A stretch of DNA of 64,000 nucleotides from Antedon mediterranea (lineage: Eukaryota > Echinodermata > Crinoidea > Comatulida > Antedonidae). Under the pieces are notes generated by a model. That model was not told the origin of the DNA and ran no database searches. It saw only the letters and a list, made by a program, of their open reading frames with translations. Below, one piece after another: positions 1 through 64,000 of the stretch (its first letter is position 1; each line of letters begins with the position of its first letter). Both the position numbers and the translations under genes were made by a program. Where the stretch lies: the NCBI RefSeq assembly GCF_964355755.1, contig NC_092672.1, forward strand, positions 35,460,501 to 35,524,500, in the 5' to 3' direction.

Positions 1-764
1 AGTATTATAATTATATTAATCAAAATTATAATGAAATAACATAACTTTACTGATCAAATAATTTGATTATTTGTAAAACCATCAATATCATAATTTGGAC
101 AACTTTGCATTTATTTGTTAACTAATACGTTTATTATGTTGACCTTTGACCTTATGTCAACTGATGAAATTGACCTTATGTCAACTGATGAAATGATGTA
201 TTCGCTCTTTTACATTGCGTATGATTGATTAACAGGATGAGAAAACATCCAATTTTTATTAAATATAAGTTTTTATTTGGTTTTATAGGTACGTTCTATG
301 ATTGGTCAATATTGACATTTGACCCTTAATTACAAAGAATTTTTTTTTCATAAGGTGATTGAATAGACACTTATAATACACATATAAAGAAACAAACATA
401 ATCATAAAAATGTAATAAAAGACCAAATTGTGCTTCAATAAATTTGTTAGATAGATGGTACCTAGATGGTTCTCGAATACACAGTAATTTCAGCGTAACA
501 AAACTGGCGATTTCAAATGTACGTACCGCAGGACTACAATACATTGTCGTTTACAGAAACGAATAAACAGACACGATGATTTATGTAGTCAACTAAAATT
601 AGCACCCTGGGAATTACTTCCGAAGGAGAAACTTATCACAAAATGAGTCCAAATTTTTGGTTTGGACTCATTTAAAGAAACCCAATTTGTGTTTTGTATG
701 TAACATTAGGGTTGAGGGATGGGAAAGCGGATAGGTACAAAGAGGAACAATTTTTAAATATATT
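1..764. other. AT-rich intergenic stretch, no gene seen
   Basis: No coding signal is visible. Two small structures are present: an exact 24-bp tandem duplication at 147-194, and a 13-bp-stem hairpin at 641-673 whose arms start AAATGAGTCC and end GGACTCATTT. Confidence 0.6.
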
Positions 765-1745
765 CTTTATCCACTCAGTAACGAAATATTTTGTTCATGT
801 TTTATAGGCCTATAAGTAATATACCTCCAAATACAGTAAAACATTTGCGATTTAATACTTTGTTAAAACTGTCACTGTCATAATCGATTGAAATATTAAA
901 GTACATTTCACGATACACCACTACGACGTTTATATTATTGGTAATCATTAATTAATACAAACGTTGAGAAGGAACTGTCAGTATAAAGTTTATTTGTATA
1001 TATAATAATGTGTTTATATATCTAACAGTAGAGCCTATCCACAATCTCAGTAATAAAGTTTATTTGTAGGCCTATATATTTTTATACTACATCTAACAGT
1101 ACGAACATTCACAGTAAGAAATGTTCGATTCAAATGAGGACCAAAAATAGTTAATAGGTATTTACAGTATTGTCAAAGTATTGCAAGTTTATTCTCAAAG
1201 GGCCCATATATTTACCTACCGTATGTGTTAAACCAAGGGCTCATAAATCTACCTACTTGTGTTAAACCAAACTCTAGAGATTGGGATGTTCCATTCATCG
1301 CAAATCAATACATTTGTATAATCGTATATTAAATCTATCAAAATAGTATTTTTTTAATAAAATCGGCCTGTCTTCAACATTATGATGCTGTACTCTAGCT
1401 GTTCAACCAGTTTCAGCTATTAAAAACAATCATCGTAGGAGGAGATAGGAAAATGCGAAGCCTCCTCGCATTTTTGTGGCGGGTATTTTTCAAGATGGAC
1501 ATCCATTAGACAGTGTATACAACGATCGGAAAACACCCCTATTTGGGGCAAATCGTTGAACCTAAATTCGTTTTAATCGTCAATAACTAATTATCTAACT
1601 TAATTTAATTAGTAAACAGGCTTACATCAGGTGGTTAAAATCAGTACCGAAAGTACGAACCAACTTTATATACCATCGAGTAAAAATTCTAGAAGTAACG
1701 CGCGATTTACCGAATTTTGCCCTTACGTAAATTTATATATAGATA
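765..1745 (+). repeat. Dispersed repeat, copy 1
   Basis: About 950 bp shared, with small indels, with 19015-19765 on the same strand, and in part with 22415-22750 on the opposite strand. Landmarks common to the copies include the cttagtaacgaaatat segment, the ggcctgtcttcaacattatg segment, and the tail ending in ttacgtaaatttatata. It holds no ORF of note. Since the 19-kb copy ends exactly where a Harbinger Myb-like gene ends, it may be the non-coding part of a PIF/Harbinger element; that is inference. Confidence 0.75.
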
Positions 1746-1933
1746 CATATACATAATACATTGTTGTAATTGGTCAATTTTGAACTTTGACCCCTTATAT
1801 CTCGAAAACGCTTCCTATCCTGATCGATTACCTTCCATATTTGTAATCTACGGAAAATTCTGGTCTAGAAAAGTTGGATGGCAATTTGTCCCCTTTCGGG
1901 TGGTGGTGAATCCCCCCTCCTGCCACCGGACTA

Positions 1934-2223
1934 CTAGTATTAAATGTTAATAAAATCATTGTAATACACTGGTACGTGTGCCGATAACAACCTAGTATTA
2001 AATGTTAATAAAATCATTGTAATACACTGGTACGTGGGCCGATAACAACCTAGTATTAAATGTTAATAAAATCATTGTATTACACTGGTACGTGGGCCGA
2101 TAACAACCTAGTATTAAATGTTAATAAAATCATTGTAATACAGTGGTACGTGTGCCGATAACAACCTAGTATTAAATGTTAATAAAATCATTGTAATACA
2201 CCGGTGTGTCGATACAACTTGAT
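1934..2223 (+). repeat. 58-bp tandem repeat derived from a LINE reverse-transcriptase segment
   Basis: Five head-to-tail copies of a 58-bp unit start at 1934, 1992, 2050, 2108 and 2166. A shortened sixth copy runs into a LINE 3' end. The unit matches a single-copy stretch of the LINE-A reverse-transcriptase domain at about 37165-37222 and 49206-49257, which encodes the segment around VIHWC and LNVNKTK. A piece of retrotransposon coding sequence has therefore become a short satellite. Confidence 0.92.
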
Positions 2224-3235
2224 ATTAAATGTTAATAAAACAAAGGAAATCATTGTCTATTTCAGGAAAAATAAACCAAATATAATTCCATTGTTAGTTA
2301 ATTAATTCTCAAGTTGAGATTGTAGATATAATTTTAAGTTTCTTGGTGTGGTGATTACCAGCGATCTAAAATGACATGATCACATAACCAAGTGTCAAAC
2401 AAGCCCAATAATGCCTTTAGTTTTTGCGTAGACTGTAATATTTTGAGAGTTAACGTACCTTTACATTTTGTCACTTTTTGTACAAGTCGGTTACTGAAAG
2501 TTTACTCACCTTTAGTTTTATTGTGTGATTTACCGGAGCCACAAGTAAAGCTAAGTCAGGTCTACAACGTATCGTTAAAGATCTATTGTCCTCTTGAAAA
2601 AATAATTCTTAACAATTTTTTTTTAATATGCCATTTTGATGGCACCTAATAGTATATCCACTTTGACCAAAAATTGGATCGAAAAAATGTATTTACCTAA
2701 AAAAACTGTAATTTAAAGCAACAAAATACTCAAATTGGCTGCCAACCAATGGGTTTTTGGTTGAATTTAACCATTTGTTTTTGTCATTTTATAACTGAAA
2801 ACATTAATTTTTTTCCGGTGTTTTTTCTATGGAAGTGATTAACTTCAATGAAACTACAAAATAATCTATTCAAAGTCTGATTTTATTCTTCTTTATTTTT
2901 CAAGTTTTTGGGGACAATACGTCTTTAAGTTATGCATCACGTATCATTGGAACTGAGCAGTGTTCTATTGAATCCGTTTTTTAAAATCGATCAATTAAGA
3001 AAACACATTATGTATTACAAGATTGCACTCCATGCATAATGTATTTGAGGTGTTACGATCGGTAGACGTTACCGGGCCATCATCTCTCGTACAAATAGGT
3101 TTCGTAACATCTTTTATCTATCTAAATAGCACAGGACTGCCTATACACACAGATGCTGATAGTCACAGACTTTACAAAACTAGCATAGACTATACACACA
3201 GCTGCTGAATGAAAGTGTATACGGTGTAACCTTCC
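2224..3235 (+). mobile_element. LINE-A (CR1/L2-like non-LTR retrotransposon) 3' fragment, copy 1
   Basis: After the 58-bp satellite the sequence follows the LINE-A 3' coding end: a degraded KFLGVVITSDLK-type segment, the connection domain (read around SRIIGT and SIESVF), and the conserved tail resembling RYRSIRCRT-type LINE C-termini. Many stops and frameshifts are present. A TTAA-flanked MITE interrupts it at 2579-2924. It ends with part of the TATACACACAGCTGCTG tail repeats seen in other copies, just upstream of the 3' flank of gene 1. Assignment to the CR1/L2/Rex1 group is by motif recognition. Confidence 0.8.
2579..2924. mobile_element. TTAA-type MITE (piggyBac-like termini), copy 1
   Basis: A 346-bp insertion relative to the uninterrupted LINE-A copy at about 10830. 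It is flanked by TTAA at 2575-2578 and 2925-2928. Inverted ends read AGATCTATTGTCC and, reverse-complemented, AGACGTATTGTCC. It has no coding capacity. TTAA target duplication is typical of piggyBac and Kolobok; which of these supplied the transposase is not decided here. Confidence 0.85.
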
Positions 3236-3635
3236 AAACAATGTAAAATAAAAACACTCGTTTCTTCATTTGCATTTTATTGCTCGTTTTAAATCGATAT
3301 TTTACATAAATAATTAAATTGATTGTTCATTCAAAAATTAGATGATTAAATCAAAGTTGGTTAGCAATTGTTTTTTTCTTATTTTAGACCTATATATTTA
3401 TATATTTCATTCGGTGTTTGTCTCTTTATGTTTTGTTTATAGTATTGTTCAGCCGTCTTTTGGCTGATCAGAGTCTTCCATCACAAATATTTACATTTTT
3501 CTATTTGATTTCCTATAGGCCTATTTATTTTATACAGTATTGTCATCTACTTTTTATATTGTATCACAATTCACTTTTATGTATTTTAAGAAATCAGACT
3601 ATAGTCCCACACAATTTTCCTAACAATCTTTAGGT
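3236..3635 (-). other. Conserved 3' flank / 3' UTR of gene 1 with poly(A) signal
   Basis: This stretch is closely repeated downstream of gene 4 (about 39895-40307) and gene 5 (about 49480-49857), but not downstream of genes 2 and 3. On the minus strand an AATAAA lies at 3281-3276, about 355 bp after the stop codon. The shared flank shows that the duplication unit of genes 1, 4 and 5 extended past the coding exon. Confidence 0.7.
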
Positions 3636-6257
3636 CTATACAGCCGTAGTTTGAGTGGTTCTCTCGCGGACAGCCAAATATTCTTTAATGTCTTGCCGAA
3701 TGCATTTTTCAAGGATCGTTTTTTTACTCTCCTCTTCTGCCTTATTCCGTAGTATTACCTCAAAAAGTGGTACAATTCCAGCAATAAAAACCGCTGCATA
3801 TAGCTTCACTTGTTTTAACTGGTTGAAATTGTCAATGAACTTTAGCGTTGAGAAACCTACCCAAATTACTAGGCTCAGAATTAGAAGTTGCATGATTATA
3901 ATTAGAAGTTGAGTCTCTGGTGGTCTATACTTTGTTACAATGGTGTCAAAGAAAGTCTTTTCAATAGCAATTAAGCCTTCAGTATCTTGCCGGATTATCG
4001 GTAAAGATGGAATTTCTATAGTGATATCCGTTTGTATAGATACAGACGTATGACCTTCTGAAAGAGTATCTGTAGGTTGTTGGTTAAAAGCAGATTCTAC
4101 TGCAGTGCTATCTGATTGTACAGATACAGACGTATGACCTGCCGAAAGAGTATCTGTAGGTTGTGGATTAAAAGCAGATTCTGCTGCAGTGCTATCTGAT
4201 TGTACAGATATAGACGTATGACCTGCTGAAAGAGTATCTGTAGGTTGCGGGTTAAAAGAAGATTCTGATGCAGTGCTGTCTGATTGTACAGATACAGACG
4301 TATGACCTGCTGAAAGAGTATCAGTAGGTTGTGGGTTAAAAGCAGATTCTGCTGCAGGGCTATCTGATAATTGTGCATGGGTAGAAGTTTGATCTGAAAG
4401 AGTGTCGTAGTTATAATTAGTGGAAACTTCATTTCCAGCTAATAATGCCGTCCTTTCATCAGAATGTTCAATAATATTAAGTTCAAAGCAGTCCTCATCG
4501 TCCTTGTTTTTAAATTGTGGAAAAGAGGGCAGTTTATCACCAGAAACTTGCACCTTGTTATCTTTAATTAACTCATCAAATGCCGCAATCACTTGCTGAA
4601 GGAGAACCACATATCCTTTGTAATAACCGGTTATAATTGAAATGACGTAACCAATCACAATTAAAGTTATAACAGCAACGACCCCAGCGGTACCAGGGTT
4701 GACCAACAAACCGATGTAGAAGTACCAAATAATATCAAATATGTACCTAATGGTACATCCCCACTTTGTAGACAGAACAATGTTCACAGTAGCACTAATT
4801 GATATCACCCAAAACGGCGATAATAATGTCATCACAACTCCAGATAGTGTTTGGCCTACTGCCACTACTAGACATAAACGAACATAAAGATAAAATGTCG
4901 ATGTAGACATAACAACAGTAAAAATACCGTAGACTAATAAGAACGGTCCTACAAGAATATAAAACATAGTTTTACAGAGTAATCCTTTTTTGCTCAAACA
5001 CTTCCAGAACCAGTTTAACCCATCCTTCCAGTGGGAAATTGAAACAATCAATTTGATCCTTTCCTTCATTTCAAACGAAAGTTTGTGTAAACCACTGTAA
5101 TTATTTTCTGGAAGTTTCAATATCTTGAGAATGCAACGAACTTTCCAATTTGTTCTAATGTTGTGCAAATTAGAGTAATTATTCAAAAAACTAGTTTCAA
5201 ACCAAACTTGACACTTTAACCAGATTATCAACATAAAAATGCAAGCAAATATATAAAATGAATCAACAAAAATATTTGAATGCTGGCATATCATATTTAA
5301 AGGCTCCCAACACTTTGGTATGACTTCACTGTTCTTAAACGCTGCACGGCGACGGTGAAAATTATCGCTGTCCGAAACATGAGCAATGATGTAAGGTAGA
5401 TATGGTAGAAAACCAGCAAGTACCCATAAAATCAGCCAACGCAGAATAAAACTACATTTATGTTGATTTCCACTATAAAATATCAAGTGTTTAGTGCCTA
5501 TTGGTAGATCAGTCCGTAAGCTAAAATATTCTTTTCCATACTCATTCATTGGTTTTACGCGACACAAAAAGGAGACAAGGAACCAAATAAAGTAGAATGT
5601 GAATATGCTACTAAACCAGGAAAATGTGTTATACCAAGAATGTTTCATATTTTTACGAAGTTTAATTGAGCCATCGTCTGAATTTGTCCAGCATTCAAAG
5701 TACGTACTACTTTGAAGAAGTTGGTAATAACACCCTGGCGTTGTCGATATGCTGAAATTATAACGTGTAAGCTGTCGCTCAATGCAAACATCTTGTTTCA
5801 CATTGTCAATTTTTAGCTGCAGTAAAGAGTTTGCGATTATGTTTAATTTGTCTTCATTTTCAACATCAAAGAAACACTCTGGTACTGAGGTGATGTTTAA
5901 GGAGATGTGTTCTACACCAGGAGACAGAGTTCCAAGTGACAGGTGTTCAAAATCAAAAGGAAAAGTCGAAAGCAGTTCACCAATTTCCCCGACAGTCACA
6001 ACCCAGTGGTTGACATCAATCACTGTTGTATTGTCATAAAAACTTTTTCCAACAGAATCAGAAGCATCAACAAAAGATAACAACTTTACGTTGATAAAGA
6101 CAGCATCACCTTTTAAGAGTTCTTGCAAGACATCTGTGCCATCCATCTCTAGTAGACAGGTAGTGTTATCGAACTGGATCCTTGCAGAGATGTCTCTGGA
6201 TGACGTCACAATGAACATGGTTGCCAGAAGAAGTAAGATGCTCCGAAAACGTGTCAT
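3636..6257 (-). CDS. Gene 1: large polytopic membrane protein, unrecognised family
   Basis: 873 residues in one exon. I do not recognise the family. The start is the ATG at 6257 (MTRFRS). An in-frame ATG 13 codons upstream lies across the splice acceptor (CAG at 6285-6283), so it is intronic. Visible layout: signal peptide about 1-20; ectodomain about 21-205 with N-glycosylation sequons at N31, N75, N121 and N167 and several cysteines; hydrophobic segments near 210-232, 270-292, 330-350, 430-450, 451-470, 473-495, 503-520 and 522-545; hydrophilic region 550-780 with four 28-residue Ser/Thr-rich repeats; membrane segments 784-805 and 818-838; tail ending TTAV. An acidic dileucine-like ERTALL near 601 and the TTAV PDZ-ligand-like end both imply that this region and the C-terminus are cytosolic. 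The frame is fully open. Compared with genes 3 and 4, the membrane core is divergent, but the last ~55 residues nearly match gene 4. A receptor, channel or transporter are all possible. Confidence 0.85.
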   Translation of the reverse strand: MTRFRSILLLLATMFIVTSSRDISARIQFDNTTCLLEMDGTDVLQELLKGDAVFINVKLLSFVDASDSVGKSFYDNTTVIDVNHWVVTVGEIGELLSTFPFDFEHLSLGTLSPGVEHISLNITSVPECFFDVENEDKLNIIANSLLQLKIDNVKQDVCIERQLTRYNFSISTTPGCYYQLLQSSTYFECWTNSDDGSIKLRKNMKHSWYNTFSWFSSIFTFYFIWFLVSFLCRVKPMNEYGKEYFSLRTDLPIGTKHLIFYSGNQHKCSFILRWLILWVLAGFLPYLPYIIAHVSDSDNFHRRRAAFKNSEVIPKCWEPLNMICQHSNIFVDSFYIFACIFMLIIWLKCQVWFETSFLNNYSNLHNIRTNWKVRCILKILKLPENNYSGLHKLSFEMKERIKLIVSISHWKDGLNWFWKCLSKKGLLCKTMFYILVGPFLLVYGIFTVVMSTSTFYLYVRLCLVVAVGQTLSGVVMTLLSPFWVISISATVNIVLSTKWGCTIRYIFDIIWYFYIGLLVNPGTAGVVAVITLIVIGYVISIITGYYKGYVVLLQQVIAAFDELIKDNKVQVSGDKLPSFPQFKNKDDEDCFELNIIEHSDERTALLAGNEVSTNYNYDTLSDQTSTHAQLSDSPAAESAFNPQPTDTLSAGHTSVSVQSDSTASESSFNPQPTDTLSAGHTSISVQSDSTAAESAFNPQPTDTLSAGHTSVSVQSDSTAVESAFNQQPTDTLSEGHTSVSIQTDITIEIPSLPIIRQDTEGLIAIEKTFFDTIVTKYRPPETQLLIIIMQLLILSLVIWVGFSTLKFIDNFNQLKQVKLYAAVFIAGIVPLFEVILRNKAEEESKKTILEKCIRQDIKEYLAVRERTTQTTAV
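4026..4361 (-). repeat. 84-bp coding minisatellite in gene 1
   Basis: Four in-frame copies of an 84-bp unit encode about 28 residues each, with the core DSTAAESAFNPQPTDTLSAG. The copies differ by a few substitutions. Gene 2 has six copies, gene 5 about one and a half, and genes 3 and 4 only traces. Confidence 0.95.
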
Positions 6258-6282
6258 GGTTTGAGGAGTAAAGATAATGACT
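6258..6282 (-). other. Gene 1: 5' end of coding exon
   Basis: On the minus strand TTATTTTCAG precedes the exon, followed by 25 nt of 5' UTR to the start codon. The same acceptor and spacing recur before all five paralogues, which fixes the true initiator Met. Confidence 0.85.
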
Positions 6283-7215
6283 CTGAAAATAATCAAATTA
6301 ATGTACCTACACTTTGTGGATGAAGTTTTTTGGTATGCTACTATTGTATGTATTTATTCATGAGTCGCGTAGCTTGTCCACATAGGGGTAATTTGTGTGT
6401 TCCTCTTTAATTTAACAGGATTTTTGCCAAATAAACCATACCTTACATTACTGTACTTTACACCCCCGTATGCATTCAAGCTAATCACCTATACTAATAC
6501 CCTATACGATTAGTATATTTAGGCCATAATAAAGATGTCAATCAAGAGAACATGTCAACTTATATTGAAGTTGAAATGTCGTAATTTTTACATTTATTGG
6601 TACACAAAATAACTGAAAGAGCATTTATTTTTATAGGATACTCAGACGCCATTTTCAACAAAGCTCATGTGAAACCTGTTCCGGAAAATGGTTTCTACAG
6701 TACAAAATTAAATTGTATAATAGCAAAATATTATATTCAATACAATACTGTAACTTACAGTATTGTATGTAAGGCACATTAACATGAATTTATTTTGTGA
6801 ATATCCAAGCAAAGGTATAGATGCGATTGGAATAACTTACCAGTGACGACGAATAAGTGATCAAAACGAAATGATTACCAACAGTGACACTATTAGAAGT
6901 TGGTAAGAAGCAGCAAAGCAGAAGTTTATTTTATGTAATTTGAATAGTATTACAGTAATAGTCGGCCTGACTTGCACTAAAAAAAACGGAGGAATATAAA
7001 TACAAATGATCAAATGTCGATGAGAGAAATAAATATAATTTTAATATGAAACGATATATTAAAATGATACATTGGTGGTTATTAATTTCGAAATTGTAAA
7101 ACGGTTTTGAATTGGCCTCAATTGAATATAAACAATTTCCTTGTACATTCGACCGACGTGCATGGATACTAGCTGTATGTACAAATCAAAATTGATTAAC
7201 TAAAGACTTATATTA
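6283..7215 (-). promoter_or_regulatory. Gene 1: 5' cassette (non-coding exon 1, UTR intron, promoter)
   Basis: On the minus strand a perfect donor GTAAGT sits at 6840-6835, giving a 558-bp intron to the acceptor at 6283. Exon 1 ends at 6841 (CACTG|GTAAGT). Upstream lies a block conserved before every paralogue: CTAATAGTGTCACTG, an ATTCAAATTACATAA word, AGTGCAAGTCAGG, and an AT-rich TATA-like TATTTATATTCCTCCG. The transcription start cannot be fixed from sequence; it probably lies between 6870 and 6990. Confidence 0.75.
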
Positions 7216-7315
7216 ACTAAGTAACATTTTGTTTTAGTAGTATTTACAAAATAAGTTAAGATATGGGTAAAAAGATGTCATAATCTCTCATTAACTAGAG
7301 GAAACAATTTAGTAT

Positions 7316-7790
7316 ACCTTTGACCTTTGACCTTTGATTATGTAATGTGTTTTATTATTATTTTTCATGTTATTTTGTTTAATAGCAAATTTAATTGTTG
7401 TTCTTCTTATGTTCCATTTTGTCATTTCCCAAATAGTGTTAGGGTTATTTTCTGCACATTCTATCTTGGTGTTCTTTATTGTTTCTATAATATCCTTTAC
7501 GTAGTTGGGATACTGTAATAAACTAGTGTTCAGCTTTATTAGGTCCGTAAATGTTTGCAATAGTAAATAATTGTTCATTAATTGCAATGATTATTCTACC
7601 ATTGTCATCCTGATAAACATTATCGAATTCGTATGTGGCATACCGTTTAAAACGTACACATACTCCGGCAGAATTGGATGTGCCATTACTGAATAATATG
7701 TTAGTGCCTCCATTCTATTCGCCACTGTTTTCTAATTCGATTGTGCAGTGTGTTTCTTGTAACAAATAAATGGAAATGGCTGATCCTGTA
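7316..7790 (-). mobile_element. L1/Tx1-type LINE endonuclease fragment
   Basis: Read on the minus strand, a degraded ORF gives an LLQETH endonuclease motif near 7765-7748, then GRIIIAINEQ and TIANIYGPN near 7600-7550, and after a frameshift a TIWEMTKW segment. These are typical of the APE endonuclease and linker of L1/Tx1 elements. It lies between two copies of the gene 1 promoter block, so its insertion or a duplication around it separated them. Confidence 0.7.
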
Positions 7791-7924
7791 ACCAATTAAA
7801 AACCGTCCGACGCTTAAACGAGTTCCTTAGGCCCAACATTCAAACTACATACTTCTACGTTTGCCATATGGTAGTATGGTGGAAGTTGTAACAACGTACT
7901 GATTTAAGGTTAATATTCAAGAAG

Positions 7925-8190
7925 GCCAATTATTATTAGTATTATGTAATTTGAATAGTATTACAGTATAGTCGGTCTGACTTGCACTAAAAAAACGGAG
8001 GAATATAAATACAAATGGTAAAATGTCGATGAGAGAAATAAAAATAATTTTAACATGAAACGATATGGTTATCAATTTCGAAATTGTAAAACAGTTTTGA
8101 ATTTCCTTGTAAACTGTAGCCTACATTCAACCGACGTGCATGGATACTCGCTGTACAAAATTGAATAACTACAGACCTTACAGGGGTGAT
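7925..8190 (-). promoter_or_regulatory. Orphan partial promoter cassette
   Basis: This repeats the distal part of the gene 1 cassette at about 6935-7200: the ATGTAATTTGAATAGTATTACAG word, the ACTTGCACTAAAAAAACGG box, the GAGAGAAATA segment, and the CGACGTGCATGGATACT tail. It has no exon 1 donor and no adjacent coding exon. It probably arose by local duplication; an alternative upstream promoter of gene 1 is possible. Confidence 0.7.
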
Positions 8191-8353
8191 CTCTCCACAT
8201 GCTCTAAATTTACCTTGTTAAAATACGAGTACGTTTTGAAATCGTCCACAAGATTCGTACTAGTGTTCAACCTATTTCACTCACTTGTGATCTAATTTAT
8301 CAAATATATTTTAAAGACTATTGTATGTCAACAACTCTAGGCCTACCACTTGA

Positions 8354-8660
8354 TTGAATTTGCCTTTTATGCGATCGCAACCTACCCTATCGCAACCTTT
8401 ACAAAACAAAACAATACGCCTGAGGATGATCAAAGCATATATTGATCGACACGTCGAGAAACTCAACAAACTTTATAACAACAATACACACTTTATCGTC
8501 GCGCAAGTGAACACATTATTATGCAAATTACTTTGGGGACGGAAGAAGGGATTGAAGTAAATTGAAACCCGCAATAACCTATGAACGTTCTTCGAACAAC
8601 ATCACACTATTTTCTATGAATTGTCAGTCAGTTAAAAATAAAGCATCTCAATAAAGAAAT
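8354..8660 (+). mobile_element. LINE-A 5' coding fragment
   Basis: Corresponds to 34462-34790. Both carry a short reading frame with a HIIMQITLGTEEG segment, followed after a frameshift by an NCQSVKNKAS segment, the usual opening of CR1/L2-like endonuclease domains. It is broken by stops and is cut off after the AAATAAAGCATCT word. Confidence 0.65.
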
Positions 8661-8699
8661 CGGGCGGTGGTCTCGCACGCCACCCAGTGAACGTCTTTG

Positions 8700-8925
8700 T
8701 AACTGCGGCAAAGTGCACCTGAAAGGCGTGTCTAGGGGGACATTGCTTTCTCCAAATTAGGAGCAAGTTTCTGGAACCCTCTGCCAATAGACTTAAGGGA
8801 ACTGAAATCGATAGATCTATTTAAGAAAGGCCTTAAAACTTACTTGTTTCCTATGCATTAGAATGTGAAGCGCCTTGATCAATTTAGAAAGGCGCTATAC
8901 AAATTGTTTTATTATTATTTAACGG
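8700..8925 (+). mobile_element. LINE-B 3' end with ATT-rich tail
   Basis: Encodes a degraded C-terminal LINE motif (ASFWNPLPIDLRELKS then LFKKGLKTYLF), followed by the 3'-UTR word AAGGCGCTATACAAAT and an ATT-rich tail, as in many CR1/L2-like elements and their SINE tails. The same end joined to the same LINE-A piece recurs at 48650-48780, so the junction was duplicated as a unit. Confidence 0.75.
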
Positions 8926-9596
8926 GTGGTAGCCAAACATTTAAATTCTTATGTCTGAGCATCATCTACATGAACCGTTTCAATCTGCATATAAAACATG
9001 TCATAGCACCGAAACAGCATTACTTAACCTTGAGGTCCACAATGACATCTTATTGGCAATTCAATACAGTGGTTCCACATAGACTGTTTGGCAAGATGGG
9101 CAAACTGGGAGTATCACTGCCGATATATAGGTGGGTGTTGGACTTCCTTAGTAATAGATCACAATACGTTAAGCTGAGTAATTTAATGTCTCCCTTTGTT
9201 TTCTATTTATACTTAATTTATGATTTTGTTATGACAATTGTCGCACGGTTTTTGCCGATGATACTACAATCGCGGGGCTTATAACAAATAATGATGAAGT
9301 AGAGTGCCTAACTCAGGTCAATAATGTAATACACTGGTGTGTTGGTAACAACCTAATATTAAATGTTAATAAAACAAAGGAAAATTTCAGGGAAAAAAAA
9401 TAAACCAAATAAAATTCCATTGTATATTAATAATTCAAGTTGAGATTGTAGATAATTTTAAGTTTCTTGGCGTGGTGATTACCAGTGATCTAAAATGGCA
9501 TGATCACATAACCAAGTGTATCAAAGAAGTCCAACAATGCCTTTACTTTTTGTGTGGACTGAAATCTTTTTAAACATTTCATTATCACTTTTTAGG
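8926..9596 (+). mobile_element. LINE-A reverse-transcriptase fragment
   Basis: Matches 36760-37330 and 48775-49300. A reading frame around RLFGKMGKLGVSLPIYRW and WVLDFLSNRSQYV belongs to the RT palm. The following ADDT motif is present only with frameshifts near 9245-9275. A 3' connection segment ends at the insertion beginning at about 9597. Confidence 0.75.
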
Positions 9597-9972
9597 ACTT
9601 ACTCATTTTCTCCATCTGGACACTATTGGGTAGAAAGTCCGATTTTTAAAGTACAACTCCTCCCTTATTAGTTGTAGTATTGAGCTGGGATTTGGCATGA
9701 ATATACTACAGGGACATGTCCTCAAATCTATAGAGCCGGATTTTTAAATTTCAAACCGGATGCAGCCATATGACGTCTCGAAGATGGTACCATATAGCCG
9801 TATTTGGTAGGTTATTGATGTGTATGTGACGTCACATCCCGTCTTATGACGTCATTACAGCTTCATTTTCTGTACCCCGAGTATCGCACATTCGTGCTTT
9901 TTTGTTAATTAATTTGTTTAATTAAGAAGCCACAATGTGTGACACACACCACAGCGTTATGTAGTTATATGC

Positions 9973-10038
9973 GGCTTCTTGACGTAGTGGTTATCACGTT
10001 TGCTTAACACGCAGAAGGTTCGAGCCCGGGCGAAACCT
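9973..10038 (+). pseudogene. tRNA-Val(AAC)-like pseudogene
   Basis: Has the B-box-like GTTCGAGCCC and an anticodon arm with loop TTAACAC (anticodon AAC). The 5' strand of the T stem is lost by a 7-nt deletion relative to the copy at 10252, and the acceptor stem does not pair. A T run follows. Confidence 0.7.
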
Positions 10039-10251
10039 TTTTTTAAAACGTTATGGTGAAAAGTACTGTATACGCAATATGATAATTATACACAGTATAT
10101 CTTATTTTTATTATTTTTTTAAATACTTATTTTGTGTAATCGGTAATTATCACTTTTACACATGTTTATTTTGCTTTGTGCTTATTACCATATTTATTTG
10201 TAATTTAAATGGATTAAAAAACTTTCTGTAACCCACATTTTTAGTGCAAGA

Positions 10252-10324
10252 GGTTTCGTAGTGTAGTGGTTATCAAGTCTGCATAACACGCAGAAGGTCC
10301 CCGGTTCGAGCCCTGGCGAAACCT
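10252..10324 (+). tRNA. tRNA-Val(AAC)-like sequence
   Basis: 73 nt. The acceptor stem GGTTTCG/CGAAACC pairs perfectly. The anticodon stem TCTGC/GCAGA encloses ATAACAC with U33 and anticodon AAC. The T arm has GGTTCGAGCC with one C-T mismatch in the stem, and the D arm has GTGTAGTGGTTATCA with one weak pair. TTTTT at 10326-10330 is a Pol III terminator. The mismatches and its place in a mobile insertion suggest a SINE head or pseudogene rather than a working tRNA gene. Confidence 0.6.
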
Positions 10325-10742
10325 ATTTTTCTTTAACTTTATGGTGAAATATACTGTATACGTAATATGATATAGAGTATATCTCGTTTTATTACTCGGG
10401 GTACCTGAGTCTAGGACTCTCTCATCTTTTCCTCTTCTTCTTCCATCCGGACACTATTGAGCAAAAAGTGCGATTTATAAAGTACTACTCCTCCCGCCCT
10501 TATTCGTTGTAGTATTGAGCTCGGATTTAGCATGAATATACTACAGGGACATGTCCTCAAAGCTATAGAGCCGGAATGTTTAATTTCATACCGGATGCAG
10601 CCATATCACGTCTCGAAGATGGTACCGTATAGCCGTATTTGGTAGCGCGGTTATTGATGTGTATGTGACGTTACATCCGGTCTTATGACGTCATTACAGC
10701 TTCTTTCGCTGTACCCCGAGTATTGCACATTCGTGCTTCTTT

Positions 10743-11290
10743 TACAAGTCGGTCATTGAAAGTGACTCACCCTTAGTTTTGTTTTGTGGTTCATCGGGGC
10801 CACAAGATAATTCAGATCTACAACGTGTTGTTAAGTATGCATCACGTATCATTGGAACTAAGCAGAGCTCTATTGAATCCGTTTTTGAAAATCGATCAAT
10901 TAAAAAAACACATTCTATATTGCAAGATTGTATACTCATCCCATGCATAATGTAGTATTACGTAGCGGTAGAAGTTACGGTCCATCATCTCTCGTACAAA
11001 TAGGTTTCGTAACAGTTTTTATCCAGCTGCCATTCAGGCACTGAAGCGGCTTGTCAGTATACCATACGAGAGTGATGTGACACTGTAATTGTTTTTGTTA
11101 GTTTTTCATTTATCTGTTTTTGTATATCTTAGAGCAAACATAATTTCTATGTATATTTTATAAGTTATTGCTGTGTTGTAACAGTAATTAAACCTTGTTT
11201 ATTTTGTCTGCCCTTAAATTTGTTTTATATTGGTATACAGGAGTTGACACTAATATTTCATATTTAGTAACTACAGTAGTAGTAAAATAC
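10743..11290 (+). mobile_element. LINE-A 3' coding end and 3' UTR
   Basis: Continues LINE-A after the tRNA-bearing insertion, with no MITE in it. Read with frameshifts it gives SIESVFENRSIKK, a HPMHN segment, and a C-terminus ending near AIQALKRLVS, matching the RNSFFPQAVRLLN type of LINE C-termini. This uninterrupted copy defines the empty site of the MITE found in the copies at 2.6 and 37.5 kb. Confidence 0.8.
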
Positions 11291-11321
11291 AGAATAGTGG
11301 GATCTCACTATAATTACTCGC

Positions 11322-11520
11322 TATACACACAGCTGCTGTGCTTATAGCCACAAACTTTAGAGAACTAGCATAAGGCTATACACACGTCAGCTGCTTTGCG
11401 TATAGCCACATACTTTACAGAACTAGCACAGGACTGCCTATACACGCAAATTCTGTGCGTATAGTAACAAAACTAGCATAAGACTATACACACCTGCTGT
11501 GTGTATGGCCATATTCTTTT
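11322..11520 (+). repeat. ~55-60-bp tandem repeats in LINE-A tail
   Basis: Four irregular units containing TATACACACAGCTGCTG, a GCGTATAGCCACA segment, and AACTAGCATAAGACTA. One or two units also occur at 3125-3205 and 39780-39890, always between a LINE-A 3' end and a gene 3' flank. Confidence 0.8.
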
Positions 11521-11640
11521 ACTGTGCTGAAATTTCAATAACTGGATGTACAAAGAATTTAAAAAGAATGGCATTTTGTCACCGTTAATTTTGACGGTAT
11601 TACGTTAGTAGTGTGTTCTTGATTTTAAGTGCAGTGCCAA

Positions 11641-12613
11641 TAAGCTTTTAAACTCTCAAATTTATAATGGGGGTCATTTAATTTAATGTATTCAAATTTG
11701 GCTATATGCACTACCTACTACCAATAATGATTTACTTGATAATTCAAGTTACAATTCAAATTTAGTTGTTACTGTGTTGTAACAGTAATTATTCATATTT
11801 TGGGTTTGTTACATATTTTGCGCAATAATAAATAAAAAGTTATTGATTTAGGCCTATGAAATACAGTTTGTAGTTGAAATCATAAATTGGTTTGTATGCG
11901 TGATGAATCCTGAAAGTTAGAAATATTATTGTCTTTATTATTCACAATGTTTAAGATTTACCACTGTATCTATCAATCAATTGTTTGTAGAATAGGCCTA
12001 CTGTACTACAAATGTTCAATAAAACCCGGAATATATGAAAATCATTCTGTACTCGGCGACAATAGTTTTTGTAATTACAAAAACTATTGCCGCCGAGTAC
12101 AGGACGATTTTCATATATTCCGGGTTTTATTGAACATTTGTAGTACAGTATTCTACAAACAATTGATAGATACAGTGGTAAATCTTAAACATTATGAAAA
12201 ATACAGACAATAATATTTCTAACTTTCAGGATTCGTCACGCATACAAACCAATTTCTGATTTCAAACTACAAACCGTATTTCATAGGCCTAAATCAATAA
12301 CTTCTACAAACCGTATTTCATAGGCCTACATCAATAACTTCTACAAACCGTATTTCATAGGCCTAAATCAATAACTTCTACAAACCGTATTTCATAGGCC
12401 TAAATCAATAACTTCAAAACATTTTATTTATTATTGCGCACAATATGCAACAAACCCAAAATATGAATAATCACTGTTACAACACAGTAACAACTAAATG
12501 TGAATTGTAACTTGAATTATCAAGTAAATCATTATTGGTAGTAGGTAGTGCATATAGCCAAATTTGAATACATTAAATTAAACGACCTCCATTGTAAATT
12601 TGGAGTTTAAGTG
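11641..12613. repeat. Long palindrome (fold-back) centred at 12074/12075
   Basis: Left arm 11641-12074 and right arm 12075-12613 are inverted copies with few mismatches. The centre is a near-perfect hairpin around GTAATTAC. The right arm is longer mainly because a 37-bp segment present once on the left (ACAAACCGTATTTCATAGG...) is there four times, at 12269, 12306, 12343 and 12380. There is no coding capacity. It sits directly upstream of the gene 2 cassette. Confidence 0.93.
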
Positions 12614-12639
12614 CTGGTCTAAAAGTAGATGACCATATA

Positions 12640-13560
12640 AGGAAATATTTTCCCTAATTCTCAAAACGAAACAAGGAAGCAAGTATTGTATTCAAAACAA
12701 TTGATTTTTTCAGAAATCAACTAAAACAACACGGCTACTACGAAAAAAAAGATATAATTTCATCAGCAGAGGTATCATATTATACCAAACAGGAAATGCC
12801 AAGAAGCTCATGAATATTAATTTCCTAACCACCACTGAAAAAAGGGTTTTAACTAGGAAAAAAACGAATTATTTATTTATTTTATTTTAAAACAATTATA
12901 TTCATTTCCCACCGTTTTTTAGTGCAAATGAGGTCGACTATTAAATACTATTCAAATTACATAAAACAAACTTCTGCTTTGCTGCTTCTTACCAACTTCT
13001 AATAGTGTCACTGTTGGTGATCATTTCGTGTTAATCACGTATTGGTAAGTTAATAGTACTAGTAAGTTATTCGACTTCCATCTATACCTTTGCTTAGATA
13101 TTCATAGAATAAATTCATGTTAGTGTGCCTTACATACAATACAGTAACTTATTGTATTGAATATAATATTTTGCTATTAAACAATTTAATTTTGTAGGCC
13201 CTTCCATTTTCCGAAACAGAATTCACAGGAGCTCAAGTGAAAAATAAATGTTCTTTCAGTTATTTTGTGTACCAATAAATATAAAAAGACATTTCAACTT
13301 CAATATAAGTTGACATGTTCTCTTGATTGACATCTTTAATTATGGCCGAAATATACTAATCGTATAGGCTACTAGTAGGTGATTACCTTGAATCTATGCG
13401 GGGGTGTAAAGTACGGTAATGTAAGGTATGGTTTATTTGGGAAAAATCCTGTTAAAATTAAAGAGGAACACATATACCACAATATGGACTAATAAATACA
13501 ATATTACCATAAAAAAAACTTTATCTAAAAAATATAGGTATATTAATTAATTATTTTCAG
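12640..13560 (+). promoter_or_regulatory. Gene 2: promoter, non-coding exon 1 and UTR intron
   Basis: Conserved cassette on the plus strand: TTATATTCATTTCCCACCG, AGTGCAAATGAGGTCGACTA, ATTCAAATTACATAA, CTAATAGTGTCACTG. Exon 1 ends at 13044 with donor GTAAGT at 13045-13050; a second GTAAGT lies at 13062. The acceptor TTATTTTCAG ends at 13560. The segment 12640-12900 is also found, inverted, upstream of gene 4 (about 43370-43670) and not upstream of the other genes. Confidence 0.8.
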
Positions 13561-13585
13561 AGTCCTTATATTTACTCCTCAAACC

Positions 13586-16452
13586 ATGACACGTTTTCGG
13601 AGCATCTTACTTCTTCTGGCAGCCATTTGTATTGTGACGTCACCTAGAAACATCTCTACAAGGATCCAATCCGATAACACAACCTGTCTCCTGGAGATGG
13701 ATGACACAGATGTCTTGCAAGAACTCTTGAAAGGTGATGCTGTCTTTATCAACGTAAAGTTGTTATCTTTTGTTGATGCTTCTGATTCTGTTGGAACAAG
13801 TTTTTATGAAAATACAACAGTCATTGACGTCAACCACTGGGTTGTGGCTGTCGGGGAAATCGGTGAACTCCTTTTGACTTTTCCATTTGATTTTGAATTT
13901 CTATCACTGGGAACTCTGTCTCCTAGTGTGGAACACATCTCCTTAAACGTCACCTCCATACCAGAGTGTTTCTTTGAAGTTGACAACGAAGACAAATTGA
14001 ACGTAATCGCAAATTCCCTCTTCAGCTCGAAAGTGACAAAGATGCGAAACAAGAGGTCTGTATTGAACGACAGCTTGACAATTTTAACGTATGGGATTTG
14101 TCTTTAGCGTCTGCGGCTTATTACTCTATTCTTCAAATCAGTACGTACTTTCAATGCTGGCAAATTTCAGACGATGGGTCAGTTAAACTTAGTAAATTTA
14201 TGAAACATTCCTTGTATAAGATATTTAACTGGCTTAGTTCCATATTCGCACTCTATTTTATTTGGTTCCTTGTCTCGTTTTTGTGTCACGTAAAACCCAT
14301 GAATGAGAATAGAAAAGAATATTTGAGCTTACAGACTGATCTACCAATGGGGCCTAAGTATTTTCTAATACATAGTGGAAATCAGTATAACTGTATTTTT
14401 ATTCTACGTTGGCTGATACTATGGGCACTTGTCGGTTTGCTACAATATATACCTGACATCATTGCTAATTTGTTGGACAGTAATTCTTTTAACCGTCGTC
14501 GTGCAGCGCTTAAAGTCATTCCAGAGTGTATGCCTCAGTATCTGTGTTGCCAGAAAGGTATTTTCATTAATGTACCACAAATAATTCTTTGCTTCCTTCT
14601 GTTGATAAGCTGTTTAGCGCGTCAAGTCTGGGTTGAAACTCATTTAATAAACTTATCTAATTTGCACAAAATTAGAAGAAGTATGGATGTTCGTTTAATT
14701 CTAAAGATAATGAAACTTCCAAAAAATAATTACAGTGGTTTACACAAACTTTCGTTTGAAATGAAGGAACATATGAAGTTGATTGTTTCAATTTCCCACT
14801 GGAAGAATGGGTTAAACTGGTTTCGGGACTGTTTTACAAAAATAAACAATAAAGTAATACATATTACTATGCTTTGTATTCTTGGAGGACCGTTCTTAAT
14901 AGGCTACGGTATTTTCACTATTTTTATGTCTCTACCAATTGTTCATATTTTCTTGCGTTTCATGCTATTACATCCAGTAGGCATGGTAAATAGTTGTAAA
15001 GTTGTGACAATCTACATAGTGATATTGATGTACGGTATTTCTATGTTGTCTGTTCTGTTTGCAAATGTGAAATTAATCACTCCGCACATATTTATTATTA
15101 TTTGGTACTTCTACATCGGTTTGCTGGTGAACCCTGGTACCGCTGGAGCCGTTGCAGCGATAATTTTAATTGTGCTTGGTTACGTCATTTCAATTATAAC
15201 AGATTATTACAAAGAATATGTGGTTCTCCTGCAGCAAGTGATTTCGGCATTTGATGAGTTAATAAAAAATAACATGGTGCAAGTTTCTAGTGAGAAACTG
15301 CCATCTTTTCCACAATTTAAAAACGATGGCGAAGATGGCGAGGAGCATGAGACGATAGTAAGTATTATATTGAACCTTCTGATGAAACGGAATCATTATT
15401 TCCTGAAAATTTGGTGGCTTCCACAAAATAACTACATTTTTTCAGATCAAACTTCTGCCCCTGTACAATCAGATAGCACTGCAGCAGAATCTGCTTTTAA
15501 CCCACAACCTATAGATACTCTTTCAGCAGGCCATACCTCTGTATCTGTACAATCAGACAGCACTGCAGCAGAATCTGCTTTTAATGCGCAACCTACTGAT
15601 ACTCTTTCAGCAGGTCATACGTCTGTATCTGTACGATCAGATATCACTGCAGCACAATCTGCTTTTAATCCGCAACCTACAGATACTCTTTCAGCAGGTC
15701 ATACGTCTATATCTGTACAATCAGATAGCACTGCAGCAGAATCTGCTTTTAACCCACAAGCTACAGATACTCTTTCAGCAGGTCATACGTCTGTATCTGT
15801 ACAATCAGATAGCACTGCAGCACAATCTGCTTTTAACCCGCAACCTACTGATACTCTTTCAGCAGGTCATACGTCTGTATCTGTACAATCAGATAGCACT
15901 GCAGCAGAATCTGCTTTTAACCCACAACCTATAGATACTCTTTCAGCTAGTCATACGTCTGTATCTGTACAATCAGATAGCACTGCAGCAGAATATGCTG
16001 AACCATCAAGTGATAGCACATCTAAATTACTCGTAATACGGCAAGATACTGAAGGCTTAACTGCAATTGAAAAGACTTTCTTTGACACCATTGTAACAAA
16101 GTATAGACCACCAGAGACCGAACGTCTAACTATAATCATGAAACTTCTAATTCTGAGCCTAGTAATGTGGGTAGGTTTCTCTACGCTAAAGACCATCGCT
16201 GATTACGACGAGTTAAAACAAGTGAAGCTATATGCAGCCGTTGCAATTGCTGGTATTGTACCCTTTTTTGCGGTATTACTACGGAATAAGTCGGAAGAAG
16301 AGAGTAACAAAATTATCCTTGAAAAACGAATCCGGAAAGACATTAAAGAATATTTCAAAACACGACTGTCTGAAAATTGGTATGAAATTATGAACAGTGA
16401 TGGCGCCAACGACGGGAGTGGGGAGCCAAGGGCCCCCGCACGCGTTCTATGA
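13586..16452 (+). pseudogene. Gene 2: paralogue of the membrane-protein family, frameshifted
   Basis: Same architecture as gene 1. The start is ATG at 13586, 25 nt after the acceptor. A 1-nt deletion near 14018 (CCCTCTTCAG where gene 4 has CCCTTCTTCAG) shifts the frame in the ectodomain and stops it at 14107. The rest, to 16452, stays open in the other frame for over 780 codons, so the break is recent or an assembly error. A second pair of compensating shifts at about 15355-15435 replaces the segment homologous to gene 1's dileucine region (the alternative frame reads SDETESLF). Six 84-bp repeats follow. The C-terminus is of the SENWYEIMNS type shared with gene 3 and lacks the PDZ-ligand-like end. 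The 5' half is closest to gene 4. Confidence 0.8.
15469..15972 (+). repeat. 84-bp coding minisatellite in gene 2
   Basis: Six units of exactly 84 bp plus a partial seventh, in frame, encode the same 28-residue Ser/Thr-rich unit as gene 1. Other frames are also open across the array, an effect of the 84-bp period. Confidence 0.95.
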
Positions 16453-17100
16453 GCAATTATACGCAATGAGCTGTGCCCAATGTTTAACAATTCGTACAAA
16501 GGGACACCGCCAAACAAGTGTGTACTTAATGTTTAGATCGCTGGCAATAATGCAGTGCATTTAAAGGGTAATAGCCCCCCGACGTACTCATGGCGCGCTG
16601 AAGCTACGAAGTGAACGCGAAAGATTGTTACTGTATTATACTATTTCCTCCACCACCGCTGGCGCCACCACTGATTATGAAATGAAAGATGATGCAAAAT
16701 AAATCGTATGTAGTACATTTAAGAAAATAATTCAATCTTTTGTGAGGGAAGGTTGGATGTCAAACGACCTCCGAACACCAAGATAAAACATGAAATATCT
16801 TAAAAGAATGGAAAAAGCTTCAATTGAATAATCTTGTTTGTTAATGATAGATCAACTTTGTATATAGATAATGGGAGAAGAAAAGGTAAATTAGGAAACG
16901 AAATGTGTTTTTATTTGCTTATTTTTGTAACAAATATTTTTGGAAGTAGATATTAAATATAAATATATTGTTTGTATGGTTACACGCTATACAAATGTAA
17001 CTTTACGTTGTACCAGTTTCAATATTGTTCCTTATTGTTACTCGACTTATTTCCTGGTGTGGCCATTTTAAGTACCTAAACTTGTCATACTTGTTTAATG
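16453..17100. other. Gene 2: 3' flank, no further gene seen
   Basis: A poly(A) signal AATAAA lies at 16699-16704, about 250 bp past the stop. At about 16660-16684 a short inverted copy of the gene's own C-terminal coding region (GGCGCCACCACTG) occurs. The rest is AT-rich and unremarkable. Confidence 0.5.
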
Positions 17101-17129
17101 CATCGACAGAAGTACCTAGCCCTGTAAAA

Positions 17130-17375
17130 ACAAGGCCATATACATGGTTGCAGTCGCCTGCTAAAGTTAGTGTTTACCGACCAACCAACCGACCAACATA
17201 TGCGGTGGCGTGCTCAAATTAGTGTTTACCGACCAACCGACCGACCGACATAGTAAGCTGTAGAGCCGCGTTGCAACGCGACTAAAAAGACCATATATAT
17301 GGCTGCAGTCGTGTGCGTAAATTTTATTTGGTGTTTACCGACCGACATAGTGAGCTGTTGCGACTAAAAATGAAG
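17130..17375. mobile_element. Fragment of ACCG-microsatellite element
   Basis: Runs of ACCGACCGACC, the CGACATAGTGAGCTG word, TTGCAACGCGACTAAAAA, and a GGCTGCAGTCG segment recur. These are the end sequences of the element seen at 38774-39597 and 53721-54484. Only termini are present here, possibly two nested ends. Confidence 0.65.
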
Positions 17376-17684
17376 TTCGTTTATGCGAGCCTAAGTGTGT
17401 GTTGTTTATGATGTCTTATAGGACCAAATTACATCAGATAAATAAGGATCGAAATGACAACTCGTACAATTTACGCAGATAATAGAGAGCTTTCGCTATC
17501 TCGATCGGGAACGAGAACCAGCATTAACCGGTTCTCGATCTCGTACTCGTTTAAAGAACAAATGTAGTTTCGTATCCTCGATCACCGATAATATGAAAAC
17601 TATAGGTGGCAGCAGAGTTCTGATACGCTTCAAAGCATACGATATAAACAAAAACAAACTACTGTAGGCCTACTGTACAGTAGT

Positions 17685-18428
17685 AGTACTGTGGGCGCTA
17701 GTTCCGTTTCGCACCTGTCGTTTATTTCGACTCAAAATTGGTTAAGTAACTTTATCGTGATATGTTCAATGTTGTTGTTTCTATGGAGCGCCAAAAGAGC
17801 AATCATACTAGAGGGCTAAATACTCAGTAAATTACGTATATTTAATGCATTTATTGATGAAAATTACGTTCAATTTTATCATATTTTGTCAATGTCAATG
17901 CAACAAAATATTACTGTTGATACTGTACATGGTTTTTGCAGGAACTTTTAGGAATGAAAATCGAAAAATTCATCATCATATTACATGTACTGTAGGGAGG
18001 GGTATATCTGATCTAAATAATAATATTCCTCTTAGTCTTAGGCGTAGGCGTAGGGTTGGTTGCTATTTAAAAACAGCAAATTATTAGCAGTAAAATGTTA
18101 CAGCATTTTTATTGACAAAATATATTAAAATTAAACGTGTATTTCAATAATAAAAGCATTAAAAGAAGACCATCTGTTGTTGTTGCTCTTTTGGCGCTCC
18201 ATAGAAACGAAAATATTGAACTTCGAGTATGCTAAATTCGCGAGAAACATGTCTGTAAAATCATAAATTTAAGGATTTATTTGTTACTTTTTATGTGATT
18301 ATTCTTCATAAAAGTACTTATGAGGCCCAATTTTAAGGTGTGGTATTCACAATAAGTTGCTTAACAATTTGGAGTCAAAAGGAAGTCGAAATAAAAACAG
18401 GTGCGAAACGGAACTAGCGCCGTACTGT
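17685..18428. mobile_element. Inverted-repeat DNA element (non-autonomous)
   Basis: About 744 bp. The first ~120 bp and last ~250 bp are inverted relatives, with the shared outer word GGCGCTAGTTCCGTTTCGCA and the inner word TCTATGGAGCGCCAAAAGAG (17783-17799 and, inverted, about 18190-18206). A half copy lies at about 45075-45212. The 80-codon reading frame inside resembles nothing I know and is probably chance. Confidence 0.75.
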
Positions 18429-18510
18429 GTACACTCGATCGTAACTAATCGGCACCAGGTCCTTGGGTACTATTAAAGTAACGTGAAAATGGCCGAAAAT
18501 TTGGTAGATT

Positions 18511-18855
18511 TTGCAACATTACTGCTTGTATGGAGATCCAGCGTATCCTATACGCCCATGGCTGATTTCACCGTTCAGACAAGGAGCTGCTAACTTAGAT
18601 CAGCGTCAGCAGGAGTTCAATGCTGCCATGTCTTCTGTACGTGTTTGTGTGGAGTGGGTATTTGGAAAGATGCTACAGAACTGGGCTTTTGTGGACTTCA
18701 AGAAAGACCTTAAGGTGTTTTTACAACCAGTGGCAAAATACTATATTGTGGCTTGTTTGCTGACCAATTGTCATACTTGTTTGTATGGGTCAGTAACTGG
18801 ATCATTTTTTGAAGTCGAACCCCCAACACTCGAGGAGTATTTGGGCAATGCTTAA
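18511..18855 (+). pseudogene. PIF/Harbinger transposase, C-terminal fragment
   Basis: About 114 codons matching the C-terminal part of DDE_Tnp_4-type (HARBI1-like) transposases: YGDPAYPIRPWL, FNAAMSSVRVCVEWVFGK with the last catalytic acidic residue (Glu) in VEW, WAFVDFKKDLK, and the terminal LLTNCHTCLYG. The N-terminal DNA-binding region and the first two Asp are absent; homology starts abruptly next to the inverted-repeat element. The stop is at 18853-18855. It forms a unit with the Myb-like gene to the right, since Harbinger elements usually carry both. Confidence 0.85.
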
Positions 18856-19014
18856 TTGAAAACTATAATAGATCCTCAACATAATTATCAATTGCAAAAA
18901 TATATGTATTTATTGCACTACTACTACCATAGGTCAAAATTACTTTTCAATTACTATATTTATAAACAGTCTACTATGCTAAATTTCATATTTAATTAGA
19001 TTGTATATAACATT

Positions 19015-19765
19015 ACTATCCACTTAGTAACGAAATATTGTTTTAATATTAAATGTTTTATAGGCCTATCAATAATATACCACTAAACACAGTAAAGAAG
19101 TACGATTTATAATACTTTTTTAAAACTGTCCCTGTATTCACAGTAAGACAATTTTGATTCAAATGGCAAACAAAATGGTTAATATGTACAGTATTTACAA
19201 TATTGTCAAAGTATTGCAATATTATTTATATGTAAGTTTTATTCTCCAAGGCCCATAAATTTACCTACTTGTGTTAAACCATGGGCTCATAAATTTATCT
19301 ACAAACTGGGAGTCTGATAGATTGGAATGTTCCATTCATCGCAAATCAATACATTTGTATAAACGTATATTAAATCTATCAAAATAGTATTTTTTTAAAA
19401 GAAAATCGGCCTGTCTTCAACATTATGATACTGTACTCGAGCTGTTCAACCGGTTTTCAGCTATTAAAAACAATTATCGTAGGAGGAGATAGGAATTGTG
19501 TGCAGGTATTTTTTCATGAGAACATCCATTAGACAGTGTATACCAAGATCGGAAAACACCCTATTTGGGGCAAATCGTCAAACCTAAATTCGTTTTAATT
19601 GTCAATAACTAATTATCTAACTAAATTTAATTAGTAAACAGGGTTACATCAGGTGGTTAAAATCACTACCGAGATTCTAACCAACTTTATATACCATCGA
19701 GTAAACATTCTAGAAATAACACGCGATTTACCGAATTTTGCACTTACGTAAATTTATATAATATA
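19015..19765 (+). repeat. Dispersed repeat, copy 2
   Basis: Collinear with 765-1745, with small indels. It lies between the Harbinger transposase fragment and the 3' end of the Myb-like gene, which suggests it is the intergenic part of that element family. Confidence 0.8.
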
Positions 19766-19784
19766 GATAGTGAGAATAAATAAA

Positions 19785-20879
19785 TTATTTATTGGCAAAT
19801 GCCTTCAAACACTCTATTAGTGCGTCCCTCTCTTCTTTTTCTCTCTCTCTTCTGAAAACCGCCTCCTCCCTCTGCAACTGCAGCTCTTGCCTTCTAACCT
19901 CCAACTCCCTTTCCTTAAGATCCAGTTCTCTATTCTTCATAGTTGTGTAATTATGAAGTGAATTTGTCTTCATCTTTTTTTTTTCACTGGTTTTATCTGC
20001 CATAAAATATAAAAACAAAGTACAGTATAACACCATTAAAATTTTTTTGAAAGTATTAACCCTTTCTGAAGATGTTTTGGAAAAAAGTCTGGGTTTTCAG
20101 TTTTATGACATAATTTGTCATGATATATTTTAGAATATAAAATATGGAACCAATCAAATAGATTTTTTTTTTCACTGAATGAGATTTTACATATGATTTT
20201 GGTAATCATTGCTGTGTCACCACCCAGGGTAAAATGTTCATGCTTGTTTTCAAAGAGTTAAAGTTTATAATTACTTTAACTTACTTTATATATATAGAGT
20301 AACTAACCTCTATTTACTGGACCCAATGTTTCCAATGCTCTTTTTCTAATTTCTAAACCTGATTCAAACAACACCTCTGATAGAGTATTTTGCTTGATTT
20401 GTGGCTCTCATCCTTCAGGGTAGTTAGTTCTGTCACATCACGATCTGCAAAATTACATTGAATTTCTGGTAATTTAAAAGCAGGTTAATGAAAACTTTAT
20501 ACATACATATTATTTATTTAGCACAGTGGGTGAAAAGTATTATTACCTTTTTTTATGCAGATGTCCTTATTTTGTAGACATTAGAAAAGCTTACATACCT
20601 CATTTTTACTTTATGTTTCCAAATAGTTATGTTAACTATGAAGAATTCATAAATACACTTACTTTCTTAGTGATTCTAACTGCTGCGACTTAAATATCCT
20701 CTCTTTAACTGATCTCGTGTTTACCTGCAAGGTGGATGAACGAAACACCTTGAGGGCAACATTGAAATTTGAAGCTACATCGTTCCATTTTTCTCCATTT
20801 TCATAAGGGTTTAGTGACAGGACCTCCTTCAGCAGCATTATGTCCGTTGCTGCGCAATACCTTATGGTTTTTTTTGCTA
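19785..20879 (-). pseudogene. Harbinger-associated Myb/SANT-like gene, three exons
   Basis: Read on the minus strand. Exon 20879-20663 follows a TTTCTTTATAG acceptor and ends at a GTAAGTG donor; it encodes a Myb/SANT-like segment (IMLLKEVLSLNPYE, KWNDVASNFN, then VKERIF). A second exon at about 20453-20308 encodes DVTELTTLKDESH and, after a frameshift, an LEIRKRALETLG segment. A third, about 20002-19785, encodes a charged coiled coil ending in LIECLKAFANK. This is the accessory DNA-binding protein of PIF/Harbinger elements, which helps the transposase bind and enter the nucleus. The first exon is not found and exon 2 has a frameshift, so it is probably dead. Confidence 0.7.
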
Positions 20880-21239
20880 TAAAGAAATAAAAGTTATATG
20901 ATTTCAACTATTTTCATTTTCATAATACTAATAATATAGACCATTCAGTGTTTTTAACACTCATTATTAATATTATACAGAAAAGCTTCATAACGAAAAT
21001 AATGGATAATCGATCGAATAATTGATCATTTTAAATGACGACTTACCTATTTTCTTTCTGACCCAGTCCAAGCTCTTTATTTAACAGCTGCTGTTAAATA
21101 AAATTGTAAATATTTTGGTGGAGAATATAATATTTTTACAGCTAAGTAGGCCTAGTTTAAGTTAGGCCCTAGCTGTTTAATAAATTATACAAGCTATGTG
21201 ACTAGCCTAGGCCTAGTAGTATTAGTAAGTAGGATCGGA

Positions 21240-21440
21240 GGCCCTAAAAACTAGTTTAGGCCGCCCCCTCCGGTGTCAGATGAAATCGGTCGCGCTTGAA
21301 ATCGGTCGCGTTTGAAATCGGTCGCGATAAAATCGACTTCCGGTATTTTGTATGGCGCGCCGCTAGAGCTATACTTTTGATTATATCGGTCGCGTTTGAA
21401 ATCGGTCACGCTATTTTGTATGGATCGAGCGGGATGCATG
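21240..21440. repeat. Short GAAATCGGTCGCG repeats
   Basis: Four to five copies of a 15-17-bp word (GAAATCGGTCGCGTTT and variants) around a GGCGCGCC core. The position beyond the Harbinger Myb gene suits a subterminal region of that element; repeated words near transposon ends often bind transposase. No clear terminal inverted repeat was found. Confidence 0.55.
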
Positions 21441-22414
21441 CTAGAGCGGGATATAAATTTTTCGTTTATATATATTTAATTGATATTTTTTAGGAACTAG
21501 ATTATTTATGTGGATATTTTTTATTTGGTTAATAAATATTTATTGTTAATCATTAAATTAATTTTTTTTTTGTATTTCACAGGTCTCGGAGAAGGACTGT
21601 GTCTGTTCAAAATGGCCATTTATAAACACGTTTAAATAGGCCTATTATATTAGGCATAATATTATATAAGGAATATAATAATTTACCTCTATTTATATGT
21701 ACTGTAATTAATATATTATATAGAGAATATACGTCTGTCGTGTCTTTTATTAATAATTATGCAAACAATTACGTATGGTTTTAGGATAATAATAAAATAT
21801 ATAGATAATATGCCGTTATAAATCAATCTACCGGCCTACAGTAGGACTATGATGTACAATGATTGATGTGAGAATAATAATGTATGGATAATAAAGGTGG
21901 ACACGATTCTCAAAGACTGAGGTAATCTGCACTGATATTTAAACATTTATATTTACAAACGGCGTATGAATGTGAGACACTGAGTTGCACTTACTTAAAT
22001 TTACATTAAATGATTACTGTATTATAAATGAAGAAATAAAAGATATTCAAATTAAAATCTATAGTATCGCCGACGTATATACGTAAATTATATATAAATC
22101 ATACTGTCAACTGTCATCTTTACCTCGCCATGGACAACGATCGTACGTGTTTTGTCCATGAGTTGACACACTAACAAGTGCGTGTTTTTTAAAAAGGGGA
22201 AACCCCGTCAGCAAAATAACGTATTGTGTTAGAGGAAACAGCTGCACGATCATAGAAGGCGCATCTCCAATATGGCTTATGTGGGGGGTTATTTCAGTTA
22301 CTCGCCTTTTAACCATCCGCATATAATGATCATTTTACTAACAACTATTTTAAACCTCAGAAATAAAAATATACACGTGATTTGCCTCAACAATAATCAT
22401 TATACACTTAATAT
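21441..22414. other. AT-rich intergenic stretch, no gene seen
   Basis: No coding exon, RNA gene or repeat was recognised. The short ORFs here have no recognisable content. Confidence 0.5.
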
Positions 22415-22750
22415 TATCCTACATAACGGATAGAAATAAAAATAAGGTGATCGAATAGTATGTTGTTAACGACATGGATATGATATAATCTGCCACAGTA
22501 TGCATAAGTATAAAAATGGATACGCTGACTTTACGGGCTATATCTATATATAAATTTACGTAAGGGCAAAATTCGGTAAATCTCGGTTTATTTCTAGAAT
22601 TTCTACTCGATGGTATATAAAGTTGGTTCATACTTTCGGTACTGATTTTAACCATCTGATGTAACCCTGTTTACTAATTAAATTGAGTTAGGTAATTAGT
22701 TATTGACGATTAAAACGAATTTAGGTTCAACGATTTGCCCCAAATAGGAA
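22415..22750 (-). repeat. Dispersed repeat, copy 3 (partial, inverted)
   Basis: Inverse complement of about 1540-1745: shares CCTATTTGGGGCAAATCG, the AACTAATTATCTAACT-like segment, and the TATACCATCGAGTA segment. It abuts a LINE fragment. Confidence 0.75.
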
Positions 22751-22751
22751 G

Positions 22752-23905
22752 TAGTTGGAAGTAGACAGTTGACATGTTCATAGACGAAGGTGCATTGTTG
22801 GAGGATATTGATGTTTTGGACAGTTAATAATTTAAGGTCAGAGAAAAGCTCACTAGTGTGATCTAGGCGTGATGCACCAGAGATGAGGCAAATAGCTTTT
22901 TTTTTTTAGAATAAAAATGTTGTTAAGGGTTGAGACATAGTTGTTTGCCCAGACAATATTACAGTAAGAAATAAAAGGTAAAACAAGTGAATAATAAATC
23001 ATGCGAAGGACTTCTTTGGGCAAGTAAAATGAAAGACGATATAAAATTCCAATATTTTTCGAAATTTTAGTTTCGATTTCTTTAATGTGGTGTTTGAAGT
23101 TTAGTCTTCGTCTATTTCTACTCCAAGAAATTTGGTGTGCTTAACAATAGGAATTTTGTGAGCAGCAAGGTAAACATTATGAGTTTCGTTAATCAAATCT
23201 TGGTGTCGAAAACCAAAAAGCATAAAATGGTATTTGTTAATATTTATTGAAAGTTTGTTTGCATTGAAATAATCGTTCACGTTCTTCAATTCCCTATTAA
23301 AAATATTAAAAATGAAATCAAAATTAGTATGTGAATAAAAAATGGTTATATCATCAGCATAAAGATAAAAAGAAAGGATGTCAGATGCATTTGGTAAATC
23401 ATTGATATACAATAAAAAAAGAAGAGGGCCTAATAGAGACAAACAATAGGTTTGAAATCGGAAAATACATTGTTGATATAGGTGCATTAAAGTCGATTGG
23501 ACAGATAATCTTTAAAAAGGTCAAGAGTAATGCCACGGATACCATAGTTAAAGAGTTTTGAAAGTAAAATAGTGTGATCAATGGGTGATCCATCCATGTT
23601 TCTGTAATTGAAATAATATTGAAATTGAGGTTTAAAGATTGAATGCAATCATAGATAGAATCAAAATTTTTTTGCAGGCTTCTGGCATTAAAATGGACAC
23701 AAGAAAAGTTAAATTGGGTTCTGTCATTAAACTGAGTGTTAAATTCATTTGGCAGGTAATAATTAGAGATATTTATGTCATTAAAAAAATTATCTGGGTC
23801 TATATCATCGAATTGTCTACTGTGTGTAGAGGGGTTAAAAACTAAATTAGAGAGTCGGTCATGATTATTATTTTGGTTTTGTGCTTCCATATTATTAACA
23901 AACAC
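22752..23905 (-). mobile_element. LINE-C (jockey/CR1-like) with internal deletion
   Basis: On the minus strand the 5' part (23905-23590) encodes an acidic leader and the start of an APE endonuclease (CVHFNARSL, IISITETWM). It then jumps directly to reverse transcriptase (DH-type segment, LGPLLFLLYINDLP, YADDITIF at the catalytic site, NDYFNANKL, KFLGVEI). The thumb/connection region (ISYCNIVWANNY, ICLISGASRLDHTSELF) runs to 22755 with stops. The endonuclease C-terminus and RT N-terminus are missing. A dead, internally deleted copy. Confidence 0.8.
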
Positions 23906-24475
23906 ATAAAAATAGTTAGATTTGAATAATAAAAAAGTATAAGCTTACAGCTTGAATTACAGTACTTTTTAGACATAACATAACTCACAAGTCTATCAAC
24001 TATCAACATTAAGAAGTGAGTAACTTTGAAACAACATTTGAGAATAGCAACTTTTCTCTTATATATATACATATATACACATTATATCACATGTAATATG
24101 TTATACAGCAGTATGATATGGTGCTGTTAGGTAAAATTGTATCAATAATAATTGAGTTGATTATTTAAGTTTAAGTTAATACAATTTGGATTAATTAACA
24201 ATATATAAATATCAGTAACACTTTTTTTTTGTTTTTCTGTTATTGTTTAGTATTAATGCATTATTTGTAATTCGAGTACTTGATTAGATAATAATTGATT
24301 ATTTTCGAAAGCTGACATTCATTCGTATCTGAAAATACAAGCATAGCATTCATTTTATAATATCAAATGAAGTAGATAAATAATCCAAATATCAAAAAAT
24401 TCAAAAGTATGATAAATATAAACAATGATTATTAGTGGAACAATAAATTACATCACTTTATATACGTGTATTAAT
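23906..24475. other. AT-rich stretch, no gene seen
   Basis: Contains a TATATATACATATATAC microsatellite near 24060-24080. Nothing else is recognised. Confidence 0.5.
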
Positions 24476-24479
24476 GAGA

Positions 24480-24698
24480 AAAAACAAATGTCGTCTTGGC
24501 AGGATGTGTTGACCACCACTTCACGGCCATTCTTGTTTACAGATGCAAATACACGCCCATCAATTGACCAAACGTTGTTTGATTTAGAGTTCAGTTTAAC
24601 TTGGGCAAGTAGATTGCGTTTAGCTTGAGTCAGATCCTCTTGTATAGATACTCCACTACCTTTCAGTTTTCTACGTGATATTAAAACATTCTTCCTGG
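24480..24698 (-). mobile_element. LINE ORF1, C-terminal half (split by fold-back element)
   Basis: On the minus strand encodes RKNVLISRRKLKGSGVSI, an EDLTQAKRNLL segment, and VWSIDGRVFA, the C-terminus of an ORF1 nucleic-acid-binding protein of LINEs. Its N-terminal partner lies at 29955-30770; the two were contiguous before the 5.2-kb insertion. Confidence 0.75.
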
Positions 24699-24936
24699 TC
24701 CTGTATGCAGGTATATAAACTATACCAAACTGGCGAGTAAATCATGTTTTACTTTTTAAACCTCGCAACGTCTGGTTGAAAAGGCTACTCGGACCAATAA
24801 TTTCTATTAGCCTAGGGCTTATTGCGATTTGGACGTTTCTGATTGGCTGTAGCCATGGACTATATTGATTAACACTGTTCTGATTGGTTGTAGCTTTGAA
24901 TACATCTTCTCGGAACTCGTCCTTAATACAATAGCA

Positions 24937-25860
24937 ATTTAGCACAGTGTTTTACTATATAACCAGATAAATAATAGGAAACATTTAATAATTTGATAAA
25001 TGACATTTAAATAGCAATTTAGGTAAATGTCTTTTGAAATTAAATTAAATAAATTATAACCAATTTGGTTAGAGTAAAACACAATGATAAAGAATAGGAA
25101 ACATTTAATAATATGATAAATTACATTTACATAGCAATTTAGCACTGTGTTTTACTATAACCAATTTGGTTAGAGTAAAACACAATGATAAAGAATAAGA
25201 AACATTTAATAACATGATAAATGACATTTACATAGCAATTTAGCACTGTGTTTTACTATAACCAATTTGGTTAGAGTAAAAGCACAATGATAAAGAATAG
25301 GAAACATTTAATAACATGATAAATGACATTCACATAGCAATTTAGCACTGTGTTTTACTATAACCAATTTGATTAGAGTAAAACACAACGATAAAGAATA
25401 GGAAACATTTAATAACATGATAAATTACATTTACAAAGCAATTTATCACTGTGTTTTACTATAACCAATTTGGTTAGAGTAAAACACAATGATAAAGAAT
25501 AGGAAACATTTAATAATATGATAAATTACATTCACATAGCAATTTATCACTGTGTTTTACTATAACCAATTTGGTTAGAGTAAAACACAATGATAAAGAA
25601 TAGGAATTTAATAATATGATATATAACATTTACATAGCAATTTAGCACTGTGTTTTACTATAACCAATTTGGTTAGAGTTAAACACAATGATAAAGAATA
25701 GGAAACATTTAAAAATATGATAAATGACATTCACATAGCAATTTAGCACTGTGTTTTACTATACCAATTTGATTAGAGTAAAACACAATGATAAAGAATA
25801 TGAAACATTTAATAATATGATAAATTGCTAGCACTGTGTTTTACTATACCAATTTAGTTT
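24937..25860 (+). repeat. ~101-bp tandem array, left arm of fold-back element
   Basis: About eight units; the word CACTGTGTTTTAC recurs at spacings of 98-102 bp, the last 85. Each unit carries a ~40-bp imperfect palindrome, TGTGTTTTACTATAACCAA opposed by TTGGTTAGAGTAAAACACA. Confidence 0.92.
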
Positions 25861-26204
25861 TGGATAAAGAATATGAATTTAAAGAATGGATATAATATGA
25901 TATGATACAATATGATTTTCTCCCAATTAGTAAGACATTTTGGAATACTGCGTGCGTAGTGCACCTAACAAGATCATGTTCGCTATTTAAAACTCACATT
26001 TTAAAACTGTAAACGCATAAATTTGCGGACATACTCGTAAAACACACTTCCAGAGATTTAATAATTTTAACAGTACTACAAAATCCATAATATAAAGTAG
26101 TATAGATTTGTACAAAAAGAGCAGAACAATTAAATTAACTGTCATTACATCTACTGAACTGTCTCATTACATCTACTGAAAAATTCATCGCGATGAATTT
26201 ATTT

Positions 26205-27240
26205 ATAATACACCAATCAGATCACACGCAATTAGTATGGAATGCCAGTTTAGGCGATGATAAAATCGCGTCGATGATGCAATGAAAATTGCGTCGATGT
26301 GATGAAAATTGCGTCGATGAATATAGTATTGATGTAATGAAAATTTAAGTCGATGTGATGAACATTGCGTCGATGAAAATTGCGTCGATGTAGCCTAATG
26401 AAAATTTTCATCGATGCAGTTTTCATCGATGAAAATTGCGATCTCCCTGCCGGTATGATTTGAATAAGATGTCATGGATGCTGGACATCTGAATTTTATG
26501 TACTGAACTGGTGGATTAACGGAATCAATTAGCTAGACGATATAATGTGTCCGAAAGGACAATAATGGATCCATTGCTAAAATGTGTTAACAATAAATCA
26601 CTAAAATGTTAATCAGTGCATATATTTCAACATTGTTTTAGTGCGCGCTCACTGTGCGCTTGTCTATAACGCGCGCTAGCGCAAGCGGTAAACATGTTTA
26701 TCATATCAAAATATTCAGAAACCGTCAATTTTTAGCAACATAATAACATTATTAACATCATTATTAACATCATCATTTACTTTACTAGTAGTTATTTTCA
26801 TCATTGATTGAATTAAAACCATTTGGAATTTTCATAATCAATTAAATTCATCACATCAATTTTCATCGATGCAGTTTTCATCGACGCAATTTTCATCGAT
26901 ACAGTTTTCATCGACGCAATTTTCATCGACGCAATTTTCATCGATGCAATTTTCATCGACGCAATGTAAATTGCGTCGACGCAATGTACGTCGACGCAAT
27001 CTACATTGCATCGACGCAATCTACATTGCGTCGATGCAATTTTCATCGACGCAATTTCATCATCGACGCAATTTTTATCATCGCCAAAAACTTGTGTAAA
27101 ACGGCGTTCCATAATTAGTGATGAATTGCATATTCGCCGTTTATTGTTGAGGCGCGTAAACAGTGTGCGCAATGCACGTTTTCTTCCCATGACGAGACGA
27201 ATCGATATTCGACGCTTCGTGTGACGAATAATCGCCAAAT
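26205..27240. repeat. Nested fold-back with inverted 15-bp arrays
   Basis: From 26255 to 26450 the plus strand repeats GATGAAAATTGCGTC-like units; from 26850 to 27085 it repeats the complement (TTTTCATCGACGCAA, period 15). Outside both arrays the sequences are also inverted relatives, with GATGATAAAATCGCG on the left and TTTTTATCATCGCC on the right. The centre has GC-rich TAACGCGCGCTAGCGC. The open frames across the arrays are by-products of the 15-bp period. Confidence 0.85.
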
Positions 27241-27361
27241 TATAATTAATATAATTAATTAATGAAATAAGATACGCAGTTGATGTTTGCATCAATTGTT
27301 CTTTAGAATTAATACTTTCGAAATACAAAACAAAAAATGTGTGGTGAGTGACGATATGTTC

Positions 27362-27402
27362 AATCATGGACCTATAAATTACTAATTTATAGGTCCATGA
27401 TT
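27362..27402. repeat. Near-perfect 40-bp palindrome
   Basis: AATCATGGACCTATAAATT is followed by its complement after a 2-3-base loop. It can form a very stable hairpin or cruciform. Confidence 0.9.
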
Positions 27403-27559
27403 CAATATCTGTAGCTTCAATTCAAACATAATGTAACAGAAAATTCGAAGCGTAAAAAACGTTCGTTTACACAACACTTTTTTTAATACTTTATTATTGA
27501 TTATTATATTATACAGGAATACTATTTATTTCCTCATTTCTACCCAAGAATAAACAATT

Positions 27560-28980
27560 TTTGGATACAAAACTTTATGCATGTGAATTACATTACCAAA
27601 ATATTAAAATGAGGATAAAAAAACATCGCGTAAAATACTCGTATTCAAAAGCTTCTGAAATTTGTAGATATATGTCATGAAAAAGAAATTTGACATTCCC
27701 AATAATTTTTTTTGACAAAAATGTAATATATGAAACATACAATTTACATAGTTTATCATTGTTTTTTATTAGAACCAATATGGTTACACAGTTAAACATA
27801 GTGATAAAGAATAGATACTTGTTAGGTTACTACCCTACCCTCTAGTTTGAAGCGACATTATAAATTCATCGAGAAAAAAAACGTATCGTATTCAGAAACG
27901 TTTGACATTTTGTATAGATATGTTCAATAAGACAAAACAAATTATAAATTTCAAGACAAATCGATGATTTCCATTATTTGCATTTTTAAAAATTCACACT
28001 TATGAAAGACCATACATTTTCAACATATTCGTTGTTAAACACAGTGAGTGATAAAGAATAGAACTGTTTTAGTTTATTTAACCCTAACCCTAGTTTGAAG
28101 TGATCACATATTTAATATTCATCGCTAAAAATACGTATCGTCTTGAAAAACGTTTGATATTTGGTAGATATGTTCAATATAGGTTCTTACATCTATAATG
28201 CAAAAGAAATATCCTATTATAGTTTTATTTTGATTTCTGGGAATCATCAATGAAGTAAAAATGTGTTGGAAATGTATTGTCTTTCATCCATAAGTGTAAA
28301 TGTTTAGAAATGCAAATTATTAAAATCACGAATTTGTCTTGAAACTTGAAATCACTGTGTTTAATTGTGTAACCAAATTGGTTCTGTAAAACAAGATGAT
28401 AAACTATGTAACTTGTATTTATTATTATTACATTATATGTATCCTATAATGTAATATGAAAAATAAAATGTACATAGTTTATCATTGTGTTGTACTAAAA
28501 CCAATTTGGTTAAAAGTTAAACACAGTGTTAAAGAATGGAACTGTTAGGTTATTTAACCCTAACCCTAGTTTGAAGCGATCACATACTTAATTCATCGAT
28601 AAAAATACGTATCGTCTTAAAAAACGTTTGAAATTTGGTACATGTTCAATATAGGTTCTTACATAATGTAAAAGAAATATCATAATTTGTTTTATTTTGA
28701 TTTCTGGGAATCATCAATGAAGTAAAAATGTGTTGGAAAATGTATGGTAGGCCTATTTCATAAGTGTACATTTTTAGAAATGCAAATTATTAAAATCACG
28801 AATTTTTCGTGAAATTTATATTTTTTGTTTTATAGACGTAAGAACCTATTAAACATATCTAACAAATTTCAAAAGTTTCTGAATACGATACGTACTTTTT
28901 CGCGATGAATTTATTATGTCGCTTCAAACTAGGGTTAGGGTTATATAACCTAAAACAGTATCTATTCTTTATCACTGTGT
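27560..28980. repeat. ~470-bp repeats in the core of the fold-back element
   Basis: A segment with AACCCTAACCCTAGTTTGAAG, ATACGTATCGTCTT, TTCAATATAGGTTCTTAC and a TTCTGGGAATCATCAATG word occurs at about 28078-28290 and 28552-28735 in direct order, in a weaker form near 27825-27960, and inverted at 28800-28960. Confidence 0.8.
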
Positions 28981-29079
28981 TTAACTGTGTCACCAAATTG
29001 GTTCTGTAAAACAAGATGATAAACTATGTAACTTGTATTTATTATATTATTACATTATATGTATCCTATTCTTTATCAT

Positions 29080-29560
29080 AACGTTTAGATAATAAGATAT
29101 GTTTAATAAAATATTTTGCTATGTAAATAACATCATATAATAAATGTTTCATTATCATTGTGTTTTACTGTAACCAAATTGGCTATAGTAAAACACAATA
29201 CTAAATTTGTATGTAAATGTATCATATTATTATATGTTTCCTATTCTTTATTTGTGTTTTACTGTATCCAGCACAGTGCTAAATATCATTTATCATAGTT
29301 AAAATGTTTTACTCTAACCAAATTGGTTATAGTAAAACACAGTGATAAATTACTATGTAAATGTCATTTATCATATTATTAAATGTTTCCTATTCTTTAT
29401 CATTGTGTTTTACTATTTAACCAAATTGGTTATAGTAAAACACAGTGCAAAATTGCTATGTAAATGTCATTTATCATATTATTAAATGTTTCCTATTCTT
29501 TATCATTGTGTTTTACTCTAACCAAATTGGTTATTGTAAAACACAGTATATTTTACCTCA
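29080..29560 (-). repeat. ~101-bp tandem array, right arm of fold-back element
   Basis: About four units in the orientation opposite to 24937-25860, each with the TGTGTTTTACTNTAACCAA palindrome and CCTATTCTTTATCA. This inverse symmetry pairs the two arms. Confidence 0.88.
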
Positions 29561-29949
29561 GCAACATGTAACATCGCCGCAAAATTGTTATACGTTTATT
29601 TTGATTGGCTAACTAAAGTACGGTCTAATGAATATTGATATCAGAAGATTCCCTAGCTTAGTGAAAAAGTTTTATTACCAAAAATATGATTACGTCACTA
29701 CCGGAAGTTGTAGTCTAGCATGATGCAGACGCAATTGATTATGTACGTTTGTTAAACATATAAAAAGCTGTAAATTACCACAAAACGACAATAGGAAAGA
29801 ATTCAAAGAAATGCCCTACGTGTTCAAAATCATTGTTTTAATATAGTCTGTATGTATAACTAACAATTGACCTTGTGGAAGAGCGTATAAATTTAATTTA
29901 AAGTAAAACATGATTTACTCGCCAATTTGGTATTGGATATATAGCTCCT

Positions 29950-30421
29950 GTATGAGGTAAACTTAATTGACTAGAATGGGTCTAGGTCACCGTGAACTTG
30001 AGTTCCGTGGTCCGTACGGTGTGATCGATCGATGTCAAGTTTGTTTACATCGACTCCGAGCTTACTGCTGGCTAATTTGCATATGATTTTGTCAGTGCTT
30101 TCTTTATCGGTTTCTGGAATTCCAAAAACTCTGACGCTGTTAATTTATTTTGCTTATGTATACAGTTTTTATTTCGTCTACATATGTATGAGGTAAACTT
30201 AATTGACTAGAATGGGTCTAGGTCACCGTGAACTTGAGTTCCGTGGTCCGTACGGTGTGATCGATCGATGTCAAGTTTGTTTACATCGACTCCGAGCTTA
30301 CTGCTGGCTAATTTGCATATGATTTCGTCAGTGCTTTCTTTATCGGTTTCTGGAATTCCAAAAACTCTGACGCTGTTAATTTATTTTGCTTATGTATTAC
30401 AGTTTTTATTTCGTCTACATA
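29950..30421. repeat. 236-bp recent tandem duplication
   Basis: 29950-30185 is repeated at 30186-30421 with only two or three differences (GATTTTGTC against GATTTCGTC; GTATACAG against GTATTACAG). It covers the RRM-coding part of the LINE ORF1 and begins within the right target-site duplication. Confidence 0.95.
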
Positions 30422-30770
30422 AGAACTAATAGATTCCGACTCAGATTCTATATTTGAAATTTTGTTTTCAAGATCGTATAGAATTCGCCTTCTAACTTAT
30501 CAATTCTGTTTAATGTAGTTTCCATGGTAACCATGATACTTCTATGAATGTCTTACTTGAGAAAGAATCCAGTACTAGCTTACCAATAATATCAGCAATC
30601 GTTGGTCCCTGGAACGCCTTTTTAATGATATCTTCAATGAATAGAACCATATCTGGACTATTCATAACTTCCGACACTGACAGACGGTTTTGTTTTGATT
30701 GTCTTGTTGTTGTGCCCGTCGCGGCGGGAGTTTCCTTCGTGTTTGCGGCCAGGGGCTAGCTTTGACAGAT
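29955..30770 (-). mobile_element. LINE ORF1, N-terminal half
   Basis: On the minus strand encodes EVMNSPDMVLFIED near 30670-30620, a degraded coiled-coil segment, and an RRM-like segment with GIPETDKES, LGVDVNKLDIDRSHR and PRPILVKFTSY. It continues, across the fold-back insertion, into 24698-24480. It contains stops and a 236-bp internal duplication. Confidence 0.75.
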
Positions 30771-31058
30771 CGTTTAAAGAGATCAGTAAACAGTACCAAT
30801 AAATACGAGAGGCTAAACTCAGCTGATGTAAAAAGATATGAAGCTTGTAGACCTGTGAGTTTTTAGTAGATGTACAGTTATATCATTTTACGGTATATGA
30901 AAAACACGTAGCCTGTACTACTTCTACTCCAAGCTACAGCCTTTACTGTTATGCTCCATCCCACCCATGGTGGACTGGTTCTGTACACTTATAATTTCGT
31001 ATCATATTATCAATGTATAATTGCAATTTCTGGGTTCCTAAATCTGAATAGAACGGTC

Positions 31059-33398
31059 TCAAATAACCCTAGAACCAGGGAGCCTTGGCTCCCAACCTTC
31101 GTCGGCGCCACCACTGTTCATAATTTCATACCAATTTTCAGACAGTGGTTTTTTGAAATATTCTTCAATGTCTTGCTGAATGCATTTTTCAAGAATCATT
31201 TTTTTACTCTCCTCTTCTGCTTTATTCCGTAGTATTACCTCAAAAAGAGGTACAATTCCAGCAATGACAACAGCTGCATATAGCTTCACTTGTTTTAACT
31301 GGTTGAAATCGTCAATGAACTTTAGCGTTGAGAACCCTACCCAAATTACTAGGCTCAGAATTAGAAGTTGCATGATTATAATTAGAAGTTGGGTCTCTGG
31401 TGGTCTATACTTTGTTACAATGGTGTAAAAAAAAGTCTTATCAATAGCAGTCAAGCCTTCGCTATCTTGCCGGATTACCGGTAAAGGTGTGCTATCACTT
31501 GATGGTACAGATTCAGGAGGTCTAACTGAAAGCGTAGGTTGTGGAGTGGCACCAGATTCTACTGATTGTTCATTCACGTCTAATAATGATGTATTTTCAT
31601 CAGGATGTTGATTATTAAGGCGGTCCTCTTTGTTCTGATTTATAAATTGTGGAAAAGGGGACAGTTTATCACCAGAAACGTGCACCTTGTTATCTTTGAT
31701 TAACTCATCAAATGCCAAAATCACTTGCTGCAGCAGAACCACATATCCTTTGTAATAATCTGATATAATTGAAATGACGTAACCAATGACAATTAAAATG
31801 ATCGCTGCAACAACTCCAGCAGTACCAGGGTTCACCAGCAAACCGATGTAGAAGTACCAAATAATATCAAATATGTACCCAATGGTGCATCCCACCTTTG
31901 TTAACAGAACAATCTGCATAGAAAAACCACTGCCTATCCAAATAATAGATGTGCATATCACAACTCCTACTTTTCCACGAATATGTACCGAGCCTACTGA
32001 AAATAATAGCAAGAAACGGCAGTAAAGATAAACTATTGGTATTGACATCAACATAGTGGCAATACCGTAGACTATCAAGAACGGTACTGCGAGAAAACAA
32101 GTAGTAATAATGTATATTACTTTATTGTTTATTTTAAAACAGTCCCGAAACGCGTTTAACCCATTCTTCCAGTGGGAAATTGAAACAATCGACATTATCT
32201 TCTCTTTCATTTCAAACGAAAGTTTGTGTAAACCACTGTAATTATTTTTTGGAAGTTTCAGTATCTTCCAAATCCAAAGAAATTTTCGATATTTCGGAAT
32301 TGTGTGCAAATTAGAATAGTTATCCATTAAATCAGTTTCAAACCAGACTTGACACGTTAAACAGGTTATCAACAGAAGGAAGCAAAGAAATATATATAAT
32401 AAATTAATGAAAATATGTCCCTGGCAAAACGTTTTATCAGGCCTACACTCTGTCATGATTCCAGTGTTCTTTAGCGCTGCACGGCGATGGTAAAAAGAAT
32501 CGCTGTCCAAAACATTAGCAATGATGTAAGGTATAAATTGTAGCAAACCGACAAGTGCCCATATTATCAGCCAACGTAGAATAAAAATACAGTTATACTG
32601 ATTTCCACTATGTAATAGAAAATACTTAGGGCCCATTGGTAGATCTGTCCGTAAGCTCAAATATTCTTTTCCCGTCTCATTCATTGGCTTTACGTGACAC
32701 AAAAAGGAGACAATGAACCAAATAAAATAGAGTGTGAATATAAAACTAAGCCAGTTAAATATCTTATACAAGGAATGTTTCATAAATTTACTAAGTTCAA
32801 CTGACCCATCTTCTGAAATTTGCCAGCATTCAAAGTAGGTACTGCTTTGAAGAATAGAGTAATAACCCGCAGAGGCTAAGTGAATATCCCATGGGCTAAA
32901 ATTGTCAAGCTGTCGTTCAATACAAACCTCTTGTTTTGCATCTTTGTCACCTTTGAGTTGAAGAAGGGAATTTGCGATTACGTTCAATTTGTCTTCGTTG
33001 TCAACTTCAAAGAAACACTCGGGTACGGAGGTGACGTTTAAGGAGATGTGTTCCACACCAGGAGATAGAGTTCCGAGTGATAGAAATTCAAAATCAAATG
33101 GAAAAGTCAAGAGGAGTTCACCGATTTCTCCGACAGCCACAACCCAGTGGTTGACGTCAATCACTGTTGTATTTTCATAAAAATCAATTCCAACAGAATC
33201 AGAAGCATCAACAAAAGATAACAACTTTATGTTGATAAAGACAGCATCACCTTCCAAGAGTTCTTGCAAGACATCTGTGCCATCCATCTCCAGTAGACAG
33301 GTAGTGTTATCGGATTGGATCCTTGCAGAGTTGTCTCTGGATGACGTCACAATGCACATGGTTGACAAAAGAAGTAAGATGCTCCGAAAACGTGGCAT
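31059..33398 (-). CDS. Gene 3: polytopic membrane protein, intact paralogue
   Basis: 779 residues in one exon, start MPRFRS at 33398. Same plan as gene 1: signal peptide, glycosylated ectodomain (sequons in DNTTC, ENTTV, LNVTS), 7-8 membrane segments including the family signature WYFYIGLLVNPGTAG, a cytosolic region, and two last membrane segments. The variable region is the shortest of the five: no 28-residue repeats, only traces (ATPQPTLS, SSDSTPL), but an acidic dileucine-like ENTSLL as in gene 1. The tail is of the SENWYEIMNSGG type, ending RVI, so it lacks the T-x-V end of genes 1, 4 and 5. Function unknown. Confidence 0.85.
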   Translation of the reverse strand: MPRFRSILLLLSTMCIVTSSRDNSARIQSDNTTCLLEMDGTDVLQELLEGDAVFINIKLLSFVDASDSVGIDFYENTTVIDVNHWVVAVGEIGELLLTFPFDFEFLSLGTLSPGVEHISLNVTSVPECFFEVDNEDKLNVIANSLLQLKGDKDAKQEVCIERQLDNFSPWDIHLASAGYYSILQSSTYFECWQISEDGSVELSKFMKHSLYKIFNWLSFIFTLYFIWFIVSFLCHVKPMNETGKEYLSLRTDLPMGPKYFLLHSGNQYNCIFILRWLIIWALVGLLQFIPYIIANVLDSDSFYHRRAALKNTGIMTECRPDKTFCQGHIFINLLYIFLCFLLLITCLTCQVWFETDLMDNYSNLHTIPKYRKFLWIWKILKLPKNNYSGLHKLSFEMKEKIMSIVSISHWKNGLNAFRDCFKINNKVIYIITTCFLAVPFLIVYGIATMLMSIPIVYLYCRFLLLFSVGSVHIRGKVGVVICTSIIWIGSGFSMQIVLLTKVGCTIGYIFDIIWYFYIGLLVNPGTAGVVAAIILIVIGYVISIISDYYKGYVVLLQQVILAFDELIKDNKVHVSGDKLSPFPQFINQNKEDRLNNQHPDENTSLLDVNEQSVESGATPQPTLSVRPPESVPSSDSTPLPVIRQDSEGLTAIDKTFFYTIVTKYRPPETQLLIIIMQLLILSLVIWVGFSTLKFIDDFNQLKQVKLYAAVVIAGIVPLFEVILRNKAEEESKKMILEKCIQQDIEEYFKKPLSENWYEIMNSGGADEGWEPRLPGSRVI

Positions 33399-34500
33399 GG
33401 TTTGAGGAGTCGAGTAAATGACTCTGAAAATAATCAGATTCAGATTCGATGTATTAAGTCATTCATACATAGTATAATGATAATTGTTTTCTTGGCAGAA
33501 AAACACAAACAAAACAATACACACATAATATTTACATTCATTATCAACATGGAACTAACAACAACAACTGATCAAGCAATATAATATACAAAAGACCTAA
33601 TGACCTATCCTTGGAACTCATTGTTGTGTAGTCTAATAGCGCTAGGTAAGAATTAAAATTTATGTTTATTTGTTTTAACTGTTTTAATTAATCAATTAAT
33701 ATACCTACATTTTGTAGATTAAGTTTTTTATGGTACTATTGTTGTACTTATTAATCCATGATTCACGTAGCTTGTCCCATATAGGGGTAATTTGTGTGGT
33801 CCTCTTTAATTTTAACAGGATTTTTGCCAAATAAATCATACCTTACGTTACTGTACTTTACACCCCCGCATGCATTCAAGCTAATCACCTATAGTAACCT
33901 ACGATTAGTATATTTAGGCCAGTTGTAAATCAAGAGAACATGTTAACTTATATTGAAGTTGAAATGTCGTAATGGTACACAAATAACTGAAAAAACATTT
34001 AGTTTTATAGGATACTTAGACGCCATTTTTACTCGAGCTCCTGTGAAATCTGTTTCGGAAAATTGAAATTGTATAAAAACAAAACACTATGTTCAATAAG
34101 GCACATTAACATGGATTTATTTTGTGAATATCTAAGCAAAGGTATAGATGCGAGTGGAATAACTTACCAGTAATAACTTACCGCAATAATAAGTGATCAA
34201 AACGAAATGATTACCAACATTTACACTATTAGAAGACTAGTTGTAAAGAAGCAACAGCAAACGACAGAGGTCTGTATTATGTAATTTGAAAAGTATTAGT
34301 AGTCTGCCTCATTTGAACTAAAAAAACGTGGTGAAATAAATATAAATGGTCAAATTTCTATGAGAGAAATAGATATAATTTTAACATGAAACGATATATT
34401 GAAACGATATATTAAAATGATACATTGGTGGTTATAAATTTCGAAATTGTAAATAATTACCTTGTACGACGTGCATGGATATTGGCTGTACAAATCAAAG
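33399..34500 (-). promoter_or_regulatory. Gene 3: 5' cassette (exon 1, UTR intron, promoter)
   Basis: The acceptor ATTATTTTCAG ends at 33424 on the minus strand. Two donors GTAAGT lie 14 nt apart, beginning at 34181 and 34167. The upstream block has CTAATAGTGT, TTCAAATTACATAA and an AGTTCAAATGAGG variant of the conserved box. The intron is longer than in gene 1 (~745 bp) because of an extra AT-rich segment at about 33440-33690. Confidence 0.75.
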
Positions 34501-34800
34501 TGTCGCGATCCGAATGTGTTCACATTACTACAGTCAAAGCATATTGATCGAATCGTCGATAAACTCAATAGTTCTCTTTTCAGAATTAATACACGTGGTG
34601 TACCGCTAACTTTATATCAACAATACACACGTTATCATCGCGCAGGTGAACACATTATTATGCAAATTACTTTGGGGACGGAAGAAGGGACTGAAGTTGA
34701 CACCCGCCTAATGAACGTTCTTCAAACAATATCACACTACTTTCTATGAATTGCCAGTCAGTTAAAAATAAAGCATCTACCGGTATTATCACTAAATTGT
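34501..34800 (+). mobile_element. LINE-A 5' coding fragment, copy 2
   Basis: Joined directly to the end of the gene 3 promoter cassette (GACGTGCATGGATA). Encodes HIDRIVDKLNSSLF, HIIMQITLGTEEG and, after a frameshift, NCQSVKNKAS. It is less decayed than the copy at 8354. Confidence 0.7.
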
Positions 34801-34977
34801 TGTGTCAGAGTGGATTCGTTATATGAGTGTTTTTCATGCGAATTGGTTTATACTGTAAAGGCCTACCGTATTTTTATTTTACTAAAGTGAAACGTGTTCT
34901 TTCACGTAACGAGACCGTAATGCAAACGTTTTAAATTCAATTCAAAACTCGTACATAAAAAATATCGGCGGTATCCT

Positions 34978-35187
34978 GTCGGTGTCTTGTCGGCCAATAG
35001 TCTGTCGGCCAAATGTCTGTCGGCTAATTGTCTGTCGGCTAAATGGTTTTCGGCGAAATGTCCTGTCGGCGAAATGTCTTGTCGGCGAATTGTTCGGTCG
35101 GCGAAATGTCCGATCGACAGATAGTCTGTCGGTCAGTGATCTGTCAGCAAAATGGCGTTCGGCAAAACGTCCCGTCACCATCACTGA
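34978..35187. repeat. 16-17-bp minisatellite (TGTCGGCGAAATGTCC-like)
   Basis: About twelve irregular units, each with TGTCGGC or a variant. It interrupts LINE-A between the endonuclease start and the LQETWLAGD motif that resumes at 35195. Confidence 0.85.
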
Positions 35188-35194
35188 TATACTA

Positions 35195-36486
35195 TAACAT
35201 TTGCGCTTCAAGAAACCTGGTTAGCTGGTGATGGCTTTCATTTAAAAAATCTTACTTCAGTCGGTTACCACGTTTTCAGTGTACCGCGTGGAAGAGGAGA
35301 TCCTCACGGTGAAGTTGTAGTTTTATACAAAGATAGTTTAACTGATTGTTTCAAAGTCTAAGGACATAGATCATCGTATAAATAGATTTGAATATTGTGA
35401 AATCGTGTTTACATCTGAATCAAAGTGTTTCACTATTGTCAACCATAGACATGCTCCATCCGCAAAGAACCAACTTACAACCGGAATGCATGTTCTTTGT
35501 TGAGTTTTCTGACTTTCTACATGACTATACTTTCCAGAGGAATATGGCTGGGTGACATCTTGATGTTAATGAAGATTGCAATACCATAAAATTCACTGAT
35601 CTTATCACTCATTATGGGCTTTAGGCCTACTCATCGCTTTGGCCATACGCTTGATGTCATATTAAACTGACAATCTAGTGCTCTTGACTCTTGACCACAA
35701 CAATTGGCTGCGATGTCTTGATCAGGAAGTCTAAGTCTTTAAAAATGACCATTGCCTCAAATAAGCTGATTTTAACTTTTTCAACGCAGATATCAAGTCT
35801 TCAATCTTGTCGGATAGTATGGCAACTACTGTCATTGATGCGTCAGATAACACGACACTTGCTGACCTTCTTAACCATCATGCACATGTACGGATCAAGA
35901 CCGTAGTTCCTCGCAACATTGGTTTACTGACTCATACCGCATCAAACAAGACAAGTCAGGATCTTTCAGACTTTAAACAATTTAAAAAAATTAAAAATAA
36001 GTTTAATGTCGAAATGTTCCATGCAAAGTGTAAGTTCTTCAATCGCAGGATTATCGATTGTGGTGACGACTTCAAGTCTTTATTTTCCATCCTCAACGAC
36101 ATTCTGCAAAGAAAGAAACATACAGATAAATTACCTCATCACGATAGTTCTGCAAGATTGGCAAATTAATTTGCTAATTATTTAAATACAAACAACTGGG
36201 AGACCAGTCTTTGACTGAAGAGGTCGCCCAGTATAAATATATATTTCAATCAATCAGAGCAGCTCTTCCAATGGTTAATGTCATCTCAGATCAAATTAAA
36301 TATGCTACTGTACACACGGAAACATGGAACACCTTTGAATCTGTATCATCAGAGGAAGTCAAGACCATTGTCAAGAAGTCTACAAGTGCGTCATGCTCTT
36401 TAAACTCAGTCCCATCATGGATGGTTAAGAAGTCAATCAACTCGCTTTCACACTGCCTTGCATCGATTGTGAATATGTCTCTTAAG
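35195..36486 (+). mobile_element. LINE-A endonuclease and linker region
   Basis: Read with frameshifts: LALQETWLAGDG (APE endonuclease), VPRGRGDP; then the linker with RIKTVVPR, a FNVEMFHAKCKFFNRRI segment, and EEVKTIVKKSTSASCSL leading to the RT. Many stops, so it is dead. Confidence 0.75.
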
Positions 36487-36645
36487 GTTAGTTCCCACTA
36501 GGACGCAACGCAAGGACGTAGACGCAACGTAAGGGATTTGACCAATGACAATCGACAGTCGAATAAATCCATTGCTTGTGATTGGTCAAATCCCTTGCGT
36601 TGCGTTGCGTCGTTGCGTTGCGTCTCTAGTGGGAACCGCGCTTTA
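36487..36645. mobile_element. ~155-bp MITE with TTA target duplication
   Basis: Inverted ends of about 50 bp: left AGTTCCCACTAGGACGCAAC, right its complement GTTGCGTCTCTAGTGGGAAC. Relative to the empty LINE-A site at 45720 it is flanked by TTA on both sides, the target type of PIF/Harbinger elements. Confidence 0.8.
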
Positions 36646-37494
36646 GAGAAGGTTTCGTACCACCGTCAAATCAGCTGAAAAAGAGTAATCTTGATCTCAA
36701 CATCTTGAAGAACTATCGTCCAGTGAGCAACCTCTCATTTCTATCTAAGATCATTGGACGGATGGTGGTAGCCAAACACTTAAACTGTTACATGTCTACA
36801 TGAACCGTTTCAATCTGCATATAAAGCATTTCATAGCACCGAGACAGCATTACTTAATGTCCATAATGACATCTTATGGGCAATTCAATACAGTGGTATA
36901 GACTGTTTGGCAAGATGCGTAAACTGGGAGTATCACTGCCGATATGTAGGTGGGTGTTGGACTTCCTCATTAATAGATCACAATTCGTTAAGCTGAGTAA
37001 TTTGATGTCGGATAAAGCAGTAGTTAGCACGGGAGTACCACAAGAGTGCGTACTTTCCCCTTTTTTATTTTCTATTTATATTTATGATTTTGTTGTTAAA
37101 ATTTGTCGATGATACTACAATCGCAGGGCTTATAACAAATAATGATGAAGTAGAGTACCGAACTCAGGTCGATAATGTAATACACTGGTGTGCCGATAAC
37201 AACCTAATATTAAATGTTAATAAAACAAAGGGATATTTTAGATAATTTTAAGCATTTTTAGGCATGGTGTGGTGATTACCAGCGATCTAAAATGACATGA
37301 TCACATAACCAAGTGTATCAAACAAGCCCAACAACGCCTTTACTTTTTGCATAGACTGAAATCTTTTGGAGTTAACTCTTTCATATTGTCATTTTTTACA
37401 AGTCTGTCATTGAAAGTGTACTCACCTTTAGTTTTGTTGTGTGATTTACCGGAGCCACAAGTAAAGCTAAGTCAGGTCTACAACGTGTCGTTAA
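36646..37494 (+). mobile_element. LINE-A reverse-transcriptase region
   Basis: Read with frameshifts: NYRPVSNLSFLSKIIGRM, WVLDFLINRSQFVKL, VVSTGVPQECVLSPFLF, the catalytic ADDT segment (frameshifted near 37105), and LILNVNKTK. The sequence context is that of the CR1/L2 group. It is cut at 37494 by the TTAA MITE. Confidence 0.8.
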
Positions 37495-37835
37495 AAATGT
37501 ATTGTCCTCTTGAAAAATAATTCTTAACAATTTTTTTTAATATGCCATTTTGATGGCACCTAATAGTTATCCACTTTGACCAAAAATTGGATTGAAAAAA
37601 TGTATTTACGTAAAAAACTGCAATTTAAAGCAACAAAATAGTCAAATTGGCTGTCAGCAAATGGGTTTTTGGTTGAATATAGCCATTTCTTTTGTCATTT
37701 TATAAGTGAAAACATTAATGTTTTCCGATGTTTTTTCTATGGAAGTGATTAACTTTAATAAAACTACAAAATAATCTATTCAAAGTTTTGATTTTATTAA
37801 TCTTTATTTTTCAAGTTTTTGGGGAAAATACATCT
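37495..37835. mobile_element. TTAA-type MITE, copy 2 (same site as copy 1)
   Basis: 341 bp, flanked by TTAA at 37491-37494 and 37836-37839. It is homologous throughout to 2579-2924 and sits at exactly the same LINE-A position. Confidence 0.88.
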
Positions 37836-37839
37836 TTAA

Positions 37840-38608
37840 TTAAGTTAACTTCTGGATCATCATCATCAGTTGAAAGAGACTCGTGTGCACTGTTGCAACT
37901 ACTATCACCACTATCAACATTTTCAAAGGTACATGGTGTCAATAGGTTACGGTGAACAGTTCGCTCTCTGCCATAATTATTTCGGCGCACAGTGAATGTG
38001 GGCTGACCTTGGGTGTGATGAATTATGGTATATGGTGTTTCCTCCCATCTATCCCTCAGTTTATTACGGCCCCGCAATGACTTGTTAGCAACTAAAACAG
38101 AGTCTCCAACGTTCAAATCAACTCCACGGGACCTTTTGTTGTACGCATTTTTTTTGCTTCTTTCTTGCAGCATTTGCATGCGTCGCTGCTAAGTCGTAAG
38201 CTTCTTGAAGTTGGTTTCTGAGTCGATGGACAAAATCAGCTTCATTTGTGTCAGTGAATTCCTCTCCATCTGTCTCTAGTTCAAATACTAAGTCTGAAGG
38301 CACTCTCGGTTTCCGCATAAACATTAAAAAGAATGGAGTGAACCCAGTTGATGAATGCGTGGTACAATTGTAGGCGTGTGTCATGGTCTCTACATAGTCA
38401 CGCCACCGAGGTTTCTGGTGAGGCTGAAGCGTTCCCAACATATTGAGTAATGTAGAGTTGAATCGCTCCGTCATGCCATTCCCATGTGGGTGATAAGGTG
38501 TGGTTCGGCTCTTTTTTATTTTAAGGAGTTTGCACAGTTCCTGTATAACCTCAGCCTCAAAACACTTCCCTTGGTCGCTGTGTATCCTTTCCGGTGTCTG
38601 TAGTTGAG
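37840..38608 (-). mobile_element. Ty3/Gypsy integrase C-terminal fragment
   Basis: On the minus strand a frame from about 38608 to 38118 encodes the integrase core with HSDQGKCFE (second Asp of the DDE triad) and GNGMTERFNSTLL (Glu). A second frame, 38179-37840, encodes the C-terminal GPY/F-like module (GDSVLVANKSLRG, RWEETPYTI). A frameshift near 38160 separates them. It lies inside LINE-A, which resumes at 38609. The stop codon now lies inside the neighbouring MITE end. No LTR or other pol domain is present. Confidence 0.85.
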
Positions 38609-38773
38609 GTGTTACGTAGCGGTAGACGTTACCGTTCAAACATCTCTCGTACAAATAGGTTTTGTAACAGCTTTTACCCAGCTGCCATTCGGACACTGAA
38701 TGCTTGTTGTCAGTATACCGTACGAGAGTAATGTGACACTTGAGAGTGATGTTGTAATTGTTTTTGTTAGTTT
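38609..38773 (+). mobile_element. LINE-A 3' coding end, copy 3
   Basis: GTGTTACGTAGCGGTAGACG onward matches 3049 and 10965: the C-terminal LINE-A segment, up to TTGTTTTTGTTAGTTTTT, where the microsatellite element begins. Confidence 0.75.
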
Positions 38774-39597
38774 TTAGTCGCGTGGAAGCGACTCTATAGT
38801 TCACTATGTCGGTCGGTCGGTCTGTCTGTCTGTCTGTCTGTCGGTCTGTCTGTCGGTCTGTCTGTCGGTCTGTCTGTCGGTCTGTCTGTCTGTCTGTCTG
38901 TCGGTCCGGTATCACTATGCGTTTTATCGCTTTATGACCTTATCTTGATATCAGTTTAATCTAGCTAAGTCAATTTTTCACAGAATATTCCTTATGGCCA
39001 GGAATCGATGTGGTTATGTTTTCACGGTGCGCAATAAAAAATTACGCGGTCTACGCACGATTTAACGAAATCACGTTTGTAATCATATCTTAACAACCAT
39101 GAATCACAATTAAATAAAATTTGGTACTCATAAATTTCAGGGCATAAATCATCATATGGCAATACAATTACGTGCGTAGCGCATGTAACGCATGCGTACG
39201 CGCGCTTAAAATTTTCAAAATTTATTTTCGATGAAATAAGAGTACGTTTCAGGCAATTTTAAGCGTTTACAAAATTGCCATGAGTGCGCAGATTTTTGCG
39301 CGCGCACTGTGCGTTAAATGTTATTGCGCACTCTTTTTGCCTGATTTCTGTTTTCTTGACTTACTTTTCAACTCGAAATTGCGTTGTACGAGCACGTCAA
39401 AAGTGACAGGCTACGCACGTGTAAATTAAAAAAATATAAATGTTTTTAAACATTTCAACATTTTTAAACATGTTCAGTAATTTCGGTCAGTATAGTTCAC
39501 TATGTCGGTCGGTCTGTCTGTCTGTCGGTCTGTCTGTCTGTCTGTCGGTCTGTTTGTCTGTCGGTCCGGTATCACTATGCATTGTAGCACGCGACTT
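38774..39597 (+). mobile_element. Non-autonomous element with GTCTGTCGG microsatellite ends, copy 1
   Basis: Starts TAGTCGCGTGGAAGCGACT and ends GCACGCGACTTA (short inverted termini). Both ends carry CACTATGTCGGTCGG followed by (GTCT/GTCG)n and GGTCCGGTATCACTATGC. A unique core of ~550 bp, with TTACGTGCG and GCGCACTGTGCG words, has an inverted copy at 53815-54370. It interrupts LINE-A, which resumes at 39598. Confidence 0.85.
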
Positions 39598-39894
39598 AAT
39601 GGCTGTTGGCCTTGTTCATTTATCTGTTAATCAGTAATTAAACCTCGGTTGTTTTATCTGCCCTTAAATTTGTTTTGTATATTGGTATACAGGAGTTTGA
39701 CACTATTAATTACTATTTCTTATTCAGTAGTAGTAAATTACTGCAAATTACAGAATAGTGGGATCTCACTATAGTTACTATACACACTAGCACAGGACTG
39801 TCAGCACCTATATGCACAGCTGCTGTGCGTATAGTCACAGACTTTACAAAACTACCATAAGACAAATATACACAGCTGCTGAATGAAACTTTAT
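39598..39894 (+). mobile_element. LINE-A 3' tail, copy 3
   Basis: TTCATTTATCTGTT onward matches the LINE-A 3' UTR at about 11105, including the TTGGTATACAGGAGTT word and one TATACACA...CAGCTGCTG tail unit. It passes straight into the 3' flank of gene 4. Confidence 0.75.
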
Positions 39895-40307
39895 AAACAA
39901 TTCCAAACAATTTATTATAAAATAATTCTTTTTTTACACAAAATAAGAAAATAAAGACACACGTTTCTTCATTTGCATTTTACTGCTCCATTTAAATCGA
40001 TATTTTACATAAATAATTGATTGTTTATTTAAGTTATTTATTTATTTTTCTTATTTTATATTTATATATTTCATTCGGTGTTTGTCTCTTTTATGTTTTA
40101 TTTACAGTATTGTTCAGCCGTCTTTTGGCTGATCAGAGTCTTCCATCACAAAATATTTACATTTTTCTATTTGATTTCCTAGGCCTATTTATTTTATATA
40201 CAGTATTGTCATCTACTTTTTATATTGTATCACAATTCACTTCTATATATTTTAATTGTAGGAAATCGTACTATAGTCCCACACAATTTTCCTAACAATC
40301 TTTAGGC
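39895..40307 (-). other. Gene 4: conserved 3' flank
   Basis: Near copy of 3236-3635, including the TTCAGCCGTCTTTTGGCTGA hairpin-like word. The poly(A) signal position reads AGTAAA instead of the AATAAA of genes 1 and 5. Confidence 0.65.
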
Positions 40308-42647
40308 CTATACAGCCGTAGTTTGAGTGGTTCTCTCACGGACGGCCAAATATTCTTTAATGTCTTGCCGAATGCATTTTTCAAGGATCCTTTTTTTACT
40401 CTCCTCTTCTGCCTTATTCCGTAGTATTACCTCAAAAAGAGGTACAATTCCAGCAATAAAAACAGCTACATATAGATTCACTTGTTTTAAATCATCGAAA
40501 TCAGCGATGGCCTTTAGCGTTGATAAACTTACCCAAATTACCAGGCTCAGAATTACAAGTTTTATGATTATAATTAGAAGTTGGGTCTCTGGTGGTCTAT
40601 ACTTTGTTACAATGGTGTCAAAGAGAGTCTTTTCAATTGCAGTTAAGCCGTCAGTGTCTTGCCGGATAATCGGTAAAGATGGAGTGCTATCTTGTGCAGC
40701 TAAATCATAACGTTCACCATCGTCATTGGTCCTTACTATCTTCTTTACCTTCGTCCATATATCCCTTGGCATCGTCTTTATCTTCGTCCATATATCCCTT
40801 GGCATCGTCTTTATCTTCGTCCATGTATCCCTTGACATCGTCTTTACCGTCGTCCATATATCCTCATCATCGCCCTCGTGCTCCTCATCAACGTCCTCGT
40901 TTATAAATTGTGGAAAAGAGGGCAGTTTATCACCAGAAACGTGCACCTTGTTATCTTTGATTAACTCATCAAATGCCGAAATCACTTGCTGCAGGAGAAC
41001 CACATATCCTTTGTAATAATCTGTTATAATTGAAATGACGTAACCAATGATAATTAAACTAATCGCTGCAACGATTCCAGCAGTACCTGGGTTCACCAGC
41101 AAGCCGATGTAGAAGTACCATATAATATTTAATATGTATCTAATGGCTAATCCCACCTTTGTAGACAGAACAACCACCATAATAGCACCACAAGGCATCC
41201 ACACCACCACCATCACAACTGTTTTTTTTACAGTAATATTTTCAATGTTTACGAACGGTAACAGACATAAACGCATGGTAAGATAAGTAATCGGCAAAGA
41301 CATAAGAATAGTATGCATACCGTAGAATATTAAGAACGGTACTACAAGAATAAAAAACATAGTAACATGTATTCCTATATTGTTTATTTTAAAATACTTC
41401 CGAAACCAGTTTAACCCATCCTTCCAGTGGGAACTTGAAACAATCAACTTGATATTTTCCTTCATTTCAAACGAAAGTTTGTACAAACCACTGTAATTAT
41501 TTTTTGGAAGTTTAAATATATGTAGAAATAAACGAACTGTCTCAATTCTTCTAACGGGCAAATTAGAATAGTTATTCATAAAATCAGTTTCAAACCAGAC
41601 TTGACGCGTTAAACAGGTTATCAACAGGACAATGCAAGCAAGTATATACATTAAATTATTGAAAATATTTCCCTGGCAAAATGTATTATCAGGCTTACAC
41701 TCTGGTATGCCTTCAATGTTCTTAAGCGCTGCACGACGACGGTAAAAAGAATCGCTGTCCGAAACGTTAGCAATGATGTAAGGTACAAATTGTAGCAAAC
41801 CAACAAGTGCCCATAGTATCAGCCAACGTAGAATAAAAATACAGTTATTTTGATTTCCACTATGTAATAGAAAATACTTAGGGCCCATTGGTAGATCTGT
41901 CCGTAAGCTCAAATATTCTTTTCCCGTCTCATTCATTGGTTTTACGTGACACAAAAAGGAGACAATGAACCAAATAAAATAGAGTGGGAATATATAAATA
42001 AGCCAGTTAAATATCGTATAGGAATGTTTCATGAATTTACTGAGTTCAATTGACCCATCTTCTGAAATTTGCCAGCATTCAAAGTACGTACTGATTTGAA
42101 GAATAGAGTAATAAGCCGCAGACGCTAAAGACAAATCCCATACGTTAAAACTATCAAGCTGTCGTTCAATACAGACCTCTTGTTTCGCATCTTTGTCACT
42201 TTCGAGCTGAAGAAGGGAATTTGCGATTACGTTCAATTTGTCTTCGTTGTCAACTTCAAAGAAACACTCTGGTATGGAGGTGACGTTTAAGGAGATGTGT
42301 TCCACACTAGGAGACAGAGTTCCCAGTGATAGAAATTCAAAATCAAATGGAAAAGTCAAAAGGAGTTCACCGATTTCCCCGACAGCCACAACCCAGTGGT
42401 TGACGTCAATGACTGTTGTATTTTTATAAAAACTTTTTCCAACAGAATCAGAAGCATCAACAAAAGATAACAACTTTACGTTGATAAAGACAGCATCACC
42501 TTTTAAGAGTTCTTGCAAGACATCTGTGCCATCCATCTCTAGTAGACAGGTAGTGTTATCGGACTGGATCCTTGCAGAGATGTCTCTGGATGACGTCACA
42601 ATGAACATGGTTGCCAGAAGAACTAAGATGCTCCGAGAACGTGTCAT
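40308..42647 (-). CDS. Gene 4: polytopic membrane protein, intact paralogue
   Basis: 779 residues in one exon, start MTRSRS at 42647; the upstream in-frame ATG spans the acceptor and is intronic. Same domain order as gene 1. The ectodomain (about residues 20-200) is nearly identical to genes 3 and 5. The loop after the fifth membrane segment is locus-specific (PFVNIENITVKK, with a possible N-glycosylation site). The variable domain carries an acidic patch (DEEHEGDDED) and three to four 11-residue repeats of the form WTKIKTMPRDI (33-bp units at 40740-40862), with no Ser/Thr repeats. The tail is RERTTQTTAV, a class-I PDZ-ligand-like end, nearly identical to gene 1. Function unknown. Confidence 0.86.
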   Translation of the reverse strand: MTRSRSILVLLATMFIVTSSRDISARIQSDNTTCLLEMDGTDVLQELLKGDAVFINVKLLSFVDASDSVGKSFYKNTTVIDVNHWVVAVGEIGELLLTFPFDFEFLSLGTLSPSVEHISLNVTSIPECFFEVDNEDKLNVIANSLLQLESDKDAKQEVCIERQLDSFNVWDLSLASAAYYSILQISTYFECWQISEDGSIELSKFMKHSYTIFNWLIYIFPLYFIWFIVSFLCHVKPMNETGKEYLSLRTDLPMGPKYFLLHSGNQNNCIFILRWLILWALVGLLQFVPYIIANVSDSDSFYRRRAALKNIEGIPECKPDNTFCQGNIFNNLMYILACIVLLITCLTRQVWFETDFMNNYSNLPVRRIETVRLFLHIFKLPKNNYSGLYKLSFEMKENIKLIVSSSHWKDGLNWFRKYFKINNIGIHVTMFFILVVPFLIFYGMHTILMSLPITYLTMRLCLLPFVNIENITVKKTVVMVVVWMPCGAIMVVVLSTKVGLAIRYILNIIWYFYIGLLVNPGTAGIVAAISLIIIGYVISIITDYYKGYVVLLQQVISAFDELIKDNKVHVSGDKLPSFPQFINEDVDEEHEGDDEDIWTTVKTMSRDTWTKIKTMPRDIWTKIKTMPRDIWTKVKKIVRTNDDGERYDLAAQDSTPSLPIIRQDTDGLTAIEKTLFDTIVTKYRPPETQLLIIIIKLVILSLVIWVSLSTLKAIADFDDLKQVNLYVAVFIAGIVPLFEVILRNKAEEESKKRILEKCIRQDIKEYLAVRERTTQTTAV
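40740..40862 (-). repeat. 33-bp coding repeats in gene 4
   Basis: Three full units and a partial one encode the basic, Trp-containing 11-mer WTKIKTMPRDI. Related units occur in gene 5 at about 50440-50570. They could form an amphipathic helix next to the acidic patch. Confidence 0.9.
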
Positions 42648-43360
42648 GGTTTGAGGAGTAAAGATAATGACTCTGAAAATAATCAAATTAATATACCTAC
42701 ATTTTGTGGATGAAGTTTTTTTATGGTAGTATTGTATTTGTTAATCCATGATTGGCGTAGCTTGCCCCATATAGGGGTAATTTGTGTGGTCCTTTTTAAT
42801 TTTAACAGGATTTTTGCCAAATAAACCATACCTTACATTACTGTATTTTACACCCCCGCATGCATTCAAGCTAATCATATATAGTACCCACGATTAGTAT
42901 ATTTAGGCCATAATTAAAGATGTCAATCAAGAGAACATGTCAACTTATATTGAAGTTGAAATGTCTTTTTATATTTATTGGTACACAAAATAACTGAAAG
43001 AACATTTAATTTTCACTTGAGCTCCTATGAATTCTGTTTCGGAAAATGGTTTCTATAGGAAGGGCCTACAAAATTAAATTGTTTAATAGCAACATATTAT
43101 ATTCAATACAATAAGTTACAGTATTGTATGTAAGGCACACTAACATGAATTTATTCTATGAATATCTAAGCAAAGGTATAGATGGAAGTCGAATAACTTA
43201 CCAGTACTATTAACTTACCAATAAGTGATTAACACGAAATGATTACCAACAGTGACACTATTAGAATTTGGTAAGAAGCAGCAGCAAAGCAGAAGTTTGT
43301 TTTATGTAATTTGAATAGTATTAGTAGTCGACCTCATTTGCACTAAAAAACGGTGGGAAA
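42648..43360 (-). promoter_or_regulatory. Gene 4: 5' cassette (exon 1, UTR intron, promoter)
   Basis: Acceptor CAG at 42675-42673, exon 2 from 42672. Two donors GTAAGT, starting at 43218 and 43201 on the minus strand, 17 nt apart as in gene 2. Conserved upstream words: CTAATAGTGTCACTG inverted near 43250-43264, AGTGCAAATGAGGTCGACTA near 43331-43350. Confidence 0.78.
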
Positions 43361-43680
43361 TGAATATAATTGTTTTAAAATAAAATAAATAAATAATTCG
43401 TTTTGTTTCATGGTTAAAACCCCTTTTTTCAGTGGTTAGGCAATTTCTATGGGGTCATGAATATTCATGAGCTTCTTGGCATTTCCTCTTTGGTATAATA
43501 CGATACCTCTACTGCTGATCAAATTATATCATTTTTTTTCTCAGTAGCCGTGTTGTTTTAGTTGATTTCTGAAAAAATCAATTGTTTTAAATACAATACT
43601 TGTTTCCTTGTTTCGTTTTAGGAATTAGGAAAATATTTCTTTATATGGTCATCTACTTTTAGACTATTTAAAATTATAAA
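43361..43680 (-). repeat. Upstream segment shared with gene 2 only
   Basis: Inverted relative of 12640-12900: CATGAATATTCATGAGCTTCTTGGCATTTCC, GCCGTGTTGTTTTAGTTGAT, CTTGTTTCCTTGTTTCG. Its presence in both orientations relative to the window, but at the same place relative to genes 2 and 4, links these two genes by descent. Confidence 0.85.
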
Positions 43681-44089
43681 TTTATAAGTAGGTTTATCTA
43701 AATAATTATTTAGGAAATAATTTTGATGTTGAAAATGTTTGTAGTTGGTCGCTTTCTTGTAGATGCTTTAATTGTATAGAATGTAATTTATTTGTTTATT
43801 TTCTGTGCATTGTTCTGGATTTACCAAATAGTATAGGTGTTTAATCTTTCCTTGCCTTTTATTATATTTCGTTTTGCCTTTGTATTGTATATGGCAGATT
43901 TGTATAAATGTGCTTGCCGAAATGAATAAAATAAATAAAATAAGACAAAACTGTGTGTGGTGTAAGTAGGGAACATCCCAAAATTACATGTGATTTGCAG
44001 TATTAAAACCAATGCCAACTTCTACTACAATTCATAATTTTAAACTATTTAGACATAATTCTCATATTGTCATTTCATTTGTCGTAATT
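43681..44089. other. AT-rich intergenic stretch, no gene seen
   Basis: No coding signal or known repeat was recognised. Confidence 0.5.
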
Positions 44090-44720
44090 TTTATTTTTAT
44101 TGTTACACAAATAACTGAAAGAATATTTATTTTTATAGGACACTCAGACGCAATTTTCACTCGAGCTGCAGTGAAATCTGTTTCGGAAAATGGTTTCTAT
44201 AGTAAGGGCCTAACAAATTAAATTGTATAATAGCAAAATATTATATTCAATACAATACTGTAAGTAACAGTATTGTATGTAAGGCTTATAAACATGAATT
44301 TATTTTGTGAATATCCAAGCAAAGGTATACTATAGATGCGAGTGGTATAACTTACCAGTAATAACTTACCAATAAAAGTGATTAACACGAAATGATTACC
44401 AACAGTGACACTATTAGAATTTGGTAAGAAGCAGCAGCAAAGCAGAAGTTTGTTTTATGTAATTTGAATAGTATTAGTAGTTGTTGACCATTGTCAAGAA
44501 GTCTACATTTGCACTAAAATACGGTGGGAAATGAATATATGGTCAAATTTCAATGAGGGAAGTAAATATAAATTTAACATGAAACGATATATTAAAATCA
44601 TTACATTGATGGTTATCAATTTCGAAATTGTAAAACGTTTTTTAATTAGCCTCAATTCAATATAAACAATTTCCGTTTACATTCGACCGACGTGCATGGA
44701 TACTTGCTGTACAAATCCGA
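44090..44720 (-). promoter_or_regulatory. Orphan 5' cassette without a coding exon
   Basis: A full copy of the intron 5' half, donor pair (GTAAGT at 44369-44364 and 44355-44350 on the minus strand), exon 1 and promoter boxes (CTAATAGTGTCACTG inverted, TTGAATAGTATTAG, AAATACGGTGGGAAATG). It extends to the CGACGTGCATGGATACT tail. Downstream on the minus strand lies the gene 4 upstream region, not a coding exon. It could be a remnant of a deleted gene or an alternative first exon spliced to gene 4. Confidence 0.75.
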
Positions 44721-44869
44721 CTTAATAACTACAGACCTACAGAGGGGATCTCTCCTCCCCCCCCCGTCCCCGTGCTCTAAAGTTACCTTGTTAAAATACG
44801 ATCGAGTACGTTTCAATTAAAAATAAAGCATCTACCGGTATTATCATTATCATTATTATATTATAATAT

Positions 44870-45835
44870 TTCTAATCTTGCGCTTCAAGAAACCTGGTTA
44901 GCTGGTGATGAAACGGATGACTTTATATAATCTTACTTCAGTCGGTTATCACATTTTCATTGTACCGCATGGAAGAGGAAATAACAAAGTGTGAGGCAAG
45001 TCAGAAATTTATGGGAAGCATCAGTTTATTTCAAGTGCGTAAGGCAGGAAATCACCGAAATTGATGTAGCCTAGGCCCGCTATTTCCCCTTCGCATCTGC
45101 CTTGTATTTTAACTCCAAATGTGTTAACCAACTTTATCCTGAATACCACACATTGGAATTAGTACTTTTATGAAGAAAAATCACGTAAAAAGTAACAATA
45201 AATCCTTTTTGACCATCATGCACCAGTACGCATCAAAACCGTAGTTACTCGCAAACAACTACCTTGGTTTACTGACTCATTATATCGCATCAAATAAGAA
45301 CGGTGAAAGGCCGAACACAATGTTCCATGCAAAGTGTAATGTCTTCAATCGTAGGATTATCGATTGTGGTGAAGACTTCAAGTTTTTGTTTTCCACCCTC
45401 AACGACATTCTGCAAAGAAAGAAACATATACAGCTAAATTACATAATCATGATAATCAATTTGCTAATTATTTCAAGACAAAGATCGAGGGCATCAGAAC
45501 AGCTCTTCCAATGGTTATTGTCATCTCAGATCAAATTAAATATGCTACTTTACACACGGCAACATGGAACACCTTTGATCTGTATCATCAGCAGAAGAAG
45601 TCAAGACCATTGTCAAGAAGTCTACAAGTGCGTCATGCTCTTTAGACCCAGTCCCATTATAAATGGTTAAGAAGTCAATAGACTCGCTTTCACACTGTCT
45701 TACATATATCGTGAATATGTCTCTTAAAGAAAGATTCGTACCACCGTCACTTTAATCAGCAGTTATCAAACCTTTGTTGAAAAAGAATAATTTTGATCAC
45801 AACATCTTGAAGATGTTGAACTTTAGATTGTAACT
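44870..45835 (+). mobile_element. LINE-A endonuclease/linker fragment with a nested half-MITE
   Basis: LALQETWLAGD at 44878-44912, then unrelated sequence including, at about 45075-45212, one half of the inverted-repeat element of 17685-18428 (GAATACCACACATTGG, CTTTTATGAAGAAAAATCACG). LINE-A resumes at about 45213 with VRIKTVVTR, FHAKCNVFNRRIIDCGEDF and the linker up to 45770. This copy has no TTA-flanked MITE at 45726 and so gives the empty site for 36487-36645. Confidence 0.7.
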
Positions 45836-48640
45836 GCTGTTTAACTGCTTAGAAAATGTCTGTTTTTGGTGTCTCGTTAGATAGAGTTTACAAGTTTTTT
45901 GGTGTTTAAAGTTTCCGTGTTTATACGGTTGTGAAGAGTTTGGTGATTATATTTTGTGGATAGTGTCATTTAAATGTGTTTTTGATCTCGATTATGTAGC
46001 CTCATTGCAGATACCTGGTTGGCTTGCCGCCCGAACCCGCATACGGTAAATCGTTTCGATAGTCTATTGATATGCAAAGTGGGCTACTGGAGCATTCCAG
46101 ATAACTCATTCGAAATGCCGCCTTACATTACACAGGATGATTGTTGTTATAATGTATACTCGGACTACTCAAATGGAAATACGGCTTGAGATTTATGTTA
46201 TGAAGACATTATACCACAGGATAGAGGTAAGATAAGACATTATGGTTCATTTGTTCGTCATAGAGGTAGGAGAGCAGGTAAAAATAGCCACGACCAATAC
46301 GGACCTTATAAAACAGCGTTTAGATGTAGCGATGTGTGACCGTAGACCCATTGAAGGCAGAGTGTCCGCGCTCGTTAATATTCCACTTATAGAAGACATA
46401 CAAGAACTAGAATCAGACAAAATGACTGTACACATTATTAATTTTAGGCCAAAAACTCTTGAAATACCGACTATACTGCTGGGCGCGAACGTATTTTAAC
46501 ACCTGTAAAAATTAACCGGAACTATGCTTCTGACAAACGCGTTTTTCTTTGCGTTTGGAGCGCACGCTCTACTTGTAACAAAACCACTACAATTTTTGAC
46601 TTATTAGTAGACTCTAAAATTGACATCTTAGTTAGTACGGAGTCTTGGTTAAGCGATGGAATTTCTGCGATTAGAGAGGAGTGTACACCTGACGGGTTTC
46701 CCACGTCAATGAGACGTGATGGGTGGCGGAATAGTGATTATATATAAGTCTGAACTTAAGTTTGTGTCATCGCCTTTAACGCATGAATTTAAATCGTTTC
46801 AGCATGCTTGTATGACAGATCTCACTAAGTATTTTAGATTGATTGCCGTTTACCGCCCACCTCCTTCACAGAAAAATGGTATAGAACCATCGAATTTCTG
46901 GGAGAAATGGATGGCCTACCAGGTATACCCCACCAGGTATACCCCACCAGGTATACCCCACCAGGTATACCCCACCAGGTATACCCCTTGTTGTCGGTGA
47001 ATGTCCCCGTTGACCAGCCCGAGTGTCACAATACCTATCTCGCATGACTTCAAACAAACCGTTGATGAGCCCACGCAAATCAGAGGTCATATTCTTGATC
47101 ATGTCATCTGTTGTGAAGATGATGGTGTCGTTGTGGACTGCGCGGTTTTGCTACATAGATGGTTCGGATCATCACCTCATAGGGGTTACGCTAGACAGGA
47201 TTTGCACTTCCTGTATTGTAATCTTGTTTCGTTGTTTTATTTTAATGTTCCTGTTCGTAATCTTCGTAGTAAACCCTTTCTTCATGTTAAATATTCTCGT
47301 GTCAATGTTTGTAAAAATGGTATTGTATGGTGAGTCTCGTCATTGTACAATTCATGTCTTTTAAAAAATAATTCTTTAGATATTTTTAACTGTAATTTTT
47401 CTCAATTTAAATGTATTATTAATGAAATTATTTAAATAATTTTTTTTTTCATTTTTGTATATATTTATATTGGCTCATATTTTATAGTTTAGTTATTTTA
47501 TTTTTAACCTGTTATTGGTGTTTTACACTGTTGGTTTGAAATAAAGAATAAAGAACATCAGTAAAGCAGACCGATCACCGGTGGTGATCGGATGAAGCGA
47601 ATTATAACGTCTCGCTCTTTTAACAATTTCGACATTATTCGTTTAAGTTAGAACTGCAACACGACCTTAGTATTATATCTAGAGGATTCTGAAGCCCATT
47701 CCAAGACATATAATCATGTTTGACAAGCATTGCCCTGAAAAAACACGCGTGCACAAAATAGACAGTAAACCAGGTTGGTATACTAGCGAGGTTGAGGTTG
47801 CGCGAAAAAAACCGGAGGATACTCGAACGCAAATGGAGAAAACAAAATCTGTTTCAGAAAAGTCTAACCATTGTGTAATTCTAATAAATCACTATCTAAC
47901 TATTTTAGAAATAAGGTAGTTAATATCCAAGCATGCATAGATGATCGTCAGCCAACCAATGTTTGCTTAGAAACCTTCCCACCCGTGGAGGTTGAAGACA
48001 TACTCCCCAAACAAAACAAGCCCCCTTGACCCATTACCCACTTGGCTACTTACAGACCTCTGTCATAACCCATATAGCAAATTGCTCCTATGCTTCCGGT
48101 ATTTTCCCACCGAGTTTAAAAAAAGCTGCTGTAACTCCCATAATCAAGAAAGCTTCACTTGACCCAAATGTCTTGTCAAACTACGTCCCGTTTCGAACTT
48201 GCCTCTTGGCAAGATTTTAGAAAGACCGGTCATTAAGACTTTTAACCAGCACTGTCTTTTAAACAATTTAACAGAACCCTTACAACCCGCTTATAAAGCT
48301 ACGTCAGTACTGAGACTGCATCGTTGAAGGTAAAAACAGATATCTTACACAATTTTGCTAAAAGTCGTGTTGTGATTTTGATGATGCTTGATTTGTCTTC
48401 AGCCTTTGATACGATGGATCACCATATTCTTGTAGATAGATTAAGACATTGTTTTGGGATTACTCAGAATGCTAATAAATCAAGACATACATTGAAGATA
48501 GAAATTGTAAGACTACATGGTTCGGAATCGAGGAAACCACTCCTGAAGTTAGGACGTGTCCCACAAGTGTCAACCGTTAGCCCCGCATTATTTACTGCCT
48601 ATACAAGACCATCATTAAACGTCATGGCTTATAATGTCAT
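45836..48640 (+). mobile_element. Degraded LINE-B (CR1-like): endonuclease to reverse transcriptase
   Basis: Motifs in order, with frameshifts: KIDILVSTESWLSDG (46617-46660), GGGIVIIYKSELKF, IAVYRPPPSQ, a 14-bp repeat block, VVGDFNVPV-like and DEPTQIRGHILDHVI (endonuclease C-terminus), a 3'-UTR-like interruption at about 47340-47560, KIDSKPGWYTSEVE (linker), LPLGKILERPV (RT start), and LSSAFDTMDHHIL (RT catalytic motif A). Decayed throughout. Confidence 0.7.
46917..46987 (+). repeat. 14-bp repeats in LINE-B endonuclease
   Basis: Five copies of CAGGTATACCCCAC in tandem, at the position of the endonuclease segment that precedes the GDFN-type motif. The period is not a multiple of three, so the array also disrupts the frame. 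Confidence 0.92.
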
Positions 48641-49300
48641 CTTATTATAGATCTATTTAAGAAAGGCCTTAAAACCTATTTGTTTCCTATGCATTAGAAT
48701 GTGAAGCGCCTTGATCAATTTGGAAAGGCGCTATACAAATGATAATAATGATATTATTATTATTAGACGGGTGGTAGCCAAACATTTAAATTGTTATTAT
48801 GTCAAGTCTGAGCATCATCTACATGAACATACATGCATATAAAACATTTCATAGCACCGAGACAGCATAATGACATCTTATTGGTAATTCAATGCTGTGG
48901 TCCCACATAGACTGTTTGGCAAGATGCGTAAACTGGGAGTATCACTGCCGATATGCAGATGGGTGTTGGACTTCCTCAGTAATAGATCACAACGTTAAGC
49001 TGAGTAATTTGATGTCGGATAAAGCAGTAGTTAGCACGAGAGTACCACAACGGTGCGTACTTCCCCCTTTTTTATTTTCTTTTTATATTTATGATTTTGT
49101 TGTTTCCTATGACATCTGTCTCATGGTCAAGTTTGCCGATGATACTACAATCGCAGGGCTTATAACAAATAATGATGAAGTAGAGTACCGAACTCAGGTC
49201 GATAATGTAATACACTGGTGTGCCTATAGCAACCTAATATTAAATGTTATCAAAACAAAGGAAGTCGTCGATTTTAGGAAAAAAATAATTTATGAATAAC
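48641..49300 (+). mobile_element. LINE-B 3' end joined to LINE-A reverse transcriptase
   Basis: 48650-48780 repeats the LINE-B 3' end and ATT tail of 8830-8925; 48781-49300 repeats the LINE-A RT with VVSTRVPQRCVLPPF, the catalytic FADDTTIAGL in frame, and NLILNV. The chimeric junction is the same as at 8926. Confidence 0.8.
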
Positions 49301-49334
49301 CTTTTATACTGTGGGGCACGTATTTGGAGGATCT

Positions 49335-49465
49335 TCAGAGATGAGGTATTGGGCATGTCGGGATGAGGGGGTTCGCAGTCGGTTAAGGGGGTTCGCTGTA
49401 AAGGGGGTTTCGCTGTAAGTAGGGGGGGGGGAGGGGGGTGGGGGTGTGGTTAACCAAACCCCCTG
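49335..49465 (+). repeat. G-rich GGGGGTTCGCTGTAA repeats
   Basis: Three imperfect units with GGGGGTTCGC, then a run of G9 and GAGGGGGGTGGGGG. The G tracts could form a quadruplex. Confidence 0.75.
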
Positions 49466-49479
49466 GCTCCGGGCCTGAT

Positions 49480-49857
49480 ATGTAACCTTACAAACAATAT
49501 AAAATAATTTTTTTACACAAAATAAGAAAATAAAAACACACGTTTCTCCATTTGCATTTTATTGCTCGTTTTAAATAATTGATTGTTCATTGATTTAATC
49601 AAAGTTAATTAATTGCAATTTATTTTTCTTATTGTATATTTATACATTTCATTCGGCAGTTGTCTCTTATGTTTATTTACAGTATTGTTCGGCCGTTGTT
49701 TGGGTGATCAGAGTTTTCCATCACAACATATTTACCTTTTTCTATTTGATGTCCTATATTTCATTTATTTTATATATTTTGTCATCTACTTATTATATCG
49801 TTGTACCACAATACACTTCTATGTATTTTAATTGTAGGAAATCAGAATTAACAATCT
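49480..49857 (-). other. Gene 5: conserved 3' flank with poly(A) signal
   Basis: Homologous to the 3' flanks of genes 1 and 4. AATAAA on the minus strand at 49563-49558. Confidence 0.65.
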
Positions 49858-52669
49858 TTATACAACCGTAATTTGAATGTTTTCTTCACTGACACCCAAA
49901 TGTTCTTCAATTTCGCGACGGATGCATTTTTCAAGGATCTTTTTTTGACTCTCTTCTTCCGCCTTATTCCGTATTATTACCTCAAGAAGAGGTAAAATTC
50001 CAGCAATAAAAACAGCTGCATATAGATTCACTTGTTGTAACTCATCGAAATCAGCGATGGCCTTTACCGTTGATAAACTTACCCAAATTACTAGGCTCAG
50101 AATTAGAAGTTTTATGATTATAATTAGAAGTTGAGTCTCTGGTGGTCTATACTTTGTTACAATGGTGTCAAGAAAGAAGAAAGTCTTTTCAATAGTAGTT
50201 AAGCCTTCAGTGTCTTGTCGGATTACGGGTAAAGATGTGCTATCACTTGATGATTCAGGATGTCCATTTGAAGGATCAGTAAGTTGTGGGTTAAAAGCAG
50301 ATTCTGCTGCAGTGCTATCTGATTGTACAGATACAGACGTATGATCTGAGAGAGTATCTGTAGGTTGTGGGTTAGAAGCAGATTCTGCTGCAGTGCTATC
50401 TGGTGCAGCTAAATGATAACGTTCACCATTGTCATTGGTCCTTACTATCTTCTTTACCTTCGTCCATATATCCATTTGCATCGTCTTTATCTTCGTCCGT
50501 GTATCCCTTGGCATCGTCTTAACCTTCGTCCATATATCCCTTGGCATCTTCTTTACTATCGTCCATATTTCAACGACATCACGGTCCTCATCATCGTCCT
50601 CGTGGTCCTCATCATCGTCCTCGTGGTCCTCATCATCGTCCTCGTGGTCCTCATCATCGTCCTCGTGGTCCTCATCATCGTCCTCGTGGTCCTCATCATC
50701 GTCCTCATGGTCCTCATCATCGCCCTCGTGGTCCTCATCATCGTCCTCGTGGTCCTCATCATCGTCCTCGTGGTCCTCATCATCGTCCTCGTGGTCCTCA
50801 TCATCGTCCTCATGGTCCTCATCATCGTCCTCGTGGTCCTCATCATCGTCCTCATGGTCCTCATCATCGCCCTCGTGGTCCTCATCATCGTCCTCGTTTT
50901 TAAATTGTGGAAAAGAGGGCAGTTTATCACCAGAAACTTGCACCACGTTATCTTTGATTAACTCATCAAATACTGAAATCACTTGCTGCAGGAGAACCAC
51001 ATATCCTTTGTAATAACCTGTTATAATTGAAATGACGTAACCAATGATAATTAAACTAATCGCTGCAACGACTCCAGCAGTACCAGGCTTTACCAGCAAG
51101 CCGATGTAGAAGTACCAAATAATATTAAATATGTATCCAATGGATAATCCCACCTTTGTAAACACAATCATCATCATACCAAAACCACCACCTGCCCCCA
51201 TCGCAATATATATCAATGTCGTAATTTTTTTTATAGTAATATTATTATTATTATTATTAATTTTTGTCAAGTTTACAAACGGTGATATCATTAAACGCAT
51301 GACAAGATAAATTATCGGTAAAGACACCAAAATAGTCAGCATACCGTAGACAATTAAGAACGGTACTAAAAGAATAAAAAACATAGTAACATGTATTCCT
51401 ATATTGTTTATTTTTAAAAACTTCCGAAACCAGTTTAACCCATCCTTCCAGTGGGAACTTGAAACAATTGATTTGATCGTTTCCTTACAAACCACTGTAA
51501 TTATTTTTTGGAAGTTTCAATATAATATGTAGAAATAAACGAACAATAGACAAACCTTTAATGTCGGACAAATTAGAATATCTATTCATAAAATCAGTTT
51601 CAAACCAGTCTTGGCACGTTAAACAGGTTATCAACAGGGTAATGCAAGCAAGTATATAAAATAAATTAATCCAAATATTTCCCTGGCAAAATGTATTATC
51701 AGGCTTACACTCTGGTATGCCTTCAATGTTCTTAAGCGCTGCACGACGACGGTAAAAAGAATCACTGTCCAAAACATTAGCAATGATGTAAGGTATAAAT
51801 TGTAGAAAACCGAAAAGTGCCCATAGTATCAGCCAACGTAGAATAAAAATACAGTTATATTGATTTCCACTATGTAATAGAAAATACTTAGGGCCCATTG
51901 GTAGATCAGTCCGTAAGCTCAAATATTCGTTTCCATTCTCATTCATTGGTTTTACGCGACACAAAAACGAGACAAGGAACAAAATAAAATATAACGAGAA
52001 TATAATATTATAAATAAGCCAGTTAAATATCGTATACAAGGAATGTTTCATAAATTTACTAAGTTCAACTGACTCATCTTCTGAAATTTGCCAGCATTGA
52101 AAGTACGTACTGCTTTTAAGAATAGCGTAATAACCCCCAGACGCTAAGTTAATATCCCTTGTGCTGCTAAAATTGTCAAGTTTTCGTTCAATACAAACCT
52201 CTTGTTTCGCATCTTTGTCATTTTCGAGCTGAAGAAGGGAATTTGCGATTACGTTCAATTTGTTTTCGTTGTCAACTTCAAAGAAACACTCGGGTGCTGA
52301 GGTGACGTTTAAGGAGATGTGTTCCACACCAGGAGATAGAGTTCCCAGTGATAGAAATTCAAAATCAAATGGAAAAGTCAAAAGGAGTTCACCGATTTCC
52401 CCGACAGCCACAACCCAGTGGTTGACGTCAATGACTGTTGTATTTTTATAAAAACTTTTTCCAACAGAATCAGAAGCATCAACAAAAGATAACAACTTTA
52501 CGTTGATAAAGACAGCATCACCTTTTAAGAGTTCTTGCAAGACATCTGAGCCATCCATCTCCAGTAGACAGGTAGTGTTATCGGATTGGATCCTTGTAGA
52601 GATGTCTCTGGATGACGTCACAACACACATGGCTGCTAGAAGAAGTAAGATGCTCCGAAAACGTGTCAT
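49858..52669 (-). pseudogene. Gene 5: paralogue of the membrane-protein family, frameshifted
   Basis: Start MTRFRS at 52669, 25 nt inside exon 2. The frame is open to a stop after KLPKNNYSGL near 51485. There a 20-nt deletion relative to gene 4 (the HKLSFEMKE-coding stretch) shifts the frame; the remaining ~540 codons, to 49858, are open in the other frame. No ATG starts that second part, so a full protein would need correction of the shift. The ectodomain is nearly identical to genes 3 and 4. The variable domain is the most elaborate: about 14 acidic heptads (DEDHEDD), four WTKVKTMPRD-type 11-mers, and about one and a half 28-mer Ser/Thr units. The inter-helix loop has an Asn run (NNNNN). 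The end is ITVV, again T-x-V. Confidence 0.82.
50577..50895 (-). repeat. 21-bp coding minisatellite (acidic heptads) in gene 5
   Basis: About fourteen to fifteen in-frame 21-bp units encode DEDHEDD, with two HEGD variants. Gene 4 has the likely ancestral single unit (DEEHEGDDED). Such Asp/Glu/His runs could bind divalent cations; that is inference. Confidence 0.95.
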
Positions 52670-52861
52670 GGTTTGAGGAGTAAAGATAATGACTCTGAAA
52701 ATAATCAATTAATATATATTTGAAAATGTGTTGTACTAGACTACTGTAAACATATTACATCCATGATTTAGGGGTGAATTTTGATGGTCCCCTTAAATTA
52801 ATTTTAATAGGACTACCTGTTGTCATTATGTGTCGTAAATAAACCCTATCTTGCATTACGG

Positions 52862-53183
52862 TACAGACCTCCCAACTTGGAAAATGAAATATCGGGACGT
52901 TTTATGAGATTATATAGGGTTATATAATGCGTGCCAATGCATTGGTAACTCATTATTAAACAACACACGATTGGATTATAAACACTATACGGACCGATAT
53001 TAGTTTGTTTTCTATTTTCTTATCAATATCTAGGGTAGCAGAAATGATAAATTTATACATATCGGGCATTTGATTGGTTTATCCAATCCAAAATATCGGA
53101 AAAAACATTTTAGCGGGAGATCGAAAGTTGTCTCGCAATATCTGGAGACTTCTGCCATTATCGAGAGAGTTGAGAGGTCTTAC
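52862..53183. mobile_element. Candidate MITE in gene 5 intron (GACCTCCCAACT ends)
   Basis: Left end ACAGACCTCCCAACTTGG; right end, complemented, GTAAGACCTCTCAACTC. About 320 bp, non-coding. The target duplication was not resolved. Confidence 0.55.
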
Positions 53184-53286
53184 TTTCACCTCTCAAGCAT
53201 TTTGCTTACTGGCAAAGATCTTTCAGGATCTTTTTATAATCTTTTATAATGTTTGTGTAGATAGGGCTATATAAAAATAACTACTA

Positions 53287-53478
53287 AGGCCAATTTACAC
53301 AGACGAGCGGTAACGGTAATAACAATATAGAATATATGTTATTCCTTATGACCATTTACACATAACGCGAAGTGGACGGGTGGTTTACGCTCACAAATAT
53401 ACAGATTCTATGTGGCACAAGCTACGCGGTTTTCTGCTTTATTACGGCTCGGATCGTCTGTATAAATTGGCCTTTATC
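53287..53478. mobile_element. ~190-bp MITE in gene 5 intron
   Basis: Inverted termini of ~22 bp: AAGGCCAATTTACACAGACG left, and the complement of CGTCTGTATAAATTGGCCTT right, flanked by TA. A fragment of the same element (CATTTACACATAACGCGAAG) occurs at 57545-57590. Confidence 0.8.
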
Positions 53479-53750
53479 ATTTATTTTGTGAATATAAGCA
53501 AAGGTATAGATGCCAGTCGAATAACTTACCACAGTCCACGACGAAAAAATTGATTGCCAAAATGAAAAACAGTGACACAACACCTCGGATAGAAGTAGCA
53601 GATTATGTAATTTGAATAGAATTAGTAGTCAGCCTCAGTTGCACTAAGAAACGGGAGAAAATAAATATAAATGGCCAAATTTCGATGGGAGAAATAAATA
53701 ATAATAATTCAATAATTTTTTAGTCGTATTTACATTATATTAAACAAGGC

Positions 53751-54484
53751 CATATAGATGGCTGCAGTCGCGTGCTCATTGGTGTTTACCGACCGACCGA
53801 TCAACCTACCAACTGACCGAAATTACTGAACATGTTTAAAAATGTTGAAATGTTTAAAAACATTTATATTTTTTTAATTTCCACGTGCGTAGCCTGTCAC
53901 TTTTGACGTGCTCGTATAACGTAATTTCGAGTTGAAAAGTAAGTCAAGAAAACATAAATCGGGCAAAAAGAGTGCGCAATAACATTTAACGCGCAGTGCG
54001 AGCGCAAAAATCTGCGCACTTATGGCAATTTTGTAAAAGCTTAAAATTGCCTGAAACGTACTCATCGAAAATAAATTTTGAAAATTTTAAGCGCGCGTAC
54101 GCATGCGTTACATGCGCTACGCACGTAATTGTATTGCCATATGATGCTTTATGCCCTGAAATTTATGAGTACCAAATTTTATTTAATTGTGATTCATGGT
54201 TGTGAAGATATGATTACAAACGTGATTTCGTTACATCGTGCGTACACCGCGTAATGTTTTATTGCGCACCGTGAAAACATAACCACATCGATTCCTGGTC
54301 ATAAGGAATATACTGTGAAAAATTGACTTAGCTAGATTAAACTGATATCAAGATAAGGTCAGAAAGCGATAAAACGCATAGTGATACCGGACCGACAGAC
54401 AGACCGACAGACAGACCGACAGACCGACAGACAGACCGACCGACCGACCGACATAGTGAACTATAGAGTCGCATCCGCGCGACT
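53751..54484 (-). mobile_element. Microsatellite-bearing element, copy 2 (inverted)
   Basis: Inverse complement of 38774-39480 at high identity across the ~550-bp core; the (ACCGACAG)n tract lies at 54388-54452, and the end GTCGCATCCGCGCGACTA at 54468-54484. The left boundary is less certain because a GGCTGCAGTCGCGTGC segment precedes it. Confidence 0.82.
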
Positions 54485-55090
54485 AATAAGTTATATATAA
54501 AAGATAATTATTATCCTATTTATAGAGGAATTAATTCAGTATACGGCTACATGATCTCGATGTGCCACCTAAAACTAGATTAGGCCTATGTTAAATATTG
54601 ATCTTTTACATTACTTTTGTTATTGAATTAATACAAATATAAACTCTACCACAGGACAAAGCGATCCGACTGAGATACCATTGTGTCGTAGCATATCTGT
54701 ATAAAGGTTCAAATGTTCTGTCTGGGATTTTGACCGGCAATTTACAAATGATTTCTTAATTAAATATTTCGTATAATTATTATAAATTTCTACTTTTAAT
54801 TGGTCTAGGCCTTATGTTTGATAAAGTGGTAAAAATGTCAGTCGTTAGTGAAATCAAATTAAATATGAATTTATGTTGATATTAATAGTTAAGAAAGGGA
54901 AAAGTGTACTGTATAGTTGAGCATGTACTTTGATTTTCAAACATAGACCTACGTCGTCACAAGGTGTCTAAAAATCATGGAGTGTTCGCGAAAATATCAT
55001 CACATATCTAAAGTACGGTACGTGATTGACAGTCATGTGGCGTGTTTAGCCAAGTACTCAAGATAATTGAATTTATAAATGTCATAATAA
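54485..55090. other. Intergenic stretch, no gene seen
   Basis: AT-rich; no coding exon or repeat was recognised. Confidence 0.5.
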
Positions 55091-55622
55091 AGATGTATTG
55101 TCCCTTTGACTAATTCCAAAAAAATAAAAAATTAAAGATTTGGAAAAAAGTGGGTCATTTTGAAGTATCATAATAGTTATTAACTTTCACCAACAATTAG
55201 TCGGGAAAAAAAATCAGTTAACTGAAATACAGAAGTTTTTTTGTTCAAAAAATAACTTTGACTTCCAGTCAAAGTTTTCGATCAAAACATATCTCATAAT
55301 GCAACGCACTTGTTTGGCTACTCTGTATGCATAATCATAAATCTTCCTCGCGATCTGTGTGAAAACACCTTCTCAACCGTGACGATTTGTAAACAATCCT
55401 AATTAGCATCATGCATAATGCATACTCGTGGTTTGAAATCTTTGTTTACTTTCGCTCGCAACGATTTTCCAGACGAAATGTAATGAAATTAATTCACTTG
55501 TTAATTATGTAAACGTGTTGTTTTTGGCTCGAATTTTCGACTTAAAGAGAATAACTTAAATATTACTTTGATATGGCCAATTTAAATTTAGAATATTTTG
55601 TGTTTCAAGGGAAAATACATCT
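55091..55622. mobile_element. TTAA-type element, larger relative of the LINE-nested MITEs
   Basis: Ends AGATGTATTGTCCCTTTGA (55091-55109) and, inverted, AGATGTATTTTCCCTTG; flanked by ATAA left and TTAA right. The ~530-bp interior differs from the 340-bp MITEs at 2.6 and 37.5 kb, but the termini match. Non-coding. Confidence 0.65.
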
Positions 55623-55869
55623 TTAAATTTAATAATAAATAAATGAGTTTTTAGAATGACCGAATTTCGAGCCTCGGCATACCGTAACTGAGCTTACTAT
55701 GACTATTATTGCTATTATACGCATATATTGCGTTATCATCTTATAGTGCTTTAGTAACTGATTATGTAAAAAAAAAAATTTTTTTTAATGTGACATGCGC
55801 AGAATCACATAATGTGGTCTGTGCTTATTTTCGTTATTTGCAAAATTGTATGTAAATTTCTAATTGTTC

Positions 55870-56460
55870 CGATTTTAAAATCTAAATTAGGTGATATTAC
55901 GAGGAAAGGCAATTATAGGCAAATAGTGTTAGCTATAGAGTGATATCTAAGGTAATAGAATCTGTATTAATTAAATTGTCCTGAGATAGCCTTAAGTCAT
56001 GTGATCATCAGTTTGCATTTAAATCTGGTCACTCCACAGATACATGTATATTTGTCTTACAACAGGTTAATTAATTTTATACGCGGCAAAATAGCCTGTA
56101 TATGCTTGCTTTCTTGATGCTCTAAGGCATGATAGAGTAAATCACAGGACTATTTTAAAAAAAATTCTTATCGTGTTGGTTAAATGGGGAAGATCCATCT
56201 CCCGATGGTTCTATTTAAGGAACGAGTGTGACAGGGCGGAATCATGTCTCCATTAGTGTATAATGTTTACATAGATGATCTGAATGTAGCACTTAGTAAA
56301 TGTGGTTACGGGTGAAGAACTTCAAATATGGTTCTAAATAATTTAAGTTATGCTGATGACATGACCATTATGGCTCCAAAATATTGTTAACGTATTTGAG
56401 GAGTATGCTCTACAACATGATGTTATATTAAACAATCTATCAATAATTGACATGCGCAGA
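55870..56460 (+). mobile_element. LINE-E reverse-transcriptase fragment, heavily decayed
   Basis: Motifs with frameshifts: GNYRQIVLA, a QFAFKSGHSTDTCIF-like segment, GGIMSPLVYNVYIDDLNVAL (56235-56300), and LSYADDMTIMAP (56343-56380) with the catalytic ADD. It belongs to a different LINE family from A-D. Confidence 0.75.
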
Positions 56461-56519
56461 CGCACATAATGTGTTACCTCAACATATTTTTAAAGTCGAA
56501 ATTTTGGCAATTTTAGTAA

Positions 56520-57120
56520 AATATGTCGATCAAGAGTACATGTCAAATTATATTGAACTTGAAATGTCGTAATGTTTACATTTATTTATACACAAATAAC
56601 TGAAAGAACATTTATTTTTATAGATACTCAGACACCATTTTCACTCGAGCTCCTGTGAAATATGTTCCGAAAAACGGTTTCTACATTACAAAATTAATTT
56701 TTTTAATAGCAAAATATTATATTCAATAAAATACTGTAAGTTTCAGTATTGATCTAATGTAAAGTTCATTAACATGGATTTATTTTGTGATTAAAGGTAT
56801 AGATGCGAGTCAAATAACTTACCACGACGAAAATAATTGATAAAAATCACCAATATTGACACTTTCTAATCGGACAGAAGTTGGTAAGAAGCACAGCAGC
56901 AATGCAATTTGAATAGTACCAGTAATCGGCCTCAGTTGCACTAAGAAACGGGGGGAAATAAATATAAATGGCCAAATTTCAATGGTAGAAATAAATATAA
57001 TTTCAACATGAAACGGTATATTAAAATCATTACATTGGTGGTTATCAGTTTCGAAATTGTAAAACATTTTAGAATTGAATTGAATAATATAAAGTCTTAC
57101 CTTGTGCATTCGCCTTGATA
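56520..57120 (-). promoter_or_regulatory. Orphan 5' cassette, outermost copy
   Basis: Carries the intron 5' half, donor GTAAGT at 56822-56817, and the exon 1/promoter boxes (CAGTTGCACTAAGAAACGG, CGAAATTGTAAAACATTTT). No coding exon follows it on the minus strand within 2.8 kb; only LINE and MITE sequence separates it from gene 5. It may mark a sixth, deleted gene. Confidence 0.72.
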
Positions 57121-58245
57121 CTCGTTGTAGGCCTACAAATAAAAAATGCGTATAGTTACAGACTTATATATGTATTTATCACAAGTATAAATATAACATT
57201 TTTTCTTAGTAGTATTTACAGTAAAATAGTTAGTAGATATGATTAATGAGATAGCATTTTCTTATCAACTGGCAACCAATTCAGTATACTTTTGATCATG
57301 TGCCGCCTAGAAAATAAATGTGTTTAAACATTGATTTCTCGCATTGCTTGTTTTAATTAAGTATCTGTGACTAGCGGTTTCTAAGATACATAGTACGTTA
57401 TTAAAAATGGCCGCCATTAGGCTACTTCCCGTTGTCGAAAAATGTTCTAACGTTGATAAATGTGTTCAGTAGGGTCTAAAGAACACATTTCATAAAAAAA
57501 ACCATTTCTTGCAATTTGTGAGGTTAAAGTCTAAATCCCATGGACTATTTACACATAACGCGAAGTGGACGGGCGGTTTACGCCCACATACTACTATGAC
57601 ACGCATGTAAACACAAACAGCATTTACTTCTCTAACGTCAAGAAACTCGACAATGTAATGGTTTTATAATTCATTCTCTACTATGACACACATGTAAACA
57701 CAAACAACATTTACTTCTCTAACGTCAAGCAACTCGACAATTTAATTGTTTTATAGGCCTAATTCTTTAAAGAATACCGATTTACCCTTTATGACATTCT
57801 AACTGTAATTATAACAGTGAAGGTGTAAATAAACATCTAGTTATTCACTATTGTGTTATTTACTAACATCGAAAACATCCAATGTATAAGTATACCCTTC
57901 GTAAAACTTATGTCAGATGTTGCAGTAATTAGTTCCGTAAACTAAGTTTGATATTCGCCATAACACTATGTCATATCATCAAACGACTTGTCAAAGTAAT
58001 TATTCTCTAAAAGATTGTTAACAAATACCGATTTACCGCAGGAAAGCGGTCCGCAAATCACACTAAACGCCCAATCATTGTCATTGCGTTCTTAAATTGA
58101 ATTTTCATATAAGTAGTTGAACAAAAGGAAAAAATGTAACAAGAATCATGAAACAATTATTTTTTATGTAACAAATTTAATGACAAAATAAATTTTATAA
58201 CAAATTTAATGATAACATTAAATGTATGTAAAAAAAGATTCTTGA
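57121..58245. other. Intergenic stretch with a MITE fragment and an 87-bp duplication
   Basis: A MITE fragment (ACATAACGCGAAGTGGACGG) lies at 57545-57590. An 87-bp unit starting CTACTATGACAC is present twice, at 57591 and 57678. No gene is seen. Confidence 0.65.
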
Positions 58246-58249
58246 TAAA

Positions 58250-59490
58250 TTATTTTTTATGTAACGAATTTCATGACAATTTTTGTTTCTTGTGTAACAT
58301 GTTTCTGTATACCAGAAATGATGTTAGTCCGTTTTCGTCTACAAAACGTGAAAAAGTGATCACTTAGTCCAATAGGAATTACTCCACTGGCCTTAATTGT
58401 TAAGGGATCACTGGCAAAGATCAAATCTATTGCTGAGCTATTGTTATCACTGATCCTAGTTGGTTCAGTGATAAGTTGTTCAAGGCCGAAAATATTACAG
58501 AAGTTAGTCACTGACTCATAGTGTTACGATTACAATTTAAAACATTTACATTAAAGTCTCCAAGAATAATACTTTCTTGAGCATTGAAGTTTCCAACAGT
58601 CATAAGCAGGTTTTCTAAACAGTTAAAAAATGTACCTTGTTTTGGTGGGCGATAGCAAACACCGGTTAAAATTGGCTTCGACTTTGGCAAAATTATATCA
58701 ATCCATGCATTCAATATCCTCTCTGTCCAAATCATTTCTGACTGAATATGAAATAGTATTGTGGATATATAAACACACTCCACCCCTTTTTCCATTTCTG
58801 TCCTTCCTTTCTATGGAGAAATTTTCAATTTTTATTTCAGCATCATTGATTGAATCAAACTCACTTATTGCAATGACTGATGCGTTCGTATTTTTTGCAA
58901 TATCCCGAATTTGATCGATTTTGTTACGTAAACTTCTAACGTTAAGGTGAATAAATATCAAACCCTTACCACGAAGAAGTTTACCGTACAGTCTAACTCG
59001 TTGAGCAGCCTATCCTCGTTATCCAAATTGGCATTCAACAACTCCGTGTGCGAAACATCAGATAATTATATTAATAGTGTAATCTTCAAATAATGAATCA
59101 CTGAAGTTAGGTACCATACATGAGTAGCAATGCTAATCCGAATCCGATTTGGCAAGGCGATTATATTCTCTAATAGAGATATTCGCACATTTAATGTGGT
59201 ACCATGAGTCGCATCCATCGCAGCAGATAGATACCTCGTTGATTTGATTTCACAGATCCTGAACACAGCCCACATGGATCACAAATTGTGGGTCCAGGGT
59301 TAGTCGATATATTTCCACTTAAAACAAGAATCATAAAAGCAAAATGTCTCAATAAAACTCCAAGTCGTATTGCCCGTGTTTTTGTTTTTCCTCCGTGAAC
59401 GTGTTTGCGTGGATATACATTTTCTGTGCTGTGCTGTGATTCCATGTTGGCTTGTGAAGAATTCCTTTAACGGAATGTTTGTACGCAAAC
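58250..59490 (-). mobile_element. LINE-D: PHD-finger and APE endonuclease portion
   Basis: On the minus strand: a leader with LVLSGNISTNPGP (a 2A-like NPGP end), then a PHD-type zinc finger (CGLCSGSVKSNQRG and, frameshifted, CDGCDSWYH), then APE endonuclease motifs: FIHLNVRSLRNKID, GGVCLYI, TGVCYRPP, ILGDFNVN, and GLSDHFFTF. Reverse transcriptase is missing; it stops at about 58250. Such single-ORF CR1-like elements with 2A and PHD modules are known from sea urchin and other marine animals. A few frameshifts are present. Confidence 0.82.
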
Positions 59491-60300
59491 CATTGGAATT
59501 TCTCGGGACAGGGAAAACCGCGGATTACTCATTCTTGTGATATATATTCTTTGACAGTACTTACAACAACGTGTAAATTAACTAGAGCTAAATTAACAGA
59601 CAACACATTCTAAACCGCTCGGTGTTCTAGTTAGGACATCTGCATACCGCTATTTATTAGAATAAACTACCCGGGCGTTTATTTTTGTTTTTGTCTTGTG
59701 TGGGATCTTCCCACTTTTATTATAATTCTCAGATTTATATGTATATATATTATATATAAAATAAAGGTACATTGTAGCAATTAATTATTTGTATGAATAT
59801 TTCTATTTCTGTTGTATATTACTAAGATTGTTACAAGTTAACAAGTAGTTAAAAAGTAGGCATATTTACATAAAAAGATGATTGATTTCAATATAATAAC
59901 CATGCTTTCATTTACAATTTTAAAAAGATGTTAATTAAAATATAAAGATAAAAGATGGTAATAAAAGTCTATGAACTGTCATTAAAAACGTACTTATAAA
60001 ATCTTGTTCATGTTCTGGTAGAGAGGCTATAAACTCAGAGGAGGAATATAAAATATCCTCCCTTTTCACCAAGACAAAAAGGATGAGATGAAAAAAGAGG
60101 AATGCAAAAGTTTGAAAACTAGATAAGGATGATAGAGTGGAATGAAATATTTAAATGAAAACCGTAAGGTTAGAGTCCATACACCGTGCAAGTCCAAGAT
60201 GCCATTTTGGCTCTGTGTGTATGTGAGACGCTTCATACCCGATGACATCTTATTATAATACTACTTCTACTTCTGTATACAATTTGTAATTGGGAAATAA
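59491..60300. other. Intergenic stretch, no gene seen
   Basis: AT-rich, with a short TATATATATTATATATAAAATAAAGG tract near 59740-59765, of which the last part is a possible poly(A) signal of unknown ownership. Nothing else is recognised. Confidence 0.5.
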
Positions 60301-60358
60301 ACAAAACATATTGCATTTTAGAAAACATGAAAAAAAAAACACTTCATACAGATTATAT

Positions 60359-62395
60359 TCATGCTATCAATTGTAACAGAGTTTCCTTTTTTGCACCCCA
60401 TTTACGTTGTGCCTTCATGAAGTTACACATATGTTCATTTTCTATTAGATTTTTAACTTCAGCAGTGAAAAGAATCCAGATCTTTTTTTTATCATCTTTA
60501 TCTTTTCTTCCACCATTGGATATTATGTGTACCTTGTATATACAGAATAAAAACATAGAAATCAATTCATTTACAATATTGTTTTTTGTTCCTGTAACAA
60601 TTTTAAACCATGTAATATTATCTTCAGCTGGAAAGCAATTAGCCAGCACACCTTTAAATTTGTGCCATGTCCATTGAATGGCATTGCATTCAAACAGCAT
60701 GTGCTGTTCACTTTCTATCTGATTTATACAATTGTCACATAAATTATTTTCTGCCAAATTCCATAATTTTAATCTTTTTTTACACGGTAATATTCGATGT
60801 AAGAGTTTAAAGTTGAATTGAGCAACTTTAACTATATGTTTCATCTTGTATACCTTATAATACCATACTTTATTCCAATCTATTTCTACGTTATTTAGCT
60901 CACATTCCCATTTTCTTTGTGAACCTGGTTCAGTGGAACGTTTGTTTATAAAATATTTATAGTAGATAGATCCTTTAATGTTCTTATGCAACAATGAGTC
61001 ATTATTACCTACATCTTGATTATTTGTATTGTCTTTTCTAATAATTTCTTTCCACCCATTTGGTATGGCATTCATAAGCTGTAAATATTCAATTAAACCA
61101 TTATGTTTTTCATACAAATTTGAGATTATTTCACCTGCGGTACATACTCTATCATTTATAAATATGTCACCAATTATTTTATAATCAGAATATAACCATG
61201 ATTTGAAGTACAATGATTTATTGTTAGATAGTATAAACTTATTTTCCCATAGTTGTTGATTTTTTATTTCTATTAAAGTTGTTGGTTCTGAATACACAAT
61301 ATTATTAAATTTTACAACAGCATTAATCATGTTCTTGTAGAATGTAGGCATATCTCTCAAGTTAGCATGATCATGTACATTAAGTTTAGTACTTTTTATT
61401 GTATATTCAATTGGGTGAAGGAAATATTTTGGTATGCATTTCCATTTACCTGGATCTGGACTTAACAGTCGCTTGACCCAATTCAGTTTAAGTGATTCAA
61501 CCACAGAGCTAATATCTGGCATGTTTAAACCACCTTCCTTAATATTTTTAATTAAGGTTATTCTCTTTATCTTTTCCCTTCTGGTTCCCCATAGGAACGT
61601 ATATAATAGTTTTTCTATTTGTTTAACTATATCTTTGGGAACATCAATTATACTTGCGTTATATATAAACTTAGACAATGCAAGTGTTTTAATAATAGTT
61701 ATTTTACCAAAAAAGGTAAGATTCCTTCTTTTCCATAAATTTAATACGTTTTCTAGGTTGGTAATTTTTTTATCCCAGTTTCTCTTTTCACATAAATGCT
61801 TATTGTAACCTATATGGATTCCTAAGAATTTAACAGGTTCACTAGTCCATGTAATATCTAATGGTTTTGAAACACTATTTTCGTTTACACCAATCCACAT
61901 ACCATTTGTCTTTTTTCTATTTAATGTTAACCCTGAAACACTACAAAAAGACTCAATCTCATTAAAGAAATATTTTAAACTACCTTCGTCATGTGAAAAA
62001 ATTACGGTGTCATCCGCTAATTGAGCAATTTTAACGATATTATCATCATCGTCATTGCTATTAGGTAACGTAATTCCTATACATTTAGAATTATTTCTGA
62101 TATTTACTGCCATTATTTCTGATACCAGAATAAATAGCAAAGCAGATAATGGGCAGCCTTGCCTCACACCACACTCCATTTTAAACTTTTCTGACAACCA
62201 TCCGTTGTTTACTATGCATGACACATTCTGTTTCTTTATACATAACCTTTATCCATTTGATAAATGAATTTCCAAAACCAAAGAGTTTTAAAACCTTAAA
62301 CAGCAGTATTCTGTCTATTGAGTCGAAAGCTTTCGCATAATCAAGAAAAACAATAGCACCTGTCATATTTTTTGCTTTTGTGTAGTCTAGTATGT
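60359..62395 (-). mobile_element. 5'-truncated L1/Tx1-type LINE (reverse transcriptase to end of ORF2)
   Basis: A frame from 62366 encodes RT motif A (FLDYAKAFDSIDR) and FIKWIKVMYK. After a frameshift near 62200, a 620-codon open frame to 60359 encodes GVRQGCPLSALLF (motif B), QLADDTVIF (catalytic ADD), LTLNRKKT, KFLGIHIG, the connection domain, and a terminal Cys-rich CDNCINQIESEQHMLFEC segment. It ends in a stop and an A-rich 3' region. The long open frame makes this the youngest LINE in the window. The Tx1 fragment at 7316-7790 may be of the same family. Confidence 0.88.
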
Positions 62396-62599
62396 CGTTT
62401 ACTGTTCAAGAGAGTTTTTAGGATCGGAGCACCGAGACCAAATCATATGCTTGGTTCCAGAACGCAAGGACGCTGTAACTGCCCTAAAAATAATGCGAGT
62501 GATAGTCGTTATTCAAGTCCAACACCCAAGGTGCTCCTTTATTCCTGTTTCTTGAATGTGAACCAGATTACTAAAACAAAACATAACAATGACCTATAA

Positions 62600-63300
62600 A
62601 TGCATGTCTAGCAATATATGTGGCTCCTTAAAATGGATATGAAAGGGTTCCTAGCAATATCATTTTATTGGCTCAACGTGTAGATCAATCGGTTTTAAGC
62701 TCGCCATAGTCATACTTAATGTTTTGGAGGACGACAACGCCCTCAAAACGCCCCTGGGAAACCTGTGAAAAACTTTTTGTGACGTCACTAAAAGTTATTT
62801 TTGTATTACAGAGATAGGAATTTTGGAGTAAATCATTGATTGATGCAAAAGCATGGTAGTAATTACTTATCGCTTTGATATTTTTATTCTTGGATAAGTA
62901 TGTTAGCTTAATCGAATAAAATTAATTCATATTATCAACCATGTTTTTTTTTAAACGGATTTTAATTTCGTTTTTCAAGGCCACCTTTCACGAAATTCAT
63001 AGCCAAATGCCTATCTTGCTGGGTACACGGAGTTATTTTGCGCATGCGTGAGAATCACAGAGTCGATCACCTTGGCCTCTCTCTCGACCCTCCTCTCGCG
63101 AGCGATGTTTATTTCGCTATTTAGTATACACGTATTATTGAAACATCATTTTATTATTATTTCGTTGTAATTAACTGAAATTGATGGAAATTCGTCCACA
63201 TCGTGTGTTAACATCGTTTTGAAGAAACCGTTGGACGAGTAAATGGTGTTTGACAATAATGCCATGGCCTGAAGCAGCTAGCTAGGCCTTTTTAGTAGTG
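62600..63300. promoter_or_regulatory. Candidate promoter region (NRF1-like and TCTCGCGAG motifs)
   Basis: Less repetitive and more CpG-rich than the rest. TGCGCATGCGTG at 63039-63050 is one base from the NRF1 consensus. TCTCGCGAG at 63094-63102 matches the core of the TCTCGCGAGA promoter element of housekeeping genes. No coding exon was found before the window ends, so a gene, if any, would lie beyond 64000 or have a non-coding first exon here. Confidence 0.4.
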
Positions 63301-64000
63301 ATGACTGCTAGATACGGTGTTTAGTCGCCCGGTCGCGATTTTTTTTTTCGTACATAAGTTGGGGACCCCCTCATGAAACGTCACAAAATAAACATGAATA
63401 ATTCATCAGTTAAATTTTCTTGTTCCGTGTGCACCCAAGCGTATAGCAACAAGAAGTGACAGTTTACACAAGTGCGGTACGATTCTAGGCCTATCTCCGC
63501 TGTGGTTGCCGCGTGCGATTTCATAATACTAATAGAATAGCGGCGTTTTGTGTGGATTGTCGAAATAATCAGCCTTTAGTTTGGTGTTTTTAATATAATT
63601 TATTACTAAAGAATTACGTGTTAAAATTATAGTTTCTATTGATACTATTAGCCTAATTACTAGTCTCTAAACCCATGTCTATTCTAGTAGTAGCTGTGTT
63701 GGTGTGTGTGACGTGTGTGTTAGTTAGGTATGACACAGTCCGATTAATAGGCCTAAGTCAGCAAAATTAAACAATAAACATTACACAAAAATACATTTTT
63801 TATTCTCGTGGGTCTAATCCCATCTCATGTGTTCATATACGTGCATTTTTAAAGTTTCTTTGAGTACATGCATATTGTTTGATAATAAAATAGCAGAATT
63901 AAAAAATTACAGTACACACATTATACACATTCTTTATTCTTGTGGGTCTAAGCTTTCTTTGGGCTATGTCCAATTACTACTTTGTCTAGCTGTCGATTAG
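63301..64000. other. Window end, no gene seen
   Basis: A TTTATTCTTGTGGGTCTAA-like word occurs twice, at 63800-63818 and 63931-63950. No coding exon was recognised. Confidence 0.45.

Follow-up and report, generated by a model that had tools for sequence, protein, structure and literature searches.

The DNA analysed here (the window) is a stretch of 64,000 nucleotides, C3:35460501-35524500, of a genome of 354 Mb in 18 contigs. The initial annotation had described five paralogous genes at positions 3636-52669, four on the minus strand and one inverted, and the coordinates of the open reading frames (ORFs) bear this out. The genes are listed below with the basis of each assignment.

3636..6257, minus strand: gene 1 (g1), open frame of 873 aa, apparently in a single coding exon (ORF, tree, dN/dS)
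13586..16452, plus strand: gene 2 (g2), inverted copy whose frame is interrupted by the loss of 1 nt near 14020 (ORFs, DNA, pairwise alignment with g4)
31059..33398, minus strand: gene 3 (g3), open, 779 aa (ORF, dN/dS)
40308..42647, minus strand: gene 4 (g4), open, 779 aa, the reference copy (ORF, hydropathy)
49858..52669, minus strand: gene 5 (g5), frame interrupted by the loss of 20 nt near 51500 (ORFs, DNA, pairwise alignment with g4)

Three of the five paralogues (g1, g3 and g4) are open, and g2 and g5 are broken by one indel each. A motif that had been ascribed to all five, WYFYIGLLVNPGTAG, was found in four of them; in g5, K replaces N. Comparison of g2 with each of the other four genes revealed inverted arms of 470-503 nt with 90-96% identity, and dN/dS of whole genes among g1, g3 and g4 was 0.64-0.72. 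Ten other frames of the window were scanned against Pfam, and six of them matched transposon domains, four at or above the cut-off and two below it. The window also contains one tRNA gene, for tRNA-Val.

The five genes proved to be a sample of a larger family, which in this genome comprises 22 loci on four contigs: 12 are open, each with a single uninterrupted frame, and 10 are broken. Four fragments come in addition. A genome search with g4 as the query identified 15 loci distributed over C3 and C9, including a 30%-identical locus (L009); L010 is a longer locus on C9. A weak match of L009 on C2 (E 0.118) turned out to be a true distant relative, and through it three loci were identified on C2 and four on C1. 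Two weak matches on C4 (E 0.085 and 0.062) were rejected as family members after examination of their sequences. Nine loci lie at C3 35.40-35.57 Mb, three at C3 36.26-36.32 Mb, three on C9, three on C2 and four on C1; the window genes belong to the first of these groups, a local cluster of nine loci over ~167 kb. One member of the open set, L001, extends beyond the usual C-terminus. The tandem expansion with decay proposed for the window is thus supported and extended by the broken loci and the multiple clusters.

The loci fall into two deep branches, C3/C9 and C1/C2. The branch profiles A4 (12 rows from 11 loci) and A5 (8 rows from 6 loci) were aligned by hhalign over 576 collinear columns with a probability of 98.9%, E 1.3e-17 and 16% identity. 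In a tree of 22 rows, built from N-terminal parts alone (in most cases no more than 400 aa) and containing two long branches and eight weak forks among its 19 inner ones, the separation of the branches had a support of 100/100 and the main C3 cluster formed one group with 67/92. Place labels required five changes on this tree, the minimum possible being four and the shuffled mean 12.0. The C-terminal piece of g2 was omitted from it, as were the four fragments (C3:35437832, C3:36306972, C9:8243285 and C9:8461531).

Hydropathy suggested a common layout for the proteins, in which a signal-peptide-like start is followed by an ectodomain of ~190 aa, membrane segments TM1-TM8, a hydrophilic loop, TM9-TM10 and a basic tail. 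The seven or eight membrane segments originally proposed to precede the loop are right as a hydropathy count (TM5 is weak), and two more follow the loop; the numbers are approximate because the scan flagged weak segments within some ectodomains and missed TM10 in L013 and L014. Four Cys residues of the ectodomain are invariant across nine aligned members. The domain is acidic in the C3/C9 branch and has N-x-S/T sites, the only basis of its earlier description as glycosylated. The charges would place the ectodomain outside and the TM1-TM2 and TM3-TM4 loops inside. After TM4, the count could be odd or even, since TM5 is weak, and an even count would leave the basic tail outside; the hydrophilic loop probably lies on the cytosolic side. 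TM7-TM8 and TM9-TM10 are conserved, and the motif [DNP][LI][PS]xGx(8)GN of the TM1-TM2 loop was found in 21 of the 22 loci, in both branches; it is absent in L008. S/T-x-[VILF] ends, which we take to be PDZ-ligand-like, occur in 8 of 21 C-termini (g1, g4, g5, L004, L005, L006, L007 and L008, all C3/C9), a count covering 21 of the 22 loci, with the 3′ half of L012 not included and the end of L006 taken from its other frame. None of the six C1/C2 C-termini examined has such an end.

The hydrophilic loop is 99-241 aa long, and 63-90 aa in C1/C2 members. A tandem-array search located the following in-frame minisatellites within the loops of the window genes.

4020..4368, minus strand: 84-nt (28 aa) minisatellite in g1
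15461..15999, plus strand: 84-nt minisatellite in g2
40738..40863, minus strand: 33-nt (11 aa) minisatellite in g4
50447..50568, minus strand: 33-nt minisatellite in g5
50583..50897, minus strand: 21-nt (7 aa, acidic) minisatellite in g5

All 8 rows of arrays within reading frames had a period that is a multiple of 3, as compared with 5 of 20 rows elsewhere in the window, some rows describing the same array. These in-frame periods, together with the inverted arms and the whole-gene dN/dS values, indicate that the five window paralogues are not a product of chance.

Comparison of the upstream DNA and a word scan identified a splice-acceptor-like AG before the ATG of each window gene.

6283..6284, minus strand: AG of TTATTTTCAG in g1, 25 nt before the ATG
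13559..13560, plus strand: AG of g2
33424..33425, minus strand: AG of g3
42673..42674, minus strand: AG of g4
52695..52696, minus strand: AG of g5

The distance from the end of TTATTTTCAG to the ATG is 25 nt in all five window genes. Upstream, these copies share a block that extends for as much as ~0.7-1 kb, and in g3 and g5 the likeness to other copies breaks off just upstream of the acceptor-like site, as is compatible with an intron. The word YYYYCAG, picked after inspection of the sequences, is present in all 15 C3/C9 loci, where it ends 1-31 nt upstream of the ATG; by chance, 2.3% of the 35-nt stretches of the window contain it. The 15 matches are not independent, since 13 come from closely or moderately closely related copies; in the most divergent loci, L009 and L010, the distance is 19 nt and 1 nt, respectively. 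The word precedes the ATG in one of the four C1/C2 loci checked. A stricter first pattern, with a longer pyrimidine tract, had matched 6 of 15 C3/C9 and 2 of 4 C1/C2 loci. On the simplest reading, a C3/C9 gene would consist of a 5′-UTR exon, an intron and one coding exon.

The rates of nonsynonymous and synonymous change were compared along the protein. The all-pairs sets drew on seven of the 12 open copies and the close set on four (g1, g3, g4 and L001); L010, L013, L014 and L018 were left out, and L009 was used for whole-gene pairs only, where dS was not computable. Two segments of g4 are central to what follows.

42006..42587, minus strand: ectodomain, residues 21-214, with 4 invariant Cys and N-x-S/T sites; omega is 0.41 among the four close copies
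41148..41390, minus strand: TM4-TM6, residues 420-500; omega is near 1.6 among the four close copies and 1.06 among seven

In the four close copies, omega was 1.57 for TM4-TM6, with a 95% codon bootstrap interval of 1.14-2.28 that assumes independent codons and pools related pairs, after the borders of the segment had been shifted by four codons following a sliding scan and uncorrected for the six to nine segments compared. The exposed ectodomain of the same copies gave no sign of diversifying selection (omega 0.41, 95% codon bootstrap 0.30-0.57); its omega spans 0.34-0.48 across computations. The values for the loop after TM1-TM3, TM7-8 and TM9-10 were 0.49, 0.31 and 0.52, respectively, and that for TM1-TM3 was 0.77 (0.52-1.21), where constraint is not clear. 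The TM4-TM6 value was unchanged with a second aligner and was 1.63 (1.10-2.62) without the codons near gaps, which left 53 codons. With the gap-adjacent codons dropped, dS was 0.25 in TM4-TM6, 0.27 in the ectodomain and 0.27 in TM7-8; since dS is similar across these segments, the TM4-TM6 signal represents an excess of nonsynonymous change. For instance, g1 and L001 differ in TM4-TM6 by 25.0 nonsynonymous and 2.0 synonymous changes.

Over the seven open copies, omega of TM4-TM6 was 1.06 (0.79-1.39) and exceeded 1 in only 10 of 21 pairs, so that relaxed constraint is possible. In the sliding scan, residues 41-70, 301-330 and 401-430 also reached a ratio of 1, with few changes. In addition, pS varies along the gene, which suggests gene conversion and may distort the TM4-TM6 value. 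On these codon comparisons, positive selection has likely acted on TM4-TM6. The initial annotation had regarded the cluster as typical of rapidly evolving sensory, immune or gamete-recognition families. This description is supported in part: the ectodomain is under purifying selection, omega above 1 is confined to TM4-TM6 among the segments compared in the close copies, and the hydrophilic loop is variable as well. The combination of a constrained ectodomain with a fast TM4-TM6 speaks against recognition of the usual kind through the ectodomain and in favour of a variable site embedded in the membrane, as chemoreceptors or channels have.

The family had been called unrecognised, and this holds for the sequence searches that we carried out. 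All 22 loci were scanned against Pfam-A, each in whole or in part, and no model matched at its cut-off, including the 7TM GPCR profile and the insect OR/GR Pfam families. NCBIfam gave no match for the three proteins scanned, one protein and two profiles searched against PDB sequences produced no credible match, and the open papers searched yielded no earlier description of the family. Several weak or sub-cut-off matches were attributed to chance or low complexity and disregarded: Fibrinogen_BP in the repeat loop of L007 (E 0.00017; 20.5 bits, below the cut-off of 50), Herpes_LMP1 on L010 (E 0.00075; 19.3 bits, below the cut-off of 26), Spike_JR1, TFIIF_alpha, Glycoprot_B_PH2, TTC3_9th, OST48_N, PDR_assoc, LPD11, DUF7860, Pho86, VpsT-like, SCO4226-like, Ycf70, WDR75, OST48, DPM3 and LdpA (the last from the NCBIfam scan). 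The PDB matches to a matrix protein (E 1.4), to SpoIIIAG, fibroin and a designed exoframe (best E 0.088) and to spike S1 (best E 0.14) were set aside on the same grounds.

AlphaFold prediction of g4, from seven window rows with g2 and g5 as separate pieces, had a mean pLDDT of 32.7, and that of the g4 ectodomain alone had 37.6, both from shallow alignments; the models are unusable because alignment depth is lacking. It is possible that the proteins are derived members of a polytopic superfamily already described, such as the GPCRs, 7TM ion channels, anoctamin/TMC-like or polycystin-like proteins, and that fast divergence masks this. Such poor models would not allow a fold comparison to reveal this kinship, and the two branches of the family have themselves diverged to 16% identity; against it stand the 22 loci without a Pfam match at cut-off and the profile searches of PDB sequences without a credible match.

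We tentatively propose that these genes encode a family of multi-pass cell-surface proteins, expanded in this lineage, that would work like a chemoreceptor repertoire, or as receptor-channels. This role is favoured because the genes have an odorant receptor (OR)-like architecture (a putative 5′-UTR intron, apparently one coding exon, tandem arrays and many broken copies), with clustering and decay, and because the fast segment is embedded in the membrane instead of lying in the ectodomain. In immune and gamete receptors it is usually the ectodomain that varies, and small-molecule receptors bind, and channels conduct, within the membrane. In such a protein, the constant ectodomain and constant helices may serve to fold, traffic and couple to a constant partner, and the variable TM4-TM6 could form a paralogue-specific site, either a ligand pocket or a pore lining. 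The PDZ-ligand-like ends would suit a receptor or channel that is held in place at a specialised membrane, and signalling could be either ionotropic or via a second protein. Against the proposal, the Pfam scans linked the proteins neither to GPCRs nor to any family of chemoreceptors, 22 loci are few for an odour repertoire, and the C1/C2 branch has the acceptor word in one of four loci and PDZ-like ends in none of six. A broader version, in which the genes would represent an ambulacrarian chemoreceptor or receptor-channel superfamily unrelated to GPCRs, with a constant ectodomain, a variable TM4-TM6 site and an OR-like gene architecture evolved separately, appears to us improbable. If it were true, there would be an ambulacrarian receptor-like family without a relative in the searched catalogues whose variable site lies within the membrane; to our knowledge, there are few candidate receptors for hemichordate chemosensation. 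Function aside, the family, its two branches, the acceptor-like site and the fast segment provide the basis for a precise test.

More doubtful is a channel or transporter family of subfunctionalised paralogues, in which TM4-TM6 would line the pore or substrate path and vary with the substrate, with no role in recognition. The polytopic body, the C-terminal hairpin, the charged tail, the PDZ-ligand-like ends and the rapid change within the membrane all suit such proteins, but neither class produced a Pfam match at cut-off or a credible PDB sequence match, and the fraction of broken loci amounts to heavy decay for a housekeeping transporter. Receptors of immunity, allorecognition or gamete recognition are an unlikely reading: tandem expansion, decay, minisatellite-driven variation in loop length and a domain on the secreted side speak for them, but that domain is under purifying selection and among the most conserved parts of the protein, and diversity sits in TM4-TM6 and in a loop that is probably cytosolic. 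Carriage and dispersal of the gene by a mobile element or virus is very improbable in spite of the apparently single-exon coding and the pieces of reverse transcriptase, integrase-like and DDE transposase sequence that lie between the copies or close to them, given that the window copies have the upstream block and acceptor-like word in common, that the tree groups copies by place, and that pattern scans of viral contigs and prokaryote genomes yielded no relatives at the sensitivity of those scans. The chemoreceptor, channel, immune and hidden-superfamily readings are not mutually exclusive.

The chemoreceptor-like reading can be set against known systems. The ligand site of the odorant-receptor-like GPCRs of echinoderms (surreal-GPCRs) is inside the membrane, and insect OR/GR-type channels have the N-terminus inside and no signal peptide. 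Surreal-GPCRs belong to the rhodopsin family; our proteins lack a 7tm Pfam match and differ further in possessing a signal peptide, a ~190-aa Cys-containing ectodomain, a long loop and two extra membrane segments; the signal peptide and outer domain also separate them from the insect channels. As regards likenesses, each intact locus has a single coding frame and the loci lie in tandem clusters, as judged from open frames and places. The surreal-GPCR genes of sea cucumbers are reported to be mostly single-exon and tandemly arrayed, as in vertebrates and other invertebrates, and those of the sea urchin to have undergone an independent lineage expansion (PMC7042368); clusters of intronless olfactory receptor genes are described for human and zebrafish (PMC3155783). 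The 7TM ion channels of the insect OR/GR type, described as polytopic, divergent chemoreceptor channels that occur across animals with the exception of chordates (PMC9998090), are comparable to our family in being polytopic and divergent. Sea urchin Sp185/333 (SpTransformer) genes also form tight clusters with internal repeats in an ambulacrarian, but they are small two-exon genes with anti-pathogen products, whereas the present family consists of polytopic membrane proteins with apparently one coding exon.

A search of the contigs for COX1 gave no match. A homeodomain search of the same genome gave 36 matches, including 12 Hox-type homeoboxes in one stretch of C2 at 7.83-8.21 Mb and two ParaHox-like ones on C5. 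We take the former to be Hox1-8, Hox9/10 and three of the Hox11/13 type (one inverted), with a Hox6-like gene that would point more towards a hemichordate, and the latter to be Xlox and Gsx; the pattern of the Hox cluster appears to be of the ambulacrarian type.

A tRNA gene and remains of mobile elements were found in the window, as follows.

60359-62248, 23101-23508, 48874-49296 and 58698-59006: non-LTR retrotransposon pieces (reverse transcriptase; one endonuclease match), Pfam scan
38118-38936, minus strand: integrase core match, LTR-retrotransposon-like, score under cut-off
18508-18852, plus strand: transposase fragment, DDE_Tnp_4 domain match
10251-10325, plus strand: tRNA-Val (AAC), Rfam match at gathering score

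The non-LTR pieces, whose endonuclease match fell slightly under the cut-off, are located in the gaps separating g1-g5 and outside this set of genes. The frame of the integrase core match overlaps a TGTC simple-repeat tract (38807-38906), and the transposase fragment is Harbinger-like. NPGP-type (2A-like) peptides occur within retrotransposon-like frames at 59191-59466 and in a stretch of contig C9 (L011, 8461000-8462200). The tRNA was the sole match in the window at the Rfam gathering score.

Tandem repeats also lie between the genes. Two copies of a 236-nt unit with 99% matches (29949-30421) probably represent a very recent duplication, and a unit of ~101-103 nt forms two arrays (25055-25825 and 29305-29547), ~3.5 kb apart and, as judged by eye, in opposite orientations.

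Elsewhere in the genome, the two halves of a family member on C2 (L012, 37.04 Mb) are separated by ~1.8 kb, probably as the result of an insertion. Stretches L019-L032 include 12 Hox-type genes in a single stretch (C2:7.83-8.21 Mb), where one of the posterior genes has the opposite orientation. They also include an Xlox-like and a Gsx-like gene, which lie ~90 kb from each other (C5:29.97-30.07 Mb); these gene labels (posterior Hox, Xlox-like, Gsx-like) are tentative and follow known signatures.
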